This document shows positions 1-64,000 of a DNA stretch of 64,000 bases, piece after piece. The notes under the pieces were generated by a model. It worked only from the letters and a program-made list of their open reading frames with translations. It had not been told where the DNA came from and ran no database searches. The DNA comes from Mycolicibacterium insubricum. GTDB taxonomy: Bacteria > Actinomycetota > Actinomycetes > Mycobacteriales > Mycobacteriaceae. The position numbers and the translations under genes are program-made. Location of the stretch: positions 310,001 through 374,000 of the forward strand of contig NZ_AP022618.1 in the NCBI RefSeq assembly GCF_010731615.1, given 5' to 3'. Position 1 is the first letter of the stretch, and every line of letters starts with the position of its first letter.

Positions 1-4
1 GATC

Positions 5-349
5 ATGATCTTCGCGTTCGTCGCGTACCTGATCATCCTGTTCCAGATCATCACCGACCTGTTCTGGCGCGACCACACCACCTCCGGCTGGGTGAAGGCG
101 ATCTGGACGGTGTTCCTGATCGTCTTCCCGTTCCTCACGGCGCTGGTGTACCTGGTCGCTCGCGGCAATGGCATGGCGCAGCGCGCCCGGGATGCCGCGC
201 TCGCCGCGAAGGCGGAGACCGACAGCTACATCCGCGAGGCCGCAGGCCGTTCGCCGGCCCAGGAGATCGCCGACGCCAAGGCGCTGCTGGAGGCCGGGGC
301 TATCACTCAGGCCGAGTTCGACTCGCTGAAGGCCAAGGCCCTGGCCTGA
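5..349 (+). CDS. SHOCT-domain membrane protein (possibly 5'-truncated)
   Basis: Small membrane protein of about 114 residues. Two hydrophobic segments lie near residues 1-18 and 32-52, followed by a charged linker and a C-terminal SHOCT motif (about residues 86-112, core EAGAITQAEFDSLKAKAL). SHOCT is a short helical domain often found at the C-terminus of membrane-anchored bacterial proteins; its role is not defined. The reading frame is open to the left edge, and relatives carry a longer N-terminus, so the true start may lie outside the window. A terminator-like hairpin follows immediately. Function unknown. Confidence 0.75.
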   Translation: MIFAFVAYLIILFQIITDLFWRDHTTSGWVKAIWTVFLIVFPFLTALVYLVARGNGMAQRARDAALAAKAETDSYIREAAGRSPAQEIADAKALLEAGAITQAEFDSLKAKALA

Positions 350-361
350 CCTTTCGACGGT

Positions 362-411
362 ACGACGGCGCCCGGCAAGATCCGTTCCTGCCGGGCGTCG
401 TCGTCTGTTTG
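362..411 (+). terminator. Hairpin terminator after the SHOCT gene
   Basis: A 16-bp stem (362-377 with 389-404, one mismatch) with an 11-nt loop is followed by CTGTTTG. It begins 13 nt after the stop codon of the SHOCT gene. The T-tract is short, so intrinsic termination is likely but not certain. Confidence 0.6.
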
Positions 412-416
412 TGAAG

Positions 417-630
417 GTCAGCCGGTGTTGTTTTCGGCTGACCTTTTCCTCGCGCGCCCGTTCCTCGCGCGCTCGTTCCTCGCTTGCTCGTCGAGTCAGC
501 CGGTGTTGTTTTCGGCTGACCTTTTCCTCGCGCGCTCGTTCCTCGCTTGCTCGTCGAGTCAGCCGGTGTTGTTTTCGGCTGACCTTTTCCTCGCGCGCCC
601 GTTCCTCGCTTGCTCGTCGAGTCAGCCGGC
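417..630. repeat. Three direct repeats, each carrying a hairpin
   Basis: Three copies start at 417, 495 and 558, with a partial fourth at 621. Units 2 and 3 are 63 bp; unit 1 is 78 bp because of an internal duplication of the TTCCTCGCGCGC-type segment. Each unit opens with a 26-nt hairpin (GTCAGCCG, 10-nt loop, CGGCTGAC) followed by CTTTTCC and a CGAGCAAGCGAGGAACGAG-type segment on the minus strand. The stop codon of the mpaB-like gene (622-624) lies inside the partial copy. The array sits between two convergent genes. Confidence 0.85.
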
Positions 631-1734
631 TCGGGTCCCGATGAACTGCTCGGACTCGATCAGGCCCTCGTCGCTGGGCGCGAGCCCCTCCCCGAAGACC
701 CGCTTCTCCTGCTTGGCGCGCAGTTCCTTGTGCGCCTCGGCGGGAATGTCGTAGCCGTAGCGGGCCTGCGCCTCGCGCGGGGTCATGATGACCTCGGACT
801 GCGCGGGAATCCCGAGGATGGCGTGCGCGGCGACCGGCACCGTCGTCGGGACCATGTACTCGGCGATCCGCATGAACAGGGCCTTGTTCGAGTACACCGC
901 GCGCAACAGGGTACGCAGCGACACCTGCAGGATCCCGTCGACCAGCCTGCTCTGGGACAGGCCGAACATCTTGCGGATGTAGGGCGGGTAGGTGGAGATC
1001 ACGGCCCGGCGCAGCACGCCGGTGATCAGGTCGCGCAGCGGATGCGACCAGCGCGGCATGTCGGCGGGCATGACGAACTTGGACTCCAGGATGAAGTCGG
1101 TCATGTCCTGCGCCATCTCCGAGGCGGCGATCTTCGGGCGCCAGGACTCGAAGAAGGCCCGCACCTCCTCGCGGCTGCGCGGGACGTCCTCGACGGTGAT
1201 GGTCTGCAGCTCAGCGGCCCGGGCACATTCGGCCCAGTACTGCAGCTCCTCGGCCTCTGTCAGCTTGCCGCCGCCGAACAGCTCGTAGCTGTAGAGGATC
1301 GAGTGCCAGGCGGTGACGTGGATCCACAACTGCGACGCCGGGTCGTTGGCGTCGTAGTGGCCGCCGGTGACCGGGTCGGTGCCGATCGCCTTGGAGTGCA
1401 CCTTGACCAGGACGTCAGCGGCCTTGGTGGCGGTCGCGGTATCGCCGAAGGCGGCCAGGGCGAAGTAGCGCATGGTGCGCTCGTAGCGCGTGCGGGTGCG
1501 GTACCGGACGTCGCCGGTGCCCTCGACGGCGGCGTTGAGGTTGGGGTCGAGCTGCTCGATGGTGACCGCCCGGGTGAATCCGATCACCACCGAGCTGGGG
1601 TAGCCCCACACCCGCCAGGCCACCGAGTCCGGTCCGAAGAATCCGTTGTCGGCCGGGGCCTGGTAGTTGTCCCGGTAGTGGGTCACCGCGTCGAACGACT
1701 TCAGCTTGGCGATCTCACGTGTCAGTTTCGGCAT
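622..1734 (-). CDS. MpaB-family oxygenase (DUF2236)
   Basis: The 370-residue protein belongs to the oxygenase MpaB/DUF2236 family, related to the haem-dependent latex-clearing protein Lcp. Visible family features are the WRVWGYPSSVVIGFTRA block near the N-terminus, the conserved arginines of RYRTRTRYERTM, and the VHSKAIGTDPVTGGHYDANDP and WIHVTAWHS stretches, whose histidines and aspartate are the usual conserved polar positions. There is no signal peptide. Its start overlaps the 3' end of the upstream TetR gene by 13 bp, so the two are cotranscribed and the regulator probably controls this enzyme. The substrate cannot be inferred. Confidence 0.85.
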   Translation of the reverse strand: MPKLTREIAKLKSFDAVTHYRDNYQAPADNGFFGPDSVAWRVWGYPSSVVIGFTRAVTIEQLDPNLNAAVEGTGDVRYRTRTRYERTMRYFALAAFGDTATATKAADVLVKVHSKAIGTDPVTGGHYDANDPASQLWIHVTAWHSILYSYELFGGGKLTEAEELQYWAECARAAELQTITVEDVPRSREEVRAFFESWRPKIAASEMAQDMTDFILESKFVMPADMPRWSHPLRDLITGVLRRAVISTYPPYIRKMFGLSQSRLVDGILQVSLRTLLRAVYSNKALFMRIAEYMVPTTVPVAAHAILGIPAQSEVIMTPREAQARYGYDIPAEAHKELRAKQEKRVFGEGLAPSDEGLIESEQFIGTRAG

Positions 1735-2408
1735 TCGTCTTGACCTTCCATTGGGGAATTCGAATCGGAGGCACCCGGTTGCGCGGCGGTACCTTTGCCG
1801 CGCACGTCGCGCAGCAGCGGCAACGCCACCCGCAGCATCGAGTCGACACTGTCCTCGGTCGAGGGGCTGGGCAGGATCGCGTGGCTGATCATCATCCGGA
1901 CCATGGTGTCGGAGTAGGCGCGGACGTCCTCGGGCTGCGCACCGGGCAGCGCCGCGCGGATGATCGACGCCATCTCGTCGACGGAGTGTTTGAGCAGCCG
2001 TTCGCCGTGCGTGGTCACCAGCGGCAGCAGGCTGGCCGCGGCCGCATCGTCGGTGAGCACCGCCCGGATGAGCGGGTTACGGCTCATATCGTCGACGATA
2101 TGGCGCAGGCCCTCGGTCAGTGCCCGTTCCGGGTCATCCGGGTAGCGTTCCAACTCGCTGCGGGCGGTCTGCAGGATCAGGTCGACCTCGCGGTCGACGT
2201 AGGCGCGGGCGAGCTCGTCGCGGGAACCGAAGTACTTGTACAGCGTGGGTTTGCTGATCCCGGCCAGGGTCGCGATGTCGGCCATCCGGGTCTGCGCCCA
2301 GCCGCGGGTGCGCACGATATCCACCGTGGCCTGCAGCGCTACGTCGCGCAGCAGCGCCTTGGCCCGCTGCGTGAAACGGGAGCCGCCGTCCTTCTGGGGT
2401 GGCACCAC
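1722..2408 (-). CDS. TetR-family transcriptional regulator
   Basis: A 228-residue TetR regulator. The N-terminal DNA-binding domain includes the helix-turn-helix core MADIATLAGISKPTLYKYFGS (about residues 42-62), followed by a helical ligand-binding domain. The GTG start at 2408 is preceded by GAGG with about 6-nt spacing. It overlaps the downstream MpaB-family gene by 13 bp, indicating translational coupling. An AT-rich stretch upstream (about 2466-2505) is the likely promoter/operator region, and autoregulation would be typical. Ligand unknown. Confidence 0.88.
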   Translation of the reverse strand: MVPPQKDGGSRFTQRAKALLRDVALQATVDIVRTRGWAQTRMADIATLAGISKPTLYKYFGSRDELARAYVDREVDLILQTARSELERYPDDPERALTEGLRHIVDDMSRNPLIRAVLTDDAAAASLLPLVTTHGERLLKHSVDEMASIIRAALPGAQPEDVRAYSDTMVRMMISHAILPSPSTEDSVDSMLRVALPLLRDVRGKGTAAQPGASDSNSPMEGQDECRN

Positions 2409-2551
2409 GTCACCTCACTCTGCATCAACCTCGCAAGCCGTTTACGCCACGAGTCGCCGAATATGAGATGTTAACAAAATTGCGGATTGAGTAAAAATAG
2501 AAGACGCGCGCGTCACGGTCGCGATCCCGTTGTCAGCGGTGTCCCTACGGT

Positions 2552-3547
2552 TCAGAACAGCGCGAACTGGCCGTCGTCGGGAACGACGGAAACCTCCGCG
2601 GCGTCCGCGACGATGCCGCCGCCGGCGGAGACGTCACGGACCCCCGCCATGAACTCGGAATCGGTGAGCAGCGGAACGCCCAGCTCGCGGGCCGCCAGGC
2701 CCTTCCCGCGGGCGGAGCGGGCGTCGTTGCACACCACCAGTGACGTCTGCGGATCCACCGTGTCGGCATAGGCCAGACCGGCATACAGCATCCGCTCGAC
2801 CAGTTCCTCGTGGGTACGGGAACACTCCGCGGACAGGGCCACCCGCATGCCGCGCAGCAGCGGGCCACCGTTGTAGCGGCCGGGGTTCTCATACGGGCAC
2901 GGCAGCCGCGACGCCAGCGCCTTCAGCGGCCGCAGCTCCTCGTGGGTCACCCGGCCGTTGGGCCAGCGACGACGGGTCACCGGGCGCACCGGCAGCCAGA
3001 CGTCGCGTTCTTCGGCCAGCGCCAGCGCCGGCACCAGCAGCTTCGACAGCACCAGGGCGTCGTCGAACGCGTCGTGCGGGCGGGTCTGGCACTGTCCCCA
3101 GTGCCGGGCGAGGGTTTCCAGCCGCACGTTGTCCAGGCCCAGATCCAGCCGTCGAGCCAGCTCCACGGTGCACATCACCGTCTCGATCGGCAGCTCGGCA
3201 CCGGCCAACTCGGCCTCCGCGACCAGGAACGAGTAGTCGAATGCGGCGTTGTGCGCCACCAGGGTGCGCCCGGCCATCAGCTCGGCGACGTCACCGGCGA
3301 TCTCGGCGAAGGTGGGCTGGTCCTCCAGCATCTCGGCGGTCAGACCGTGGATGTGGGTGGGTCCCGGGTCCACGCCCGGGTTCAGCAGGCTGGCCACCGA
3401 TCCCTGCACCCGGCCGTCGGCGTCCAGCGCCAGCACGGCGACGCTGAGCACGCGGTGTTCCCCGGGGTGGAAACCCGAGGTTTCCACGTCGACCACCGCC
3501 CAACCCGACCCCGGTTCGGTGGCCGGCCGGCCCCAGCACTGACTCAC
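2552..3547 (-). CDS. DEDDh exonuclease, DnaQ-like, with C-terminal BRCT-like region
   Basis: 331-residue 3'-5' exonuclease of the DnaQ (Pol III epsilon-like) superfamily, matching the Rv3711c type. Exo I is VVDVETSGF (Asp, Glu), Exo II is the VAHNAAFDYSFL block, and Exo III is RPHDAFDDALV, with His and Asp completing the DEDDh set. The last ~90 residues (RGMRVALSAECSRTHEELVE onward) resemble a BRCT domain. GTG at 3547 is chosen because the protein then begins VSQCWGRP, as in mycobacterial relatives. The longer upstream frame would run into the divergent murT gene. Probable role is DNA repair or proofreading. Confidence 0.85.
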   Translation of the reverse strand: MSQCWGRPATEPGSGWAVVDVETSGFHPGEHRVLSVAVLALDADGRVQGSVASLLNPGVDPGPTHIHGLTAEMLEDQPTFAEIAGDVAELMAGRTLVAHNAAFDYSFLVAEAELAGAELPIETVMCTVELARRLDLGLDNVRLETLARHWGQCQTRPHDAFDDALVLSKLLVPALALAEERDVWLPVRPVTRRRWPNGRVTHEELRPLKALASRLPCPYENPGRYNGGPLLRGMRVALSAECSRTHEELVERMLYAGLAYADTVDPQTSLVVCNDARSARGKGLAARELGVPLLTDSEFMAGVRDVSAGGGIVADAAEVSVVPDDGQFALF

Positions 3548-3623
3548 ACAGTGAGCATCGCACGCCGCACCGACAGATCCGTGTCCGACATCACCCGTGC
3601 CGCCCGCAGCCGAGGTGAATGCG

Positions 3624-3637
3624 TACATTTGTCCCCG
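3624..3637 (+). promoter_or_regulatory. -10 element for leaderless murT
   Basis: TACATT at 3624-3629 fits the mycobacterial TAnnnT -10 consensus. Seven nt separate it from the GTG at 3637, so transcription would start on the start codon. Confidence 0.6.
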
Positions 3638-4935
3638 TGATCACCGCCCGCGCCCGCCTGGCCCTGGCCGCCGGTTCCGCCGCGCGCTGGGCCTCGCGGA
3701 CCACCGGCCGCGGCGCCGGCGCGATGATCGGCGGCCTGATCGCCATGAAGATCGACCCGACGGTGCTGGCCGAGCTGGGCCGGGGACGCCGGTCCGTGGT
3801 GGTAACCGGCACCAACGGCAAGTCGACCACCACCCGCATGGTGGCCGCCGCGCTGGCGACGCTTGGCCCCGCCGGCGGTTCCGGTGTCGCGTGCAATACC
3901 GAGGGCGCCAATATGGACGCCGGGCTGATCGCGGCGCTGGCCGCCAACCGCACCGCTCCCCTGGCCGCCCTCGAGGTCGACGAGATGCACGTCCCGCATG
4001 TCGCGGACGCCATCGATCCGGCGGTGATCGTGCTGCTCAACCTGTCGCGCGATCAGCTGGACCGGGTCGGCGAGATCAACCACATCGAACGCACGTTGCG
4101 GGCCGGGCTGGCCCGTCACCCGAACGCGATCGTCGTCGCCAACTGCGATGACGTGCTGATGACCTCGGCCGCCTACGACTGCCCGAAAGTCGTGTGGGTG
4201 GCCGCCGGCGGCGGTTGGGCCGGTGATTCGGTCAGTTGCCCGCGCAGCGGCGAGCTGATCGTGCGCGACGGCACCGACTGGCACTCCACCGGCGGGGATT
4301 TCCGTCGCCCCACCCCGTCGTGGTGGTTCGACGAGTCGGCGCTCTACGGGCCCGACGGCCTGGTGCTGCCCATGCAGTTGGCGCTGCCCGGCGCGGTCAA
4401 CCGCGGCAACGCCGCCCAGGCGGTGGCAGCGGCCGTCGCACTGGGCGCCGACCCGGCCCAGGCGGTGGCCGCGGCGTCCAGCGTCGACGAGGTCGCCGGG
4501 CGCTACCGCACGGTCACCGTCGGCGCGCACACCGTGCGGCTGCTGCTGGCCAAGAACCCGGCCGGCTGGCAGGAGGCGCTGTCGATGGTCGACACCGACG
4601 CCCCGGTGGTGATCGCGGTCAACGGCCAGGTGCCCGACGGCGAGGACCTGTCCTGGCTGTGGGACGTCAACTTCGAGCACTTCGTCTTGCCTTCCCAACG
4701 ACTGCCGGTGGTGGCGTCCGGGGAACGCGGCACCGACCTGGCCGTGCGGCTGGGCTACGCCGGCGTCACCCACACGCTGGTGCACGACCCGCTGGCCGCC
4801 ATCGCCTCGTGCCCGCCCGGGCACGTCGAGCTCGTCGCCAACTACACCGCATTTCTGCAATTGGACCGCCGGGTTCAACGAGCGAGGAACGAGCGAGGCA
4901 GAGGCCCGGCGCAGCGAAACAGCCGGTTGCCATGA
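3637..4935 (+). CDS. murT: Lipid II isoglutaminyl synthase subunit MurT
   Basis: 432-residue Mur-ligase-like subunit that, with GatD, amidates the D-Glu of lipid II to D-isoglutamine during peptidoglycan synthesis. The P-loop VVVTGTNGKSTTTRM lies near residues 54-68. The conserved EVDEMHVPHV and LLNLSRDQLDRVGEI blocks follow, and the C-terminal MurT domain includes LAKNPAGWQEAL. The GTG at 3637 is preferred to the ATG at 3619: it matches homologues and sits at the predicted leaderless start. The stop overlaps gatD by 4 bp (ATGA). The last ~18 residues (after NYTAFLQLDRR) are an unusual Arg/Asn-rich tail that derives from a repeat-like sequence. Confidence 0.95.
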   Translation: MITARARLALAAGSAARWASRTTGRGAGAMIGGLIAMKIDPTVLAELGRGRRSVVVTGTNGKSTTTRMVAAALATLGPAGGSGVACNTEGANMDAGLIAALAANRTAPLAALEVDEMHVPHVADAIDPAVIVLLNLSRDQLDRVGEINHIERTLRAGLARHPNAIVVANCDDVLMTSAAYDCPKVVWVAAGGGWAGDSVSCPRSGELIVRDGTDWHSTGGDFRRPTPSWWFDESALYGPDGLVLPMQLALPGAVNRGNAAQAVAAAVALGADPAQAVAAASSVDEVAGRYRTVTVGAHTVRLLLAKNPAGWQEALSMVDTDAPVVIAVNGQVPDGEDLSWLWDVNFEHFVLPSQRLPVVASGERGTDLAVRLGYAGVTHTLVHDPLAAIASCPPGHVELVANYTAFLQLDRRVQRARNERGRGPAQRNSRLP

Positions 4936-5642
4936 GCACCGTGCGGATCGGGCTGGTGCTGCCCGACGTGATGGGCACCTACGGCGACAACGGCAACGCG
5001 GTGGTGCTGCGCCAGCGGGCGCGGCTGCGCGGCATCGACGCCGAGATCGTCGAGATCACCCTGAGCGAACCGGTGCCCGACTCGCTGGACATCTACACCC
5101 TCGGCGGCGCGGAGGACTACGCGCAGCGGCTGGCCACCACACACCTGATCCGCCATCCCGGCCTGCAGCGCGCGGCCGAACGCGGCGCTCCGGTGCTGGC
5201 GATCTGCGCGGCCATCCAGGTGCTCGGCCACTGGTATGAGACGGCCGCCGGCGAGCGGGTCACCGGCGTCGGCCTGCTGGACCTGACCACCTCACCGCAG
5301 CCGGAGCGAACCATCGGCGAGGTGGCCTCCACTCCGCTGATCGACGGGCTGACCCAGCCGCTGACCGGGTTCGAGAACCACCGTGGCGGAACGGCTTTAG
5401 GCCCCGACGCCCGGCCGCTGGCGCGAGTCACCAAGGGGGCGGGGAACCGGCTCGGCGACGAGATCGACGGCGCCGTGCAGGGCAGCGTGATCGCCACCTA
5501 TCTGCACGGTTGCTGCCTGGCCCGCAATCCGGAGCTGGCCGACTATCTGCTGGCGAAGGTGGTTGGCGAACTGCCGCCGCTGGATCTGCCCGAGGTCGAC
5601 CTGTTGCGGCGGGAACGGCTGGCCGCGCCGCGGCGCGTGTGA
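4932..5642 (+). CDS. gatD: Lipid II isoglutaminyl synthase glutaminase subunit GatD
   Basis: 236-residue class I glutamine amidotransferase (CobB/CobQ-like) that supplies ammonia to MurT. The nucleophile is Cys92 in VLAICAAIQVLG, and the catalytic His is His192 in TYLHGCCLARNPELA. The N-terminal GLVLPDVMGTYGDNGNA and the GFENHRGGT block are typical of GatD. ATG at 4932 overlaps the murT stop (ATGA), so the two subunits are translationally coupled, as expected for a 1:1 complex. Cytoplasmic. Confidence 0.95.
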   Translation: MSTVRIGLVLPDVMGTYGDNGNAVVLRQRARLRGIDAEIVEITLSEPVPDSLDIYTLGGAEDYAQRLATTHLIRHPGLQRAAERGAPVLAICAAIQVLGHWYETAAGERVTGVGLLDLTTSPQPERTIGEVASTPLIDGLTQPLTGFENHRGGTALGPDARPLARVTKGAGNRLGDEIDGAVQGSVIATYLHGCCLARNPELADYLLAKVVGELPPLDLPEVDLLRRERLAAPRRV

Positions 5643-5649
5643 CCGGCGA

Positions 5650-5970
5650 TCAGTTGTCGTCGGTGTGCCACTTGTAGTTGACGTCCGAACCGTCGACGTT
5701 GGTGACGGTGGCGGTCACCGGGTGCTCGCCGCCGCTGGTGGTCACCACACAGTGCTGCGTCGCATCGACTTTGGCGTCCAGGTCGCCGTCGCAGGCCACC
5801 GATTTGGCCTTCTGCTGCGGAACCTGCTCGTTCCACTGCTGCTTGATCTTGGTCTCGACGTCGGATTTGGACACCGTCTTGCCGATACTGACCGAACCGT
5901 GGCATCCGGAGAGCAGAGCGGCCGACACCAGCAGCGCCCCGGCAACAGCCCGTCGCGTCATGTTCTTCAC
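5650..5970 (-). CDS. DUF4333 lipoprotein
   Basis: 106-residue exported lipoprotein. A positively charged N-terminus (MKNMTRRA) and a hydrophobic core lead to a lipobox LLSGC with lipidated Cys23. The rest matches the mycobacterial DUF4333 pattern: a KSDVETKIKQQ helix, then a beta-rich part with two conserved cysteines (VACDGDLDAKV and QHCVVTT) that probably form a disulfide. It is convergent with gatD, with stops 7 bp apart. Function unknown; likely cell-envelope located. Confidence 0.85.
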   Translation of the reverse strand: MKNMTRRAVAGALLVSAALLSGCHGSVSIGKTVSKSDVETKIKQQWNEQVPQQKAKSVACDGDLDAKVDATQHCVVTTSGGEHPVTATVTNVDGSDVNYKWHTDDN

Positions 5971-6181
5971 GGTTAGGTCCCCTCACTCCGGCGGGTTTCA
6001 TTCGACGTCACGACGCTAGCACCCGTCGTCCGCCGTTCCCGACGGAAAATCATCGCCCCAAAATTCCCGTTCGCACCCGCCCGGTTCGGCGTCGAAAAGC
6101 TCATCGGGCGGAATTCACCTTCGCGGTCTATCCTGGGCGCACTCACAGCAGATTCCCCTCAAATCAGAAGGATCGCCGCCG

Positions 6182-6499
6182 ATGAATTTGGCAAAGACCG
6201 GGCTCGTCGCCCTCACCGTCGCGGGCGCGGTGACGCTGGCTCCGGCCGTGGCCGCACCGGCCTGGGCCGAGGAGCCCGACACCGTCGAAATCGCCGCCGA
6301 CGATCCGCAGGCCCCCGACGACCCGAACAACCCCGACTACTGGGATTCCGGCGAGCACGCCGGCGGCACCGGTGAGGAGGCCCAGGACAACGGGCCGTCG
6401 TACAACAACCAGGACGAGCCCACCGGCGGTACCGGCGAGGATCCGGGCGAGCCGGACTTCACCATCGACCACGGCTCCGAGGCCGCCGGGGCCTTCTGA
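6182..6499 (+). CDS. Small secreted acidic protein
   Basis: 105-residue protein with a Sec signal peptide (MNLAKTGLVALTVAGAVTLAPAVAAPAWA, cleavage after AWA at about residue 29). The mature part is short, very acidic, and rich in Pro, Asp, Asn and Gly, with a repeated TGGTGE/AGGTGE motif, so it is probably disordered. AAGGA about 9 nt upstream serves as ribosome binding site. No family recognised. It is the only gene in a gap between two minus-strand genes. Confidence 0.75.
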   Translation: MNLAKTGLVALTVAGAVTLAPAVAAPAWAEEPDTVEIAADDPQAPDDPNNPDYWDSGEHAGGTGEEAQDNGPSYNNQDEPTGGTGEDPGEPDFTIDHGSEAAGAF

Positions 6500-6538
6500 C
6501 CCCGGAGCCCGCCCCGGTGGGTTCTGGTGATGTGGCGC

Positions 6539-7150
6539 TCAGCCCATCGCGCGGCGACCGGCCAGGGCCCGGCCCAGGGTCAGCTCGTCGGCGAACTCCA
6601 GATCCCCGCCCATCGGCAGCCCGGACGCGATCCGGGTGACGGTCAAACCGGGGATGTCGCGCAGCACCCGAGCCAGGTAGGTGGCCGTCGCCTCCCCCTC
6701 TGTATTGGGATCGGTGGCGATGATGACCTCGGCGACGTCGACGCCGTCGACCCGCTGGCCGATCCGGTTCAGCAGTTCCCGGATCCGCAGCTGCTCGGGA
6801 CCGATGCCCGAGAGCGGATCCAGCGCACCGCCGAGCACGTGATAGCGGCCGCGGAACTCCCGGGTCCGCTCGACGGCCTGCACATCCTTGGGTTCCTCGA
6901 CCACGCACACCGCAGAGGCGTCGCGGCGGGAGTCCGCGCAGATCCGGCAGCGCTGGGCGTCGGACACGTTGCCGCAGACCTCGCAGAACGTGACCCCGTC
7001 GCGCACCCGGCTCAGCGCGCCGACCAGCCGATCGATGTCGGGTGGTTCCACCGAGATCAGGTGGAAGGCGATGCGTTGCGCGCTCTTGGGGCCGATGCCC
7101 GGCAGTTTGCCCAGCTCGTCGATCAGATCCTGGACCGGTCCCTCGAACAT
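6539..7150 (-). CDS. recR: Recombination protein RecR
   Basis: 203-residue RecR, which acts with RecO/RecF to load RecA at gaps. It has the N-terminal helix-hairpin-helix ([20 protein letters not shown]), a four-cysteine zinc finger (CEVCGN, then CRIC, about residues 57-72), and a Toprim domain beginning [15 protein letters not shown] and running through [12 protein letters not shown]. The length is normal. Its ATG lies 1 bp after the ybaB stop codon, forming the conserved ybaB-recR operon. Confidence 0.97.
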
Positions 7151-7151
7151 C

Positions 7152-7487
7152 TCAGTAGCCGGGCATGCCCAGCGCCTGGCCCATCCCGCCGGCCAGCGGG
7201 CCCAGCCGGGTCTGCACCAGCTCGTTGACCTGGTTGGCGGCGTCGGCGAGCGCGCCGACGATCAGGTCCTGCAGGGTCTCCGGGTCGTCGGGGTCGATCA
7301 CCTTGGGATCGATGGCCACCGCCGTCACCTGACCGCTGCCCTTCATGGTGACGCGCACCAGTCCGCCACCGGCCTGGCCGTGCACATCGGCGGTCGCCAG
7401 GTTCTGCTGAGCGGCCATCAGCTGCTGCTGCATCTGCTGCGCCTGGGCCAGCAACGCCGACATATCGGGCGGATTCCCGGGTTGCAT
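7152..7487 (-). CDS. YbaB/EbfC nucleoid-associated protein
   Basis: 111-residue YbaB/EbfC family protein, a small dimeric DNA-binding nucleoid protein almost always encoded next to recR. The N-terminal glutamine-rich helix ([20 protein letters not shown]) and the [20 protein letters not shown] strand region are family hallmarks. ATG at 7487 is chosen because it gives the usual MQPGNPPDM start; the frame continues upstream without family support. It is the first gene of the ybaB-recR operon and is divergent from the amidase gene. Confidence 0.93.
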
Positions 7488-7573
7488 GACAGTCCCCTTG
7501 CGTTTCGGTCTCGACTTGATTCCGCATTCCCCATCTGGGGCTTCGGCCCTTAACAGCCTAGTCGTCTGGCGGT

Positions 7574-7587
7574 TAGCGTGGCGCCCG
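7574..7587 (+). promoter_or_regulatory. -10 element for leaderless amidase gene
   Basis: TAGCGT at 7574-7579 lies exactly 7 nt upstream of GTG 7587, the same arrangement as at murT (3637) and the FAD-oxidase gene (8886). Confidence 0.55.
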
Positions 7588-8354
7588 TGCATCTGCGAAC
7601 CCGCCCGCGTGTCGGAGCCGTGCTGGCCACCGCCCTGCTGACGGCGGCCGCCACGATGACCCCGTCGACCGCCCCCGACGCCGACGCCGCTCCGGCCAGC
7701 ATCGCCGGGATGATCGTCTTCCTCGACCCCGGCCACAACGCCAACAACGAGGGCAACAGCGTGCAGGTGCCGACCGGTCGCGGGGGCACCAAAGACTGCC
7801 AGGCGTCGGGCACCTCCACCGATGACGGCTACCCGGAACACACCTTCACCTGGGACACCACCCTGCGGGTCCGTCAGCTGCTCACCCAGTACGGCGTGCG
7901 CACCGCCATGTCCCGCGGCGACGACGCCTCGCACGGGCCGTGCGTCGACGCGCGGGCCGCGATGGCCAACAGCGTGCACCCCAACGCGATCGTGAGCATC
8001 CACGCCGACGGCGGCCCGGCCACCGGCCGCGGTTTCCACGTGCTCTACTCCAGCCCGCCGCTGAACCAGGTGCAGGCCGGGCCCGCGGTGGTGCTGGCCA
8101 AGACCGTGCGTGACCAGATGCAGGCCTCCGGGCTGACCCCGGCGACCTACATCGGCTCCGGCGGGCTGATGGGCCGCTCGGATATCGCCGGGCTGAACCT
8201 GGCGCAGTACCCGTCGGTGCTGGTCGAGTGCGGCAACATGAAGAATCCGGCGGATTCGGCGTTGATGAAGACCGAGGCCGGACGCCAGAAGTACGCCGAG
8301 GCCATCGTGCGCGGCATCGCCACCTATCTTGTCGCGCAGAACCGCGCCGGTTAG
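7587..8354 (+). CDS. N-acetylmuramoyl-L-alanine amidase (Rv3717/Ami1 type)
   Basis: 255-residue secreted zinc amidase (Amidase_3) that cleaves the muramic acid-L-Ala bond of peptidoglycan. A signal peptide ends near DADAAPA. Zinc ligands fit the His of FLDPGHN, the Glu of GYPEHTFTW and the His of VSIHADGG; the catalytic Glu is in [27 protein letters not shown] and GLNLAQYP match the mycobacterial Rv3717 group, a single-domain enzyme without a cell-wall-binding module. Two cysteines (KDCQA and GPCVDARA) probably pair. GTG 7587 is preferred to GTG 7578 because of the -10 spacing. Its stop overlaps that of the convergent SRPBCC gene. Confidence 0.92.
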
Positions 8355-8794
8355 GCCTGCTGCTCGACGACCGTCTTGAGCTTGGCCAGCACCCCGTCCT
8401 GAATCTTGCGCAGACCCAGCGGGGCGAAGGTCTTCTCGAAGAAGCCCTTGACACCGCCGGCGCCGTCCCAGCTGGTCTTGACTGTGACGGTGCAGCCGGT
8501 CCCGGCCGGTGCGACGGTCCAGTTGGTCACCAGCGAGGAATTGGCGTCCTTTTCGATGACGGTCTTGCCGGCCACGTCCACGTGGGCTTCGACCTCGCGC
8601 GAGCGGCTCTTGGTGGCCTGCAGTTTCCACGCGGCGACGGTGCCCGCGCCCTCACCGCCGGAGAGCACCCGGTAGTTGCTGTAGTTGTCGGTCAGGATCT
8701 CCGGCCGCACCTTCTGGTAGTCGGCGACCGCGGCCAGAACGGCGTCGGGTGCCGCGTTGACCAGGACAGTGCTCGTTGCGCTGACACGTGCCAT
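8351..8794 (-). CDS. SRPBCC (START-like) family protein
   Basis: 147-residue SRPBCC/polyketide-cyclase-like protein equivalent to Rv3718c. The fold signature is visible: the N-terminal strand [26 protein letters not shown], alternating strands in the middle ([16 protein letters not shown]), and the long C-terminal helix [21 protein letters not shown]. Such proteins bind small hydrophobic ligands; no ligand is known here. ATG 8794 is preceded by AAGGAG with good spacing. The stop codon overlaps the amidase stop by 4 bp on the other strand. Confidence 0.85.
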
Positions 8795-8872
8795 CAGATG
8801 AATCTCCTTGTGTTCCCGCGGTGTTCTGCGATGTCGCTCCGCGCATCGCTCGCACGGCCCGTATTCCAGGAC

Positions 8873-8886
8873 TAGCGTAGTAGGTG
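8873..8886 (+). promoter_or_regulatory. -10 element for leaderless FAD-oxidase gene
   Basis: TAGCGT at 8873-8878, then 7 nt, then GTG at 8886. The hexamer and spacing are identical to those of the amidase promoter 1.3 kb upstream. Confidence 0.55.
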
Positions 8887-10280
8887 TGTATGTGCCGACC
8901 GACGATGCACCCGTCGCGCACACCGCCGGTGTGCAGCGACTTCTGGCCAGCTACCGGGCGATTCCCGCGCAGGCCACCGTCCGGCTGGCGAAGGGCACCT
9001 CGAATCTGTTCCGGGCCCGCGCGCGCAACACCGCACCGGGGCTCGACGTGTCCGGGCTGACCGGGGTGCTGTCCGTCGACCCCGTGGCGCGCACCGCCGA
9101 CGTCGCGGGCATGTGCACCTACGAGGATCTGGTGGACGCCACGCTGCCCTACGGGCTGGCGCCGCTGGTGGTGCCGCAGCTCAAGACGATCACCCTCGGT
9201 GGAGCAGTCACCGGGCTGGGCATCGAGTCGTCGTCGTTCCGCAACGGGCTGCCGCACGAATCGGTGCTGGAGCTCGACATCCTGACCGGCGCCGGCGACG
9301 TCGTCACCGCCTCCGCCACCCAGAACTCCGATCTGTTTTTCACCTTCCCGAATTCCTATGGAACGCTCGGCTATTCGGTACGGCTGCGGATCGAGCTGGA
9401 GCCGGTGGCGCCGTTCGTGGAACTCACCCACCTGCGCTATCACGGGCTCGACGAACTGGTCGCCGACATGGACGACATCGTGAAAACCGGTGTGCACGAC
9501 GGCCGTCGGGTCGACTACCTCGACGGCGTGATGTTCACCCCCGGTGAGGCGTACCTGTGTCTGGGCCGCCAGAGCGACGAACCCGGCCCGGTCAGCGACT
9601 ACACCGGCTCGCAGATCTACTACCGATCCATCCAGCACGACAACCCAGCGGGCAAGACCGATCGGCTCACCATCGCGGACTACCTGTGGCGCTGGGACAC
9701 CGACTGGTTCTGGTGCTCACGGGCGTTCGGCGCGCAGAATCCCCGAATCCGGCCGCTGTGGCCGCGGCGCTACCGGCGCAGCAGCTTCTACTGGAAACTC
9801 ATCGGCTACGACCAGCGCTTCGACATCGCCGACCGGATCGAGGGCCGCAGCCTTCGGCGCCCGCCGGCGCCGCTGCGGGAGCGGGTCGTCCAGGACATCG
9901 AAGTGCCGATCGAGAACACCGCCGAGTTCCTGCAGTGGTTCGACGCCAATGTGCCCATCGAGCCGGTGTGGTTGTGCCCGCTGCGATTACGCGGCGACCA
10001 GGCGTGGCCGCTGTACCCGATCAAACCGCACCACACCTACGTCAACGTCGGGTTCTGGTCCTCGGTCCCGGCCGGGCCCGCCCCGGGTCACACCAACCGG
10101 GCCATCGAGAAGCAGGTCGCCGAACTCGGCGGGCACAAATCGCTGTATTCCGAATCCTTCTACTCCCCCGACGAGTTCGACGCGCTCTACGGCGGCACGA
10201 AATACCGTGCCGTGAAACAGACCTACGATCCCGACTCCCGACTGCTCGATCTCTATGCAAAGGCGGTGCAACGACGATGA
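8886..10280 (+). CDS. FAD-binding oxidoreductase (Rv3719/BfaA-TmsA type)
   Basis: 464-residue FAD-linked enzyme of the PCMH/VAO fold. The FAD-binding part runs through LSVDPVARTADVAGMCTYEDLV and PQLKTITLGGAVTGLGIESSSFRNG. The C-terminal half has the DWFWCSRAFGAQNP and RSSFYWKLIG blocks of the DIMINUTO-like group. As I recall, an FAD protein paired with a SAM methyltransferase makes 10-methyl branched (tuberculostearic-type) fatty acids, the FAD partner reducing the 10-methylene intermediate. The ATGA overlap with the next gene fits that pairing. The role is inferred from family and context. Confidence 0.82.
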   Translation: MYVPTDDAPVAHTAGVQRLLASYRAIPAQATVRLAKGTSNLFRARARNTAPGLDVSGLTGVLSVDPVARTADVAGMCTYEDLVDATLPYGLAPLVVPQLKTITLGGAVTGLGIESSSFRNGLPHESVLELDILTGAGDVVTASATQNSDLFFTFPNSYGTLGYSVRLRIELEPVAPFVELTHLRYHGLDELVADMDDIVKTGVHDGRRVDYLDGVMFTPGEAYLCLGRQSDEPGPVSDYTGSQIYYRSIQHDNPAGKTDRLTIADYLWRWDTDWFWCSRAFGAQNPRIRPLWPRRYRRSSFYWKLIGYDQRFDIADRIEGRSLRRPPAPLRERVVQDIEVPIENTAEFLQWFDANVPIEPVWLCPLRLRGDQAWPLYPIKPHHTYVNVGFWSSVPAGPAPGHTNRAIEKQVAELGGHKSLYSESFYSPDEFDALYGGTKYRAVKQTYDPDSRLLDLYAKAVQRR

Positions 10281-11602
10281 CAACATTCAAGGAGACCCCC
10301 ATCAACGACGGCGCGGCGTCGCACTCCCGGATGTCGCTGGCCGAGATCCTGGAGGTGTTCGCCGCGGGCGAGGAACTGCCGCTGCGTTTTTCCGCCTACG
10401 ACGGCAGCAGCGCCGGTCCCGACGATGCGCCCCTGGGCCTGGAGTTGCGCACCCCGCGCGGTGCCACCTACCTGCTGACCGCACCGGGCGATCTGGGCAT
10501 GGCCCGCGCCTACATCTCCGGGGATCTGGAGATCCTCGGTGCGCACCCCGGCGACCCGTACCCGATGCTCAAGACACTGGCCGAGGATCTCGACCTCAAG
10601 CGGCCACCGGCACGGGTGCTGCTCGACGTGGTGCGGTCGGTCGGCATCGAGCGCCTGCGCCCGGTGGCCCCGCCGCCGCAGGAGGTGCTGCCACGGTGGC
10701 GACGACTCGCAGAAGGCCTGCGGCACAGCCGCAACCGCGACGCCGAGTCCATCCATCACCACTACGACGTGTCGAACACGTTCTACGAGTGGGTGCTCGG
10801 GCCGTCGATGACCTACACCTGCGCGTGCTATCCCGACGCCGACGCGACCCTGGAGGAGGCCCAGGAGAACAAGTACCGGCTGGTGTTCGAAAAGCTGCGC
10901 CTCTCGCCCGGGGACCGGTTGCTCGACGTCGGCTGCGGCTGGGGGTCGATGGTGCGCTACGCCGCACGCCGGGGCGTGCACGTCCTGGGTGTGACCCTGT
11001 CCCGCGAGCAGGCATCCTGGGCGCAGCAGGCGATCGACGCCGAGGGGCTGGGCGAATTCGCCCAGGTGCGCCACAGCGACTACCGCGACGTCACCGAGTC
11101 CGGCTTCGACGCGGTGTCCTCGATCGGGATGACCGAGCACATCGGGGTGGCCAACTACCCGGCGTACTTCAAGTTCCTGCAGTCCCGGCTGCGCCCGGGC
11201 GGGCTGCTGCTCAACCACTGCATCACCCGCCCGGACAATCGTGCGGACGGCAGCGCCGGCGGATTCATCGACCGCTATGTGTTCCCCGACGGGGAACTGA
11301 CCGGGTCCGGCCGGATCATCACCGAGATGCAGAACGTCGGCCTGGAGGTGATGCACGAGGAGAACCTGCGCCACCACTACGCCCTGACGCTGCGCGACTG
11401 GAGCGCCAACCTCGTCGAGCACTGGGACGAGGCGGTGGCCGAGGTCGGTCTGGCCACAGCCAAGGTGTGGGGCCTCTACATGGCCGGCTCCCGGCTCGGA
11501 TTCGAGTCGAATGTGGTTCAACTGCACCAGGTTCTGGCGGTGAAGATCGACGACCACGGCAACGACGGCGGCCTGCCGCTGCGTCCGTGGTGGACGCCGT
11601 AG
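10277..11602 (+). CDS. Cyclopropane-fatty-acid-synthase-like SAM methyltransferase (Rv3720 type)
   Basis: 441-residue class I SAM methyltransferase of the CFA synthase family. The SAM-binding motif I is LLDVGCGWGSMVRYAARRG. The substrate-carbonate region includes HHYDVSNTFYEWVLGPSMTYTCACYP, and SIGMTEHIGVANYP carries the conserved active-site Glu. The ~130-residue N-terminal extension is usual for this subgroup. It is translationally coupled (ATGA) to the FAD oxidase, so the likely product is a methylene- or methyl-branched fatty acyl chain on phospholipid. Substrate specificity is inferred. Confidence 0.88.
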   Translation: MTTFKETPINDGAASHSRMSLAEILEVFAAGEELPLRFSAYDGSSAGPDDAPLGLELRTPRGATYLLTAPGDLGMARAYISGDLEILGAHPGDPYPMLKTLAEDLDLKRPPARVLLDVVRSVGIERLRPVAPPPQEVLPRWRRLAEGLRHSRNRDAESIHHHYDVSNTFYEWVLGPSMTYTCACYPDADATLEEAQENKYRLVFEKLRLSPGDRLLDVGCGWGSMVRYAARRGVHVLGVTLSREQASWAQQAIDAEGLGEFAQVRHSDYRDVTESGFDAVSSIGMTEHIGVANYPAYFKFLQSRLRPGGLLLNHCITRPDNRADGSAGGFIDRYVFPDGELTGSGRIITEMQNVGLEVMHEENLRHHYALTLRDWSANLVEHWDEAVAEVGLATAKVWGLYMAGSRLGFESNVVQLHQVLAVKIDDHGNDGGLPLRPWWTP

Positions 11603-11648
11603 CCGTCATCGGATCAAATTTCCGCTCTATCTCGGACTGGGACCCGGG

Positions 11649-11663
11649 TAGATTGACCGTCCA
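11649..11663 (+). promoter_or_regulatory. -10 element for leaderless lipoprotein gene
   Basis: TAGATT at 11649-11654, then 8 nt, then ATG at 11663. Confidence 0.5.
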
Positions 11664-12454
11664 TGACGCGGCGAAATCTCTGGTGCGTGCTGATTGTGGG
11701 ACTGGTCGGCTTCCTGGCCGTGGGCTGCGGGGGTTCCGGCGGCGGTTCGTCGGCGCAGGGTTCGGGTGTGGTGTCGCCGTCGTCGACCGGTGATCCGAAG
11801 CAGGACCTGCTGGCCGCGTTGACCCGGATGGACCAGCTGAAGACCTACCAGGGCGACATGACGATGTCGATGTCGGGGATGCCCGGCGGCGGTGCCATGA
11901 CCACCACCAGCAAGATTCAGACCGACGTCTCCGACAACGTCGTCTACCAGGTCACCGAGGTCAGCGGTGTCGGTCCGGGGCCGACCAAGCAGGAGATGCT
12001 GATCCGCGGATCCGAGATGCTGATGCGCTCGGACCTTTTCCAGCAGGCCTACGGCGGCGGTGCGGACACCTGGTACCGCGCGCCGTCCTCCGGGGCCGGA
12101 TCCCAGGGCGCGACGCTGATGGTTTCGATGTACTTCGCACCCGCGGCTCAGGCGATCACCTCGGTGTCCAATGACGGCACCAAGCAGGTCGGCGGTACCG
12201 AGGTCACCGTCTACCGCGCGCAGCTCGACACCGAAAAGTTGCGTGCGGCAATGGCGTCCGCGGGCGCTCCGGCCGCCGTCGACGCCAAGGCCATGCCCGC
12301 CCCGAGCAGCATCGACTACGGCGTCGGCCCCGACGGGTACGTGCACTCCATCTCGTTCGATATGAACGGTCAGGTCACCATCGAGCTGCACGAGTTCGAT
12401 TCGGCTTTGAGCCTGCCGAATCCGACGGACATCAAGGACCTGCCGACCTCGTAG
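11663..12454 (+). CDS. LppX/LprG-like lipoprotein
   Basis: 263-residue exported lipoprotein. The signal peptide MTRRNLWCVLIVGLVGFLAV leads to lipobox AVGCG. After a Gly/Ser linker, the mature domain starts DPKQDLLAALTRMDQLKTYQGDMTMSM and continues with beta-rich segments, resembling the LppX/LolA-type half-barrel that carries lipids across the mycobacterial envelope. No specific ligand is evident. It is convergent with dnaX (stop codons 2 bp apart) and has its own promoter. Confidence 0.7.
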   Translation: MTRRNLWCVLIVGLVGFLAVGCGGSGGGSSAQGSGVVSPSSTGDPKQDLLAALTRMDQLKTYQGDMTMSMSGMPGGGAMTTTSKIQTDVSDNVVYQVTEVSGVGPGPTKQEMLIRGSEMLMRSDLFQQAYGGGADTWYRAPSSGAGSQGATLMVSMYFAPAAQAITSVSNDGTKQVGGTEVTVYRAQLDTEKLRAAMASAGAPAAVDAKAMPAPSSIDYGVGPDGYVHSISFDMNGQVTIELHEFDSALSLPNPTDIKDLPTS

Positions 12455-12456
12455 TC

Positions 12457-14685
12457 TCAGCCGTCGATACGGCGGGCGCCGAGCTCGTTCTGCAGCAGTT
12501 CCAGGGCGACCTCTTCGGGATCGCGCCGTGGGCCCGGGTTGGCGTCGTCGGCTGCGGCCTCGGCGATCATGGTTTCCTCCTCGGCGCGGCGCCGCGACGC
12601 CTCGGCCTGCTGACGCTCCTCGGCCGATGGTTGCGACGGGGCCCGCCGCGCTGGTTCGGGGACCGCCGGCGCCGCGCTGCCGACTTCGCAGCGCACCCGC
12701 CAGTCCACGCCGAGCGCATCTTTGAGCGCTTCCCGGATCACATCGGTGTTGCGCTGTTCGGACAGCCGTTTCGCCAGCGGCGGCGACTCGTGCATCAACA
12801 CCAGGGTGCCGTCTTCGATACTCCGCACGGTGGCACCGGACAGCATGACCTCGGTGGTGCGGCTGCGGGCTCTTACCTTGTCGCGCACCGTCGTCCACAT
12901 GCTGCGCACGGCGGAGGCATCGGGTTCCGCGGGCACGGCGGTGGGCCGCGCCTGGGCCGGTTCCGCCGGTGGGGCGGCCGGGACGGATGCAGCGGGCTGC
13001 GCAGGCGGGGTCGGCGCAGCGGGCGGTGCCTGGACGGCCGGCGCGGGGCGCTCTTGAACCGGGCGTTCCGGTACGGGGCGTTCCGGCACTGGGCGTTCCG
13101 GCACCGGGCTGGTCTGCGGCGGGCGCGGGGTGGCCCGTTGGGTTTCGGCGCCCCAATCCGGCGGTGCGGACTCGTCCTCGGGCGGAGCCTCGTCCGGCGG
13201 AATGTCGGCATCCGCGGGAGCCGGCCGCGGCGCGGGTTGCGGCGGCGCCGGCTGGGCCGGTGGCGCTACCGGTGGCTGGGGCGCACTGCTCACCTGCGGC
13301 TCAGCGGGCGGGCGAGGCACCGGAGCGGACTCGGCAGGCGGGGCGATCTGCGCAGGCTGTGCGGGCGGTGCCGATTGCGCCGCGGCGGCCGGCGGGACTG
13401 CCGTGGCCGGGGCAGCGGGAGCGGGAGTCTCGGCCGCTGGGCGCCGGCTCGGCCGGGAATACTGCTTGGCCGCGCCGATCACCCCGTCGCCGGCGGGCTG
13501 CGATGCGGCGATCTCGCCGGCCGGGACCGCCATGTCCAGCCGCATCTCGACGCGTTCTAGGCGCTGCAGCAACGCTGCCTCGGTGTCGGCGGCCGACGGC
13601 AGCAGCAGTCGCGCGCACAGCACCTCCAGCAGCAGCCGAGGGGCGGTCGCGCCGCGCATCTCCCCGAGCGCGGCGTGCGTGACCTCCGCGTAGCGGGTCA
13701 GTGTCGCGGTCCCGATCCGCTCGGCCTGGGAACGCATCTTGTCCAGCTCGTAGGCCGGAGCCTCCACCACGCCCCGCGCGGCGGCATCCGGAACCGCCTG
13801 CAACACAATGAGGTCCCGGAATCGTTCGAGCAGATCGGTAGCGAACCGGCGTGGGTCGTGACCGGCATCGATCACCGACTCGACGGCCCCGAACAGCGCC
13901 GCCGCGTCCGCGGCCGCCAGCGCCTCGACGGCGTCGTCGATCAGCGCGATATCGGTGGCGCCCAGCAGCGCGAGCGCCCGCGGGTAGCTGACGTGGTCGT
14001 CCTGGGCGCCAGCCAGCAGCTGGTCCAGCACGCTGAGCGTGTCGCGCGGGGATCCGCCGCCCGCCCGGATCACCAGCGGGTATACCGCCTCGTCGACCCG
14101 GACGTCCTCGGCCTCGGTGATCTTCTCGATCAGGGTGCGCATCGTGCGCGGTGCAAGGAGCCGGAACGGGTAGTGGTGGGTACGCGACCGGATGGTCGGC
14201 AGCACCTTGTCCGGCTCGGTGGTGGCGAACACGAAGATCAGGTGCTCGGGCGGTTCCTCGACGATCTTGAGCAGCGCGTTGAAGCCCGCGGTGGTCACCA
14301 TGTGGGCCTCGTCGATGATGAAGATCCGATAGCGTGACTGCGCCGGCGCGTAGAAGGCACGGTCGCGCAGTTCCCGGGTGTCGTCGACGCCGCCGTGGCT
14401 GGCCGCGTCGAGCTCGGTGACATCGACGCTGCCGCCGCCGTTGGGTGCCAGCGACACACACGAATCGCACACCCCGCACGGGGTCGGCGTCGGGCCCTGC
14501 GCGCAGTTCAGCGAGCGGGCCAGGATCCGGGCCGATGAGGTCTTCCCGCAGCCGCGCGGCCCGGAGAACAGGTAGGCGTGGTTGATCCGGCCCGCACCCA
14601 GCGCCGTCGACAGCGGTTCGGTGACGTGCTCCTGGCCGATGACCTCGGCGAACGTCGCCGGACGATATTTACGGTAGAGCGCCAC
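12457..14685 (-). CDS. dnaX: DNA polymerase III subunit gamma/tau
   Basis: 742-residue clamp-loader ATPase. Walker A is FSGPRGCGKTSSARIL (about residues 40-55). A four-cysteine zinc module follows (CAQG, CGVCDSC), then Walker B/DEAH (FIIDEAHMVTT) and sensor 1 (FVFATTEPDKVL), with the arginine finger in the SPRDTLSVLDQ neighbourhood. After the collar (to about residue 370) comes a ~230-residue Pro/Ala-rich linker with tandem RPVPE units, then a C-terminal tau domain (VRSMWTTVRDKVRARSRTTEVML). Normal for mycobacteria, where the full-length tau form is made. Confidence 0.97.
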   Translation of the reverse strand: MALYRKYRPATFAEVIGQEHVTEPLSTALGAGRINHAYLFSGPRGCGKTSSARILARSLNCAQGPTPTPCGVCDSCVSLAPNGGGSVDVTELDAASHGGVDDTRELRDRAFYAPAQSRYRIFIIDEAHMVTTAGFNALLKIVEEPPEHLIFVFATTEPDKVLPTIRSRTHHYPFRLLAPRTMRTLIEKITEAEDVRVDEAVYPLVIRAGGGSPRDTLSVLDQLLAGAQDDHVSYPRALALLGATDIALIDDAVEALAAADAAALFGAVESVIDAGHDPRRFATDLLERFRDLIVLQAVPDAAARGVVEAPAYELDKMRSQAERIGTATLTRYAEVTHAALGEMRGATAPRLLLEVLCARLLLPSAADTEAALLQRLERVEMRLDMAVPAGEIAASQPAGDGVIGAAKQYSRPSRRPAAETPAPAAPATAVPPAAAAQSAPPAQPAQIAPPAESAPVPRPPAEPQVSSAPQPPVAPPAQPAPPQPAPRPAPADADIPPDEAPPEDESAPPDWGAETQRATPRPPQTSPVPERPVPERPVPERPVQERPAPAVQAPPAAPTPPAQPAASVPAAPPAEPAQARPTAVPAEPDASAVRSMWTTVRDKVRARSRTTEVMLSGATVRSIEDGTLVLMHESPPLAKRLSEQRNTDVIREALKDALGVDWRVRCEVGSAAPAVPEPARRAPSQPSAEERQQAEASRRRAEEETMIAEAAADDANPGPRRDPEEVALELLQNELGARRIDG

Positions 14686-14701
14686 CCAAGCAGGCTACCG
14701 A

Positions 14702-14833
14702 CTGGCGCCGACGACCGGTGTTCCGGGAATCACAGAGCCGCGCGCCGGGTGCATCAATGCAACACCGGTGGTCGCCGACAACCGGATGATCCGACTATCG
14801 GCCGCCGTAGGTGTTCTCCCGATACACCTACGG
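14702..14833. repeat. Two inverted repeats upstream of dnaX
   Basis: An imperfect stem pairs 14704-14722 with 14761-14779 (core ACCGGTGTT/AACACCGGT, 38-nt loop). A second perfect 10-bp stem pairs 14805-14814 with 14824-14833 (CCGTAGGTGT/ACACCTACGG, 9-nt loop). With the 81-bp palindrome next to them, they fill the whole aspC-dnaX gap. Confidence 0.7.
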
Positions 14834-14839
14834 CCGAAC

Positions 14840-14920
14840 GCAGTACCAAACCGTGACGAACCAGCCGCTTCGTTTGGATTATCCAAACGAAGCGGCTGGT
14901 TCGTCAACATTTGGTACTGC
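14840..14920. repeat. 81-bp near-perfect palindrome between aspC and dnaX
   Basis: Two 40-nt arms (14840-14879 and 14881-14920) around a single central T pair at 37 of 40 positions. The only mismatches are three adjacent bases (14851-14853 against 14907-14909). The arm core is CGAACCAGCCGCTTCGTTT. No T-tract follows either arm, so it is not a canonical intrinsic terminator. Confidence 0.9.
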
Positions 14921-14940
14921 ACCCACGGCACGAGCGGGCG

Positions 14941-16812
<1,872 letters not shown>

Positions 16813-17076
16813 TCAGTAGCGCTCGGCGTCGCGCATCGCGGCCAACTCGGCCGTCAGGCTGGGGCCGGGGCTCGGCGCGGGGAGCTCCCGGATGTCGCGG
16901 CGCGGGGGGCGGGCCCGGCCCGAGGCCAGCAGGCGCTGCAGCGGCGAGGCGGGCAGCGGGGTGAGCTGCGCGACGGGACGCCCGCGGTCGGTGACGATGA
17001 TCGTCTCGCCCGCGGCGGCCTCGGCGACGACGGCGGAGGCGTTCTGTTTGAGGGCCCGGATCCCCACCTCGGTCAT
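16813..17076 (-). CDS. Phd/YefM-type antitoxin (VapB partner)
   Basis: 87-residue antitoxin. The N-terminal Phd/YefM fold (MTEVGIRALKQNASAVVAEAAAGETIIVTDRGRPVAQL) binds DNA. The C-terminal Arg/Pro-rich tail (RPPRRDIRELPAP to LAAMRDAERY) would wrap the toxin. The ATG at 17076 is chosen over 17085: TACAAT lies 7 nt upstream, and the protein then begins MTEVGI as in relatives. The toxin gene follows after 4 bp. Autorepression through its own promoter is expected. Confidence 0.88.
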   Translation of the reverse strand: MTEVGIRALKQNASAVVAEAAAGETIIVTDRGRPVAQLTPLPASPLQRLLASGRARPPRRDIRELPAPSPGPSLTAELAAMRDAERY

Positions 17077-17083
17077 GTGCTTC

Positions 17084-17111
17084 ATTGTAGCTCAATGTGC
17101 TGCGCTAGACT
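17084..17111. promoter_or_regulatory. Divergent -10 elements of vapBC and tRNA-Ser(GGA)
   Basis: TACAAT on the minus strand (17084-17089) lies 7 nt before the antitoxin ATG. TAGACT on the plus strand (17106-17111) lies 7 nt before the first base of the tRNA. The two -10 boxes are only 16 bp apart, so the core promoters overlap. Confidence 0.6.
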
Positions 17112-17118
17112 CTGCGGC

Positions 17119-17204
17119 GGAGGATTCGCCTAGTGGCCTATGGCGCTCGCCTGGAACGCGGGTTGGGTTAACAGCCCTCAGGGGTTCAAATCCCCTATCC
17201 TCCG
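17119..17204 (+). tRNA. tRNA-Ser (GGA anticodon)
   Basis: 86-nt class II tRNA. The acceptor stem is GGAGGAT/ATCCTCC with discriminator G, and the D stem is GCC/GGC. The anticodon stem CTCGC/GCGGG encloses loop CTGGAAC (anticodon GGA, reading UCC/UCU). A long variable arm is present, and the T arm is GGGG-TTCAAAT-CCCC. CCA is not encoded. Confidence 0.96.
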
Positions 17205-17209
17205 CACCT

Positions 17210-17266
17210 GATCCGGGTGCCCGCAGATGCGTTCAGTACCGTTGCGGGCACCCGGATCGTTTTTGT
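17210..17266 (+). terminator. Strong intrinsic terminator after tRNA-Ser
   Basis: A perfect 16-bp stem (17210-17225 with 17243-17258, GATCCGGGTGCCCGCA and its complement) with a 17-nt loop is followed by GTTTTTGT. Terminators this canonical are uncommon in mycobacteria. Confidence 0.9.
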
Positions 17267-17316
17267 CGCGGCCACCGCGGCGCCGGGCCGGTGCCGACGT
17301 CCGCCCGAGGAGGAAT

Positions 17317-18108
17317 ATGACGCGCAGGCTGTTCGTCGTCTGGCACACGCTGACCCTCCTGATCGCCGCGGTGTTGTTCTTCCTGTTCACGCTGCCGCGC
17401 TGGTGGGAGTTCGCCGGCAGCGTGTCGCACACCACCGGCACCGTCCTGCGCATCGTGACCGGAGCGCTGGTGGCCTCGCTGGCCGCCCCGACGTACCTGG
17501 ACCTGGTGCGCGTGCGGCGCCCGGAACTGCGGACCCCGCAGCTGTCGCTGACCCTGCACTGGTGCTCGATCGTCGGGAGCGCGCTGTCCGGGTTGACCAT
17601 CGCCGGGATCGCCGTCGCCGAGATTCCGGTCCCGCTGGAGAAGGCCGGGGCGTGGTTCTTCGCCGGGTACGCCGGCGCCGCCGCCGCGGCACTGCTGGCC
17701 TCGCTGGCCTTCTACCTGGCGTTTGCCGCCGAGACGGCGCCGAAGGTCAAGCCGATCAAGCCGCTGAAGGCGGGCCTCACCTCCGGCTCCGACGACTCCG
17801 ACGACGCCGAGTCCGTCGACGACGAGACAGAGCGCGGGGCCGGCGACACGGCCGCCGAGCTTGTCGTGGTGGAGGTCGATGAGGTCGACGTCGTCGTCGT
17901 GGAGGACGCCGACGGCAACCAGGAGGTCGTTGTCGCGGAAGCCCACGAGGTGATCGTGGTGGAGAGCCAGGAGCCCACCGCAGAGGAACCCGGGGAGAAA
18001 CCCGAGGACGCCCCGGTGTCATCCTGGAAACCCGAGGAAACCGAGGCCAAGGCCGACAAGCCCGCCGGGAAGACCCGCCGGCTGCGCAACCGCCGCCCCC
18101 AGCGCTGA
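17317..18108 (+). CDS. lucA: LucA-like membrane protein (Rv3723 type)
   Basis: 263-residue membrane protein. Four hydrophobic segments fall within the first ~145 residues (LTLLIAAVLFFLFTL; VLRIVTGALVASLAA; CSIVGSALSGLTIAGIAV; AAAAALLASLAFYLAF), followed by a ~110-residue very acidic, Val-rich cytoplasmic-type tail ending in a basic patch. Position directly after tRNA-Ser and next to aspC matches M. tuberculosis Rv3723 (LucA), which stabilises Mce1/Mce4 fatty-acid and cholesterol importers. ATG 17317 has a strong GAGGAGG ribosome site. The assignment rests on synteny and topology. Confidence 0.75.
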   Translation: MTRRLFVVWHTLTLLIAAVLFFLFTLPRWWEFAGSVSHTTGTVLRIVTGALVASLAAPTYLDLVRVRRPELRTPQLSLTLHWCSIVGSALSGLTIAGIAVAEIPVPLEKAGAWFFAGYAGAAAAALLASLAFYLAFAAETAPKVKPIKPLKAGLTSGSDDSDDAESVDDETERGAGDTAAELVVVEVDEVDVVVVEDADGNQEVVVAEAHEVIVVESQEPTAEEPGEKPEDAPVSSWKPEETEAKADKPAGKTRRLRNRRPQR

Positions 18109-18169
18109 AGCACCCCGGCGGACAAGCGTCGCCTCCGCCGAAACCGCCCACCGCTGCGCATCACCCCGA

Positions 18170-18182
18170 TACGCTGAGCGAG
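18170..18182 (+). promoter_or_regulatory. -10 element, leaderless reductase gene
   Basis: TACGCT at 18170-18175, then 6 nt, then GTG at 18182. Confidence 0.45.
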
Positions 18183-19258
18183 TGCTCAACAATTCCCAGC
18201 GCACCGCCCCGTACCGCGTCGTGCAGTGGACCACCGGAAACGTCGGCAAAAGCTCGGTCAAGGCCGTGGCGGCCAACCCCAACCTGGAGCTAATCGGCTG
18301 TTACGCCTGGTCACCCGACAAGGCTGGGCGCGACGTCGGCGAACTCGTCGGCATCGAACCGCTCGGCGTGACGGCCAGCAACGACGCCGACGCCCTGCTC
18401 GCGCTCAAGCCCGACGTCGTCGTCTACAACCCGATGTGGTGCAACGCCGACGAGTTGGTGAAGATCCTGGAATCCGGCGCCAACGTGGTGGCCACCGCGT
18501 CGTTCATCACCGGCCACAACCTCGGCGCCGACCGGGACCGGATCATCGCGGCCTGCGAACGCGGCGGGTCGACCATCCTCGGCTCGGGCATCAGCCCCGG
18601 CTACATCGAGCTGCTGGCCATTGTGTCGGCGATGATCTCCGACCGGGTCGACAAGGTCACCGTGACCGAGGCCGCCGACACCACCTTTTACGACTCCCCC
18701 GAGACCGAGAAGCCCGTCGGCTTCGGCCGCCCGATCGACGACCCGGAGCTGCCTGCGATGACCGCCAAGGGCACCGGGGTGTTCGGCGAGGCCGTCCGGC
18801 TGGTCGGCGACGCTCTGGGCGTCGAGCTCGACGAGGTGCGCTGCGACGCCGAGTACGCCCAAACCACCGCCGACCTGGATCTCGGTTCGTGGACCATCGG
18901 CGCCGGCTGCGTGGCCGGGGTGTTCGCCTCGTGGAAGGGCATCAAGAACGGGAAGACCCTGGTGGAGCTGACCGTCCGGTGGCGCAAGGGCCAGACCCTG
19001 GAGCCGGACTGGAAGATCGACCAGGACGGCTGGGTGATCCAGGTCGACGGCCGCCCGACGGTCAAGACGGTCGTCAGTTTCGCCCCGCCGGCCGATTTCG
19101 CCGCCGAGACGCTGGCCGACTTCATGGAGATCGGCCACATCATGACGGCCACCCCGCCGATCAATGCGATCCCGGCCGTCGTCGCCGCAGCTCCGGGTAT
19201 CGCCACCTACAACGACCTGCCGCTGACGCTGCCGTTCGGGGTGGCGGCCATCGGCTGA
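18182..19258 (+). CDS. DapB-like NAD(P)-dependent dehydrogenase
   Basis: 358-residue Rossmann-fold protein of the dihydrodipicolinate-reductase-like/amine-dehydrogenase-like family common in mycobacteria. The nucleotide-binding N-terminus is YRVVQWTTGNVGKSSVKAV, a variant of GxGxxG. Next come LKPDVVVYNPMW and VVATASFITGHNLG, and a GSGISPGYIELLAIV segment. It is not the lysine-pathway DapB, which is smaller and has a different catalytic motif. Substrate unknown. It stands alone with its own promoter between lucA and the protease gene. Confidence 0.75.
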   Translation: MLNNSQRTAPYRVVQWTTGNVGKSSVKAVAANPNLELIGCYAWSPDKAGRDVGELVGIEPLGVTASNDADALLALKPDVVVYNPMWCNADELVKILESGANVVATASFITGHNLGADRDRIIAACERGGSTILGSGISPGYIELLAIVSAMISDRVDKVTVTEAADTTFYDSPETEKPVGFGRPIDDPELPAMTAKGTGVFGEAVRLVGDALGVELDEVRCDAEYAQTTADLDLGSWTIGAGCVAGVFASWKGIKNGKTLVELTVRWRKGQTLEPDWKIDQDGWVIQVDGRPTVKTVVSFAPPADFAAETLADFMEIGHIMTATPPINAIPAVVAAAPGIATYNDLPLTLPFGVAAIG

Positions 19259-19301
19259 TACTCCCCGGTAACGCCGGGGCCCGATTCGCCGACAGACAGA
19301 C

Positions 19302-20375
19302 ATGGTCGTGAACGAACCTCTCCGTCGACGGCTGCCCAAATGGCCGGCCCTGATCGTGGCCGCGCTGCTCACCGTGGCGGCCCCGCTGGCCGCGCCCGCG
19401 ACGGTGCACGCCAACCCGACCACCCAGGTCGACGCGAACGTGGTCGCCGCCCAGGTGGAGCCCGGGCTGGTGCAGATCGACACCCTCAACGACTTCCAGG
19501 GCCTGGTCGGCAACGGCACCGGCATCATCCTGTCGTCCGACGGGGTGGTGCTGACCAACCACCACGTCGTGCAGGGCGCGAACTCCATCAGGGCCACCAG
19601 CGTGGCCACCGGCCAGGTGTTCGACGCCGACGTGCTCGGCTATTCGCGCACCAACGACGTCGCCGTCATCGCCCTGCGCGGCGCGGCGGGTCTGCCGGTC
19701 GCACCGCTGGGTTCGTCGTCGAGCCTGGCGCTGGGTGACGCGGTGCTGACCATCGGCAACGCCAACGGCACCGGGCACCCGCTGACCCGGGAAACCGGCA
19801 AGATCACCAGCCTCAGCCGCGTGGTCGACGTCTCCGACGAGACCACCAACACCTCCCACGAGATGGGCGGGCTGATCGAGTCGTCGACCAACCTGCGCGC
19901 CGGGGATTCCGGTGGCGCGCTGGTCAACACGGCGGGCCAGGTCGTCGGCATGAACGCGGCCGCCACCATCAACTACCGCCTCGACGGCGGGTCCGATCCC
20001 GCCGGCGAGGGCTTCGCGATCCCGATCGACAAGGCCGTCGCCCTGGCCAACGAGATCCGCTCCGGCGCCGGCACCCCGTATGTCCACATCGGGCCGTCGG
20101 CGATGATCGGCATCGGCATCGACGCCGGCGGGCGTAACCGGCCCGACGGGCTGCCCGTGCGGTCGGTGCTGCGCGACGGACCCGCGGCCCAGGTCGGGCT
20201 GGTGCCCGGTGACACGCTGCGCGCCATCGACGGGACCCCCATCGACTCGGCAAATACCCTGACCGGTCTGCTCGACCAGCGCCACGGCGGCGACGTGGTC
20301 ACCATGGAGTGGACGGATCGTTCCGGGACGCCGCAGAGCGCGGCGGTCACCCTGGTACCCGGCCCGGTCAGCTGA
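19302..20375 (+). CDS. Secreted trypsin-like serine protease with PDZ domain (PepA/Rv0125-like)
   Basis: 357-residue HtrA/PepA-type protease. The signal peptide ends near TVHANP (about residue 38). The chymotrypsin-fold domain has the catalytic His in VLTNHHVV, Asp in RTNDVAVIAL and Ser in LRAGDSGGALV. A PDZ domain covers the last ~95 residues (GLPVRSVLRDGPAAQVGLVPGDTLRAIDG). The architecture matches M. tuberculosis PepA (Mtb32A), a secreted protease of unknown physiological substrate. It has a single gene unit with no close partner. Confidence 0.88.
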   Translation: MVVNEPLRRRLPKWPALIVAALLTVAAPLAAPATVHANPTTQVDANVVAAQVEPGLVQIDTLNDFQGLVGNGTGIILSSDGVVLTNHHVVQGANSIRATSVATGQVFDADVLGYSRTNDVAVIALRGAAGLPVAPLGSSSSLALGDAVLTIGNANGTGHPLTRETGKITSLSRVVDVSDETTNTSHEMGGLIESSTNLRAGDSGGALVNTAGQVVGMNAAATINYRLDGGSDPAGEGFAIPIDKAVALANEIRSGAGTPYVHIGPSAMIGIGIDAGGRNRPDGLPVRSVLRDGPAAQVGLVPGDTLRAIDGTPIDSANTLTGLLDQRHGGDVVTMEWTDRSGTPQSAAVTLVPGPVS

Positions 20376-20875
20376 CCGGATCACTACAGGTTCCGAGCAA
20401 CAGCGGGACCGCCGCCGCCGTCGGCCACCACGGTCAGGCCGACGGGCTCCCCCTTTGCACCCACGGGTCCGGCGCCCTGGTCCGAGGCCGATGCCCGGGG
20501 TTCGACGACGGGTTCCTCCACTCTGGGTCTTTCGGTGTCCTAGTCGACGAACTCGTAGCGGTAGCCGCGATCGGAAGCGGTCGCCGCGCAGTGCGCGCGC
20601 CCGATGGCCAGGGCGGGGGTGGCCGTCGGCAATTGCAGCGCGGCGGCGCCGGCGATTCCCTGGTAGCGGGTCATCACCGCGGCGGCCCGCGCTGGTTGCG
20701 GTGTGGCGCGACGGCGGGGGGATCGGGGTCCAGTTCGTCTTCGCAGAGTCGGGAATATACCCCCATGGGTATCGGTTCTTGATGGTGTCACATCAGACAT
20801 GCGGGGACTGTCAGTGGCGATCGCCAAGGATCGACCGGCAGTCCCGCCCGAGAGGACCACGACAATGACTGCCAC
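20376..20875 (-). pseudogene. Possible decayed coding sequence upstream of the peroxiredoxin
   Basis: This 520-bp gap has no confident gene. On the minus strand a frame runs from about 20875 to a TAG at 20540, ending IGRAHCAATASDRGYRYEFVD. It continues in the same frame after the stop for about 52 sense codons (DTERPRVEEPVVEPRASAS, ending PAVARNL) to a second stop near 20383. That pattern suggests a gene broken by one in-frame stop, but no family is recognised and base composition alone could produce it. The CsoR-like palindrome at 20757 lies inside. Confidence 0.25.
20757..20772. promoter_or_regulatory. CsoR/CstR-type operator-like palindrome upstream of peroxiredoxin
   Basis: ATACCCCCATGGGTAT has perfect 6-bp arms (ATACCC/GGGTAT) with a 4-nt centre. 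It is identical at 14 of 16 positions to the core of the palindrome at 44688-44705. ATACCCC-GGGGTAT-type sites are the usual operators of CsoR-family repressors (copper- or persulfide-sensing). It lies about 125 bp before the peroxiredoxin start. Confidence 0.55.
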
Positions 20876-20912
20876 CGAGGTACCCCGTCACGAGCATGCC
20901 GCGCATCGGTGA
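20865..20912 (+). CDS. Short leader ORF overlapping the peroxiredoxin start
   Basis: A 15-codon frame (MTATEVPRHEHAAHR) starts at an ATG preceded by GAGAGGA at good spacing, and overlaps the first 17 nt of the peroxiredoxin gene in another frame. The peroxiredoxin ATG (20896) has a weaker site. It could be a translationally coupled leader, or the original N-terminus of the peroxiredoxin separated by a 1-nt frameshift. Confidence 0.35.
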   Translation: MTATEVPRHEHAAHR

Positions 20913-21591
20913 GCCCGCACCGGCTTTCACCGCTACCACCACCCAAGGCGAGGTCAATTTTCCGGCCGACTACGCCGGCAAGTGGGTGATCTTCTTCTCC
21001 CATCCGGCGGACTTCACCCCGGTATGCACCAGCGAGTTCATGACCTTCGCCGCGATGCAGCAGCAGTTTGCGGCCTACAACACCGAACTGCTGGGCCTCT
21101 CCGTCGACGGCCTCTACAGCCACATCGCCTGGTTGCGCTCGATCAAGGACAAGATCGCCTACCGGGACATGAAGGACATCGAAGTCACCTTCCCGCTCAT
21201 CGAGGACATCTCGATGAAGGTCGCTCACAAGTACGGGATGATCATGCCGGCCGAACACTCCACCGAGGCGGTGCGCGCAGTGTTCGTCATCGACCCCAAG
21301 GGTGTCATCCGCACGATCCTCTACTACCCCTTGAGCACCGGCCGGAATGTCGATGAGGTGCTGCGCGTGGTCAAGGCGCTGCAGACGGCAGATCACTTCG
21401 GGGTCGCGACGCCTGCGGACTGGCAGCCCGGCGAGCGGGTCATCGTGCCGCCTGCGGGCTCGTGCGGGACCGCGAAGGAACGCATGGAGGGCCAGGCCCG
21501 CGACGTCGAGTGTGCGGACTGGTACTTCTGCACCAAGGACATCCCCGCCGACGAGGTCGAGGCCGCAATCCGGGTGAAGGACGGCGCCTGA
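20896..21591 (+). CDS. Peroxiredoxin (AhpC/TSA, Prx6-like with C-terminal arm)
   Basis: 231-residue peroxiredoxin that reduces peroxides. The peroxidatic Cys44 lies in HPADFTPVCTSEF. The Prx core continues through LLGLSVDGLYSHIAWL and VRAVFVIDPKGVIRTILYYP. The C-terminal ~60-residue arm has further cysteines (PAGSCGTAKERM and DVECADWYFCTK), as in archaeal-type long Prx proteins where a CxxxxxC pair serves as resolving thiols. It is followed after 55 bp by the DUF2202 gene and preceded by a CsoR-like operator, suggesting a thiol, metal or sulfur stress response. Confidence 0.88.
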   Translation: MPRIGEPAPAFTATTTQGEVNFPADYAGKWVIFFSHPADFTPVCTSEFMTFAAMQQQFAAYNTELLGLSVDGLYSHIAWLRSIKDKIAYRDMKDIEVTFPLIEDISMKVAHKYGMIMPAEHSTEAVRAVFVIDPKGVIRTILYYPLSTGRNVDEVLRVVKALQTADHFGVATPADWQPGERVIVPPAGSCGTAKERMEGQARDVECADWYFCTKDIPADEVEAAIRVKDGA

Positions 21592-21646
21592 CCGGAGCCC
21601 CACCCGGTGTAGCGCCCGACCGACGGACAGGAACGGAAGCGATCGA

Positions 21647-22171
21647 ATGAACATGGACGACAACCCGGAACCGACGGCCGTCGGCCCCCTGTCCGACGGC
21701 GAGCGGGCCGATCTGGTCCTGATGCGAGAGGAGGAACGCCTGGCACGCGATCTGTACCTGCGGTTCCACCAGGCCTGGGGTGTGCCGATCTTCGGCAACA
21801 TCGCGGCCAGCGAACAGCGGCACTACGACGCGGTCGGGCGGTTGCTGGCGCGCTACGGTGTCCCGGACCCGTCAGTGGGGCGTGGGCCGGGTTCGTACGC
21901 CGACGCCGAACTGCAAGCCGCCTATGACGGCTGGCTGGCCCGGGGTCTCTCCTCGGTCGAGGATGCGTACAAGGTCGGAGTCGAACTCGAAACCGGCGAC
22001 ATCGCCGACCTCTCGGCGGCCACAGAAGGCAGTGACGAAGCGGTCCTCCGGAAGGTGTACGGAAACCTGCGGGCCGCCTCCGAGAACCATCTGCAGGCGT
22101 TCCAAGCCCGGCTATCCGGCGGGCGTATGGGATGCGGCGGAGGTTGGCGCCGGCGCAGGTGGGGCGCCTAG
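21647..22171 (+). CDS. DUF2202 ferritin-like protein
   Basis: 174-residue protein of the DUF2202 family, predicted four-helix ferritin-like fold. Candidate di-iron ligands are Glu in LVLMREEERLARDLY, Glu and His in NIAASEQRHYDAVG, Glu in AYKVGVELETGDI, and Glu/His in AASENHLQAFQ. It ends with a Gly/Arg-rich tail (GCGGGWRRRRWGA). It is cytoplasmic, since no signal peptide is seen. It probably forms an operon with the upstream peroxiredoxin. The specific function is not established for this family. Confidence 0.85.
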   Translation: MNMDDNPEPTAVGPLSDGERADLVLMREEERLARDLYLRFHQAWGVPIFGNIAASEQRHYDAVGRLLARYGVPDPSVGRGPGSYADAELQAAYDGWLARGLSSVEDAYKVGVELETGDIADLSAATEGSDEAVLRKVYGNLRAASENHLQAFQARLSGGRMGCGGGWRRRRWGA

Positions 22172-22303
22172 CCCGATCCGCTGACCGAACTGAACGGTGC
22201 TGCTGCTCAGGGACTTTCGATTGAGTTATTCGCCTCGCCCCAGTTCTCGCGACCTCTTTGCTGGGGCACCCGCGCGGATCGACTGAGATCGGGCGTTTGC
22301 CAC

Positions 22304-22425
22304 TCAGTTTTTTCCGGTCGGGTTTCCCTCCGCATCCCAGTGCGCGGCGACCTTCTTGCTGGGCTGCACCCGCGGCGGCTCCCCCGGCATCTTCGGATAG
22401 TTCGGTTCTCCGGGTAGTTCAGGGC
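22304..22425 (-). pseudogene. Displaced 3' end of polD1 (left island boundary)
   Basis: The minus strand encodes NYPKMPGEPPRVQPSKK followed by VAAHWDAEGNPTGKN and a TGA. That is the C-terminal signature of stand-alone LigD-type polymerases (YPKMPGEPxRVQPS). No start or catalytic region is present. The polD1-like gene at 41565-42626 loses homology just before this motif (after DMPYPPA), so this piece is best explained as its tail, displaced about 19 kb by island insertion. Homology fades upstream of about 22420, where IS21-type sequence begins. Confidence 0.75.
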
Positions 22426-22441
22426 TGTGCGATTGTGTCGG

Positions 22442-22487
22442 CTCCGGCTGAATCCTGAACAGCCTGCTCCGGCTGAATAGTGAGCAG
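22442..22487. repeat. IS21-type terminal repeats
   Basis: Two 21-bp copies of CTCCGGCTGAATnnTGArCAG lie at 22442 and 22467, 25 bp apart, just downstream of the istB remnant. Multiple terminal repeats of about 20 bp are typical of IS21-family ends. Confidence 0.6.
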
Positions 22488-22489
22488 GT

Positions 22490-22697
22490 TTACGGGGTAG
22501 AGTCTGCCTGACGATCGGCTTCCACGGAGGGCAGTGTGTCGATCGCGGTGTGTTTGATGCGGTAGCTGGAGCCTTTGAGCGCGATGACGTCGGCGTGGTG
22601 GACGATGCGGTCGATCATCGCCGAGGCGATGGTGGCTTCTCCGAAGACTTGACCCCAGCGGGAGAACGGCAGGGCGATTTCGTCGCCCTGGCGGATC
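22490..22697 (-). pseudogene. IstB (IS21 family ATPase) C-terminal fragment
   Basis: About 68 codons on the minus strand encode SRWGQVFGEATIASAMIDRI followed by VHHADVIALKGSSYRIKH and a TAA at 22490-22492. This is the C-terminal end of an IstB transposition helper ATPase. The N-terminal Walker motifs and the istA gene are missing. The coding sequence begins abruptly at the stop codon of the DUF4062 gene, so the rest of the IS was lost by deletion. Non-functional. Confidence 0.8.
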
Positions 22698-23814
22698 AGC
22701 GGTGTAGGTGGAATGCCTCAATCAACCGGCGGCTCAGGATGCCACCGACCTCAGGCGCGCCGGCGTCGAGCGCGGTCACCGTCACTAGTTCGTCGGGCTC
22801 GACCCGTAGCGGCTGGTCCGACAGCTTGAGAAGTTGCGCCGAGCGCCGCGGCATATCGGACACTTTGCCGATCGACAAGGTGCTTACCGGCGCGACACCA
22901 ACGGCGATCGCGACGTGCGCTGACGAGATCGCTTGCGCGTGGCTGATTAACCGCAGCAAGCTCGCGATCTGGAGGGGTAGTTGTGTGGGATCGAGAATCG
23001 ACCCAAGCCCGTCGCGGGGTAGCGACGCCCACGCCGACACTTGGCCGCTGCTGCTGATGCGCAGTCCCAGCGTTCGTCCTTCAGCGGCGGAATTCCACCC
23101 TGTGGGAGGTTCGTCCCCGAACGCCAGATAGATCGCATCCTGCGCAGTGCGCGTATCCAAGCCAGCGCGCTCATCAACCAAACCGCTACGCCGCATGCGG
23201 CCGGCCAACGCATCCCCCACTAGGGCGAGGGCCCGCGCTGATAGCGGAGCTCCAGGCGACGGAAGCACATGGACTTCGAGCGTGGCCGGAGAGAATTGTT
23301 GCCCATGGCCGCCCAGTGCAAATTGGTTGCGCCACTGGATTACCGGCGCCTCAGTCATTGGTGTGAAGTTGAGCGGCCCGCTGGTCTCGGCAAGTTCCCG
23401 GACCTTGCCTGCCACCTTAGTCTGCAACTCCGCGGTGGAGCTGAACGTGTCGCGAAACACGCCTGCTCCGTAGTCCTCGATCTCCGCGACGAACGCAGTC
23501 TGGTCGGCGTCCAGTTCCACGTCCGCCTTGCGGTAGACCACGCGCGGCATTCCTGCCACCGTCGCAGCCATCCATTCATCGTGGGTGGCGGACTGTCCGG
23601 TGTCTTCGAAGACATGGCCGTAATGAGGCCCGACGAGCAGCACATAGGCGTCGGAGCTTTGGACGCCCGCCAGGCACGCTTCCCGGCTCGGCACTGTCTG
23701 TGCGGTGAAGTCCTCAAACTGGACCGGCGTATGGCCGATCGCAGTGATCAGCCCGGGCAGGGCGTCGCGCTCCTCTTCAAGCCCTCGCCGGACGCTACTG
23801 ATGAACACCCTCAT
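22696..23814 (-). CDS. DUF4062-domain protein
   Basis: 372-residue protein. The N-terminal ~110 residues (MRVFISSVRRGLEEERDAL, then VQFEDFTA, VLLVGPHYGHVF, THDEWMAA) are a DUF4062 domain, a TIR/STIR-like fold often fused to effector or NTPase modules in bacterial conflict proteins. The C-terminal ~220 residues are unassigned: a beta-rich/helical region beginning LNFTPMTEAPVIQWRN with no NTPase motif. It overlaps the upstream partner gene by 4 bp (ATGA). The 3' end abuts the istB fragment, so the C-terminus could be trimmed. A defence role is inferred from the island context. Confidence 0.75.
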   Translation of the reverse strand: MRVFISSVRRGLEEERDALPGLITAIGHTPVQFEDFTAQTVPSREACLAGVQSSDAYVLLVGPHYGHVFEDTGQSATHDEWMAATVAGMPRVVYRKADVELDADQTAFVAEIEDYGAGVFRDTFSSTAELQTKVAGKVRELAETSGPLNFTPMTEAPVIQWRNQFALGGHGQQFSPATLEVHVLPSPGAPLSARALALVGDALAGRMRRSGLVDERAGLDTRTAQDAIYLAFGDEPPTGWNSAAEGRTLGLRISSSGQVSAWASLPRDGLGSILDPTQLPLQIASLLRLISHAQAISSAHVAIAVGVAPVSTLSIGKVSDMPRRSAQLLKLSDQPLRVEPDELVTVTALDAGAPEVGGILSRRLIEAFHLHR

Positions 23815-24377
23815 TCGGATCCTCCCGTCATGACCGCCTGCCGCGCGGCGGAGACAAACTCCTCCCAGCGCTCTCGTTTGGCTTGGTCGTCGAACATGGT
23901 GTCGATGCCGACGCTCACCGAGGACCGACCAAAACCGATCTCGATTTCCAGTGGCGTGAAGTCTTCAGCGAAGTCTCCGATCGGCCCAACTCCGGAATGG
24001 TGGTACACCCGCATCACGGCGAAAGACGACGCGGTGCGCAGCGGCAGCATTCGAGCGGTCAGCGCCTTCGGCTCGACGGGCGGCTTTGAAACGGTCCGGG
24101 GTTGTCGGCGCTGCCGGTCTTCGATCGCGTCGTAGCGGTCGGCGTCGAAAGTCGCTTCGACCTGTGTCAGCCCGGACCGCGTGAGCGCCCAGATTCGCCA
24201 GGTCGCCGGAGCCTCCGAGTACTGAGCATGGGACGCCGTGATCTGCTCAACATCACCGACGACGGCGGCAAGCGTCAGCATGACGACGTTAGGCGCAATT
24301 CTAGAGCCGGGACCTGGGAAGTTGGCGGCAGTGGCGTGGCGTATGGCCGTCCGCCACTGGGCCTCGGTGAGTTCCAT
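23811..24377 (-). CDS. Conserved hypothetical partner of the DUF4062 protein
   Basis: 188-residue soluble protein without recognised domains. Predicted features are an N-terminal helix (MELTEAQWRTAIRHATAANF), a hydrophobic strand (NVVMLTLAAVVG), then alternating strands with RIWALTRSGLTQVEATFDADRY and a C-terminal helix (KRERWEEFVSAARQAV). The tight ATGA overlap with the DUF4062 gene indicates one translational unit and probably a complex. About 320 bp upstream (24378-24699) holds no gene I can support. Confidence 0.65.
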   Translation of the reverse strand: MELTEAQWRTAIRHATAANFPGPGSRIAPNVVMLTLAAVVGDVEQITASHAQYSEAPATWRIWALTRSGLTQVEATFDADRYDAIEDRQRRQPRTVSKPPVEPKALTARMLPLRTASSFAVMRVYHHSGVGPIGDFAEDFTPLEIEIGFGRSSVSVGIDTMFDDQAKRERWEEFVSAARQAVMTGGSE

Positions 24378-24699
24378 GATCCCCCTCTGCTCGGATCGCC
24401 AACGCTACCGCCGGCCACCGACAGATCCGCCCCGGGGCGACAGAGTGGCGGTGGATGTCTTACGCGCGTGACGGCCATGGTGGCGAGGTCGCTCTGCGTG
24501 ACCTCGCGTTCTCCGGCCACAGCAGCGACGGCTTAAAGGTCAGAACTCACCACGCCCGGCATTTTCTATTCAGCATCCTGCGGGCGTTTTGGGCCTAGCA
24601 CCTCCTCCACCGAGGTCGACGCTGCCGAATCCCATTACCGGCATGCGCAGATGACGCGAGTTTGGCCTCAACCGAAACTGAAGATGTGTCGGTCAGCTC

Positions 24700-25443
24700 G
24701 TGCATGATGAGGCTATGTTTGGGCGGACAGAACGCAATTACCCGAAGGCGCTGACCGCAGGCCCCGATCACGGCGACCAAGGCCTTCGTGATGGGCTGCG
24801 TTGGCTGATGAAGAAGGTCTCTGAGGTCGGCGGAGCACCGTTGATCGTCGCGCCAGGCCGAGCCAATGTGGACCATAATTCGCTGCTGTCTGAGTTCGTC
24901 AAGCGCACCGGAGTCACGGTGGCGACATGGCGCAGCCGGCCGCGCGAGTGGCACGGTGGCCCGGTGCTGGCCGCCTGGCCGACACGGGAGAAGCTCGGCG
25001 AGATCGCTGATGATCCTCGGACGGCGGCGCTGTGTGTCGTCCCCTGGGGGAAGGGCGAAGTCGATGCTTGGGCGGCTGCAGAATCGCCGGAACTTCTCGG
25101 ACCGGCGGCTGTCACCGAGAGTGCCGAGCTCGATCCGGTGATTGTCGAAGGTCTGAAAACGCTCACCGCCATGGTGAACATGGGAAACAACCTCGCTGGA
25201 TCACTGGACCATCGCGACGCAGTGGCCGTCCTGCGAACGCTCAAAGACGGCGGCTATCGCCTGTTACCGGACGCGATCTACTCCTGGGCAATCCGCAACC
25301 AATGGTCCGCGCAAGGCGCCGAACGGCTGCGTGAACTCGCCGCCAAGTTTGAGGCCGGGAAGCGGCCTCCACTCAAGGGCGGCTACCCGTTGCGCTCAGA
25401 CATCCTTGGCGTTTGGCGACGCGAATCCACGCAAAACAGATGA
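24700..25443 (+). CDS. Hypothetical protein
   Basis: 247-residue protein (GTG 24700; ATG 24715 is an alternative giving MFGRTERNYPKAL). No known domain recognised. Visible features are an early nucleotide-binding-like strand (GGAPLIVAPGRANVDHN), a Trp-rich middle (WRSRPREWHGGPVLAAWPT), CVVPWGKGEVDAWAAAESPELLG, and a helical C-terminal half with RDAVAVLRTLKDGGYRLLPDAIYSWAIRN. Cytoplasmic, and transcribed away from the DUF4062 operon. Function unknown. Confidence 0.65.
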   Translation: MHDEAMFGRTERNYPKALTAGPDHGDQGLRDGLRWLMKKVSEVGGAPLIVAPGRANVDHNSLLSEFVKRTGVTVATWRSRPREWHGGPVLAAWPTREKLGEIADDPRTAALCVVPWGKGEVDAWAAAESPELLGPAAVTESAELDPVIVEGLKTLTAMVNMGNNLAGSLDHRDAVAVLRTLKDGGYRLLPDAIYSWAIRNQWSAQGAERLRELAAKFEAGKRPPLKGGYPLRSDILGVWRRESTQNR

Positions 25444-25453
25444 CGCTGCGTAC

Positions 25454-25655
25454 TCACTCCCCAATTCTCAAGCTCTTGACACAGGAAGCGCAGAGGGCGC
25501 GTTCGGTGTCGTCGGTGCTGGCATACATGGCGTCGAACAGTTCCGAGGTTCCGTCGGCGCTGCCGGGCCAGAAGTAGTCGTGCAGGGTGCCGAGCTTCTC
25601 TTTGATCTGATGCACCACGCAGTCGGGGTCGAGGCGGGCCAGTTGCCATCAAACA
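25454..25655 (-). pseudogene. 3' fragment of a small unknown gene
   Basis: About 65 codons on the minus strand read ARLDPDCVVHQIKEKLGTLH, then DYFWPGSADG, and end CASCVKSLRIGE with a TGA at 25454. The QIKEKLGTL...CASC pattern recalls a small zinc-binding-like protein family with IKEKFGTLR and a CExCG end. No start codon or upstream homology is visible beyond about 25655, so it is probably a decayed remnant. The rest of the 25444-25821 gap shows nothing recognisable. Confidence 0.4.
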
Positions 25656-25821
25656 AGCACCGGTCGCATCTCGGCAGATCAGCTCGTGCGCGAGCCGGCC
25701 GGGACAACGAGATCTTCGAATCGGTCCAGGATTGGACGCGAGGTGCACCGATTGCCTGGAGACCGCGAGAGTGCAAAGTGGGAGACTGGAGAGCAACCGG
25801 GCCGACGGATCCGAGGTAGCG

Positions 25822-26895
25822 ATGGCAAAGCAGGGAAATGTCGAGGTCCAGGTCGAACCTGAGGGAAGAATGACCCGGACGGTAGAGGTCTCGCACGCCT
25901 CTCGAGTGATCTTTCCCGCGACTGAGACCACACGGGCGATCACCAAACTCGACATGGTCGAGTACGTGGTCAAGATGGCAGACCCGCTTCTCGGCGCACT
26001 CCGCGATCGACCGACGACGCTGGAGCGCTGGCCCAATGGGGTGCAGCCCGGGATGCACGTTGGCCGAGGAAAGGACGCGGCTGGCTTCTATCAGAAGCAC
26101 CTACCTCGGTCGGTCCCCGACTACGTACAGGGCGTCGAGATCACTTTTCCTTCAGGCCGCACAGCGATCGAACTCTGCCCGACCGAACCTGCGGTGCTCG
26201 CGTGGTGCATGCAAATGGGGACGATCACGTTTCATCCATGGCCCGTCCGACGCACGCAGAATCCCGACTCCCTGGACAAGCCTGACGAGCTTCGAATCGA
26301 TCTGGATCCCCAACCTGGAATCCCGTTCGGCGAAACCGTCCGCGTCGCTCTCAAGGCTGGCAATCTGCTGAACGCCCTCGGAATGACCGGGTTCTGCAAG
26401 ACGTCCGGCGGGCGCGGCGTGCACATCTACGTACCGATCACCCCTGACTGGAGCTTCGACGACGTACGCCATGCCGCGATCGCATTCGGCAGGGAACTCG
26501 AGCAACGCGATGACGGGGTAACCACTCAGTGGTGGCGTGAGCTGCGCGGTGATCGCGTGTTCGTCGACTTCAACCAGAACTGCCGTGACCGGACAATCGC
26601 CTCGGCGTGGTCGCCGCGGGCTCGGGAGGGCGCACCGGTATCTACGCCGCTGACTTGGGACGATCTGGCTGGCCTAAGCGACCCCCGTGAGCTGAACGTG
26701 CTCACGGTCCCCAGCAGATATGAGAACAAGGGCAACCCATGGCAGGACATGGACGCGAAGCGATGCACCATCAATCCTCTTCTGGACCTCTGGAACACCA
26801 ATCCAGCCGAGATGAATTTCCCGCCTGACTACCCAAAAATGCCTGGCGAGCCAAAGCGCGTCCAGCCAAGTCGTGACGCGGATCGGCCACACTAG
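25822..26895 (+). CDS. LigD-type DNA polymerase/primase (PolDom), island copy
   Basis: 357-residue stand-alone polymerase domain of the LigD/archaeo-eukaryotic-primase superfamily. The metal-binding Asp pair is in LRIDLDPQPG, the SGGRGVHIYVP motif contacts the nucleotide triphosphate, and the third acidic residue is in VFVDFNQNCRDRTIAS. The N-terminal THLERWP-type region and C-terminal NFPPDYPKMPGEPKRVQPSR are complete. Such enzymes add ribonucleotides or fill gaps during end joining. ATG 25822 follows GAGG with 7-nt spacing. It is a divergent paralogue of the backbone polD1 truncated by this island. Confidence 0.88.
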   Translation: MAKQGNVEVQVEPEGRMTRTVEVSHASRVIFPATETTRAITKLDMVEYVVKMADPLLGALRDRPTTLERWPNGVQPGMHVGRGKDAAGFYQKHLPRSVPDYVQGVEITFPSGRTAIELCPTEPAVLAWCMQMGTITFHPWPVRRTQNPDSLDKPDELRIDLDPQPGIPFGETVRVALKAGNLLNALGMTGFCKTSGGRGVHIYVPITPDWSFDDVRHAAIAFGRELEQRDDGVTTQWWRELRGDRVFVDFNQNCRDRTIASAWSPRAREGAPVSTPLTWDDLAGLSDPRELNVLTVPSRYENKGNPWQDMDAKRCTINPLLDLWNTNPAEMNFPPDYPKMPGEPKRVQPSRDADRPH

Positions 26896-27046
26896 CCGGT
26901 CGGTCATGACGACAGAAGAAGACGCCCGCGGGGCCAGTGCGCCAAGGACCGTCGATAGCCAATAGGTGTTGCGGGCGCTTACGAGGATCGAGGCGGAGCG
27001 ACTTGTCAACCCGCTTTACGAACCGCACGAATGAGAAGATGCCTCA

Positions 27047-27844
27047 ATGTCGAGCACATCGGGTCAGCCCGTCCTGCTGGGATCCTTGCTGGCACCGTAT
27101 AAGGCCTGGCAGGAATACTCAGAAGATACCGAAGCACTCATTCATCTCACGCACGAAGGGTTCCGGCATGTGTCTCTGCGTCCGCAAACCCTGCATCTAC
27201 TGGGTTACACGGATGAAGAGATTCAGCCAGACAGGTGGAAAGCCGGTAAAGCGGAAGGCGAGATTCGGGCGGGCTTCCCTACGCTCCACGCTCATGCACT
27301 GCTCGGACTGTGGGGAGCATTTGAACGATTCGTGGAGGATACGTTTACGGCTTTGATTGTCGCGCAGCCAGAGCTCCTCGAGGGTGAGAGGTTCGCGAGG
27401 ATCAAGCTCTCCATGAGGGCTGCCCTTGCATCCGGAGAGGAACGCGCTCAGGCAGTGCTGTACGAGATCACGCGAAACACGAGCGGACCAAAAAAGCTGG
27501 GAGTGAACCAGTTTGAGGATCTACTGGACCACTTGTCACTGAGTGGAGAGGTACCCGAGAACGTGAAGGATTCAGTGTTTGCTGCTCAGCAAGTACGGCA
27601 TGTGTGGGCACACCGTGGGGGCGTAGCGGACGCCCAGTTCGTGGGGAGATACCCCACCCGGGCACAGGTCGGCGAAAAGCTCATGATCGATATAAGCGAG
27701 TTCTCGCGGTACATGCACGGGTTGCACATGTACGGATTGGTCATTGTTAACCGGTACCTGAAGGAGATCGACGAGCCCCCAGTCTTGAAAGAGTGTCGCG
27801 GCTACGAGGGCACATGGGAGAGTATCGGCCTGTCCGGCAAGTAG
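27047..27844 (+). CDS. HEPN-like domain protein
   Basis: 265-residue mostly helical protein. The segment FAAQQVRHVWAHRGGVADAQF contains an R-x4-H motif (RHVWAH) typical of HEPN ribonuclease domains. An upstream helix with LLGLWGAFERFVEDTFTALI fits the first HEPN helix pair. Related families occur in restriction and abortive-infection neighbourhoods. No antitoxin or nucleotidyltransferase partner gene is adjacent. The 27845-28088 gap has nothing recognisable. RNase function is inferred from the motif only. Confidence 0.6.
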   Translation: MSSTSGQPVLLGSLLAPYKAWQEYSEDTEALIHLTHEGFRHVSLRPQTLHLLGYTDEEIQPDRWKAGKAEGEIRAGFPTLHAHALLGLWGAFERFVEDTFTALIVAQPELLEGERFARIKLSMRAALASGEERAQAVLYEITRNTSGPKKLGVNQFEDLLDHLSLSGEVPENVKDSVFAAQQVRHVWAHRGGVADAQFVGRYPTRAQVGEKLMIDISEFSRYMHGLHMYGLVIVNRYLKEIDEPPVLKECRGYEGTWESIGLSGK

Positions 27845-28088
27845 GGGTTCTCGCCCCGGAGGCCTAGGCGCACGAACAGGCTGCGCCGCGGGCAAGCGAG
27901 GCAGGCTCGGAGTTGCGATCGCGCCTGGCCTACAAGAATCAGTCGCGAAGGACGACCGGCCTTAGCCTCAGCCCACCGCACGAATAGGCACGGCGCGTCT
28001 GCCCATCGTACACACGACCGCGCGCGACCAGGTATGACTCGGCTACTAAGGTCTCAAATTACGCGTTGAACTCAGTGTCCGGCCAAGT

Positions 28089-28553
28089 TCACGGCTTCGT
28101 TCGGACTGCCGCCTTGAGCGCCTCCAGGGCAGCGCAGAGCCGAACAACATCTGGCTGATCTTTGTCTGCGAAGAACTCACCGTCTGGCCCCTGGGGTCCG
28201 ACTTCATTGACATTCCAAGCAACGCTTTCCCATGCCTCTACGAGCCCATCGAATGCATGCGAAACTTCCACCGGCGCAACGAGATGCAGTTTCGCTCGTA
28301 TGAGGATCTCGTCCGGATGGGGTGCGTACGAGCGGCTTCCCCTGTAGTAAGGCTCGGTTGTCAGGTTGTTAACGCGGACTTCGACGTACTGCGCGTAGGT
28401 AATCGCGTCGACGTACGCCGCATACCTCCGCTCATCCAGTCGCGCCGCCTCTTCTCGCCTGCGAGTGAAATAGTTCTGCAGCCACGGCACGGCGAGGGTT
28501 CCGATGGTCGCCGTACCCAAACCGGCGATTGCGATTGCCGAGGTTGTGTCCAT
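28089..28553 (-). CDS. Membrane-anchored hypothetical protein downstream of hsdR
   Basis: 154-residue protein with one N-terminal transmembrane segment (AIAIAGLGTATIGTLAVPWL, residues ~6-25). A basic/coiled helix (NYFTRRREEAARLDERRYAAYVDAI) follows, then a helical soluble domain. It starts 15 bp after hsdR on the same strand, with GGAGG directly abutting the ATG, so it is probably cotranscribed. No enzymatic motif. Function unknown. Confidence 0.65.
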   Translation of the reverse strand: MDTTSAIAIAGLGTATIGTLAVPWLQNYFTRRREEAARLDERRYAAYVDAITYAQYVEVRVNNLTTEPYYRGSRSYAPHPDEILIRAKLHLVAPVEVSHAFDGLVEAWESVAWNVNEVGPQGPDGEFFADKDQPDVVRLCAALEALKAAVRTKP

Positions 28554-28568
28554 CCTCCGTTGTCCCCT

Positions 28569-31500
28569 TCAACGCTCGGTCGTCGCGCTCTCTGCCGACA
28601 CAACTTGGTAGAACCACTTCGCGATGTCAGAAATGAGGTGGTCCCGGCCGGGGGCGTTGGTGAAGAAGTAGTCGCTCATCTTCTCGTGCGCCCCGTGATT
28701 GTCGGCGACGGCACCGGTGACGGCATCGTCGAAGTCGGGGGATTCGATGAACTGCTTGGCGGTGTTCACCTTCGCCTGCTGAACCAGTGCTTGATTCGCC
28801 AGCAGGGTGCTCAGCAACGACTCCACAAACGATTCCTTCTGCGCCTTGGTGAAGTCCTCGGAGCCGAAGAGGTCGTTGAGCCGGTCGAGGACTTGCTGCA
28901 GCGCGACCATGGTGGGGTCCCGTTTCTCCCCAGACCCGGCGGCGGTGACACCAACCAGGCCGACGCGGGCGCTGAGGCCGATGTCGACCCTGCCGCGGTC
29001 AACTTGGGTGACTTTCTTGAGCACCACATCGGACAGGTCGATCGGCGCGGTGTAGTTGTCCGGGCGGATGACCCGTTCCAGCAGCCGCAGGTAGGTCTGT
29101 TTCTTCTCCAGCTCGGGGTCGCCGTAGTCGATGATCTGGGACATGAAGTCATAGAGCCGCACGAACGTTCCGACGTCCTTGCGGAACATGTCCAGCTCAT
29201 CGAGTGCGGCCTTGTCACCCTCGCCGCCATTGTGGATCAACGCCGCATGGTAGCAGTCGGCGAAACGCTTCTTGCCCGGGTCCACCGCGGCCCAGAGAGC
29301 GTTGTTCCCTTTGCCTTTCACATATGCGTCGGCGCACTGGTCGATCTCGGCTTGGGTGTAAATGCCGGCGGTGTCGAGCTTGGCCGACAGGTCGTGCACC
29401 AGGTTCGGGTCGGTCTCGGTTTCCAGGTACGCGTCGGTGTAGTACGGCTCGAAGGCCTCTTGGATCGCGGTGGGTTCGTTGACGAAGTCCACCACCTGGG
29501 TCATGCCCGCGTCCTTCTGCACCCCCGACGGGGTGCGGTACGTGCGGTTGAGTCGGGACAGGGTCTGCACGGCGGTGACCCCGGACAAGATCCGGTCGAC
29601 GTACATGCCGCACAGCAGCGGCTGGTCGAACCCGGTCTGGAACTTATTGGCGACGATCATGATCTGGCGGTCATCACCAGCAAACGCGGTCCGCAGATCC
29701 CGTACCCCCGGATTCATCGTCGTCTCGGAGAAGTCATCCGGCCCGGACTCCGGGTCATGCACGGTGCCGGAGAACGCGACCAGGGTGCCGTAGCCGTAGC
29801 CCTTCTTCGCGATGTAGTCGTCAATGGCGAGTTTGTAGCGGACCGCGGCCTTGCGAGAGTCGGTGACGACCATCGCCTTGGCGTGCCCATCCAGCAGCGG
29901 TGCGACGTTCTCCCGGAAGTGCTCGACCATGATCGCGGCCTTCTGCGAGATGGTCTGCGGGTTCAGCTTCACCCACCCCATCACCGCCTTGGTGGCCTGG
30001 GACTGGTCCACTTCCTCGTCGTGCTTGACGTTCTGCCCGATCTGGAACGCCAGCTTGAACGAGTGATACCCGGTGAGCACATCGAGGATGTAGCCCTCCT
30101 CGATCGCCTGCTTCATCGTGTACGCGTGAAACGGCGCCGGCGGCTCATCCGGTGAAGGCCTGCGCCCGAACAGCTCCAAGGTTTTGGCTTTTGGGGTGGC
30201 GGTGAACGCGAAGTAGGAGATGTTCGCCGACGCCGCACGCTCAGTCGCCTCCGCGGCCAGCACCGCCTCCACATCGATCTCCCCGCCATCATCGATGACT
30301 TTCAGTTCCTCGGCGGTCAAGACGGCCTTGAGCTTGGAGGCGGTCTGCCCGGACTGCGAGGAGTGCGCCTCATCAGCGATAACCGCGAACGTTTTCCCCT
30401 TCAGCCCCTTGTTCTTCCGGATCTCCTCCATCGCGAACGGGAACGTCTGAATCGTGACGACGATGATCAACTTGCCGGCCGTCAACGCCTCCGCCAGCAG
30501 CCCCGACTTCGAGCCGCCGGCTTTGGCGGCCTCATCCCGGTCGATCGCGACGACGATGCCGGCGTCGTTGTCGACCTGCTTAATCGCATCCTGCAGCTGG
30601 GCATCCAACACATTGCGGTCGGTCACCACGATCACCGAGTCGAAGACCTTCTCATCACCGACCTGCAGCCTGGCCATCCGGTGCGCGGCCCAGGCGATCG
30701 AATCGGTCTTCCCAGAGCCGGCCGAATGCTGGATCAAATACCGCTTCCCCACCCCCTCGTCGGTGACCGCTGCGGTGAGGTTGCTGACGGCCTCCCACTG
30801 ATGAAAACGCGGGAACCGCAGCGTCGCCGACTTACTCGTCATCCCGCTGATCGGATCGGTGCGCGTCTCGTGCTTGATGTACATCAGCCGGCCCAGGATG
30901 TTCAGCCACGCGTCACGCTGCCACACCCGCTCCCACAAATACGACGTCCGAGAACCATTCGGGTTGACCGGGTTGCCCGCACCGCCATCCTCACTGCCGC
31001 GGTTGAACGGCAGGAAATGCGTCTTCTCCCCCGCCAGCCGGGTCGTCATCCACACCTCATCGTTGGACACCGCGAAATGCACCAACGCCCGCGCCCCCGA
31101 AACGAACAACGGTTGCACCACACCAGTGGCGGGGTCCTTCGGCAGCCGGGTCGTCTTGTACTGGGTGATCGCGTCCGCGACCGTCTGGGTGAAATCCGTC
31201 TTCAGCTCCGCCGTCGCGACCGGCAGGCCGTTGACGAAGAACACCAGATCCACCGACCGCTGATCGGAGGTGGAGAAATGGACCTGGCGCATCACCCGCA
31301 ACCGCACCGCCACATAGTCAGCGTTGCGCTTGACGTTCAGCGTCGACTCCGGCTTGAACACACACATCTGAAACTTCGCCGCCAGATGCGAAAACCCCTT
31401 GCGGAGCAAATTCAGGGTTCCGCCACCGCTATCCAACGGAGTGTCAAGGACTTTCACGACCCGGTCCAGCAGCTGGGCCTGCTGCTTTGCGATGTCCTTC

Positions 31501-31685
31501 GACCCGGGCTTGACCACCTTCTCCAACTGCTCCGGCTGCGTATCGGCCAACCAACCCAGCACATCCTCCGGAAACAGGGCCCGCTCACGGTCATAGCCGG
31601 CGTCGTTCGGGGAGTACAACCAACCGTGCGCTGCCAGGTGCTCAGCGATCTCCCGCTCGAACTCCACCTCGTTGTGCTGCGCCAC
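28569..31685 (-). CDS. hsdR: Type I restriction enzyme R subunit (HsdR)
   Basis: 1038-residue restriction/translocase subunit. The N-terminal PD-(D/E)xK nuclease shows Asp146 (RSVDLVFFVNG) and Glu160-x-Lys162 (ATAELKTDF). The SF2 motor has Walker A (IQHSAGSGKTDSIAW), DEAH box (IADEAHSSQSG), YFAFTATPK, and motif VI region (ALCGMYVDRIL / TLSRLNRTY). Full length. GTG 31685 is chosen because TAACGT lies 7 nt upstream and the protein then begins VAQHNEVEFERE as in relatives. hsdR is separated from hsdS by a divergent ATPase gene, so it has its own promoter. Confidence 0.93.
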   Translation of the reverse strand: MAQHNEVEFEREIAEHLAAHGWLYSPNDAGYDRERALFPEDVLGWLADTQPEQLEKVVKPGSKDIAKQQAQLLDRVVKVLDTPLDSGGGTLNLLRKGFSHLAAKFQMCVFKPESTLNVKRNADYVAVRLRVMRQVHFSTSDQRSVDLVFFVNGLPVATAELKTDFTQTVADAITQYKTTRLPKDPATGVVQPLFVSGARALVHFAVSNDEVWMTTRLAGEKTHFLPFNRGSEDGGAGNPVNPNGSRTSYLWERVWQRDAWLNILGRLMYIKHETRTDPISGMTSKSATLRFPRFHQWEAVSNLTAAVTDEGVGKRYLIQHSAGSGKTDSIAWAAHRMARLQVGDEKVFDSVIVVTDRNVLDAQLQDAIKQVDNDAGIVVAIDRDEAAKAGGSKSGLLAEALTAGKLIIVVTIQTFPFAMEEIRKNKGLKGKTFAVIADEAHSSQSGQTASKLKAVLTAEELKVIDDGGEIDVEAVLAAEATERAASANISYFAFTATPKAKTLELFGRRPSPDEPPAPFHAYTMKQAIEEGYILDVLTGYHSFKLAFQIGQNVKHDEEVDQSQATKAVMGWVKLNPQTISQKAAIMVEHFRENVAPLLDGHAKAMVVTDSRKAAVRYKLAIDDYIAKKGYGYGTLVAFSGTVHDPESGPDDFSETTMNPGVRDLRTAFAGDDRQIMIVANKFQTGFDQPLLCGMYVDRILSGVTAVQTLSRLNRTYRTPSGVQKDAGMTQVVDFVNEPTAIQEAFEPYYTDAYLETETDPNLVHDLSAKLDTAGIYTQAEIDQCADAYVKGKGNNALWAAVDPGKKRFADCYHAALIHNGGEGDKAALDELDMFRKDVGTFVRLYDFMSQIIDYGDPELEKKQTYLRLLERVIRPDNYTAPIDLSDVVLKKVTQVDRGRVDIGLSARVGLVGVTAAGSGEKRDPTMVALQQVLDRLNDLFGSEDFTKAQKESFVESLLSTLLANQALVQQAKVNTAKQFIESPDFDDAVTGAVADNHGAHEKMSDYFFTNAPGRDHLISDIAKWFYQVVSAESATTER

Positions 31686-31692
31686 GGTGCGA

Positions 31693-31698
31693 ACGTTA
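31693..31698 (-). promoter_or_regulatory. -10 element for leaderless hsdR
   Basis: TAACGT on the minus strand, exactly 7 nt before GTG 31685. Confidence 0.5.
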
Positions 31699-31810
31699 TC
31701 CCAGGTGAGCACGGGGCCGCGGCAACGCAGCACGGTGAAACTGACTGGTCTAACAACCCGGTGGAGCCTCCCGCGCCGCGTTGTTGACGACAGTTGGAGC
31801 TCAAAGGCGA

Positions 31811-32005
31811 TTAGTTGAGGAAGTGGCCAGGTTAGTTGACTTACGACGTCCGAGGAGGTTGACAGTTGAGGAACGCGAGCATGGCGGCACCTAGCAGTCG
31901 TCCATTCGATAACACGTTCGAGTCACGCGGTTTCGCAGCGGCGCCACTGGCGGTCATAGTATGAGCAAAACGGCCCTTAGTTGACGCACATGCCCGTTTA
32001 GTTGA
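31811..32005. promoter_or_regulatory. Two pairs of TTAGTTGA direct repeats
   Basis: TTAGTTGA occurs at 31811, 31832, 31977 and 31998. Each pair has exactly 21-bp spacing (two helical turns), and a degenerate AGTTGAGGAA lies at 31864. Pair 2 is 32-60 bp before the ATPase start; pair 1 is about 126-154 bp before the divergent hsdR start. The arrangement looks like operator half-sites of a regulator. Confidence 0.55.
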
Positions 32006-32036
32006 AGATGGGCGCTCCCTATGTTGAACTTGTCTG

Positions 32037-32227
32037 GTGACGCTGCCGTTCGATAACGACTCCCTATCGCTTGCCGCGCAGGAGGCGATACTCCACACGA
32101 TCTTCAGGCCATCCGCGCCGACAGAAGACCGTGACATGTTCAAGGGCAGAACCGCTGAGCTTGGCGGTGTCATGAGCGCTGTCCAACAGCTTGGGCAGCA
32201 TGTGATCGTCTACGGGGAACGCGGGGT
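32037..32227 (+). pseudogene. AAA-type ATPase, 5' part (split by IS3-family element)
   Basis: GTG 32037 opens VTLPFDNDSLSLAAQEAILH, then FKGRTAELGGVMSAVQQLGQ, and ends VIVYGERGV, the first half of a Walker A motif. The remaining GKTSL half lies 1.56 kb downstream (33783-34864), past the IS. Without the insertion the gene would encode about 424 residues. It is divergent from hsdR. As it stands no functional ATPase can be made. Confidence 0.8.
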
Positions 32228-32346
32228 CCCTGCATGTCAAGGTGAGTTGAGTCCAGTGGTTCATAGCAACCCGCCTGCAGGGCGAGATACGGATCAACCC
32301 GAAGATGACGATTTCCAGCCTGGCTTCCGCCGGGGAGAATGCGCAC

Positions 32347-32739
32347 ATGGATTCAACACGTCCACGTGCTGGTGGCCCGCAGCGGCGGCGCTCGTTTAGC
32401 CCGGCCGACAAGCTCGCGCACCTGGCCGCCTACGAACAGGCCTGCGAGACCAATGATGGCGGTGGTTACCTGCGCCGTGAGGGCCTGTACTCCTCGCTGA
32501 TCAGCGAATGGCGCAAACAGCGCGATGCCGGCGTCCTGGACGGCAAGCCGGCCGGGGCGAAGGTCGGGCGACTCACTGCCGAGCAGGTTGAGATCGCCCG
32601 GCTCAAACGCGAACTCGATAAGACGAACAAGCGGCTGACGACCACCGAGGCGGCCTTGGAGATCATGGGAAAAGCACACGCGCTCTTGGAGAGTCTCTCC
32701 GAGAGCGCGGAGCCGGACAACAAGCCGACGAAGCGCTGA
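32347..32739 (+). CDS. IS3-family transposase OrfA
   Basis: 130-residue DNA-binding subunit. The helix-turn-helix region is SFSPADKLAHLAAYEQACET...GGYLRREGLYSSLISEWR. A leucine-zipper-like coiled coil follows (VEIARLKRELDKTNKRLTTTEAALEIM). Its stop overlaps the orfB start (TGATG), so orfB is translated by coupling rather than by the programmed frameshift common in this family. Start ATG 32347. Confidence 0.85.
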   Translation: MDSTRPRAGGPQRRRSFSPADKLAHLAAYEQACETNDGGGYLRREGLYSSLISEWRKQRDAGVLDGKPAGAKVGRLTAEQVEIARLKRELDKTNKRLTTTEAALEIMGKAHALLESLSESAEPDNKPTKR

Positions 32740-33749
32740 TGGACGCCTGGAATGAGCTACGCACCCACGGGGTCAGCACCCGGGTTGCGGCGGTGTTGAC
32801 CGGCATGCACCGCTCGACGGCGTTGCGGCGGGCCAAGCCGGCTCCGGCGCCGCGCGATCCGGTGGCGCGGGTGCCGGTCAACAAGCTCACGACCGCTGAA
32901 TGCGCGCGGGTCCTCGACGAGCTCAACAGCGCCCGGTTCGTCGACACCACCCCGATGCAGGTGTGGGCCACGCTGCTCGACGAGGACACCTACCTGTGCT
33001 CGATCTCGACGATGTATCGCATTCTGGGCGCCCACAAGCAGGTCAAAGAGCGACGTCGGCTGGCTCGCCACCGCAAGGCGGTCTGCCCGGAGTTGGTGGC
33101 GACTGCACCGCGGCAGGTGTACTCATGGGACATCACCAAACTGGCCGGCCCGGTCAAAGGCGTCTACTACGACGCCTACGTGATGATCGACATCTACTCG
33201 CGTTACATCGTCGGCGTGCACGTGCATGCCCGCGAATGCGGGGTGCTGGCCAAGGAGCTGATGGAGCAGATCTTCGGCACCTACGGCATCCCGCACGTCG
33301 TGCACGCCGACCGGGGCACCTCGATGACCAGCAACAGCGTCGCCGGCCTGCTCGCGGAGCTGGGAGTGACCCGTTCGCATTCGCGACCCAAGGTCTCCAA
33401 TGACAATCCCTACAGCGAGTCGTGGTTCAAGACCCTTAAGTACGCGCCGACATTCCCAGATCGCTTTGAATCCATCCACCACGCAAGAGATTTCATGGAC
33501 TCCTTCGTGGCCTGGTACAACCACGAACACCATCACAGCAGCATCGGTCTACACACCCCCGCAGACGTGTTCTACGGCCTGGCCGCCGTCAAGGACACCC
33601 AGCGACGGATCGTGCTCGCCGACGCCCGAGCACGCCACCCGCAGCGGTTCGGTCGCGATCACGCACCCAAGATCATCGACCTACCCGAGGCGGCCGCGAT
33701 CAACCCACCCAAACCAACCGAACAGGAGGACCAGACGGCAGCCGCATAA
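32739..33749 (+). CDS. IS3-family transposase OrfB (DDE integrase core)
   Basis: 336-residue transposase. The rve/DDE catalytic triad is visible as Asp in VYSWDITKLAG, Asp in VVHADRGTSMTSN, and Glu in NPYSESWFKTLK. The N-terminal HTH_21-like region (STMYRILGAHKQVKERR) precedes it. Full length and apparently intact, so the element may still be active. It lies within the ATPase gene. Confidence 0.9.
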   Translation: MDAWNELRTHGVSTRVAAVLTGMHRSTALRRAKPAPAPRDPVARVPVNKLTTAECARVLDELNSARFVDTTPMQVWATLLDEDTYLCSISTMYRILGAHKQVKERRRLARHRKAVCPELVATAPRQVYSWDITKLAGPVKGVYYDAYVMIDIYSRYIVGVHVHARECGVLAKELMEQIFGTYGIPHVVHADRGTSMTSNSVAGLLAELGVTRSHSRPKVSNDNPYSESWFKTLKYAPTFPDRFESIHHARDFMDSFVAWYNHEHHHSSIGLHTPADVFYGLAAVKDTQRRIVLADARARHPQRFGRDHAPKIIDLPEAAAINPPKPTEQEDQTAAA

Positions 33750-33782
33750 CACCCGTTGGACTCAAACATCTTGACAAATTCC

Positions 33783-34864
33783 GGGTAGGCAAGACATCGC
33801 TGGCCTACATGGCCCGCGACGCCTTTTACCAGGCGTCCGCCAACTCAGGCGTCGCGATACGGCTTCCCTGCGGGAAAGACGACGACTTCGCCTCAGTGTG
33901 GAAGATGCTGACCCCCCACCTCCAGTCGTACCTGGACCTCGCTCCAGCGGACGTCACCGAACGGCTTCAGGCAGCGGTGGACAAATACGAAGACATCGTC
34001 GAGATGGCCGACGCGGTGACGCCGGATTGTGTGGCGCGCGGCCTCAAGGTACTGGCCAACTCCGTGCCTTTGGTGGTGATCCTGGACGAGTTCGACCGGA
34101 TCGGAGCCTGGGACGACACCGTCTTGTTCGCAGATCTGATCAAGATGTTGTCCGACGACCTCGTCAAGTGCACGGTCTTCATCGTCGGCGTCGCCGACAA
34201 TGTCGCGGGACTACTCGCCGGCCACGCCTCGATCGACCGCGCACTGCGCCAGGTTCATATGCCGCGCATGCGCCCCGAAGAGCTCCACGATGTTGTCGTC
34301 GGCGGATTCGACCGGCTAGAGACGCTGAGCGGGGTACGCATAACGCTCTCACCTGGAGCTATCAACGCGATTGTCAAACTATCGCAGGGCTTCCCGTACT
34401 ACACCCACCTGCTGGCTGGATCAATCGGCGAACTTGCGCTCCGCAGCAAGAAGTATAACGTGACTGAGTACGACGTGTTCGCGGCATTGGTACGAGCAAC
34501 CAGCGAAGCCGCTCACAGCATTCGCGTTGCATACACCGACGCGGTCGCATCCGTTAAACCTGCTCAGTTTGGTCTAACTCTGCTGGCCTGTGCGCTCGCT
34601 GAAGTCGACGAGCTAGGCTTCTTCGCGCCTGCTAACCTGCGTGAGCCCCTCTCCGAGCTCTCGGGCAAGGTGCGGACCACCCCAAGTTATCTAGCGCACC
34701 TTAAGAGGTTCGCTGATGCTCCGCTCTACATCCTCGATACCCGCGGCGAGGGCCGGAAATCTCGCTACAGGTTTCACGACCCGCTGATGAAGCCCTTCGT
34801 AATGATGAAAGGTCTCAACGACGGCATCATCAAGTTCCCCATGCCAGACGACTCCGAAAGCTAG
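33783..34864 (+). pseudogene. AAA-type ATPase, 3' part (split by IS3-family element)
   Basis: About 360 codons following the IS. They begin VGKTSLAYMARDAFYQ (second half of Walker A), then Walker B VVILDEFDRIG, a sensor-like CTVFIVGVADN, and an ORC/Cdc6-like arrangement with a C-terminal helical region ending in a winged-helix-like segment (YRFHDPLMKPFVMM). An internal ATG at 33809 could give a truncated protein lacking the P-loop lysine. It sits between hsdS and hsdR but on the opposite strand. Confidence 0.8.
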
Positions 34865-34878
34865 GTGCCGTCCTAGCT
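34859..34878 (+). terminator. Stem-loop at the ATPase stop codon
   Basis: AGCTAGG-TGCCGT-CCTAGCT, a 7-bp stem including the TAG stop, with no T-tract. The following 34879-35160 region between convergent genes holds no gene I can support; a short minus-strand frame (KIPELCRELEVRLLDVSS) there has no start codon or known family. Confidence 0.35.
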
Positions 34879-35160
34879 TGCGTAGCTCCCTATTTGAGAG
34901 CGAGTTGGCGTTGAACTCCAGTGCGGCCTCAAACTCAATGAGCAGGCCATCGCCGCCGATGTCAACGTCGTGGTTCACCGCGGAACTGGATACGTCCAGG
35001 AGTCGGACTTCCAGCTCGCGGCACAACTCCGGTATCTTTCTTGCTCGCGCTTCGACTCAGCTATCGCTTGCACTGCCCTCACCGCCCCCCGGATCTTCTG
35101 CCCGACCGGCCAAAGGAGCGAGCTCGACTTGGCAGCGAGGGTGGCCCCCGCAGGAGACTG

Positions 35161-36411
35161 TCAAGCGGCCGGGGTAGACACGTCGATCTGACCCGTAACC
35201 GCCGCGGTGATCAACGCTGAACGGCGCTCGCGCGACAACTCGACGAACCGCTCGGCCTCGGCGATCAAGGTGTCGATCTTCGAAGTCTGCTCATCCAGGT
35301 ATGCCGCGATACGCCGCTGCTCGTCGATCGGAGGCAACGCGACAACGAAGTCTGCAAGCACTGGGCGGCGCAGCGACTCCATAGTGACGGTGTTGCTACC
35401 TGCGAGGGCTACGGGACGAAGGAACGTGGAGAGAAACAGATAGAAGTAGCGGCCGAGCACTCCGTGGAAGTCTTTGAAGACATAGACCCGCTGGTGGGCT
35501 TGGAATTTCCCGTCGAAGTAGTGGAAAACCTTGCCCGTCCCACCTTGGCCATCCCCCGGCGTCATCACGGCTTCGCAGTCAAACGAGTAATGGCCGATCC
35601 GAAGGATCTCACGGCCTCGCACATAGAACGGATACTCGCCGTCGTCCGCCGCATTTCCAGAGTCTTCCGAACCGGTCGTAATAGTGCAGAGATACCGCGT
35701 CGGCACAAGCCGCCAATGCGCAGGAATGTCCCCGAGTCTTGAATCACCAGATGCTCGGAGGCCGACGCCCGGCGCCTGACCACGAAGCAAGGTCAGCGCC
35801 ACCAGCGACTGCCGGCGCTCCTGCAACAATTCGATGAGCCTCTGCTGCTCCTCGATGAGGGTGCCGATCCGGGCCGTCTCCCGGTCCAGAAAGTCGGCTA
35901 TGGCACGCTGCTCTTCGATGGGAGGAACGGGGAGCGGCATATTGTCGAGGTCCGGTTGCTGAACTCGGCGATCGAAGGTTGTCTGCGCCCGTGTATACAG
36001 CAGGTACTGATCGATGTACGGCTGGGAACGCACCACGTAGTGCAGGTAACGCGGAGCTATTTCACCGCGGGGCGTGAAGACCCGGTAGTCGGGGCTAACG
36101 GCACCGCGGGCCGCAGATACGCCGATGGCTCCACCGACCAACCACATCGGGTTGACGACGAGTTCGTTCACACCAGCAACGAGATAGCGCGGCAACGACG
36201 CGTCGTCGGGTTCCTGGTTGTTCCCCAACGAAGACCTGAGGACGACATCGCCAGTTGATTTCAGCGACATCATCGGGGCGCTCAGATCTTCGTTGCGAAC
36301 GTTCGATCGCTCAAGGAGGGCCTTGAAACGTCGGACCTCCCATGAAGGAGGAAGGTCGGTCAGCAGCGGCTCAACCGAGCGATGCCGACCGATGAAGCGC
36401 GCAGGTGTCAT
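35161..36411 (-). CDS. hsdS: Type I restriction enzyme S subunit (HsdS)
   Basis: 416-residue specificity subunit with two target-recognition domains. TRD1 (about residues 18-165) ends at PDLDNMPLPVPPIEEQRAIADFLD, followed by the first conserved coiled-coil spacer. TRD2 (about 225-370) ends at FVVALPPIDEQRRIAAYLDEQT with the second coiled coil (IDTLIAEAERFVELSRERR). The repeated PPIxEQR-IA motif marks the pseudo-symmetry. ATGA overlap with hsdM. It recognises a bipartite DNA site not predictable here. Confidence 0.93.
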   Translation of the reverse strand: MTPARFIGRHRSVEPLLTDLPPSWEVRRFKALLERSNVRNEDLSAPMMSLKSTGDVVLRSSLGNNQEPDDASLPRYLVAGVNELVVNPMWLVGGAIGVSAARGAVSPDYRVFTPRGEIAPRYLHYVVRSQPYIDQYLLYTRAQTTFDRRVQQPDLDNMPLPVPPIEEQRAIADFLDRETARIGTLIEEQQRLIELLQERRQSLVALTLLRGQAPGVGLRASGDSRLGDIPAHWRLVPTRYLCTITTGSEDSGNAADDGEYPFYVRGREILRIGHYSFDCEAVMTPGDGQGGTGKVFHYFDGKFQAHQRVYVFKDFHGVLGRYFYLFLSTFLRPVALAGSNTVTMESLRRPVLADFVVALPPIDEQRRIAAYLDEQTSKIDTLIAEAERFVELSRERRSALITAAVTGQIDVSTPAA

Positions 36412-38147
36412 CGAACCTCCACCTCTCGCAGCAGTTCCATGATCTTGGCGACCTGCTTCTCCAGGTCGGCATCAATCTCGGCCAGCGGCCTTGGTGGCAC
36501 GTACCTGTAGAAGTGCCGGGTGAACGGGATCTCGTATCCCACTTTGGTTTTCGCAGTGTCGACCCAGGCGTCGGGGACGTGCGGGAGAACTTCGGCGTCG
36601 AAGTACGCCTTTATAGTCGCCGCGCAGCCGGCGTCGCCATCGGTGTTGCCGCCGTAGGTGAACGGAATGTTCTCGGTGTCGCGTTTCTTCGGGTCCGGTT
36701 TCGGGTTCCCCTTGCGGTCCGTCGACACCTTCCCGGTTTCCGTCAGCAGCGGCCGCTCGACGCTGATGGTCCAGTAACCGAAATCGTTGGCGGTGAACAC
36801 CTTCGAGAAACCGGGATCAGCGTCGTCGAACGCGTCATACAGCGCGAGGATCTTGTCTCGGGCCGCTTCGTCGAGTTCGCGGCTCTTCGCGCCGAGGCTC
36901 TTGCGCATCTTTGTCCAGAACGAGGTGGCGTCGATCAACTGCACCGTGCCGCGGCGCTCCGGGCGCTTGGTGTTGTCCAGCAGCCAGATGTAGGTGGCGA
37001 TACCGGTGTTGAAGAACATATTCGTCGGCAACGCGATGATCGCCTCGACCAGATCAGATTCCAGCAGCCACTGCCGAATCTGCGACGGCCCCGACTCCGC
37101 TGCCCCGTTGAACAGCGGGGAGCCGTTGAGAACGATGCCGGCCCGCCCACCCCCGTCATGCGCGGGCCGCATCTTCGACGCCAGGTGACACAGGAACAGC
37201 ATCTGCCCGTCGCCGATCGCTGGCAGGCCATGGGAGAACCGCGAGCCCTGGTGCAGTGCTTCCTTTTTCACTGCTTCCTGAGCGGCTTTCCAGTCCACGC
37301 CGTAGGGAGGGTTGGACATGCAGAAGTCGAAGGTGCGGTCCCAGAACATGTCGTCGGACAGGGTGTCGCCGAGCCGGATGTTGTCAGCGTCCTGGCCCTT
37401 GACGATCATGTCGGACTTGCAGATCGCATAGGACTGGTCGTTGATCTCCTGGCCGTAGAGCCGCAGCCGGGCGTCGGGGTTGCGTTCCAGCAGCCGCTCC
37501 TCGGCCACCGACAACATGCCGCCGGTGCCCGCGGTGGGGTCGTAGATGGTGCGCACCGTCCCAGGCTCGCGCAGCGCGTCGCCGTCCTCGGCGAACAACA
37601 GGTCCACCATGAGTCGGATCGCGTCGCGAGGGGTGTAGTGCTCGCCCGCCTCCTCGTTGGAGGCCTCGGCGAACTTGTAGATCAGGTGCTCGAACAGGTC
37701 GCCCATCTCAGCGTTGGACACCACATCCGGGTTCAGGTCCACCTTGGCGAACTGCGAGCACACCAGATACAGCCGGTTCTTCTCATCCAGGGTGGCGAGT
37801 TCGTTCTCGAACTTGAACCGCTCGAACACGTCGATGTTGGCCGAAAACCCGGTGGTGTAGTCCATCAGGTTCGCCCGCAGACCCTCGGGGTCTTCCAGCA
37901 GGCGAGTGAAGTCGAACGGGCTGGTGTTGTAGAAACCGAGGCCGGTCTTGCGCTTGACCTGCACAGCCAGCGCACCGTCGGCGTACTTGGCGGCCAGGTC
38001 CCGGACCTCGTCGCGGGTGGGTTCCATGACGCAGTCCAACCGGCGCAGGATCGTGAACGGCAAGATCACCCCGCCGTACTGATGCGGCTTGTACACACCG
38101 CGCAGTTGGTCGGCGATCCCCCACACGAAATTGCCCAGCTTGCTCAA
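36408..38147 (-). CDS. hsdM: Type I restriction enzyme M subunit (HsdM)
   Basis: 579-residue N6-adenine methyltransferase subunit. The N-terminal HsdM domain (FVWGIADQLRGVYKPHQYGGVILP) leads to the SAM motif I (TIYDPTAGTGGMLSVAE) and the catalytic motif IV NPPYGVDW (in FDFCMSNPPYG). TTG at 38147 is chosen: GAGGAGG lies 7 nt upstream, and the protein then begins LSKLGNFVWG. hsdM-hsdS form an overlapping operon. The intact M and S pair could still methylate DNA. Confidence 0.93.
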   Translation of the reverse strand: MSKLGNFVWGIADQLRGVYKPHQYGGVILPFTILRRLDCVMEPTRDEVRDLAAKYADGALAVQVKRKTGLGFYNTSPFDFTRLLEDPEGLRANLMDYTTGFSANIDVFERFKFENELATLDEKNRLYLVCSQFAKVDLNPDVVSNAEMGDLFEHLIYKFAEASNEEAGEHYTPRDAIRLMVDLLFAEDGDALREPGTVRTIYDPTAGTGGMLSVAEERLLERNPDARLRLYGQEINDQSYAICKSDMIVKGQDADNIRLGDTLSDDMFWDRTFDFCMSNPPYGVDWKAAQEAVKKEALHQGSRFSHGLPAIGDGQMLFLCHLASKMRPAHDGGGRAGIVLNGSPLFNGAAESGPSQIRQWLLESDLVEAIIALPTNMFFNTGIATYIWLLDNTKRPERRGTVQLIDATSFWTKMRKSLGAKSRELDEAARDKILALYDAFDDADPGFSKVFTANDFGYWTISVERPLLTETGKVSTDRKGNPKPDPKKRDTENIPFTYGGNTDGDAGCAATIKAYFDAEVLPHVPDAWVDTAKTKVGYEIPFTRHFYRYVPPRPLAEIDADLEKQVAKIMELLREVEVR

Positions 38148-38370
38148 ATGATTCCTCCTCAACACACGTCCCCCGCTCAGCGAGTTTCGCACGAGCGAGC
38201 CCGCTGAGCCGTCAGGTCGACGTCCGCACCCGGGTTCACCGCCAAGGACCTCTCGGCGGCGACCGCAACAACCCCCTGGTCCGAGACGGCCTAGACTCCA
38301 GTCCTACAAGTAGGTCTCCTGTCGACAATTCGGAGTGCGTCGATTCGGCAGGGCAGCCGACGGGAACGCT

Positions 38371-38943
38371 ATGGCCGAAGCACCGGGGGATCGCGATGAG
38401 GGGTTGCCGTCGTCCCTGCAGGAGTACTTCTACGTCTGGTGCGCAGATCTCATCGCTCCATTGACCGGAGGCCAACAGCAACAACTCCTGGATGCCATCA
38501 TGCTCGGGCATTGGGGCGGACCTTGGCCAAGGCGACGACAGATACAGAGACTCGTTGAACAAGCCGCCGGCCTGATCACCTCCGACGCGATCGTCGGGGA
38601 AATCACTGCGCTCTACGGACACAGCGTCGACAAGATGCTGGAGCACCTAGACGATCCGGACTACCCAGCTTCGCGCGAGAACCTCATCCAGCAACTTGGG
38701 CGACACCCCTACACCGATGAGCTGATCCCCAAGGTCGACGCGGCACTCAAAGCCGGCGCTGTGGCTCCGTCCGAGCACCAGGACATCTGCGACCGCGCAC
38801 TGAGAGCGCCGCTCCTTCCTGCCCTGGTTCCCGCGCCACTGCAGTTTCCCGACCTGCCTCGGGACTACCCCGAATCGTTCGATGAGTGTCGTCGGCGTTA
38901 TCCAGATTCAGAAGCGGAATCCCCGGACGCACGGCGCGAGTAG
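38371..38943 (+). CDS. Hypothetical protein
   Basis: 190-residue soluble protein, divergent from hsdM and convergent with the kinase gene. No family recognised. Features: a helical N-terminal half (LQEYFYVWCADLIAPLTGGQQQQLLDAIM; RRRQIQRLVEQAAGLI), a middle with HSVDKMLEHLDDPDYPASRE, and an acidic Pro-rich end (PDLPRDYPESFDECRRRYP). The 38148-38370 gap upstream contains no other gene. ATG 38371 preferred; the frame continues upstream without support. Confidence 0.6.
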   Translation: MAEAPGDRDEGLPSSLQEYFYVWCADLIAPLTGGQQQQLLDAIMLGHWGGPWPRRRQIQRLVEQAAGLITSDAIVGEITALYGHSVDKMLEHLDDPDYPASRENLIQQLGRHPYTDELIPKVDAALKAGAVAPSEHQDICDRALRAPLLPALVPAPLQFPDLPRDYPESFDECRRRYPDSEAESPDARRE

Positions 38944-40203
38944 CGGGAGGATCATCGATCTACGCGGCCCATGAACCAGCCCGGCCAACGGAGGCGACAG
39001 GCCGCAGCTGTCACACCAGCGCTCCGACCCCGTCTCCGTCGAAGGCTTCGATCGCCGCCGCGATGTCCATAACCGACTGATACCGCCGCGCCGGGTCTGA
39101 GTGCGAGCATTTCTGGACGATGTCTCCGAGCGGAGTGCCCTCGGGAAGCAGGTGTCCGACCCCTTGAAAAGGTAGGAGAGCACGAAGCCAACGGCGTAGA
39201 TGTCATTGACCTGCTTGTAGTCCTTGAACGTGTCCAGTGCGGGGTCCACGAAGGTCCCCCGGATCTCGGTCTCGGTCTTCGTGAACTCCGAACCCGACGG
39301 CTTCGCAAGTCCAAAATCAGATAGCTTCACCGTCACCGCGCCCTCAGCGAACACGCGGAGCAGGACGTTCCGCATGCTCAGGTCCCGATGGCAGATATCG
39401 TTCCAGTGCAGATAGTTCAGGCCGTAAAGGAACTGGAGCGCAATCCTGCGACGAGCTTGGAAACCAAACTGGCCCTGATTGTTCCGGCGCTTGACGTACT
39501 CCTCAAGCGTGCTCCCGCAGTACTCCATGACATAGGCGTTGTCGGCATCGTCGTGGCGGTAGACATCGAGGATGTAGGGGAAATCAAGCCCCTTCATGAC
39601 CTCAAACTCACGACGGAACCGCGCTAGGTCTCGCCCATCGGCAGCTTGTTTCAGCTTCTTCCTGGCGAACGTGATGCCGTAATTCGGGTCGGTGAACTTG
39701 TGCACGATCGCGTAGGAACCCTCCCCGACTAGGGTGAGGGCGGCAGTGGAGCGGTCCGCGATCTCAATCGACGCGTCGGCCAATCCGAACACCGCGTCAT
39801 ACTTCTCCACGACGATTGGTGTGAGTCCCTCAGGGATCGGGCTTCCGCCGCTATCCACGAGCCAGGTCGCAGCACCGTCGAGGACACGCTGATACTCAGG
39901 AGCGACGGTCATCGACTGTCCAACCTTCGCCAGCGCTCGCCTGAGCTCATCGACCTCGTCAATCAGGTGGATCAACCTACGGCTGTTCTCAGCGTTGAAG
40001 TGCCCACTAGCTCCGTTTCGCGCCTTCTGGTTGATGAAGTCGAACTCGATGTCGAGCCTCTCGTGAATACAGGCGAACGCCCGCTCTAACGGGACTTGGA
40101 ACCCGAACGAACCCGAGTACATGTCGAGATAGTCATCGTTGAGATAGTCATCGTCGTACTGCCTAACTACCCGCGCGAGCTGCCTCTCCCCCGGTGTCAC
40201 CAC
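38908..40203 (-). CDS. Ser/Thr protein kinase with frameshifted C-lobe
   Basis: The first ~145 residues form an unassigned N-terminal domain; a eukaryotic-type kinase domain follows. Motifs: Gly loop LVGEGSYAIVHKF, catalytic Lys in FARKKLK, HRD as CHRDLSMRNVLL, DFG as LSDFGLAK, and activation segment RGTFVDPAL. After VLSYLFKG the frame turns to nonsense (SDTCFPRALRSE). The +1 frame continues with VGHLLPEGTPLGDIVQKCSH and DPARRYQSVMDIAAAIEAF to a stop at 39011, a normal subdomain XI. A one-base loss in the run of C at 39160-39163 explains it. Real mutation or sequence error. Confidence 0.8.
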   Translation of the reverse strand: MVTPGERQLARVVRQYDDDYLNDDYLDMYSGSFGFQVPLERAFACIHERLDIEFDFINQKARNGASGHFNAENSRRLIHLIDEVDELRRALAKVGQSMTVAPEYQRVLDGAATWLVDSGGSPIPEGLTPIVVEKYDAVFGLADASIEIADRSTAALTLVGEGSYAIVHKFTDPNYGITFARKKLKQAADGRDLARFRREFEVMKGLDFPYILDVYRHDDADNAYVMEYCGSTLEEYVKRRNNQGQFGFQARRRIALQFLYGLNYLHWNDICHRDLSMRNVLLRVFAEGAVTVKLSDFGLAKPSGSEFTKTETEIRGTFVDPALDTFKDYKQVNDIYAVGFVLSYLFKGSDTCFPRALRSETSSRNARTQTRRGGISRLWTSRRRSKPSTETGSERWCDSCGLSPPLAGLVHGPRRSMILPLLAPCVRGFRF

Positions 40204-40246
40204 GCACCCATTCTGGCATCTTGCACCGTCAACTATCGGTGTCGAA

Positions 40247-41644
40247 TCAGCGGCGGAGGTCCGATGATTCGAGCCCTACTAGTAGTACTGTCAGACGCTG
40301 ATGCAGCTGCACCGCCATCGCAAGCGCGAAGCTGAATCGAAGAGAATGCGGCGTCACGGCCAGGGGATCGCCAAGGGGTCCGTCCCTGGACCCAATGGCC
40401 GCCAACAGTCGGTCATTCGCATCGTCGAACACGCCATGCCACGACTCGTGGTGGAATGGAGTCCCCGCCTCGTTGAGCCACAAGGCCATTGGCTCTGGCC
40501 TACCGTCTCGAAGCCAGAAGAGGTTTCTTCTGCCAGACGACGGCAGACTGCTGAGCGACAACACCGTGCCGTCGTCGCACACGGCGTCGAGCGTTCCCTT
40601 CCGAGCAGGCCGAACTTGCCTCACCCAGACAATGTCCTCGAGTGCTTCGTAGCGGCCTTCACGGTGCGCTCGACGAATGGCAGCAGCACGAGCAACCTTG
40701 ACGTAGGTCCGAACCGTGCGCATCACAGTCGGCGCGCCGTACCACATACGTGGCTTGCTGTACTTGGCGATCGTGGCGGGAAGCTTAGCCTCGATCACCC
40801 CGGGATCTGGAAGCTCGGCCAACAAGAGTGACCCTGCCTCCTGGACACGCAGTCCCGTCCCATAGAGGAAATCAGCGAATGCGGCATTGCGTAGCGAGGT
40901 GCGGCCACGAAATGAGTTCTCCTCGACTGTGGCGCGCCAGTGATAGTCCCCAAGCCGTTCGACCCCATGGCCCCGCAATCCGACGTCACGCCACAGCCGG
41001 TACGTGCCGGGCACAATCCAACGATCCCGATCCCTGCGCACATATGGTGCCGTCGCCCGCACGCCAGGGACCCGAAGTGTTCCATTCCCCGGCGGCACCG
41101 GGCTCACCGTAATCACCGGACCATTCGGCCCAATCGGGATCTGCCGGTTCACCGCCCAGTCATAGAGCCCACGAAGCGCAAACACAGCCTTGTTCCACGT
41201 CGATCCTCCGACCGAATCGGGAAATTTCAGATGATCCGTCCGACGTATCTTGTATTCGACGAAGTCATCTTCTGTCCCTTCGAGCCACGTCAATGGTGGG
41301 GACTGTCCACCGAGAAAACCACACCACATCGCAATCTCACGCGCATACGTCTTCCGTGAACTTGCCGACAGCGAAGTGAAAGTCGGCGCCGAACTGCAGT
41401 AACGGACAAGCCACTCGTCAAGTTCACCGTTGCTGGACAGTAGAATTGGCGTCTCCGCCGGCACCCATGCGTCCACACCGGCAGATGGCGCGCATGAATC
41501 AAGCACATCCGAATAGCCGATAGGCCAAGACCGTCGGCCTGTGGTGATGAGGACTGTCCAGTTCTTAGCTGGCGAGGCTGCTGTGAAGATCCTCGTAAGG
41601 TACGCCGAGGTCAGCATCCACAAGCGCTGAACACACCGCCGCAC
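40247..41644 (-). CDS. Tyrosine recombinase/integrase, C-terminally truncated
   Basis: Up to 465 residues; the true start may be downstream, near YSDVLDSCAPSAGVDAWVP. It has a SAM-like core-binding domain (SSRKTYAREIAMWCGFLGG; WNKAVFALRGLYDWAVNR), catalytic Arg in FLYGTGLRVQEAG, and the HxxR box PHSLRFSFALAM. The protein stops about 17 residues after HxxR, so the final His/Trp and the nucleophilic Tyr are missing and recombination should be impossible. The 5' end overlaps the fused 3' end of polD1 at the right island boundary, as expected for an integrase next to its attachment site. Confidence 0.8.
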   Translation of the reverse strand: MRRCVQRLWMLTSAYLTRIFTAASPAKNWTVLITTGRRSWPIGYSDVLDSCAPSAGVDAWVPAETPILLSSNGELDEWLVRYCSSAPTFTSLSASSRKTYAREIAMWCGFLGGQSPPLTWLEGTEDDFVEYKIRRTDHLKFPDSVGGSTWNKAVFALRGLYDWAVNRQIPIGPNGPVITVSPVPPGNGTLRVPGVRATAPYVRRDRDRWIVPGTYRLWRDVGLRGHGVERLGDYHWRATVEENSFRGRTSLRNAAFADFLYGTGLRVQEAGSLLLAELPDPGVIEAKLPATIAKYSKPRMWYGAPTVMRTVRTYVKVARAAAIRRAHREGRYEALEDIVWVRQVRPARKGTLDAVCDDGTVLSLSSLPSSGRRNLFWLRDGRPEPMALWLNEAGTPFHHESWHGVFDDANDRLLAAIGSRDGPLGDPLAVTPHSLRFSFALAMAVQLHQRLTVLLVGLESSDLRR

Positions 41645-42626
41645 ATGTCCACTCCCCAGAGAACGCAGGCGGGTACGGCATGTCGCCGAGGCCGCGCGCG
41701 GCGTCGGCGTCGGCCATCGCCAGCAGCGGCGCCAACGACTGGCGGACGTCGTCGATGCCGGCCCACGGGTCGGTCCGGCCGGCGATGATGCCGTCGGCGG
41801 TGGACAAGGTGAAATCGTCGGGGTCGGCGTCGGCCAGGTCCGACCAGTTCAGCGGCATGGAGACCGTCGCGATCGGGGTCCGGCGCACCGAGTAGGGCGA
41901 CGCCATGGTGCGGTCCCGGGCGTTCTGGTTGAAGTCGATGAAGATCCGTTGCCCGCGCTCCTCCTTCCACCAGGAGGCGGTGACCAGCTCCGGGGCCCGG
42001 CGCTCCAGCTCGCGGGCCAGCGCGATCCCGGCCCGGCGCACCGCAATGAAATCCCAGTCGGTGGCGATCCGCAGATACACGTGGATGCCGCGGCCCCCGG
42101 AGGTCTTCGGGTAGCCGATCAGACCCAGCTCGTCGAGCAGCGGTTTGAGCACGTCGAGGGCGACGGTCCGGGCCTCGGCGAACGCGGTGCCAGGCTGCGG
42201 GTCGAGGTCGACGCGCAGTTCGTCGGGATGCTCGGGGTCGTCGCGGCGCACCGGCCACGGATGCAATGTGACGGTGCCCATCTGGGCCGCCCAGACGATC
42301 GCCGCCGGGCGGGTGACGCACAACGCGTCGGCGGTGCGACCCGACGGGAACACCACCCGGACGGTGTCCAGGTAGTCGGGATGCCTTGGTGACAGCCGCT
42401 TCTGGTAGATCTCCTCGCCGTCGATGCCGTCCGGGAAGCGCTGCAGGTGAGTCGGCCGGTCGCGCAGTGCGGTGAACATCGGGCCCAGCGCGACGCTGCG
42501 GTAGTAGTCGATCAGCGCGCCCTTGCTGCCGGCGGCGCCCAACTGCGGGAAGTACACCTTGTCCCGGTTGGTGATTCGCACGGCGATGCCGTCGACGTCG
42601 ACCTCCTCGGCGGCTGCGGAACTCAT
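41565..42626 (-). CDS. LigD-type polymerase PolD1, C-terminus replaced by island sequence
   Basis: 353-residue PolDom enzyme. Catalytic residues are intact: LRVDLDPQPG, SGGRGIHVYLR and IFIDFNQNARDRTMAS. Homology to the family ends after DMPYPPA (about residue 316). The expected YPKMPGEPxRVQPS tail is replaced by an unrelated ~37-residue end (FSGEWTCAAVCSALVDADLG...) encoded by the island. The lost tail is found at 22304-22425. It overlaps ligC by 4 bp (ATGA) and would work with it in break or gap repair. Activity of the chimera is unknown; the polymerase core is complete. Confidence 0.88.
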   Translation of the reverse strand: MSSAAAEEVDVDGIAVRITNRDKVYFPQLGAAGSKGALIDYYRSVALGPMFTALRDRPTHLQRFPDGIDGEEIYQKRLSPRHPDYLDTVRVVFPSGRTADALCVTRPAAIVWAAQMGTVTLHPWPVRRDDPEHPDELRVDLDPQPGTAFAEARTVALDVLKPLLDELGLIGYPKTSGGRGIHVYLRIATDWDFIAVRRAGIALARELERRAPELVTASWWKEERGQRIFIDFNQNARDRTMASPYSVRRTPIATVSMPLNWSDLADADPDDFTLSTADGIIAGRTDPWAGIDDVRQSLAPLLAMADADAARGLGDMPYPPAFSGEWTCAAVCSALVDADLGVPYEDLHSSLAS

Positions 42627-43681
42627 CGGCTCTCCAATACGTCGTAGAGGTCGTAGCGGTTCGGTACGTCGAGCTGGCCGAAGGTGCACGATGACGGTTC
42701 GCGGTCGGGTCGCCAGCGGCGGAACGTCACCGCGTGGCGGAACCGGCGGCCGGGGCCGGCGCCCTCCATCTGGTCATAGCCCACCTCGGCTATCCGTTCC
42801 GGCCGGATCGGAATCCAGCGTTTGTCGGCCGCGGAATTCCACCGGCTCGGTTCGCCGTCGCGAACGAGATCCTCGGCCAGCCGCAGCGGTTCGAGTTCGG
42901 CCAGCAGTTCGACGCGGGCCGCGGTGGTGAACGACGCCGCGCCGCCCACCATCTGCAGGTCACCGGCCTCGTCGTAGAGGCCGAGCAGCATCGAGCCGAG
43001 TCCCATTCCGCTCTTGTGGATCCGGTAGCCGATGACCACGCAGTCGGCGTCGCGGGAGTGCTTGAGCTTGACCATGTCCCGTTTGCCCGGCAGGTAGTGG
43101 CCGTCGCGGCGTTTGGCAATCACCCCGTCCAGGCCGGCGCCCTCGAAGGTGCTCAGCCACTGCGCCGCCAGTTCGGGGTCGCCGGTGCTGCGGGTGAGGT
43201 GGCACCACTGTCCGCCGGGCAGAAGCGCGGTCAGGGCTTGGCGACGATCCGCGAACGGGCCTTCCAGCAATGCCCGGTCGCCGTCGGCCAGCGCGTCGAA
43301 TCCGATGAAGTGCGCCGGTGTCTCGGCCGCGAGCAGGTGAATCCGGCTGTCGGCCGGGTGGATTCGTGCCGACAGTGCCTCCCAGTCGAGCCGGGTCATC
43401 CCGTCGACCTGACGCGGGACGACGATCTCGCCGTCAAGCACGCACCGCGGGGCGATCTCGTCGCGCAGCGCGTCGAGCAGTTCGGGAAAGTAGCGGCCCA
43501 GGTCCTTGCCGGAGCGTGACTGCAACTCGATCTCGGCGCCGTCGCGGAACACCAGCGCACGGAAGCCGTCCCACTTCGGTTCGTAACACCAGCCGCCCGG
43601 CATCGCCGAACCGCCGGTCGGCAGCGCGGCGGCCGACTTCGCCAGCATGGGCTGGACGGGCGGTTCGACCGGCAACTGCAC
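42623..43681 (-). CDS. ligC: ATP-dependent DNA ligase LigC
   Basis: 352-residue ATP-dependent DNA ligase. Adenylated Lys36 lies in motif I CYEPKWDGFRA; motif III is LDGEIVVPR, motif IV LDGVIAKRRDG, and motif V MVKLKHSRDADCVV. The OB-fold C-terminus ends VTFRRWRPDREPSSCTFGQL. It lacks the polymerase and phosphoesterase domains of LigD, as in mycobacterial LigC. GTG 43681 follows GGGGGA closely. It is coupled by ATGA to polD1, and divergent from gluQRS with only 57 bp between. Confidence 0.93.
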   Translation of the reverse strand: MQLPVEPPVQPMLAKSAAALPTGGSAMPGGWCYEPKWDGFRALVFRDGAEIELQSRSGKDLGRYFPELLDALRDEIAPRCVLDGEIVVPRQVDGMTRLDWEALSARIHPADSRIHLLAAETPAHFIGFDALADGDRALLEGPFADRRQALTALLPGGQWCHLTRSTGDPELAAQWLSTFEGAGLDGVIAKRRDGHYLPGKRDMVKLKHSRDADCVVIGYRIHKSGMGLGSMLLGLYDEAGDLQMVGGAASFTTAARVELLAELEPLRLAEDLVRDGEPSRWNSAADKRWIPIRPERIAEVGYDQMEGAGPGRRFRHAVTFRRWRPDREPSSCTFGQLDVPNRYDLYDVLESR

Positions 43682-43726
43682 TCCCCCATCCTTGCCCTCT
43701 CGGCCGCCGATCGCCAGGGCGCGGGT

Positions 43727-43739
43727 TAGATTGCGGGCG
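43727..43739 (+). promoter_or_regulatory. -10 element for leaderless gluQRS
   Basis: TAGATT at 43727-43732, then 6 nt, then GTG at 43739. Confidence 0.5.
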
Positions 43740-44635
43740 TGACCCGCTGCACCGGTGCGGGCCGGTTCGCCCCCAGCCCGTCGGCCGACCTGCACATCGG
43801 CAACCTGCGTACCGCTGTGCTGGCCTGGCTGTTCGCCCGCTCGACCGGGCGGCGTTTCCTGCTGCGCGTCGAGGACCTCGACGACCGCACCTTGCCCGAA
43901 GTCGGAGAGCGGCAGGTGGCCGATCTGGCGGCGATCGGGATCACCTGGGATGAGCCGCCGCAGTATCAGAGCAGCCACCCGGAGCGGTACAACACCGTGG
44001 TCGAGCAGCTGCTGGAAGCCGACATGGCGTACGAATGCTTTTGCAGCAGAAAAGAAATCCTGGCCGCACCGCGCGCCCCGCACGCACCCGAGGGAGCCTA
44101 TCCGGGTACCTGCCGTGATCTGACCGCCACCGAGCGCGCCGACCGCCGCGCGGCATCCGGACGGCCGCCCGCACTGCGGCTGCGCTCTCAGCGCACCGAG
44201 TTCACCGTGACCGACCTGCTGCACGGCGAGTACTCCGGCGTGGTCGACGACTTCGTGCTGCGCCGATTCGACGGCGTGCCCGCCTACAACCTGGCGGTCG
44301 TCCTCGACGACGGCGCTTCCGGCGTCGACCAGGTGGTGCGCGGTGATGATCTGCTGCCCTCGGCTCCCCGCCAGGCCTATCTGGCATCGCTGCTGGACCT
44401 GCCGCGACCGGTCTACGCGCACGTGCCGCTGGTGCGGGGCGCCGACGGCAAGCGGCTGGCCAAACGCGACGGCCCGGTGTCGCTGGGGCAGATCGGGGTG
44501 CCGGTGGCGCTGGCGGAGATCGCCGGCTCGCTGGGCTACACCGCCGTCACGCTGGACGGCATGCTGGCCGAGTTCGACCCGGCCCGGTTGCCGCGGCAGC
44601 CGTGGATCTACCGTCCGGCGACACTTCCGGGATAG
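43739..44635 (+). CDS. gluQRS: Glutamyl-Q tRNA(Asp) synthetase
   Basis: 298-residue truncated GluRS paralogue that glutamylates the queuosine base of tRNA-Asp. The class I HIGH motif is HIGN (residues 19-22), and the KMSKS counterpart is KRLAKRDGP. The zinc-binding cysteines lie in YECFCSRKE and YPGTCRDL. It lacks the anticodon-binding domain of GluRS, which defines GluQRS. The Tgt gene, which inserts the Q base precursor, lies only 316 bp away and convergent, supporting a queuosine link. Confidence 0.92.
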
Positions 44636-44687
44636 TTCGGCCTACCGCCACGCACCTTCACCCGAATCGCTTGGACTTTGCGCGTCA

Positions 44688-44707
44688 TATACCCCTAGGG
44701 GTATAAT
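44688..44707 (+). promoter_or_regulatory. CsoR/CstR-type operator overlapping a TATAAT promoter
   Basis: TATACCCCTAGGGGTATA (44688-44705) is an 18-bp perfect palindrome. Its right end overlaps a consensus TATAAT -10 (44702-44707), so bound protein would block RNA polymerase. ATACCCC-GGGGTAT is the usual form of CsoR-family sites. The Cys-rich small gene starts 70 bp downstream. Confidence 0.75.
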
Positions 44708-44777
44708 TTCAGGTAATGGCGCGGTCCCAGCGCCAACACCACCAGCCCGAGCCTGGGCCGAGAGAAGGAGCGAAGCC

Positions 44778-44948
44778 ATGTGCCGAGCCGTCAAATGCCG
44801 TGAGTGCGGGAAAACGACGTGGTCCGGTTGCGGCATGCACGTCGATGCCGTCAAGCGCAGCGTCCCGGCCGGCCAGTGGTGCGGCGGTCACCCGAAGTCG
44901 ACGACCGAAAAGCCCAAGGGCGGCTGGTTCCGGTTCCGCCGCGGCTGA
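44778..44948 (+). CDS. Small Cys-rich zinc-ribbon-like protein
   Basis: 56-residue protein (MCRAVKCRECGKTTWSGCGM, then HVDAVKRSVPAGQWCGGH and a basic tail). Five cysteines and two histidines (C2, C7, C10, C18, then H21, C35, H38) could bind a metal. Similar CGKTTWxGCGxHVD proteins occur widely in actinobacteria without assigned function. AGAAGGAG provides a strong ribosome site. A CsoR-type operator upstream suggests induction by copper or reactive sulfur. Convergent with tgt. Confidence 0.85.
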   Translation: MCRAVKCRECGKTTWSGCGMHVDAVKRSVPAGQWCGGHPKSTTEKPKGGWFRFRRG

Positions 44949-44951
44949 GCC

Positions 44952-46470
<1,519 letters not shown>

Positions 46471-46498
46471 TCTCGGCGCGCGGCACCATACTCGGGGG

Positions 46499-46951
46499 GT
46501 GAAAAACGTCGTGACGGCGGCTGCGGTGTGCGCGGCCGGAATGCTGACCGTGGTGGGTTGCTCGAATTCAGAGTCCGGCTCCACCGGCAGCGGGACGCTG
46601 CGCCTCGGGGACACCGATCTGGGCAAGGTGACCGCGGTGACGTGCGATACCACCGACAACCTGACCACGTTGACCATCGAAACCGGGGACAACACCGGCG
46701 AGAAGGCGGTCAAGAAGTCGGTGGTCAAGCTCAGCGCCGAGGGCACCCCGACGGTCATGTCGGTGCGCATCGGCGAGGTCGGTACCACTGAGCCGGCACT
46801 GCTGTACTCGTCGGCCGCCGCCGAAGATCCGCCCACCGCCACCCACCAGGGCAACCAGTACACGGTCCGCGGCACCGGGCTGGGCACCACGGCCGGCGAT
46901 CCGAACCGCCCGGTCAACACCGCGTTCGACATCGACGTGCACTGCCCGTAG
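46499..46951 (+). CDS. LpqH-family (19-kDa-type) lipoprotein
   Basis: 150-residue lipoprotein. The signal peptide (MKNVVTAAAVCAAGMLTVVGC) ends at lipobox VVGC. The mature domain has the LpqH/Myco_19_kDa layout, with one early Cys (AVTCDTTDN) and a C-terminal Cys (IDVHCP). GTG 46499; CATACT 6 nt upstream may serve as a -10 for a leaderless start. Two more members of this family occur at 47056 and 53047. Surface lipoprotein; precise role unknown. Confidence 0.82.
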   Translation: MKNVVTAAAVCAAGMLTVVGCSNSESGSTGSGTLRLGDTDLGKVTAVTCDTTDNLTTLTIETGDNTGEKAVKKSVVKLSAEGTPTVMSVRIGEVGTTEPALLYSSAAAEDPPTATHQGNQYTVRGTGLGTTAGDPNRPVNTAFDIDVHCP

Positions 46952-47055
46952 TCGGGACGGCCATTCCCAGCGAACTCTTTCCCCACGCGCAGTTCCCGGC
47001 AATACTGGCTAGCAGGCTCGGCCGACCTCGGCGGAGCACAACAGACAGGAGAGCA

Positions 47056-47577
47056 GTGGTGAAGCACGCAATGACGCTCGCAGTGGGCGGAGTCGCGATC
47101 GTGGCCCTGAGCCTGACCGGCTGTTCGAAGAGCAACGACAAAGAGTCCACCGAGACCACCGGCACCAGCGCCTCGGCCAGCAGCAAGGCCGAGACCCCGG
47201 CCGCCGAGGCACCCGCGGGCAAGCCCGAGGCCGGGCATGCGTCGATGAAGATCGGCGACGGCGAGGCGAAAGAGGTCAGCGGCGCGGCGGTCTGCACCGT
47301 CGCCGGTGGCAGCATGAACATCGCGATCGGCGGTGGCGACACCGGCGTTGCGGCCGTGGTGGCCGAGGACGGCTCGGCGGTCCACTCGGTCGGGCTGGGC
47401 AGCACCGACGGCCTGACCGGGCTGGCGTACCAGGAGAGCATGCCCAACGGCGGTTCGGCGACGGCCACCAAGGACGACAAGACCTACACCATCTCCGGTG
47501 AGGCGATCGGCTTCGATGCGGCGAACCCGACCGCCCCGGCCAAGAGGGCGTTCGTCCTCGTGGTCACCTGCCCCTGA
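47056..47577 (+). CDS. LpqH-family lipoprotein
   Basis: 173-residue lipoprotein. The signal peptide ends at lipobox SLTGCSKS (Cys23). A Ser/Thr/Ala/Glu-rich linker (residues ~25-58) leads to the LpqH fold (MKIGDGEAKEVSGAAVCTVAGG to VLVVTCP) with two conserved cysteines. CAGGAGAG upstream gives a good ribosome site for GTG 47056. It lies 104 bp after a related lipoprotein gene, probably from tandem duplication. Confidence 0.88.
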   Translation: MVKHAMTLAVGGVAIVALSLTGCSKSNDKESTETTGTSASASSKAETPAAEAPAGKPEAGHASMKIGDGEAKEVSGAAVCTVAGGSMNIAIGGGDTGVAAVVAEDGSAVHSVGLGSTDGLTGLAYQESMPNGGSATATKDDKTYTISGEAIGFDAANPTAPAKRAFVLVVTCP

Positions 47578-47641
47578 CGCAGACCGACACAATGGCGGCG
47601 GGCCCGATTCGGGTCCGCCGCCATTGTCTGTCTACCGGGCC

Positions 47642-49027
47642 TCAGCCGGGAATGGCCTCCTCCAACGCGACCAGCGAATCCTCCACGTGTGTCAGCAGCC
47701 GCTGCAGGTGGGGCACGCTGCGCCGGCAGCCGATGAACCCGAATTCGAGGTTGTCGGCGTTGTTGGCCAGGGTGATGTTCAGCGCCATGTTGTCCAGCAC
47801 GATCGACACCGGGTAGTTGCCGACGAGCTTCGCGCCGTTGAAGTACATCTGCTCCCGAGGCCCCGGCACGTTGGAGATCACCAGGTTGAACGGCGGCGGC
47901 GCGGTGGACACGAAACCGGGCACCGCCCCGAGCCCGAGCGCGGCGATGTTGATCGCCGACAGCGCCAGCGTCTCCAGCTTCGGCAGACCCGCGAACACCG
48001 ACTTGTTGTCCCGCATCGACCCGCTGACCACCTTGAGGCGCTCGGACGGATCCTCGATGTCGGTGCCGAGATTGCACAGCAGTGCGCCGACCTGGTTGCC
48101 GCCGGCGGCGTCGTCCTCACGCAGGCTCATCGGCACCATGGCGATCAACGGCGTGTCCGGAAGCGCGTTCTCCTCGATCAGGTAGGCGCGCAGCGCACCC
48201 GCGCACATGGCCAGCACGACGTCGTTGACGGTCACCCCGGCGGCCCGCTTGATGCGCTGGATCCGCTCCAGGGACCAGGATTGGGCGGCGAACCGTCGCG
48301 CACCGCCGATCTTGACGTTGAGCATGGTCTTGGGCGCCTGGAACGGCAGCGTCAGCTGATTGTCGAGCAGGGCCGCCCGGGCCACCTTCAGCGTCGAGGG
48401 GGCCAGCCCCAAAGCGGTCCCCACCACACCGGCGGCGGCACCGAAGGCACCGGAGGCCATCCCCAACAGTGAGCGGCCGCCGTCATCGTCGGCCTGCGGC
48501 TTCGGCCGTCCCATCGGCAGATCCCACGGCACCCGCACGGTGGTGTCGTCGGGGTCGTTGGACAGGCTGCGTTGCATCGTCCTGCTCGCCGACACGCCGT
48601 CGAGCAGCGCGTGATGCACCTTGGTGTAGACGGCGAACCGCCCGTCGTTGAGCCCCTCGATCAGGTGGGCCTCCCACAGCGGCCGGTGCCGGTCCAGCAG
48701 GCTGCCGTGCAGCCGTCCGGTCAGCTCCAGCAGGTCGCGCACCCGGCCAGGGGTGGGCAGGGCGGACCGGCGCAAGTGGTACTCGATGTCCACCTCGTCG
48801 TCGACCGACCAGGCGAGGTCGACGACGCCGCCGAGCACGGTTGCCGGATGTGTCCGGAACGTCGGGTTGAAATGGGTGTGGGCGACCATCTGCTCGTGGA
48901 TGTCGAGCAGGAACTCCGGTCCGGCGCCCTCGGGCGGCTCGAACAGTTGCAGACCGGCGACGTGCATGGGATGTTCCCGGGATTCGGCGAGCAGGAACAT
49001 GGAATCCACGGGCGAGATCAATTGCAT
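47642..49027 (-). CDS. Wax ester synthase/diacylglycerol acyltransferase (Tgs2-like)
   Basis: 461-residue WS/DGAT acyltransferase that uses acyl-CoA to make triacylglycerol or wax ester. The catalytic HHxxxDG is HHALLDG (residues 138-144). Other family blocks are the N-terminal ISPVDSMFLLAES, TVNDVVLAMCAGALRAYL, and the near-C-terminal NLVISNVPGPREQMYFNGA. ATG 49027 (MQLISPVDSM) matches relatives. Position near polD1-ligC fits Rv3734c (tgs2). Confidence 0.9.
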   Translation of the reverse strand: MQLISPVDSMFLLAESREHPMHVAGLQLFEPPEGAGPEFLLDIHEQMVAHTHFNPTFRTHPATVLGGVVDLAWSVDDEVDIEYHLRRSALPTPGRVRDLLELTGRLHGSLLDRHRPLWEAHLIEGLNDGRFAVYTKVHHALLDGVSASRTMQRSLSNDPDDTTVRVPWDLPMGRPKPQADDDGGRSLLGMASGAFGAAAGVVGTALGLAPSTLKVARAALLDNQLTLPFQAPKTMLNVKIGGARRFAAQSWSLERIQRIKRAAGVTVNDVVLAMCAGALRAYLIEENALPDTPLIAMVPMSLREDDAAGGNQVGALLCNLGTDIEDPSERLKVVSGSMRDNKSVFAGLPKLETLALSAINIAALGLGAVPGFVSTAPPPFNLVISNVPGPREQMYFNGAKLVGNYPVSIVLDNMALNITLANNADNLEFGFIGCRRSVPHLQRLLTHVEDSLVALEEAIPG

Positions 49028-49131
49028 GGTTGACCATTCAACCCGCCACGGTGCCCCCGCGCGGACTTTACCCCCATTCGCTCCTGTGATCTTGGCCAAG
49101 GCCGGAGCGGGCGGTCCCGAACCCCGGACCG

Positions 49132-50373
49132 CTACGGGGCGACGAAACGCTCACGGTAGGCGCGGAACCGTTCGGCGATCTCCTCGGGATCCAGACCGAG
49201 GGCGGCCATGTCGTAGTCGACACCGCCGTAGCGCCCGCGTGGATGCTCGGTGAGGAAGTCGGCCATGGCTTGTTGCGCGGTACCGTCCAGCGGTTGCCGG
49301 GCCAGCCGGTAAATCGCTGCCACGGTGCCCTTTTCGTCGGCCATGAAGTCCTCGAACCGGATGTCGACGGACCGGTCGGCGGGCAGCACGTCGCGATCCC
49401 GCAAACACCCGTTGAGCAGGTTGTCGGTGCGGTCGAGCCAGCGGGCGGCCAGTTTCCCGACGTCGGGTTCGTCCACCGCCATCCGCGCCGAGTAGCAGAT
49501 CATCGTGATCATGGACCGGACCACCTCGACCGGGTCGCGGTGGGTCACGACGAACGTCGCGTCACCGAAGGTGTCCAGCAGTGCGGGGAACTGCTCGAGG
49601 TGCTGCGGCGATTTGAGCACCCACCGCTTGCCCCCGCGCAGCCACTGCATGGCCGCCAGGCTGCGTTTGAGGTAGCGGTAGGACGGCCGCTGATCGTGGG
49701 CGCGGTAGTGCGCCGCGAACCCCGGTAGGTGGTAGGTGGTTTCGAACAGCATGCCGGAGATGTCGTTGGCCAGCAGCTGGATTTCCTCGTGCGCGTGGTC
49801 GACGGTCATCTCGTGCATCCGTTTGAATTCCGGCATCACCGTGTCGATCAGCCCGACCCCGGCCGCGCACCGCTCACGGCGGGGTCCCGGGTCGCCGGGC
49901 TCGCCCGTCGGGAACGGTTCCAGGCTCTCCCAGTAGGGCAGGTGCCGCAGCCCGGGATCGGCGGCCAGCAGGTTGTGCAGATGCGTGGTGCCGGTGCGCG
50001 GCAGGCCGCAGATGACGATCGGTGCGACGATCTGTTCGTCGAGGATCTCCGGGTGCTCGCCGATGAGCGCCTCCAGACGCAGCCGGTTGACCAGGTTGCC
50101 GACGAGTTGCTCGAAGACCACCCCGGTGCCGGTGTCACCGAGTCCAGCCTCGGTGCGCAGACTTTCGCACAGCACGTCCAGGCGTTCGGCGAAGTCGTCG
50201 TCGCCGAAGTCGTCGAGACCGGTGCGGGCCACCGCCGCCTCCCGCAGCGCCTGCGGCGTCAGTGTCAGGGTGGCGCCGTAGCCGGCCAGTCCCTCCCGTA
50301 TGGCGCGGGCATCCTCGGAGTAGACCGGTGCCGACAGGTCGGTGAAGGTGATCGACGGCGGCCGGGTGCTCAC
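49132..50373 (-). CDS. Sulfotransferase family protein
   Basis: 413-residue sulfotransferase-3-type protein. The 5'-phosphosulfate loop for PAPS is VICGLPRTGTTHLHNLL (about residues 120-136), and the 3'-phosphate loop is VVTHRDPVEVVRSMI. Conserved KSPQHLEQFPALL lies between. Members with this layout transfer sulfate to lipids or small molecules, but many are uncharacterised. It overlaps the upstream DUF1214 gene by 4 bp (ATGA), so the two are coexpressed and may act on the same substrate. Confidence 0.88.
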   Translation of the reverse strand: MSTRPPSITFTDLSAPVYSEDARAIREGLAGYGATLTLTPQALREAAVARTGLDDFGDDDFAERLDVLCESLRTEAGLGDTGTGVVFEQLVGNLVNRLRLEALIGEHPEILDEQIVAPIVICGLPRTGTTHLHNLLAADPGLRHLPYWESLEPFPTGEPGDPGPRRERCAAGVGLIDTVMPEFKRMHEMTVDHAHEEIQLLANDISGMLFETTYHLPGFAAHYRAHDQRPSYRYLKRSLAAMQWLRGGKRWVLKSPQHLEQFPALLDTFGDATFVVTHRDPVEVVRSMITMICYSARMAVDEPDVGKLAARWLDRTDNLLNGCLRDRDVLPADRSVDIRFEDFMADEKGTVAAIYRLARQPLDGTAQQAMADFLTEHPRGRYGGVDYDMAALGLDPEEIAERFRAYRERFVAP

Positions 50374-51464
50374 CGGCTGACCTCGGCGATGTCAACGACC
50401 CGGCACAGCGGCCGATCCGGCGTGCGCTCGGGCAGGAACCAGCGCAGCCACATCAGGCCCTGGCTGCGTCCGGCCGTCGACACCCAGTTGGGGTGTCCCG
50501 GATCCGTCTCGGCGATGACGATCCGCCAGGACCCGTCGTCGTTGTAGTCGACGGTGGCGCCGTTGATGGTGACCCGCTCGTGGGTGTAGTCGTAGGTGTG
50601 CAGGAACGGGTTCCACAGGCACAGATTCCAGAACACGCACGGCGGCGAGGTCCCGTCGATCACCAGGGCCTGCCCGGGTTCCAGCCGGTAGCTGCCCATC
50701 GAGTAGGCGGCGTCGCCGGCCGCCCAGCCGTAGGTCACCGACGGCACCGGGTAGGGGTCGCAGAGTTCGTTGGTCGTGTCGACCCGCACCGGCAGCATCG
50801 AGAGTTGTTCGTGCAGCCAGGTTTTCGCCGAGCGGAACCGCCGGGCCAGGTCTTCGCGATCGTCGTGGCGGCGCGCGGGCGGGTCGATGGTTTCGATCCG
50901 CCACTCCGGGCGACGGCCGCCCACCGGGTCGGTCAGGTAGTCGCGGGTGAGCATGAACTCGGCGTCGGGGGCGGTCTGCAGGCGGGGCCCGGGGCCGGGC
51001 GCGGGTCCGATGGTGAACTCGAAGTTGCCGTCGTCGTCGAAGGTGAGGTCCCGGTCGTTGATGGTGCCGACGATGCGGGTGGAGTAGTGGCCGCCGCCGG
51101 GGCCGCCGTAGACGGTCATCGACAGGTAGATCGCGTCGCCGCGGTTGCCGCGCACCACGTAGCTGCGCTGGGGATCGACGGGGGCCAGCCGGTAGAACGC
51201 GTCGGAGTTGTCACCGCCCCATTTCAGATACGGGCTGATGACGTCGACCAGGATCGGTTTGTCCTTGTCGCCCCAGACGTAGGCGTCGACGGCCACCCGC
51301 AACAGGCTCAAGGCCAGGCGGTAGCCGTCGAGGATGTCGGCCTCGGCCAGGGGCGGTTGGGCTTCGGTGATGCGGGTCTCGGCCGCGCGGACCTCGTCGA
51401 GCAGCTCGGCGAAGGCCGTGGAGAGGTCGGGGGCCGGTTCGGGGGTGGATGCGCCTGCGGTCAC
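50370..51464 (-). CDS. DUF1214 domain protein
   Basis: 364-residue protein with a C-terminal DUF1214 domain (about residues 235-345: YPVPSVTYGWAAGDAAYSMG, then CVFWNLCLWNPFLHTYDYTH). The N-terminal half has the SPYLKWGGDNSDAFYRLAPVDPQRSYVVRG block typical of the mycobacterial DUF1214 group. Function unknown; the enzyme-like beta-sandwich suggests carbohydrate or lipid handling. GTG 51464 lies 8 nt after TAACGT, so a leaderless start is possible. It is followed by the overlapping sulfotransferase gene. Confidence 0.85.
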   Translation of the reverse strand: MTAGASTPEPAPDLSTAFAELLDEVRAAETRITEAQPPLAEADILDGYRLALSLLRVAVDAYVWGDKDKPILVDVISPYLKWGGDNSDAFYRLAPVDPQRSYVVRGNRGDAIYLSMTVYGGPGGGHYSTRIVGTINDRDLTFDDDGNFEFTIGPAPGPGPRLQTAPDAEFMLTRDYLTDPVGGRRPEWRIETIDPPARRHDDREDLARRFRSAKTWLHEQLSMLPVRVDTTNELCDPYPVPSVTYGWAAGDAAYSMGSYRLEPGQALVIDGTSPPCVFWNLCLWNPFLHTYDYTHERVTINGATVDYNDDGSWRIVIAETDPGHPNWVSTAGRSQGLMWLRWFLPERTPDRPLCRVVDIAEVSR

Positions 51465-51472
51465 GCCTCATA

Positions 51473-51491
51473 ACGTTACTTTTAGTAGCGT
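51473..51491. promoter_or_regulatory. Inverted repeat overlapping the DUF1214 promoter
   Basis: ACGTTACT-TTT-AGTAGCGT, 7 of 8 positions paired, covers the predicted -10 (TAACGT on the minus strand). It looks like a regulator binding site, for example TetR type. No TetR gene is adjacent. Confidence 0.4.
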
Positions 51492-51527
51492 AATTACGGG
51501 GCGGTTTTCCGGGTGCCCCCTCGCGCC

Positions 51528-52184
51528 TCAGCCGGCGACCCGGTCGCCCTGCAGGTAGCGCAGGACCGCGGCGACCCGGCGGTTGGTCGCATCGTCGGGC
51601 GGCAGGCCGAACTTGGTGAAGATGCTGTTGATGTTGGCCTCGACGGTGCGGGCGCTGAGCGTCAGTTCGGTGGCGATCGCGCCGTTGGAGCGGCCCTGCG
51701 CCATGAGGGAGAGCACCTCGGACTCCCGCGGCGTCAACTCGCCCGGGCCGCTGCGCTGCCGTCGGCCCAGTAGCCCCTCGACCACCTCGGGGTCGATCAC
51801 CGTCCCGCCCTCGGCGACCGACCGCACATCGGCGACGAACGTGGCGAGGTCACTGACCCGGTCCTTGAGCAGGTATCCGACGCCCGACGGCGTGTCCTGC
51901 AGCAACCGCATGGCGTGGACGACGTCGACATGCGCCGACAGCAGGAGCACACCGGTGCCCGGGTGGTCCCGGCGGATCTGCAGCGCGGCCTCGATGCCCT
52001 CGGTGGTGCACGTCGGCGGCATCCGGATGTCGGTCACCACCACCTCCGGGCGGTGCTCGGCCACCAGTTCCAGCAGAGCCGGGGCATCGGCGGCAGACCC
52101 CACGATCGTGAGCCCGGCGTCGGCGAGCACTCGGGCGACGCCCTCCCGGAACAGCGCCGAGTCGTCGGCCAGAACCGCGCGCAT
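51528..52184 (-). CDS. NarL/LuxR-type response regulator
   Basis: 218-residue response regulator. Receiver domain: acidic pair in MRAVLADDSALFREG, phospho-acceptor Asp in VVVTDIRMPPT, and Lys in GYLLKDRVSDL. The C-terminal LuxR HTH is LTPRESEVLSLMAQGRSNGAIATELTLSARTVEANI. ATG 52184 with GGAG 7 nt upstream is preferred to the upstream alternative. No sensor kinase gene lies next to it, so it is an orphan. Confidence 0.9.
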   Translation of the reverse strand: MRAVLADDSALFREGVARVLADAGLTIVGSAADAPALLELVAEHRPEVVVTDIRMPPTCTTEGIEAALQIRRDHPGTGVLLLSAHVDVVHAMRLLQDTPSGVGYLLKDRVSDLATFVADVRSVAEGGTVIDPEVVEGLLGRRQRSGPGELTPRESEVLSLMAQGRSNGAIATELTLSARTVEANINSIFTKFGLPPDDATNRRVAAVLRYLQGDRVAG

Positions 52185-52312
52185 CACATCTCCATCTCCC
52201 CCGACCACCGATCATGGTGCGCGAACCGGATTACCGTACTACCACGGTAGTGCCGCAGGCGTCGCCTCCGTAGCTTTTGGATAACGGATTTCGACGCAGG
52301 GAGGCGGTTGCA

Positions 52313-53011
52313 ATGCCGGTCGTGATTGAAGAGGAACTGACCCAACGGGGTTCAGGGCGAGGGGTTCTCGAAACCAGCAGCCTGGTGGTCGACGCGGTGG
52401 CGGGCGCACGTCGTGGAATCGGCATCACCGCGCTCGCCGCGCAGACCGGGCTGCCCAAATCCACCGTGCACCGGATCGCCGGGCAGTTGACCGAGTCCGG
52501 CCTGCTGGAGCGGGTGGGCCAGCGGTATTTCATCGGAGCGACGGTCGGGAGATGGGGACGCAGTCACCGGCCCGCGCGGGAACTGCACCAGGTGGCGATG
52601 CTTCCGTCGATCCGGCTGGGCCAGCTGTCCCGGGGGCTCGTCGGCCTGGTGATCGTCTCCGGTGAGACACCCGAGACGGTGCTGACGTACTCGACCGATG
52701 CGCTGCCCGTCAGCGTCGACCTGACCACCGACGCGTGGCGGGCCACCGCGGTGGGCCGGGTACTGGGTTTCGGACCCGGCGGGCCGGTGCGCCACGACAT
52801 CGGCCCGGCGCTGGTTACCGAGGAGTGCGAGTCGGTGCCCGGTGTCAGCTGTGTCGCCGGCGAGCTGACACTGCCCGGCCTGGGTTGCCCGGCCGCGTTG
52901 TGCACCTTGTTCTTTCGGCCGACGCTTCCGGCCGCGGCACCCGGGCAGCTGGTCTCGGCGATGCGGGCGGTGGAACGGAACTGGCGGATGGCCCTGGAAG
53001 ATGTGGGCTGA
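52313..53011 (+). CDS. IclR-type HTH transcriptional regulator
   Basis: 232-residue regulator. The N-terminal winged helix resembles IclR (LVVDAVAGARRGIGITALAAQTGLPKSTVHRIAGQLTESGLLERVG). The C-terminal ~150 residues show weak similarity to the IclR ligand domain (ATAVGRVLGFGPGGP) and contain several cysteines (TEECES, GVSCVAGE, LGCPAALC). ATG 52313 follows AGGGAGG at about 8 nt. It is divergent from the response regulator gene. Target and ligand unknown. Confidence 0.75.
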   Translation: MPVVIEEELTQRGSGRGVLETSSLVVDAVAGARRGIGITALAAQTGLPKSTVHRIAGQLTESGLLERVGQRYFIGATVGRWGRSHRPARELHQVAMLPSIRLGQLSRGLVGLVIVSGETPETVLTYSTDALPVSVDLTTDAWRATAVGRVLGFGPGGPVRHDIGPALVTEECESVPGVSCVAGELTLPGLGCPAALCTLFFRPTLPAAAPGQLVSAMRAVERNWRMALEDVG

Positions 53012-53046
53012 ATCGACAGCCCCGGAGCGGGATAGACGTCCGAGGG

Positions 53047-53517
53047 TCAGGGACAGGTGGCGGTGATATCGACCGGGACCTTCTCGATCTTCACATTGCT
53101 CACGATGATCCGCTGCGCGGTCGCGGTGACGTGGTAGGTCTTGCCGTCCTTGGTCACCGACGCTCCGCTCATCGGCGATCCGAGCAGGTAATCCTCGGCG
53201 TGGACCTGGATTTCGGTCACCGTGGGGTTGTCGAAGCTGCCGAGTTTCACGACGGCGGTGGGTACCCGGGTACCGATCGTGATGGTGGGGATGTTGTCGA
53301 CCCCGTCGCAGCTGACCGGTCCGGAGATGTGCTGATCGACCCCGTCGACGAGGACGCTACCGGTGGACTCGGCGGTGGCCGACGGGCTTTCGGCCGCGGC
53401 ACCCATCGTCGACTCCCCGCTCACCGGGTCGGTGGCCGTCGTCTCACCGTGTGAGCAACCGGCAACCGCCGCGACGATAATGCCCGTCAGGGCGATGGTC
53501 ACTGCACGATGCTGCAC
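53047..53517 (-). CDS. LpqH-family lipoprotein
   Basis: 156-residue lipoprotein. The signal peptide ends at lipobox AVAGC (Cys21). A Ser/Thr/Glu-rich linker leads to the LpqH-like domain with cysteines in GPVSCDGVDN and the C-terminal DITATCP. GTG 53517 start. Third member of this family in the window. Convergent with the IclR-type regulator. Confidence 0.82.
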   Translation of the reverse strand: MQHRAVTIALTGIIVAAVAGCSHGETTATDPVSGESTMGAAAESPSATAESTGSVLVDGVDQHISGPVSCDGVDNIPTITIGTRVPTAVVKLGSFDNPTVTEIQVHAEDYLLGSPMSGASVTKDGKTYHVTATAQRIIVSNVKIEKVPVDITATCP

Positions 53518-53555
53518 AGCACTCCCCGCCCTCGGTCAGCCGGGTGCAAATTTGG

Positions 53556-53643
53556 CGGTGGCGGAGGGATTTGAACCCTCGGACGGGGGTTACCCGTCAC
53601 ACGCTTTCGAGGCGTGCTCCTTAGGCCGCTCGGACACGCCACC
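53556..53643 (-). tRNA. tRNA-Ser (CGA anticodon)
   Basis: 88-nt class II tRNA on the minus strand. Acceptor GGTGGCG/CGCCACC with discriminator G. Anticodon loop CTCGAAA (anticodon CGA, reading UCG), a long variable arm (GACGGGTAACCCCCGTC), and T arm GAGGG-TTCAAAT-CCCTC. CCA is not encoded. Confidence 0.96.
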
Positions 53644-53681
53644 GCCGGAGAGCTTACCGGCCCGGTGCGCGCGGCCCTAAT

Positions 53682-53960
53682 CGGGCGGTTCGGCGAGCGT
53701 AGGCGGAGTTGGCGCGAGCGCAGCGAGCGCCGGCGAAGCCGCAGTGAAGCCGGGACCGCCCGCGACCAAACCGGGCGGTTCGGCGAGCGTAGGCGGAGTT
53801 GGCGCGAGCGCAGCGAGCGCCGGCGAAGCCGCAGTGAAGCCGGGACCGCCCGCGACCAAACCGGGCGGTTCGACGAGCGTAGGCGGAGTTGGCGCGAGCG
53901 CAGCGAGTGCCGGCGAAGCCGGAGTAAAGCCGGGACCGCCCGCGACCAAACCGGGCGGTT
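53682..53960 (+). repeat. 90-bp tandem repeat, locus 2
   Basis: Three full 90-bp units begin at 53682, 53772 and 53862 (CGGGCGGTTCGGCGAGCG or close), with a partial fourth at 53952. Units are more than 90% alike by eye. Each 30-codon unit stays open in several frames, giving a Gly/Ala/Ser-rich repeat peptide on either strand, but no start, ribosome site or conserved protein supports translation. Related to 46321-46470 in opposite orientation. Confidence 0.9.
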
Positions 53961-53973
53961 CGACGGCTTCAGG

Positions 53974-54029
53974 TGCACCTAACTGGTCATTCGAGGCCTC
54001 CGTGTGAGTCGAAAGACCAGTTAGGTGCA
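53974..54029. repeat. Hairpin-family element, copy B
   Basis: Perfect 15-bp arms TGCACCTAACTGGTC (53974-53988) and GACCAGTTAGGTGCA (54015-54029) around a 26-nt loop that itself has TTCGA/TCGAA. Confidence 0.88.
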
Positions 54030-54090
54030 GGCAACGTCGAAGACTGCAGTCAAAACCGCAGGTGAGCGATTCGAACGCCGGAGACCGCTG

Positions 54091-54142
54091 CACCTAAGTG
54101 GTCTTTCAACGCGACCGAGGGTGTTGAAAGACCACTTATGTA
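54091..54142. repeat. Hairpin-family element, copy C
   Basis: CACCTAAGTGGTCTTTCAAC (54091-54110) pairs with 54123-54142 at 18 of 20 positions. The GGTC/GACC boundary again leaves 26 nt between arms. The compensatory change to TAAGTGG/CCACTTA relative to copy B (TAACTGG/CCAGTTA) preserves the stem. The rest of 54143-54281 shows nothing recognisable. Confidence 0.85.
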
Positions 54143-54281
54143 CGCACCGAATGCCCGAACCCCGACACAGCGAGCCCGAAACGCGGCCGAGGCGGAGCCA
54201 CGCTGACCGGATCCACCCTGCACCGAAGAATTGACTGCACCATATGAACCGGGGACACCCACGCTCAGCGGAAGGGCGGCG

Positions 54282-54746
54282 TCAATCCGCCCGGTGGGTG
54301 GCGAAGAACTCGACCAGCGGGGCGGCGCACTCGGCCTCCAGCACTCCCCCGCGCACCTGCGGCCGGTGCGACAGCCGACGGTCGCGCACCACGTCCCACA
54401 GCGAGCCGACGGCCCCGGTCTTGGGTTCCCACGCGCCGAACACCAACCGCCCGACCCGGGCCGCGACCAGTGCGCCGGCGCACATGGTGCACGGCTCGAC
54501 CGTCACCGCCAGCGTCGCACCTTCCAATCGCCAGCCGTCGCCGTGGCGGGCCGCGGCCTCGCGCAGCGCCAGGATCTCGGCGTGTGCGGTCGGGTCGCCG
54601 AGGCGTTCCCGGGCGTTGGCCGCCCGCGCCAGCTCCACCCCGTCCGCGTCGACGATCACCGCGCCGATCGGCACGTCGTCGGCCCCGGCAGCCGATGCCG
54701 CGTCCAGCGCGGCGCGGATCAGTGCCTCGTCGTCAAGCACACGCAC
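54282..54746 (-). CDS. tadA: tRNA-specific adenosine deaminase TadA
   Basis: 154-residue cytidine-deaminase-fold enzyme converting A34 to inosine in tRNA-Arg(ACG). The zinc site is HAEILAL (His, with catalytic Glu) and PCTMCAGAL (two Cys). The length is normal. GTG 54746 (or 54740) starts 4 nt after the stop of the upstream gene, giving the conserved Rv3753c-tadA pair. Confidence 0.92.
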   Translation of the reverse strand: MRVLDDEALIRAALDAASAAGADDVPIGAVIVDADGVELARAANARERLGDPTAHAEILALREAAARHGDGWRLEGATLAVTVEPCTMCAGALVAARVGRLVFGAWEPKTGAVGSLWDVVRDRRLSHRPQVRGGVLEAECAAPLVEFFATHRAD

Positions 54747-54750
54747 CCGC

Positions 54751-55266
54751 TCAGCGGTCGAACGCGTCCAGCACGGCGGCGAACTCGGCGCCAAAGCCCA
54801 TCTCCCGGGCGATCCGGGTCAGCTGCTCGTCGGCATAGAGTTCGGTTTCGGTCAGGATGACCCCGAGCACCCCGGCCGGCAGCCCGAGGTCGGACAGCAC
54901 CTCGAGGTCCCCGACCTCAAACGGCTCGGAGTCCTCCAGCTCCTCGTCGTCGATGTCGGCGTCGAGGCGCTCCAGCACCTCGGCCGCCAGGTCGTAGTCC
55001 AGCGCGGCGGTGGCGTCCGACAACAGCAGTCGGGTACCCGCCGGGGCCGGCCGGACGATGACGAAAAACTCGTGGTCGATGTCGAGCAGGCCGAACACGG
55101 CGCCGGCGGCCCGCAGCTCCCGCAGCTGGGTCTCCGCGGCGGGCAGCCCCTCGGATGCGGTGGCGGGCAGCGCCGCGCAACGCCACTTGCCGTCCTCCTG
55201 CACGACCGAGATCCCGAATAACTCCGGGTGGTCGGCTTCCGGCGCGGACGCCCGCTGTGCTCCCAT
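54751..55266 (-). CDS. tRNA adenosine deaminase-associated protein (Rv3753c type)
   Basis: 171-residue actinobacterial protein consistently encoded just before tadA. It has a beta-rich N-terminal half (LFGISVVQEDGKWRCAALPA; FGLLDIDHEFFVIVRPAP), a short acidic stretch (DIDDEELEDSEPFEVGD), and a helical end (LTRIAREMGFGAEFAAVLDAFD). No catalytic motif. The association with TadA rests on conserved neighbourhood. Confidence 0.88.
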   Translation of the reverse strand: MGAQRASAPEADHPELFGISVVQEDGKWRCAALPATASEGLPAAETQLRELRAAGAVFGLLDIDHEFFVIVRPAPAGTRLLLSDATAALDYDLAAEVLERLDADIDDEELEDSEPFEVGDLEVLSDLGLPAGVLGVILTETELYADEQLTRIAREMGFGAEFAAVLDAFDR

Positions 55267-55346
55267 GCCGGGTAACGGTAGTCCGCCGGAGCGACCCGCA
55301 CCAGGTGAGCCGGGCGCCGGGCCGCCGCATATGTCAACCTTGAGCG

Positions 55347-56318
55347 GTGACGGCGACAGCGCAGCGATCCCCCGTGTGTGTCCTGGGGCTCGGCCTCATC
55401 GGCGGCTCACTGCTGCGGGCGGCGACCGCGGCCGGCTACCGGGCGTTCGGCTACAACCGCGGTCTCGACGGGGCCCAGGCCGCCCGCGCCGACGGGTTCG
55501 ACGTCTCCACCGACCTGACCGCGACGCTGGCCCGCGCCGCCGAGGTCGACTCGCTGATCGTCATCGCCGTGCCGATGCCGGCCCTGGCCCACCTGCTCGA
55601 TCGCATCGCCCATACCGCCCCGGGCTGTGCGCTGACCGATGTGATCAGCGTCAAGGGCGCGGTGCGCGATGCGGTGACCGCGGCCGGCCTGGACGCCAAT
55701 TTCGTCGGCGGGCATCCGATGACCGGTACCGCCCATTCCGGCTGGGCCGCCGGTGACCAGCGGCTGTTCGTCGGGGCGCCGTGGGTGCTGACCGTCGACG
55801 ATCACGTCGACGCCGGAAACTGGATGACGGTGATGCGGCTGGCCCTGGACTGCGGCGCGGTGGTCGTTCCGGCGAAGGCCGACGAGCACGACGCGGCCGC
55901 CGCCGCGATCTCACACCTGCCGCATCTGGTGGCCGAGGCGGTCGCCGAATCCGCCGCCGACGTCCCGCTGGCGTTCGCGCTGGCCGCCGGGTCGTTCCGG
56001 GACTCCACCCGGGTCGCAGCCACCGCCCCCGACCTGGTGCGCGCCATGTGCGAGGCCAACGCCGACGAACTGCTCAAGGCCCTCGACCGCACCATCGAAC
56101 TGCTCGAACGGGCCCGGACCACGCTCGTCGAACAAGGATCGGTGGCCGAACTGGTGGAGGCCGGGCACGCGTCCCGGGTGCGCTACGACAACTTCCCACG
56201 GCCCGAGGTGGTCACCGTGACGGTCGGCGAGCCGGGCTGGCGCGCCCAGCTGGCCGCCGCCGGGCGGGCCGGTTCGGTGATCAGATCCGCTCTGCCAGGC
56301 CCGGGTACTCCACGATGA
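55347..56318 (+). CDS. tyrA: Prephenate dehydrogenase TyrA
   Basis: 323-residue tyrosine-pathway enzyme. The NAD-binding motif is [15 protein letters not shown]. The catalytic His lies in [14 protein letters not shown], with a further conserved His in [21 protein letters not shown] and [12 protein letters not shown] are family blocks. Length is normal without an ACT domain. GTG 55347. The last 38 bp overlap the convergent glycolipid-binding gene. Confidence 0.92.
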
Positions 56319-56877
56319 ATCCGTCGTCGTCGACGCTGAGCGGGGTGTTGGCGACCGGCGACTGCAGGTTGATCACCCCGTCGCCCTCGCTGGAGTAGCT
56401 CAGCGTGGCGGGCTTGACCTCGAGCTCGGGCAGCCAGACGTAGACCACCGGCAGGATCAGCGAGTCGATCCGCCGGTGCAGCGCGGTCCGCCGGATCGGC
56501 AGCGCGTTGAAGAACGGGCTGAACACCACGTCGACGTCCAGCGCCCCGTCGAACGTCAACCGGGAGGTCTGGCCGGTCTGGCTCTGCACCAGCCACATGT
56601 TCTCGTCGTCGCGGGCGATGGACAGCTGCCGCTCGCGCTCGGCGAGGGTGACGGTCATGGACAGCCGCTTGGTCGCGCCGGACTCGTCGGTGACCAGGTC
56701 ATAGGAGGCGGAGAACGCCGGTGCGGTCTCCGTGCGGGCAGACACGATGCGACCGTAGGCCTTCAGCCGGTTGCCGGAGAGCTGAACCCGCACCGACTCC
56801 ATCCGTGACACTTGCTGCGCACGCCAGGTCAGGATCGCCGGCCATGCGCTGGGGCTCTCGTGCTCGGATGCGCTCAC
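56281..56877 (-). CDS. Putative glycolipid-binding protein (PF06475 type)
   Basis: 198-residue soluble protein resembling the putative glycolipid-binding family. Blocks: [40 protein letters not shown], and [12 protein letters not shown]...[17 protein letters not shown]. Position after tyrA fits Rv3755c. No signal peptide. The 3' end overlaps tyrA by 38 bp in antisense, so the C-terminal end is constrained by two genes. Confidence 0.78.
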
Positions 56878-56968
56878 GGTTCCAATCTAGGGTAAGGATC
56901 GGGTCGTTCGCAGTCCGGGAGCCGGTCAATTTTGACCAACCGGCGCGGCACCCATGCACAATGTGCTG

Positions 56969-57325
56969 ATGGGTACTCATCCGGATCCACCCGTCGAGCC
57001 GTCGAAGCCGCCGGCCACCCCGGCCGTGCCGGCACCCGAGCCGTCCGTCCATGTCGTCGAGGACGAGGCCAGTCGGCTGACCCGGGCCGGCGCCCTGTGG
57101 ACGGCGCTGACCCTCGGCTTCCTGGTGTTGATCCTGCTGCTGATCTTCATCGTGCAGAACACCGAGGTGACGAAGTTCAGGTTCTTCTCCTTGCACTGGG
57201 AACTCCCGCTGGGGGTGGCGACGCTGTTCGCGGCGATCGCCGGCGGCCTGGTCACCGTCGCCGTCGGCATGGTGCGGATCATCCAGCTGCGCCGGGTGGC
57301 CAAGAAGAGCCTCAAGAGCCACTGA
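56969..57325 (+). CDS. LapA-domain membrane protein
   Basis: 118-residue protein. A Pro-rich cytoplasmic N-terminus (about 45 residues) is followed by two transmembrane segments (LTLGFLVLILLLIFIVQNTE; GVATLFAAIAGGLVTVAVGM) around the hallmark FIVQNTEVTKFRFF of the LapA/DUF1049 family, ending in a basic tail. ATG 56969 is preferred to 56954. Homologues take part in lipopolysaccharide or envelope assembly in other bacteria; the role in mycobacteria is unknown. Confidence 0.8.
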   Translation: MGTHPDPPVEPSKPPATPAVPAPEPSVHVVEDEASRLTRAGALWTALTLGFLVLILLLIFIVQNTEVTKFRFFSLHWELPLGVATLFAAIAGGLVTVAVGMVRIIQLRRVAKKSLKSH

Positions 57326-57332
57326 CCGGGGT

Positions 57333-57959
57333 TCAGACCGACGCGATCCCCGCGCCGTCGAGAATCCGGTGCAGTACCGGCACCAGGAAGTTGCGCGCGT
57401 AGTTCTCCGGTCCCTCGGGGCCATCGATGTCGAGCACCCCACCCGGGGTCGGCACCAGGGAGTGCACGCAGCGGGCGACGTGTTCGGCGAACGGCGCCCG
57501 CATCTCCTCCGGGATGTTCTCACCGCGTGTCAGTGACACGATGAACTCGCGCGATCGCTCCATCGCCGGACTCTGCGGCCCCATGAAGTAGGTCCGGATG
57601 GCGTCGGGGTTGGTGCGCAGGATGGTCTGCAGCGCCTGGTGGTCCCGCAACGCCCGGTATCCGGTGGCAAACCCGGCGACCAACCGGTCCTCGGGGTCAT
57701 CGACGGGTTCGACGGCGGCGGTGACCTTGGCGAAGAAACGGGACAGCTCCCGTTCCACAGTGGCCCCGATCAGGGCCTCCTTGCCCGGGAAATGCAGGTA
57801 GAGCGTCGCGCGCCCGATCCGGCCGGCCCGCGCGATCTCGTCCATGGAGAACTTGCGGGGGCCGGTCACCTCGGCCACCCGCAACGTCCTGCGTTCGCAG
57901 AACAACCATCGCGCCTCGGAGAAGACGGTCGCGCTGCTGGTGATGCAGTCGCTGGACAA
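57333..57959 (-). CDS. TetR-family regulator, probably 5'-truncated
   Basis: Up to 208 residues. The HTH is FSMDEIARAGRIGRATLYLHFPGKEALI, followed by a TetR ligand domain (FATGYRALRDHQALQTILRTNP; FAEHVARCVHSLVPTPGG). The usual first helix before the HTH (ILDAAxxLFxExG) is not seen. The frame upstream of about residue 30 is the antisense of a GMC-oxidoreductase fragment, so the native 5' end and promoter seem deleted. Probably non-functional or expressed from a new start. Confidence 0.7.
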   Translation of the reverse strand: MSSDCITSSATVFSEARWLFCERRTLRVAEVTGPRKFSMDEIARAGRIGRATLYLHFPGKEALIGATVERELSRFFAKVTAAVEPVDDPEDRLVAGFATGYRALRDHQALQTILRTNPDAIRTYFMGPQSPAMERSREFIVSLTRGENIPEEMRAPFAEHVARCVHSLVPTPGGVLDIDGPEGPENYARNFLVPVLHRILDGAGIASV

Positions 57960-58437
57960 TTCGCTGACGTCCTATCTGCGGGGCCGCAGAATGACCACCA
58001 AACAGGGTGTCGGCGAACCAAATCCGACGTGGATCCCGGTCGCGCACGACATCGCCCGGCGCTACGCCGACAAGATCGATGGCGATCCGGCCGGCGGCAT
58101 CAACGATGTGATGAACATCCCGGCCACCGCGCACTACATCGGCGGCTGTGTGATCGGCACGTCGGCCGACGAGGGGGTCGTCGACCCGTACCAGCGGATC
58201 TACGGCCATCCGGGTCTGCACATCGCCGACGGCTCGGCGATCACCGCGAACCTGGGCGTCAACCCGTCGTTGACCATCACCGCGCAGGCCGAGCGGGCGA
58301 TGTCGTTCTGGCCCAACAAGGGTGAGCCCGATCCCCGGCCGGCGCTGGGCGATCGGTACCGACGCATCGATCCGGTCGCCCCGGCGCACCCCACGGTGCC
58401 CGCCGGCGCGCCGGGCGCTCTGCGCCTGGCCCTCTGA
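57885..58437 (+). pseudogene. C-terminal fragment of a cholesterol-oxidase-like GMC oxidoreductase (ChoD type)
   Basis: About 184 codons matching only the C-terminal third of the mycobacterial ChoD/GMC family: KTVALLVMQSLDNSLTSYL, GEPNPTWIPVAHDIARRYAD, HYIGGCVIGTSADEGVVDPYQRIYGHPG, and ITANLGVNPSLTITAQAERAMSFWPNKGE. The FAD-binding N-terminus (GxGxxG) and about 380 residues are absent. The fragment begins abruptly inside the 5' part of the TetR gene on the other strand, marking a deletion junction near 57885. Confidence 0.82.
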
Positions 58438-58474
58438 CAGCGGCCGCCCCACCAAGCCCGTCAGACCAAGCGGT

Positions 58475-59083
58475 TCAGTCGCGGACGCGGCTGGGCAGCA
58501 GATCCCAGACGTGGTCGGCGGAGTTCACCGCGGCGACCCGCACCGTCCCGCGCCGGGAGTACAGCACCCGGGTGAGCGACGCGTAGTCGATGGTGAACGC
58601 CAGCAGCGCGCGGGTGCCCAGCAACTCGTGCAGCAGCACGTTGATCACCCCGCCGTGGCTGAAGATCGCGACGGTGTCGGCGGGATCGGTGGCCGCGACG
58701 AGCTCCCCGACCGCCGCTCGGATCCGTTCCCGGAAGGCCTGCTCGTCGACCCCGGCGGGCAGCTGCCCGGCCACCATCCGGGCCCACGCTTCGGGCCGTT
58801 CGGTGCGCAGTTGCTCCACGGGCAGATACTCGGCCATCCCGCGGTCGTATTCGGCCAGCCGCTCGTCGATCTCGATGGGCAGTCCCCGCGCGGCGGCCAC
58901 CGGCTCGGCGGTCTGCACAGCGCGGCGCTGCGGGCTGCTGACGACACGCGCGATCCGGAACCGGTCCAGCGCCTCGGGCAGCCGGGCGGCCTGCTCGACG
59001 CCGATCTCCGAGAGCGCCGGGTCGGCACCGTGGCCGGGTTCGCTGCGCAGCGGCAGGGCGTGCCGGATCGCGATCAGCTGCAC
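58475..59083 (-). CDS. Histidine phosphatase superfamily protein
   Basis: 202-residue phosphoglycerate-mutase-like phosphatase. The catalytic phospho-His lies in LIAIRHALPLRS (RHA in place of RHG), the second Arg in VVSSPQRRAVQTAEPV, Glu in DERLAEYDRG, and the second His in VAIFSHGGVINVLLHEL. GTG 59083 follows AGGAG. Substrate unknown. Convergent with the choD fragment. Confidence 0.88.
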   Translation of the reverse strand: MQLIAIRHALPLRSEPGHGADPALSEIGVEQAARLPEALDRFRIARVVSSPQRRAVQTAEPVAAARGLPIEIDERLAEYDRGMAEYLPVEQLRTERPEAWARMVAGQLPAGVDEQAFRERIRAAVGELVAATDPADTVAIFSHGGVINVLLHELLGTRALLAFTIDYASLTRVLYSRRGTVRVAAVNSADHVWDLLPSRVRD

Positions 59084-59141
59084 TGGTTCTCCTACCGGCC
59101 GTCCACCCGTGTTGTCCCGCCCAATATAGAGCCCGGTGTCC

Positions 59142-61034
59142 TCAGCCCTGCAGGTCGTAGACGGTGACCCCGTCGACGGTCTGCGACGCGAAGTTGTCCT
59201 TCACCCACGCGCTGATCTGATTCCCGGCGCTGTCGGTGCCGCCGCCGAAGCCGCCCGGACCCTTGCGGCCGCCGAAGCCCTGGCCGATCAGGAAGTAGCG
59301 GATCTGGCCGTCGGCGACGTAGCGCTGGAACTGCTCGGGTGTCGGGGCGTCGTCGCCACCGGAGAAACCGCCGATCGCCATGATCGCGGCGCCGGTCTTG
59401 AGTTCCAGGTCACCAGCGGTGTGCGAGCCGACCGTCGCGGCCGCCCACCGGGTCTGCGTCGAGGTCAGCAGATGCTCCAGCGCCGTGGTGTCCTGGTCCT
59501 GACCGCCGCCGGGAGGCCGCGGCATTGCCGACCCACCGCGTGCCGGTCCCGACGTGGGCAACCCGCCGCTGTGCGCGGCGATGACCGTCTCCAGGGTGTA
59601 GGCGGCGGTCGGCGCCAAACCGAGCAGCAGGCCCGCGACGGCCAGCGCGGCACTGCGCCGCCGGTCGAGCCCGACGATCAGCACGGCGGCCACCGCGATC
59701 GCGCCCACCAGGACGGTCCAGCGCAGCCACGGCAGCCAGTCCGGTGTGCGGTCGAGCAGTACGAAGCTCCACACGCCGGTGACGGCGAGCATCAGACCCA
59801 ACACCAGTCGGGATGCGAAATAGGCTCGGCCCCGCCATAATTCGACCACCGCGACACCGATGACTCCGGCCACACCGGGCGCCAGCGCGATGGTGTAGTA
59901 CGGGTGCAAGATGCCCTTCATGTAACTCAGCACGCCCGCGGTGACCACCATCCAGCCGCCCCACAGCAGCAGGGCCGCGCGGGTCCGGTCGGTGCGCATC
60001 CCGCGGCGGGTGAACCAGGCCCCGGCGATCAGACCGATCACCGCGGCCGGCAGCAGCCAGGAAATCTCGGTGCCGAACGCCTCGCCGAACATCCTGGTGA
60101 ACCCCGGGTCTCCGCCGAACGCGGCTCCGCCCGGACCCCCGGGGCCGCCCGAGCCGCCGGGGGTGCGGGTGGGATTGCCCGATCCGCCGAGCACCCGGCC
60201 CAGCCCGTTGTAGCCGATCGCCAGTTCCAGCAGGCTGTTGTCGGTCGACCCGCCGATGTAGGGACGCGCATCGGCCGGCCACAGTTGCACCAGCAGCAGA
60301 TACCAGCCGGCGGACGCGATCATCGCGGCCAGGCCGATCAGCAGGTTCCGGACCCGCGTCCACACCCCGCCCGCAGTGGCGACCAGCACGACGGCGGCCA
60401 GCGCCGGGATCACCAGGAACGCCTGCATGAGCTTGGTCAGGAAGGCGAACCCCAGCGCTACCCCGGACAGCGCCACCCACCGCGTCGGGTTGGCGTCGAT
60501 CGCCCGCACGACGGCATAGGCGGCGACGACCAGCAGCAGCACCAGCAGCGCGTCGGGGTTGTTGTAGCGGAACATCAGCGCGGCGACGGGCGTCAGCGCC
60601 AGCACCGTTCCGGCCAGCAGACCGGCGGCCGGGCCGTTGGTGCGCCGGACCGCGGCGTAGAGCAGCCCGACGGACCCGACGCCCATCAGCGCCTGCGGGA
60701 CCAGCATGCTCCAGGAGTTGAAGCCGAAGATCCGACCGGCGGCGGCCATCACCCAGATCGACGCCGGCGGCTTGTCGACGGTGATCGCGTTGGCCGAGTC
60801 CAGCGAACCGAACAGCCAGGCCCGCAGATCCTGGGTGCCGGCCTGCACGGCCGCGGCGTAGAACTGGTTGCCGTACCCCAGCGAGCCGAGTGACCACAGG
60901 TACAGCGCCGCGGTGAGGATCAGCAGGGCAGCCAGCGCGGACCGCTCCCAGCGCGGCCGAACCCCCGGGCGGGCGGCCGTCGGCTCCGGGGCGGTGTCGG
61001 TGACGGTCACGTCATCGATCATGGTCGTGGTCAT
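59142..61034 (-). CDS. GT39-type (ArnT/PMT-like) membrane glycosyltransferase
   Basis: 630-residue polytopic glycosyltransferase of the GT-C fold, with about 11-13 hydrophobic segments. The first extracytoplasmic loop has DLRAWLFGSLDSANAITVDKPP, carrying the catalytic acidic residues and DKPP. MFRYNNPDALLVLLL follows. A Gly/Pro-rich loop sits near residues 285-310. The soluble C-terminal domain (ALEHLLTSTQTRWAAATVG to GVTVYDLQG) is shared with the paralogue at 62423. It probably moves a sugar from polyprenyl phosphate to a periplasmic acceptor, supplied by the adjacent GT2 enzyme. Confidence 0.85.
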   Translation of the reverse strand: MTTTMIDDVTVTDTAPEPTAARPGVRPRWERSALAALLILTAALYLWSLGSLGYGNQFYAAAVQAGTQDLRAWLFGSLDSANAITVDKPPASIWVMAAAGRIFGFNSWSMLVPQALMGVGSVGLLYAAVRRTNGPAAGLLAGTVLALTPVAALMFRYNNPDALLVLLLVVAAYAVVRAIDANPTRWVALSGVALGFAFLTKLMQAFLVIPALAAVVLVATAGGVWTRVRNLLIGLAAMIASAGWYLLLVQLWPADARPYIGGSTDNSLLELAIGYNGLGRVLGGSGNPTRTPGGSGGPGGPGGAAFGGDPGFTRMFGEAFGTEISWLLPAAVIGLIAGAWFTRRGMRTDRTRAALLLWGGWMVVTAGVLSYMKGILHPYYTIALAPGVAGVIGVAVVELWRGRAYFASRLVLGLMLAVTGVWSFVLLDRTPDWLPWLRWTVLVGAIAVAAVLIVGLDRRRSAALAVAGLLLGLAPTAAYTLETVIAAHSGGLPTSGPARGGSAMPRPPGGGQDQDTTALEHLLTSTQTRWAAATVGSHTAGDLELKTGAAIMAIGGFSGGDDAPTPEQFQRYVADGQIRYFLIGQGFGGRKGPGGFGGGTDSAGNQISAWVKDNFASQTVDGVTVYDLQG

Positions 61035-61049
61035 CGGGGCGGTCCGGGT

Positions 61050-62360
61050 TCAGCCCTGCCGGACGGTGCGCCGCGGGTGGAACACCCAGCCGCGCAGCAG
61101 CACGAACCGCACCACGGTGGCCAGCAGGTTCGCCGCGACCAGCACGCTCAGCTCGACCAGCCGGTGCGGTTCGCCGAGGCTGTGCAGCAGGGCCAGCGCA
61201 CCGCTGGTCAACCCCAGCCCGATGCCGAAGACGACCAGGCCCTCGAACTGGTGGCGGGCCGCACCGGCCGCACCGCGCACCCCGAAGGTGAACCGCCGGT
61301 TGGCGGCGGTGTTGCCGACGGCGGTGACCAGCAGCGCGACCAGGTTCGCGCCCTGCGGACCGAGCACGCCGCGCAGCGCCATGAACAGCAGCAGGTAGGC
61401 GACGGTGCTCAGCACGCCGATGGTCGCGAAGAACACGCCCTGGCGCAGCAGTGAGCGCTGCTGGCCGGCCAGCGCGGCGCTGTTGCGCCCGGCGCCGAAC
61501 TGGGCGGCGATGGCGGCGACCGGGATCTCGCCGGTGGCGAACCCCTTCAGCAGCCGGGCCACGCCCCGCAGGTCGGCGACGGCGGTGGCGACGATGTCGA
61601 CGCGGCTGTCCGGGTCGTCGACCCAGTCCACCGGAACTTCGTGGATGCGCAGGCCGCTGCGTTCGGCGAGTACCAGCAGTTCGGTGTCGAAGAACCAGCC
61701 GGTGTCCTCCACCAACGGCAGCAGCGCGTGCGCGACGTCGGCGCGGATGGCCTTGAACCCGCACTGGGCGTCGGAGAACTTGGCCGACAGGGTGGAGCGC
61801 AGGATCAGGTTGTAGCAGCGGGAGATGAACTCGCGCTTGGGTCCGCGGACCACCCGCGATGCGCGGTCCAGCCGGGTGCCGATCGCGACGTCGGAGTGCC
61901 CGGAGATCAGCGGGGCGACCAGCGGCAGCAGGGCGGCCAGGTCGGTGGACAGGTCGACGTCCATGTAGGCCAGCACCGGGGCGTCCGAGGCGTCCCACAC
62001 CGCGTGCAGCGCGCGGCCGCGGCCCTTCTGCTCCAGCCGCACGACGCGGACCTCGTCGAACTCGTCGGCCAGCGCCGCGGCGATGCGCGGGGTCTGGTCG
62101 ATGCTGGCGTTGTCGGCGATGGTGATCCGGTAGCTGAAGCCGAACTGCTGCTCCAGGTAGCGGTGCAGCCGCCGCACCGAACCGGCCAGTGCGACCTGCT
62201 CGTTGTAGACCGGGACGACGACGTCGAGCACCGGGACCCCGTGTTCGGCGGCGAACCGGGCGGCATTGGGCCGGAGGTCGCGCTCGCGTGCCGTGTCGGC
62301 GACGGGGGTGGTGTCGGCGTCGGCCGGCGGGGCGATCGGGGTGTCCAGTGTGGCGTTCAT
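61050..62360 (-). CDS. GT2 polyprenyl-phosphate glycosyltransferase fused to GtrA domain
   Basis: 436-residue fusion. The N-terminal GT2 domain (about residues 40-280) has VVVPVYNEQVALAGSV, DNASIDQT and the DxD-like YMDVDLSTDL, then FSDAQCGFKAIR, as in dolichol/decaprenyl-phosphate sugar synthases. The C-terminal ~130 residues hold four transmembrane segments of a GtrA-like domain (FFATIGVLSTVAYLLLFMAL). ATG 62360 has AGGA upstream; ATG 62426 overlaps the upstream gene (ATGA) and is an alternative. It likely makes and helps flip the lipid-linked sugar used by the flanking GT39 enzymes. Confidence 0.87.
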   Translation of the reverse strand: MNATLDTPIAPPADADTTPVADTARERDLRPNAARFAAEHGVPVLDVVVPVYNEQVALAGSVRRLHRYLEQQFGFSYRITIADNASIDQTPRIAAALADEFDEVRVVRLEQKGRGRALHAVWDASDAPVLAYMDVDLSTDLAALLPLVAPLISGHSDVAIGTRLDRASRVVRGPKREFISRCYNLILRSTLSAKFSDAQCGFKAIRADVAHALLPLVEDTGWFFDTELLVLAERSGLRIHEVPVDWVDDPDSRVDIVATAVADLRGVARLLKGFATGEIPVAAIAAQFGAGRNSAALAGQQRSLLRQGVFFATIGVLSTVAYLLLFMALRGVLGPQGANLVALLVTAVGNTAANRRFTFGVRGAAGAARHQFEGLVVFGIGLGLTSGALALLHSLGEPHRLVELSVLVAANLLATVVRFVLLRGWVFHPRRTVRQG

Positions 62361-62422
62361 GCGTTCATCCTGGATTTCCGAAATTAGCCGGCAGTTGGCC
62401 TTTGCTATGTGCTCCCTGTGAG

Positions 62423-64000
62423 TCATCGGGCCAGCTGGTAGACGGTGACGCCGTCGACAACCCGGGATCCGAAGCTCTCGGCCACCCAGTCGGCGATACG
62501 GCGGGCATCGTCGCTACCGCTGGTCGCGCGCCCGAAACCTTGTGTTGTTCGGCGAGGCTCGGCGGAGGTGGTCAGGAAGTAGCCGATCTGGTTGTCGGCG
62601 ACGTACCGCTGGAACTGCTCCAGGGTGGGCGCCGGGTCGGTGCCGTTGAAGCCGCCGACGGCGAACACCGGGGTGCCGGCGGCCAGCTGGTAGCCGGCGG
62701 CGTTGTTGGAGCCGACGGTCGCCGCGGCCCACCGGTGCTCATCGGCGGCCAGCAGCGCCACCAGGTTCGGCCCGGGTTCGCTCAGCGACAGGAACCCCGC
62801 CGGCCCGCCGCGCCCGTGCGGGTTGGCCGGCCCGACCGACGGGATGGCCCCGGTGTGCGGGGTGGCGGCGGTGGCGATCGAATAGGCGCCCGGTCCGGCC
62901 AGCGCGACGACGACGGCGAGCCCGGCGAGCACCGTGGGCATCGGCGGGGCCAGCCGTCGTACTCCGAGCAGCAGGACGGCGACGATCAGACCGGCCGCCA
63001 GTACCGTCGGCCCGAGCCACCGCATCCAGTCGGAATTACGTTGCAGCAGTGTGTAGCTCAGTATCGCGGTGATCGCCGTCATGCCGGCCAGGGTGGTGGC
63101 GACGCGGATGTCGTCGCGGCGGGCCCACAGCAGCGGCACCCCGGTGGCCAGGGTTGCGCCGACGGCCGGCGCCAGCGCCACCGTGTAGTAGGGATGCACG
63201 ATGCCCTGCATGTAGCTGAAGGTCACCCCGACCACCACCAGCCAGCCGCCCCACAGCAGCAGGGCTGCGCGGGTGCGGTCGGTGCGCGGCGCGCGCCCGC
63301 GGCAGATGAGCCCGCCGATCAGCGCGATCACGGCGGCCGGCAGCAGCCAGCCGATCTGCAGACCCATCCCCATCCCCAACAGACGGTCCCAGCCGACGTC
63401 GTGATTGGGGTTGCCCAGGCCACCGGTCTCCGCGCCGGTCAGCCGGCCCAGCCCGTTGTACCCCAGCGCCAGCTCGAGGATCGAATTATGTTGCGAACCA
63501 CCGATATAGGGCCGACGGTCGGCCGGCCACACCGACACCAGCAGCAGGTACCAGCCCGCCGAGACCACCGCCGCCAGCCCGGCAACCACCGACCGCCGCA
63601 GCCGGTCGCGCCACGGCAGATCCGCGCACACCAGGAACGCGGCGGCGAACACCGGCAGCACCACGGCCACCTGAAGCATCTTGGCCAGAAACCCGATCCC
63701 GACGGCCACCCCGGCCAGCGGCAGCCAGTACCGGGCGGCGTCGGCGTCCAGGGCTCGCAGGGTGGCGTAGCCGGCCATCACCAGCGCCAGCACCAGCAGC
63801 GCGTCGGGGTTGTTGAACCGGAACATCAGCGCGGCCGCCGGAGTCAGCGCCAGCACCGCGCCGGCCAGCAGCGCCGGGCCCGGTCCGGAGATCCGTCGCA
63901 CCGCCGCCCACAGCACCGCGACCGCGGCCACGCCCATCAGCGCCTGCGGCACCAGCATGCTCCACGGGTTGAAGCCGAATACCCGGGCCGAGGCGACCAT
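62423..64000 (-). CDS. GT39-type membrane glycosyltransferase (N-terminus beyond window)
   Basis: At least 525 residues, open at the right edge, so the start and the first transmembrane segment with the catalytic loop lie outside. It is a clear paralogue of 59142-61034: FGFNPWSMLVPQALMGV, MFRFNNPDALLVLAL, RPYIGGSQHNSILELALGYNGLGRL, SYMQGIVHPYYTVALAPAVG, and the C-terminal ATVGSNNAAGYQL to VDGVTVYQLAR domain. The Gly-rich loop of the paralogue is short here. It overlaps or abuts the GT2/GtrA gene, forming one operon. Confidence 0.85.
   Translation of the reverse strand: MVASARVFGFNPWSMLVPQALMGVAAVAVLWAAVRRISGPGPALLAGAVLALTPAAALMFRFNNPDALLVLALVMAGYATLRALDADAARYWLPLAGVAVGIGFLAKMLQVAVVLPVFAAAFLVCADLPWRDRLRRSVVAGLAAVVSAGWYLLLVSVWPADRRPYIGGSQHNSILELALGYNGLGRLTGAETGGLGNPNHDVGWDRLLGMGMGLQIGWLLPAAVIALIGGLICRGRAPRTDRTRAALLLWGGWLVVVGVTFSYMQGIVHPYYTVALAPAVGATLATGVPLLWARRDDIRVATTLAGMTAITAILSYTLLQRNSDWMRWLGPTVLAAGLIVAVLLLGVRRLAPPMPTVLAGLAVVVALAGPGAYSIATAATPHTGAIPSVGPANPHGRGGPAGFLSLSEPGPNLVALLAADEHRWAAATVGSNNAAGYQLAAGTPVFAVGGFNGTDPAPTLEQFQRYVADNQIGYFLTTSAEPRRTTQGFGRATSGSDDARRIADWVAESFGSRVVDGVTVYQLAR

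Follow-up and report, generated by a model that had tools for sequence, protein, structure and literature searches.

The split polD1 gene and its empty site

The window, by which we mean the whole 64,000-nucleotide stretch of DNA analysed, holds a polD1 gene in two pieces with a foreign element between them. The features of the locus are the following:

22304..22405, minus strand: displaced 3' end of polD1, coding for Loop 3 and the C-terminus, with its own native stop
22400-22405, minus strand: native hexamer CCGAAC, the first 6 bp of the displaced polD1 3' end
22406..22431, minus strand: integrase-distal element end, CGCACAGCCCTGAACTACCCGGAGAA, kept with small changes in genomes G455, G454, G754, G681 and G643
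22406..41663, strand not applicable: inserted element, 19,258 bp
22433..22673: IS fragment, found also at another site of the genome and in the element of Mycobacterium sp. PSTR-4-N
25499..25645: remnant of gene X, a conserved cargo gene of about 200 aa in relatives, found close to the polymerase gene in G455, L114 and L164
25822..26895, plus strand: cargo polymerase of the Prim-PolC type, 357 aa, Loop 3 complete
28569..31733, minus strand: HsdR-like type I restriction subunit (defence cargo)
32305..33749, plus strand: IS element with HTH_Tnp_1 and rve, inside the island
35161..36411, minus strand: HsdS specificity subunit
36408..38192, minus strand: HsdM methyltransferase subunit
40293..41587, minus strand: intA remnant, a tyrosine recombinase of about 435 of 521 residues whose catalytic C-terminal end is lost
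41640..41663, minus strand: integrase-proximal element end, TTCTCTGGGGAGTGGACATGTGCG, an imperfect inverted repeat of the distal end
41664..41669, minus strand: integrase-proximal hexamer CCTGCG, unlike the native polD1 codons
41670..42626, minus strand: 5' part of polD1 (Prim-PolC), cut ahead of the Loop 3 codons

We take polD1 to be the ortholog of M. smegmatis Prim-PolC (PDB 6sa0, 5op0) as characterized in PMC7442782. The gene starts at 42626 on the minus strand and its family homology reaches 41670, followed by the hexamer at 41664-41669 and then by foreign sequence; the fused frame continues into the element up to a stop at 41565 and the family tail is absent. A sequence-only reading had placed the missing tail, on the same strand and with its own stop, at 22304-22425. 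The tail is indeed there, but homology begins at 22405 rather than 22425. The inserted element has a GC content of 0.62, compared with 0.69-0.70 for the flanks.

Alignment with an island-free relative, as that reading had recommended, confirmed the split and supports both of the borders it had drawn. In genome G012 (locus L064), polD1 is uninterrupted and both flanks are collinear with the window (left 10786-20368, right up to 44616). The two polD1 pieces join in L064 with a 2-base overlap, positions 22335-22405 corresponding to L064 8753-8683 and positions 41668-43601 to L064 8684-6748. A second genome (G002, L065) is collinear on both sides too, in a match that leaves out the short polD1 tail. 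The uninterrupted codon pattern is found in 300 of 326 genomes of the genus, with none in G000, and no island-free relative with a polD1 naturally lacking the tail was found, the related genomes having it in full. polD1 is split by the 19,258-bp insertion.

The cut falls in Loop 3, between the Tyr-Pro and Tyr-Pro-Lys-Met codons, and the aligned residues of 6sa0 (P320-N321-Y-P-K324) are those tested in PMC7442782, where Loop 3 of Prim-PolC is required for filling gaps of more than 1 nt. As a class, Prim-PolC enzymes fill gaps of 1-3 nt. The truncated frame is open in all five copies, suggesting that the shortened enzyme may still act on 1-nt gaps. For relaxed selection on the truncated window gene the values are only suggestive: its median dN/dS of 0.26 exceeds that of every one of the 30 intact genes in the comparison (0.11-0.22), but the intact sister gene itself reaches 0.216, and the other four truncated copies, at 0.14-0.17, show no rise.

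Element ends, recombinase genes and recurrence

In the window and its relatives, the element ends are imperfect inverted repeats of about 24-26 bp accompanied by 6-bp hexamers. The window ends score 12 as an inverted pair; the chance level was computed for this pair alone, and 5 of 20,000 random pairs gave an equally high score. In the four other members examined the ends reach lower scores (7.5-10). At all six readable junctions the integrase-distal hexamer corresponds to native polD1 codons (window CCGAAC, G455 CCGAGC, G454 CCGAGT, G754 CCGAGC, G681 CCGAGC, G643 CCGAGT). The integrase-proximal hexamers are mixed (CCTGCG, TCGGTG, CCGAGC, CGCGGG, CCCGAG, TTCGAC), and that of the window, CCTGCG, is taken as element-borne. 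At the two window borders nothing was seen in common beyond the 6-bp exchange region and the short match TACCCG.

The integrase that the sequence-only reading placed at the right junction is a tyrosine-recombinase gene truncated near 40293, and its catalytic-Tyr end is missing. Relatives of intA show the motifs TGLR, HSLRF, LGH and Tyr; LGH and Tyr are absent from the window copy, and the Pfam PF00589 whole-protein score lies above the cut-off in three of three relatives and below it in the window. Intact members carry a module of four overlapping or adjacent ORFs, all at one end: the first codes for intA (~521 aa), the second and third for recombinase-like products (~563 and ~743 aa) and the last for a small one (~172 aa). 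The last three were not seen in the window. The window copy of the element is decayed and probably immobile. The second and third module products are weakly supported as recombinases: read by eye, the first Arg seems to be missing from the second and the pattern TGMRGEE...RxxR...GH...Y is present in the third, while shallow profiles gave no match of intA to either of them and a common stretch of only 62 N-terminal columns between the two. Fold prediction for the third was unusable (mean pLDDT 38). A plasmid origin of the integrase was rejected, all plasmid matches being below 60% identity (29-32% among 12 listed of 178 records).

Integrases sharing 66-69% identity with the truncated window copy adjoin polD1 genes interrupted at these same codons in M. 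iranicum, in Mycobacterium sp. PSTR-4-N and in a MAG, and G681 and G754 have the same arrangement with an integrase of the same clade. The search for such integrases beside polD1 in other genomes, also proposed by the sequence-only reading, was successful, and the element family has inserted recurrently at the same polD1 codons. In G703 the integrase is present, polD1 is intact and the paralog described below is absent, which indicates that the element can reside outside polD1; it bears the hexamer CCGAAC, and relatives of the gene that it interrupts differ at those bases.

The family resembles the SEs (strand-biased circularizing integrative elements), which according to PMC10214605 have the order catalytic recombinase, recombinase-like protein, large recombinase and small protein, imperfect inverted ends, a 6-bp spacer exchange and few selected targets. 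Counterparts of the SE intA-tfp-intB-srap operon at one end were recognized in L103, L104/G455, L105 and G681 by ORF order and size only, the window copy keeping only part of intA. The SE ends are imperfect inverted repeats of 13-19 bp with a 6-bp spacer, a form also seen here at about 24-26 bp. Unlike in SEs, where the target hexamer is integrase-proximal, it is integrase-distal here (6/6); the SEs reported in PMC10214605 are from Gammaproteobacteria only, whereas the present family is in Mycobacterium, and the cargo here includes what would be a substitute for the target gene. By the description in the same source, Tn554 shares a recombinase set with a small protein, imperfect inverted ends and a 6-bp footprint. 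GInts, as described in PMC5385486, have three integrase-type genes and a small gene at one end (ginABCD), a layout that the four ORFs of the relatives studied here match, together with large variable cargo including restriction-modification, site-specific insertion and a 6-nt staggered exchange. They differ in gene order and hosts and in that GinC, the third product, lacks the full catalytic set, whereas here the second seems deficient by eye. GInts are flanked by imperfect direct repeats of 10-17 nt; here the 6-bp region and TACCCG were seen at both borders. Six GInts at ssb reportedly overlap the gene end and leave its product unaltered (PMC5385486), while Loop 3 is lost in polD1.

The cargo polymerase and its companions

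Everything between the borders had been read as accessory, and a complete polD paralog at 25822-26895, with the same PKMPGEP tail, had been overlooked. Its product (Pfam LigD_Prim-Pol, 5.4e-80) aligns with 6sa0 over 329 residues through Loop 3, including PKMPGEPxRVQPS, and is about 50% identical to polD1; the type differs by an insertion of 10 residues near residue 75 and by Asp in place of N321. The paralog occurs in 8 of 396 genus genomes (E 1e-105 or better), always with a complete Loop 3, and the eight copies form one clade, with support 100/100, separate from polD1. The possibility that it is the core polD2 was ruled out, the eight polD2 rows forming a separate clade.

In four carriers whose elements were read from border to border (window, PSTR-4-N, G681, G754) the paralog lies between the two polD1 pieces, and it is present in two fragmented polD1-inserted elements as well. 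In G600 and G729 the paralog sits at the polD1 locus; no integrase was found in these two fragmented assemblies, nor any element remnant beside the paralog in a relaxed search for ends. The assemblies of G643, G600 and G729 comprise 250-780 contigs, making the absence of genes there less certain. The G600 and G729 copies pair with the window copy inside the carrier clade (97/83). Paralog pairs have a median dN/dS of 0.083, a rough value with dS near saturation, and the gene looks to be under constraint.

The label "defence island" holds in that a type I restriction-modification system is present, but the defence genes vary between members and the common cargo is the polymerase: of the two elements scanned, that of the window has the type I system and that of PSTR-4-N has BREX. 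The IS fragment at 22433..22673, which we take to be IS21-like, lies 27 bp in from the distal end and recurs at another site of the genome, whereas genomes lacking it at this place still keep the element end. We therefore regard the fragment as a later guest and reject the idea that an IS inserted the whole island. The IS element at 32305..33749 is presumably IS3-like.

A possible replacement of polD1

Within the 326-genome sample, the intact polD1 pattern is found in none of six carriers and in 300 of 320 other genomes (Fisher p 1.4e-7, a value that overstates the association because the carriers share ancestry and the co-occurrence does not represent eight independent events). For the remaining two carriers, G754 and G729, no intact polD1 was seen. 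Among the 20 non-carriers without the pattern, 10 are less than 90% complete and seven more are 3.1-3.4 Mb in size; G490, G518 and G569 are neither, and polD1 therefore seems dispensable in some lineages.

In the explanation that we favour, an intact element inserts between the Tyr-Pro and Tyr-Pro-Lys-Met codons of polD1, with a 6-bp exchange region. The insertion strips Prim-PolC of Loop 3, the part enabling it to fill gaps of more than 1 nt, and the complete Prim-PolC-type gene of the element would most likely take over from the broken enzyme, with the defence genes as variable additional cargo. If the cargo enzyme substitutes in this way, insertion would be cheap for the host and loss of the cargo would become costly. 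The insertion and the element family are firmly established; that the paralog does the work of polD1 is an inference. The window island is probably a decayed copy of a mycobacterial family of site-specific integrative elements, whose intact members insert in polD1 and whose cargo Prim-PolC most likely substitutes for it. More tentatively, the element may hold its host by this gene substitution, providing the sole complete polymerase; after decay of the element the foreign polymerase would be left in place of the native gene and so replace it across species, an order of events that we infer for G600 and G729.

The paralog could also be passenger cargo captured once with the defence genes, the broken polD1 being a coincidence of the insertion site. 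A single capture is enough to account for eight paralogs in one clade, the elements carry much other cargo and some genomes manage without the intact polD1 pattern. We nevertheless consider this doubtful, if deserving of some weight: the paralog is in all four border-to-border polD1 elements and the two fragmented ones while defence cargo differs between the two scanned, it looks constrained, it occupies the polD1 locus in G600 and G729, and the sole element found outside polD1, in G703, lacks it. It is unlikely that the polD1 locus of some mycobacteria was the ancestral home of the paralog, with G600 and G729 as source rather than scar, and that an inserting element captured it there. The pairing of these two with the window copy leaves the direction unfixed and polymerases of this type are widespread across several other genera of the family, but the other carriers branch beside G600 and G729 rather than below them, and most genus members have polD1.

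Plain integration of a phage-type element or ICE that did nothing but disrupt polD1 would explain the tyrosine-recombinase gene at the border. It is very improbable given the four-gene module, inverted ends and hexamer exchange of the relatives, and no conjugation or virion family was matched by Pfam in 16 window island ORFs, a partial annotation. An assembly error or chance rearrangement placing the tail 19 kb away has nothing for it beyond the oddity itself and can be ruled out, as the genome is a single contig with 100% completeness and the same structure recurs in independent assemblies.

The results place an SE/GInt-like family in mycobacteria, its ends defined and its target lying within the functional tail of a repair enzyme that is conserved, and link mobile-element biology with DNA repair. 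With cargo that matches the broken gene, this would be a third way of tolerating insertion, besides sparing the gene or restoring its end. Tn554 targets radC, and we know of no replacement gene in that case. A search of titles and abstracts with strict terms returned no account of the present element, nor of any element carrying a substitute for its own target. The Loop 3 deletions that Prim-PolC shows in nature, and the natural substitutes paired with them, make the role of Loop 3 in cells testable.

The case further suggests a route by which a distantly related version could supplant a repair gene from one species to another. Outside the genus, the nearest relatives of the cargo gene are LigD-type polymerases of other genera of the same family, with up to 65% identity. 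A Tsukamurella plasmid copy (59.7%) overlaps features annotated as "DNA polymerase domain protein" and "ATP-dependent DNA ligase", and two phage records carry copies at 45%.

An insertion at the Loop 3 codons of polD1

In the M. insubricum genome (one contig, 4.58 Mb), polD1 runs on the minus strand from 42626 and leaves family sequence at 41670, while 22405-22304, on the same strand, contains its final codons and stop. At the polD1 locus of G012, an island-free relative, the two pieces join with an overlap of 2 bases, and collinearity extends about 10 kb into the left flank and 3 kb into the right one. This comparison bears out the sequence-only reading, which had proposed that an island of about 19 kb splits the gene and displaces a tail with its own stop. 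The two features needed here are:

22406-41663, inserted element, 19,258 bp, GC 0.62 against 0.69-0.70 in the flanks
25822-26895, island ORF encoding a complete LigD-type Prim-Pol with Loop 3 (the cargo polymerase)

An uninterrupted codon pattern spans the insertion site in 300 of 326 genus genomes, and the intact site pattern is present in 285/300 of the more complete ones. Separately, window 20400-22300, which separates the collinear left flank from the polD1 tail, is without match in the G012 locus; this second difference contains a DUF2202 gene (21647-22171).

By sequence comparison of its paralog, we take polD1 to be the ortholog of the M. smegmatis Prim-PolC (PDB 6sa0/5op0). The break falls at P320-N321, directly ahead of Y-P-K324-M (6sa0 chain numbering). 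In the Prim-PolC study (PMC7442782), the tail after this point is named Loop 3, P320 and K324 are described as important, and truncations 1-312 and 1-319 filled 1-nt gaps and failed to fill 3-nt gaps. All six fused products that we read (the window, L103, the PSTR-4-N locus L104, G754, G681 and L105) carry unrelated residues in place of the tail. Judging from the published truncations, the host would lose the long-gap filling of polD1.

The recombinase module and the element ends

The integrase that had been noticed at the right junction is indeed a tyrosine recombinase ORF (intA), but it lacks its last ~85 residues, and the GH and Tyr boxes are gone. An initial search of 401 family genomes gave 34-40% identity for the ten best other matches. 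A search of named genomes yielded three relatives at 66-69%, from M. iranicum DSM 45541, Mycobacterium sp. PSTR-4-N and a MAG, and each lies directly behind a polD1 cut at identical codons. With the MAG protein as query, six of 396 genus genomes matched at 67-77% (M. insubricum, PSTR-4-N, M. iranicum, G681, G754 and G703), the remaining matches among those listed being at or below 38%. The clade sits in polD1 in five of these six, and the check suggested by the sequence-only reading, a search for integrases of this family beside polD1, thereby comes out positive. The exception, G703, has an intact polD1 and carries the element inside an FAD-oxidoreductase-like gene (L163, about 9342-9570). Its integrase-proximal hexamer, CCGAAC, is a sequence that polD1 uses, and the element may have originated at a polD1 site.

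Downstream of intA, the relatives encode ORFs of ~563, ~743 and ~172 aa, overlapping or nearly so. Read by eye, the two longer ones appear recombinase-like, with weak profile support; structure prediction for the ~743-aa product gave no usable fold model. Since intA is truncated and no partner genes were seen in the window, the M. insubricum copy is probably fixed.

The integrase-distal end (22406 side; window form CGCACAGCCCTGAACTACCCGGAGAA) and the proximal end (41663 side; TTCTCTAGGAAGTGGCTATGTGCG in, for example, M. iranicum and G754) are both conserved and together form an imperfect inverted repeat. The window pair scores 12, equalled by 5 of 20,000 random pairs; four other members tested score 7.5-10, the chance level being that computed for the window pair. 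The 6-bp hexamer beside the distal end is a native polD1 codon pair in 6/6 cases (the window, PSTR-4-N, G454, G754, G681 and G643), whereas the proximal hexamers vary and only one of six, CCGAGC in M. iranicum, is native.

The element works like strand-biased circularizing integrative elements (SEs), GInts and Tn554-type elements, a likeness drawn from anatomy. From this anatomy, the Loop 3 codons would be the site at which a circular form recombines by means of its recombinase set. The hexamer pattern is similar to the 'fingerprint' and 'footprint' behaviour of SEs (PMC10214605), but with reversed polarity, and the gene order differs from that of GInts. Because of these two differences we file the element neither as an SE nor as a GInt, and assign it to none of the three families.

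The cargo polymerase as a candidate substitute

The sequence-only reading took everything between the borders as accessory, a description that passes over the cargo polymerase. Among 396 genus genomes, a search found this polymerase type in 8 (E 1e-105 or better), and the eight paralogs form one clade (100/100) beside the type of other genera, apart from 33 polD1 rows (99/99). A cargo-type polymerase (59.7%) is also found at 39023-40066 of the 67-kb Tsukamurella tyrosinosolvens plasmid NZ_LR134445.1, where the features under the match include an ATP-dependent ligase.

In M. insubricum, PSTR-4-N, G681 and G754 the paralog is flanked by polD1 and the displaced tail. In M. iranicum a small contig carries it, and a different contig carries the tail and element end. 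G643 is similarly split, the paralog being on one contig and the displaced tail plus element end on a second, and neither the polD1 5' part nor an integrase of the intA clade was found there. A search of the M. insubricum genome (G000) with polD1 returned three matches, namely polD1, the island copy and a LigD-type protein. This search of the whole genome gave no core polD2 ortholog, so that within it the cargo gene is the only complete stand-alone enzyme of its type.

None of the eight carriers shows an intact polD1. In the 326-genome sample the intact pattern is present in 0/6 carriers versus 300/320 others (p 1.4e-7, a value that is too favourable because carriers share ancestry). The L105 contig, at 7 kb, is too short to be informative. 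Paralog pairs have dN/dS of about 0.08 (22 of 28 pairs with a value; dS, with a median of 1.76, is close to saturation). Co-occurrence and Loop 3 conservation suggest that the cargo enzyme would restore long-gap filling and act as a functional substitute for the broken polD1. Against this reading count the single shared origin of the paralog, the 20 of 320 genomes without the intact pattern (ten of them <90% complete) and the one element outside polD1, in G703. In G600 (L165 4623-5711) and G729 (L166 11583-12671) the paralog stands at the native polD1 locus, beside the collinear left-flank genes and near a stretch matching the window ligase gene at 67-70%; searches of both found neither polD1 nor an integrase of the intA clade. 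These two genomes possibly represent a completed gene replacement, although they could instead be the source of the cargo polymerase and not an outcome of replacement.

Other cargo

The annotation of other cargo covered the window and PSTR-4-N elements. The window island further encodes HsdR, HsdS and HsdM, a kinase-like ORF, a DUF4062 protein and the element that we take to be IS3-like, and the PSTR-4-N element encodes BrxA, BrxB, BrxC, PglX, PglZ and BrxL. An IS fragment is common to window 22433-22673, G000:C1:2729227-2729467 (97%) and the PSTR-4-N element (L104 19373-19610, 94.5%). Gene X, of ~200 aa, lies near the cargo polymerase in PSTR-4-N and at two further loci, and a remnant persists in the window:

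L114 4622-5230, gene X
L164 3269-3871, gene X
window 25499-25645, gene X remnant, 147 bp

Pfam scans of two gene X copies and a PADLOC scan of one gave no match. It is accompanied by gene Y (274 aa) in PSTR-4-N and L114. The kinase-like ORF (38908-40203) lies directly behind the truncated integrase; its best PADLOC match is mad6, and the C-terminal portion possibly lies in another frame.
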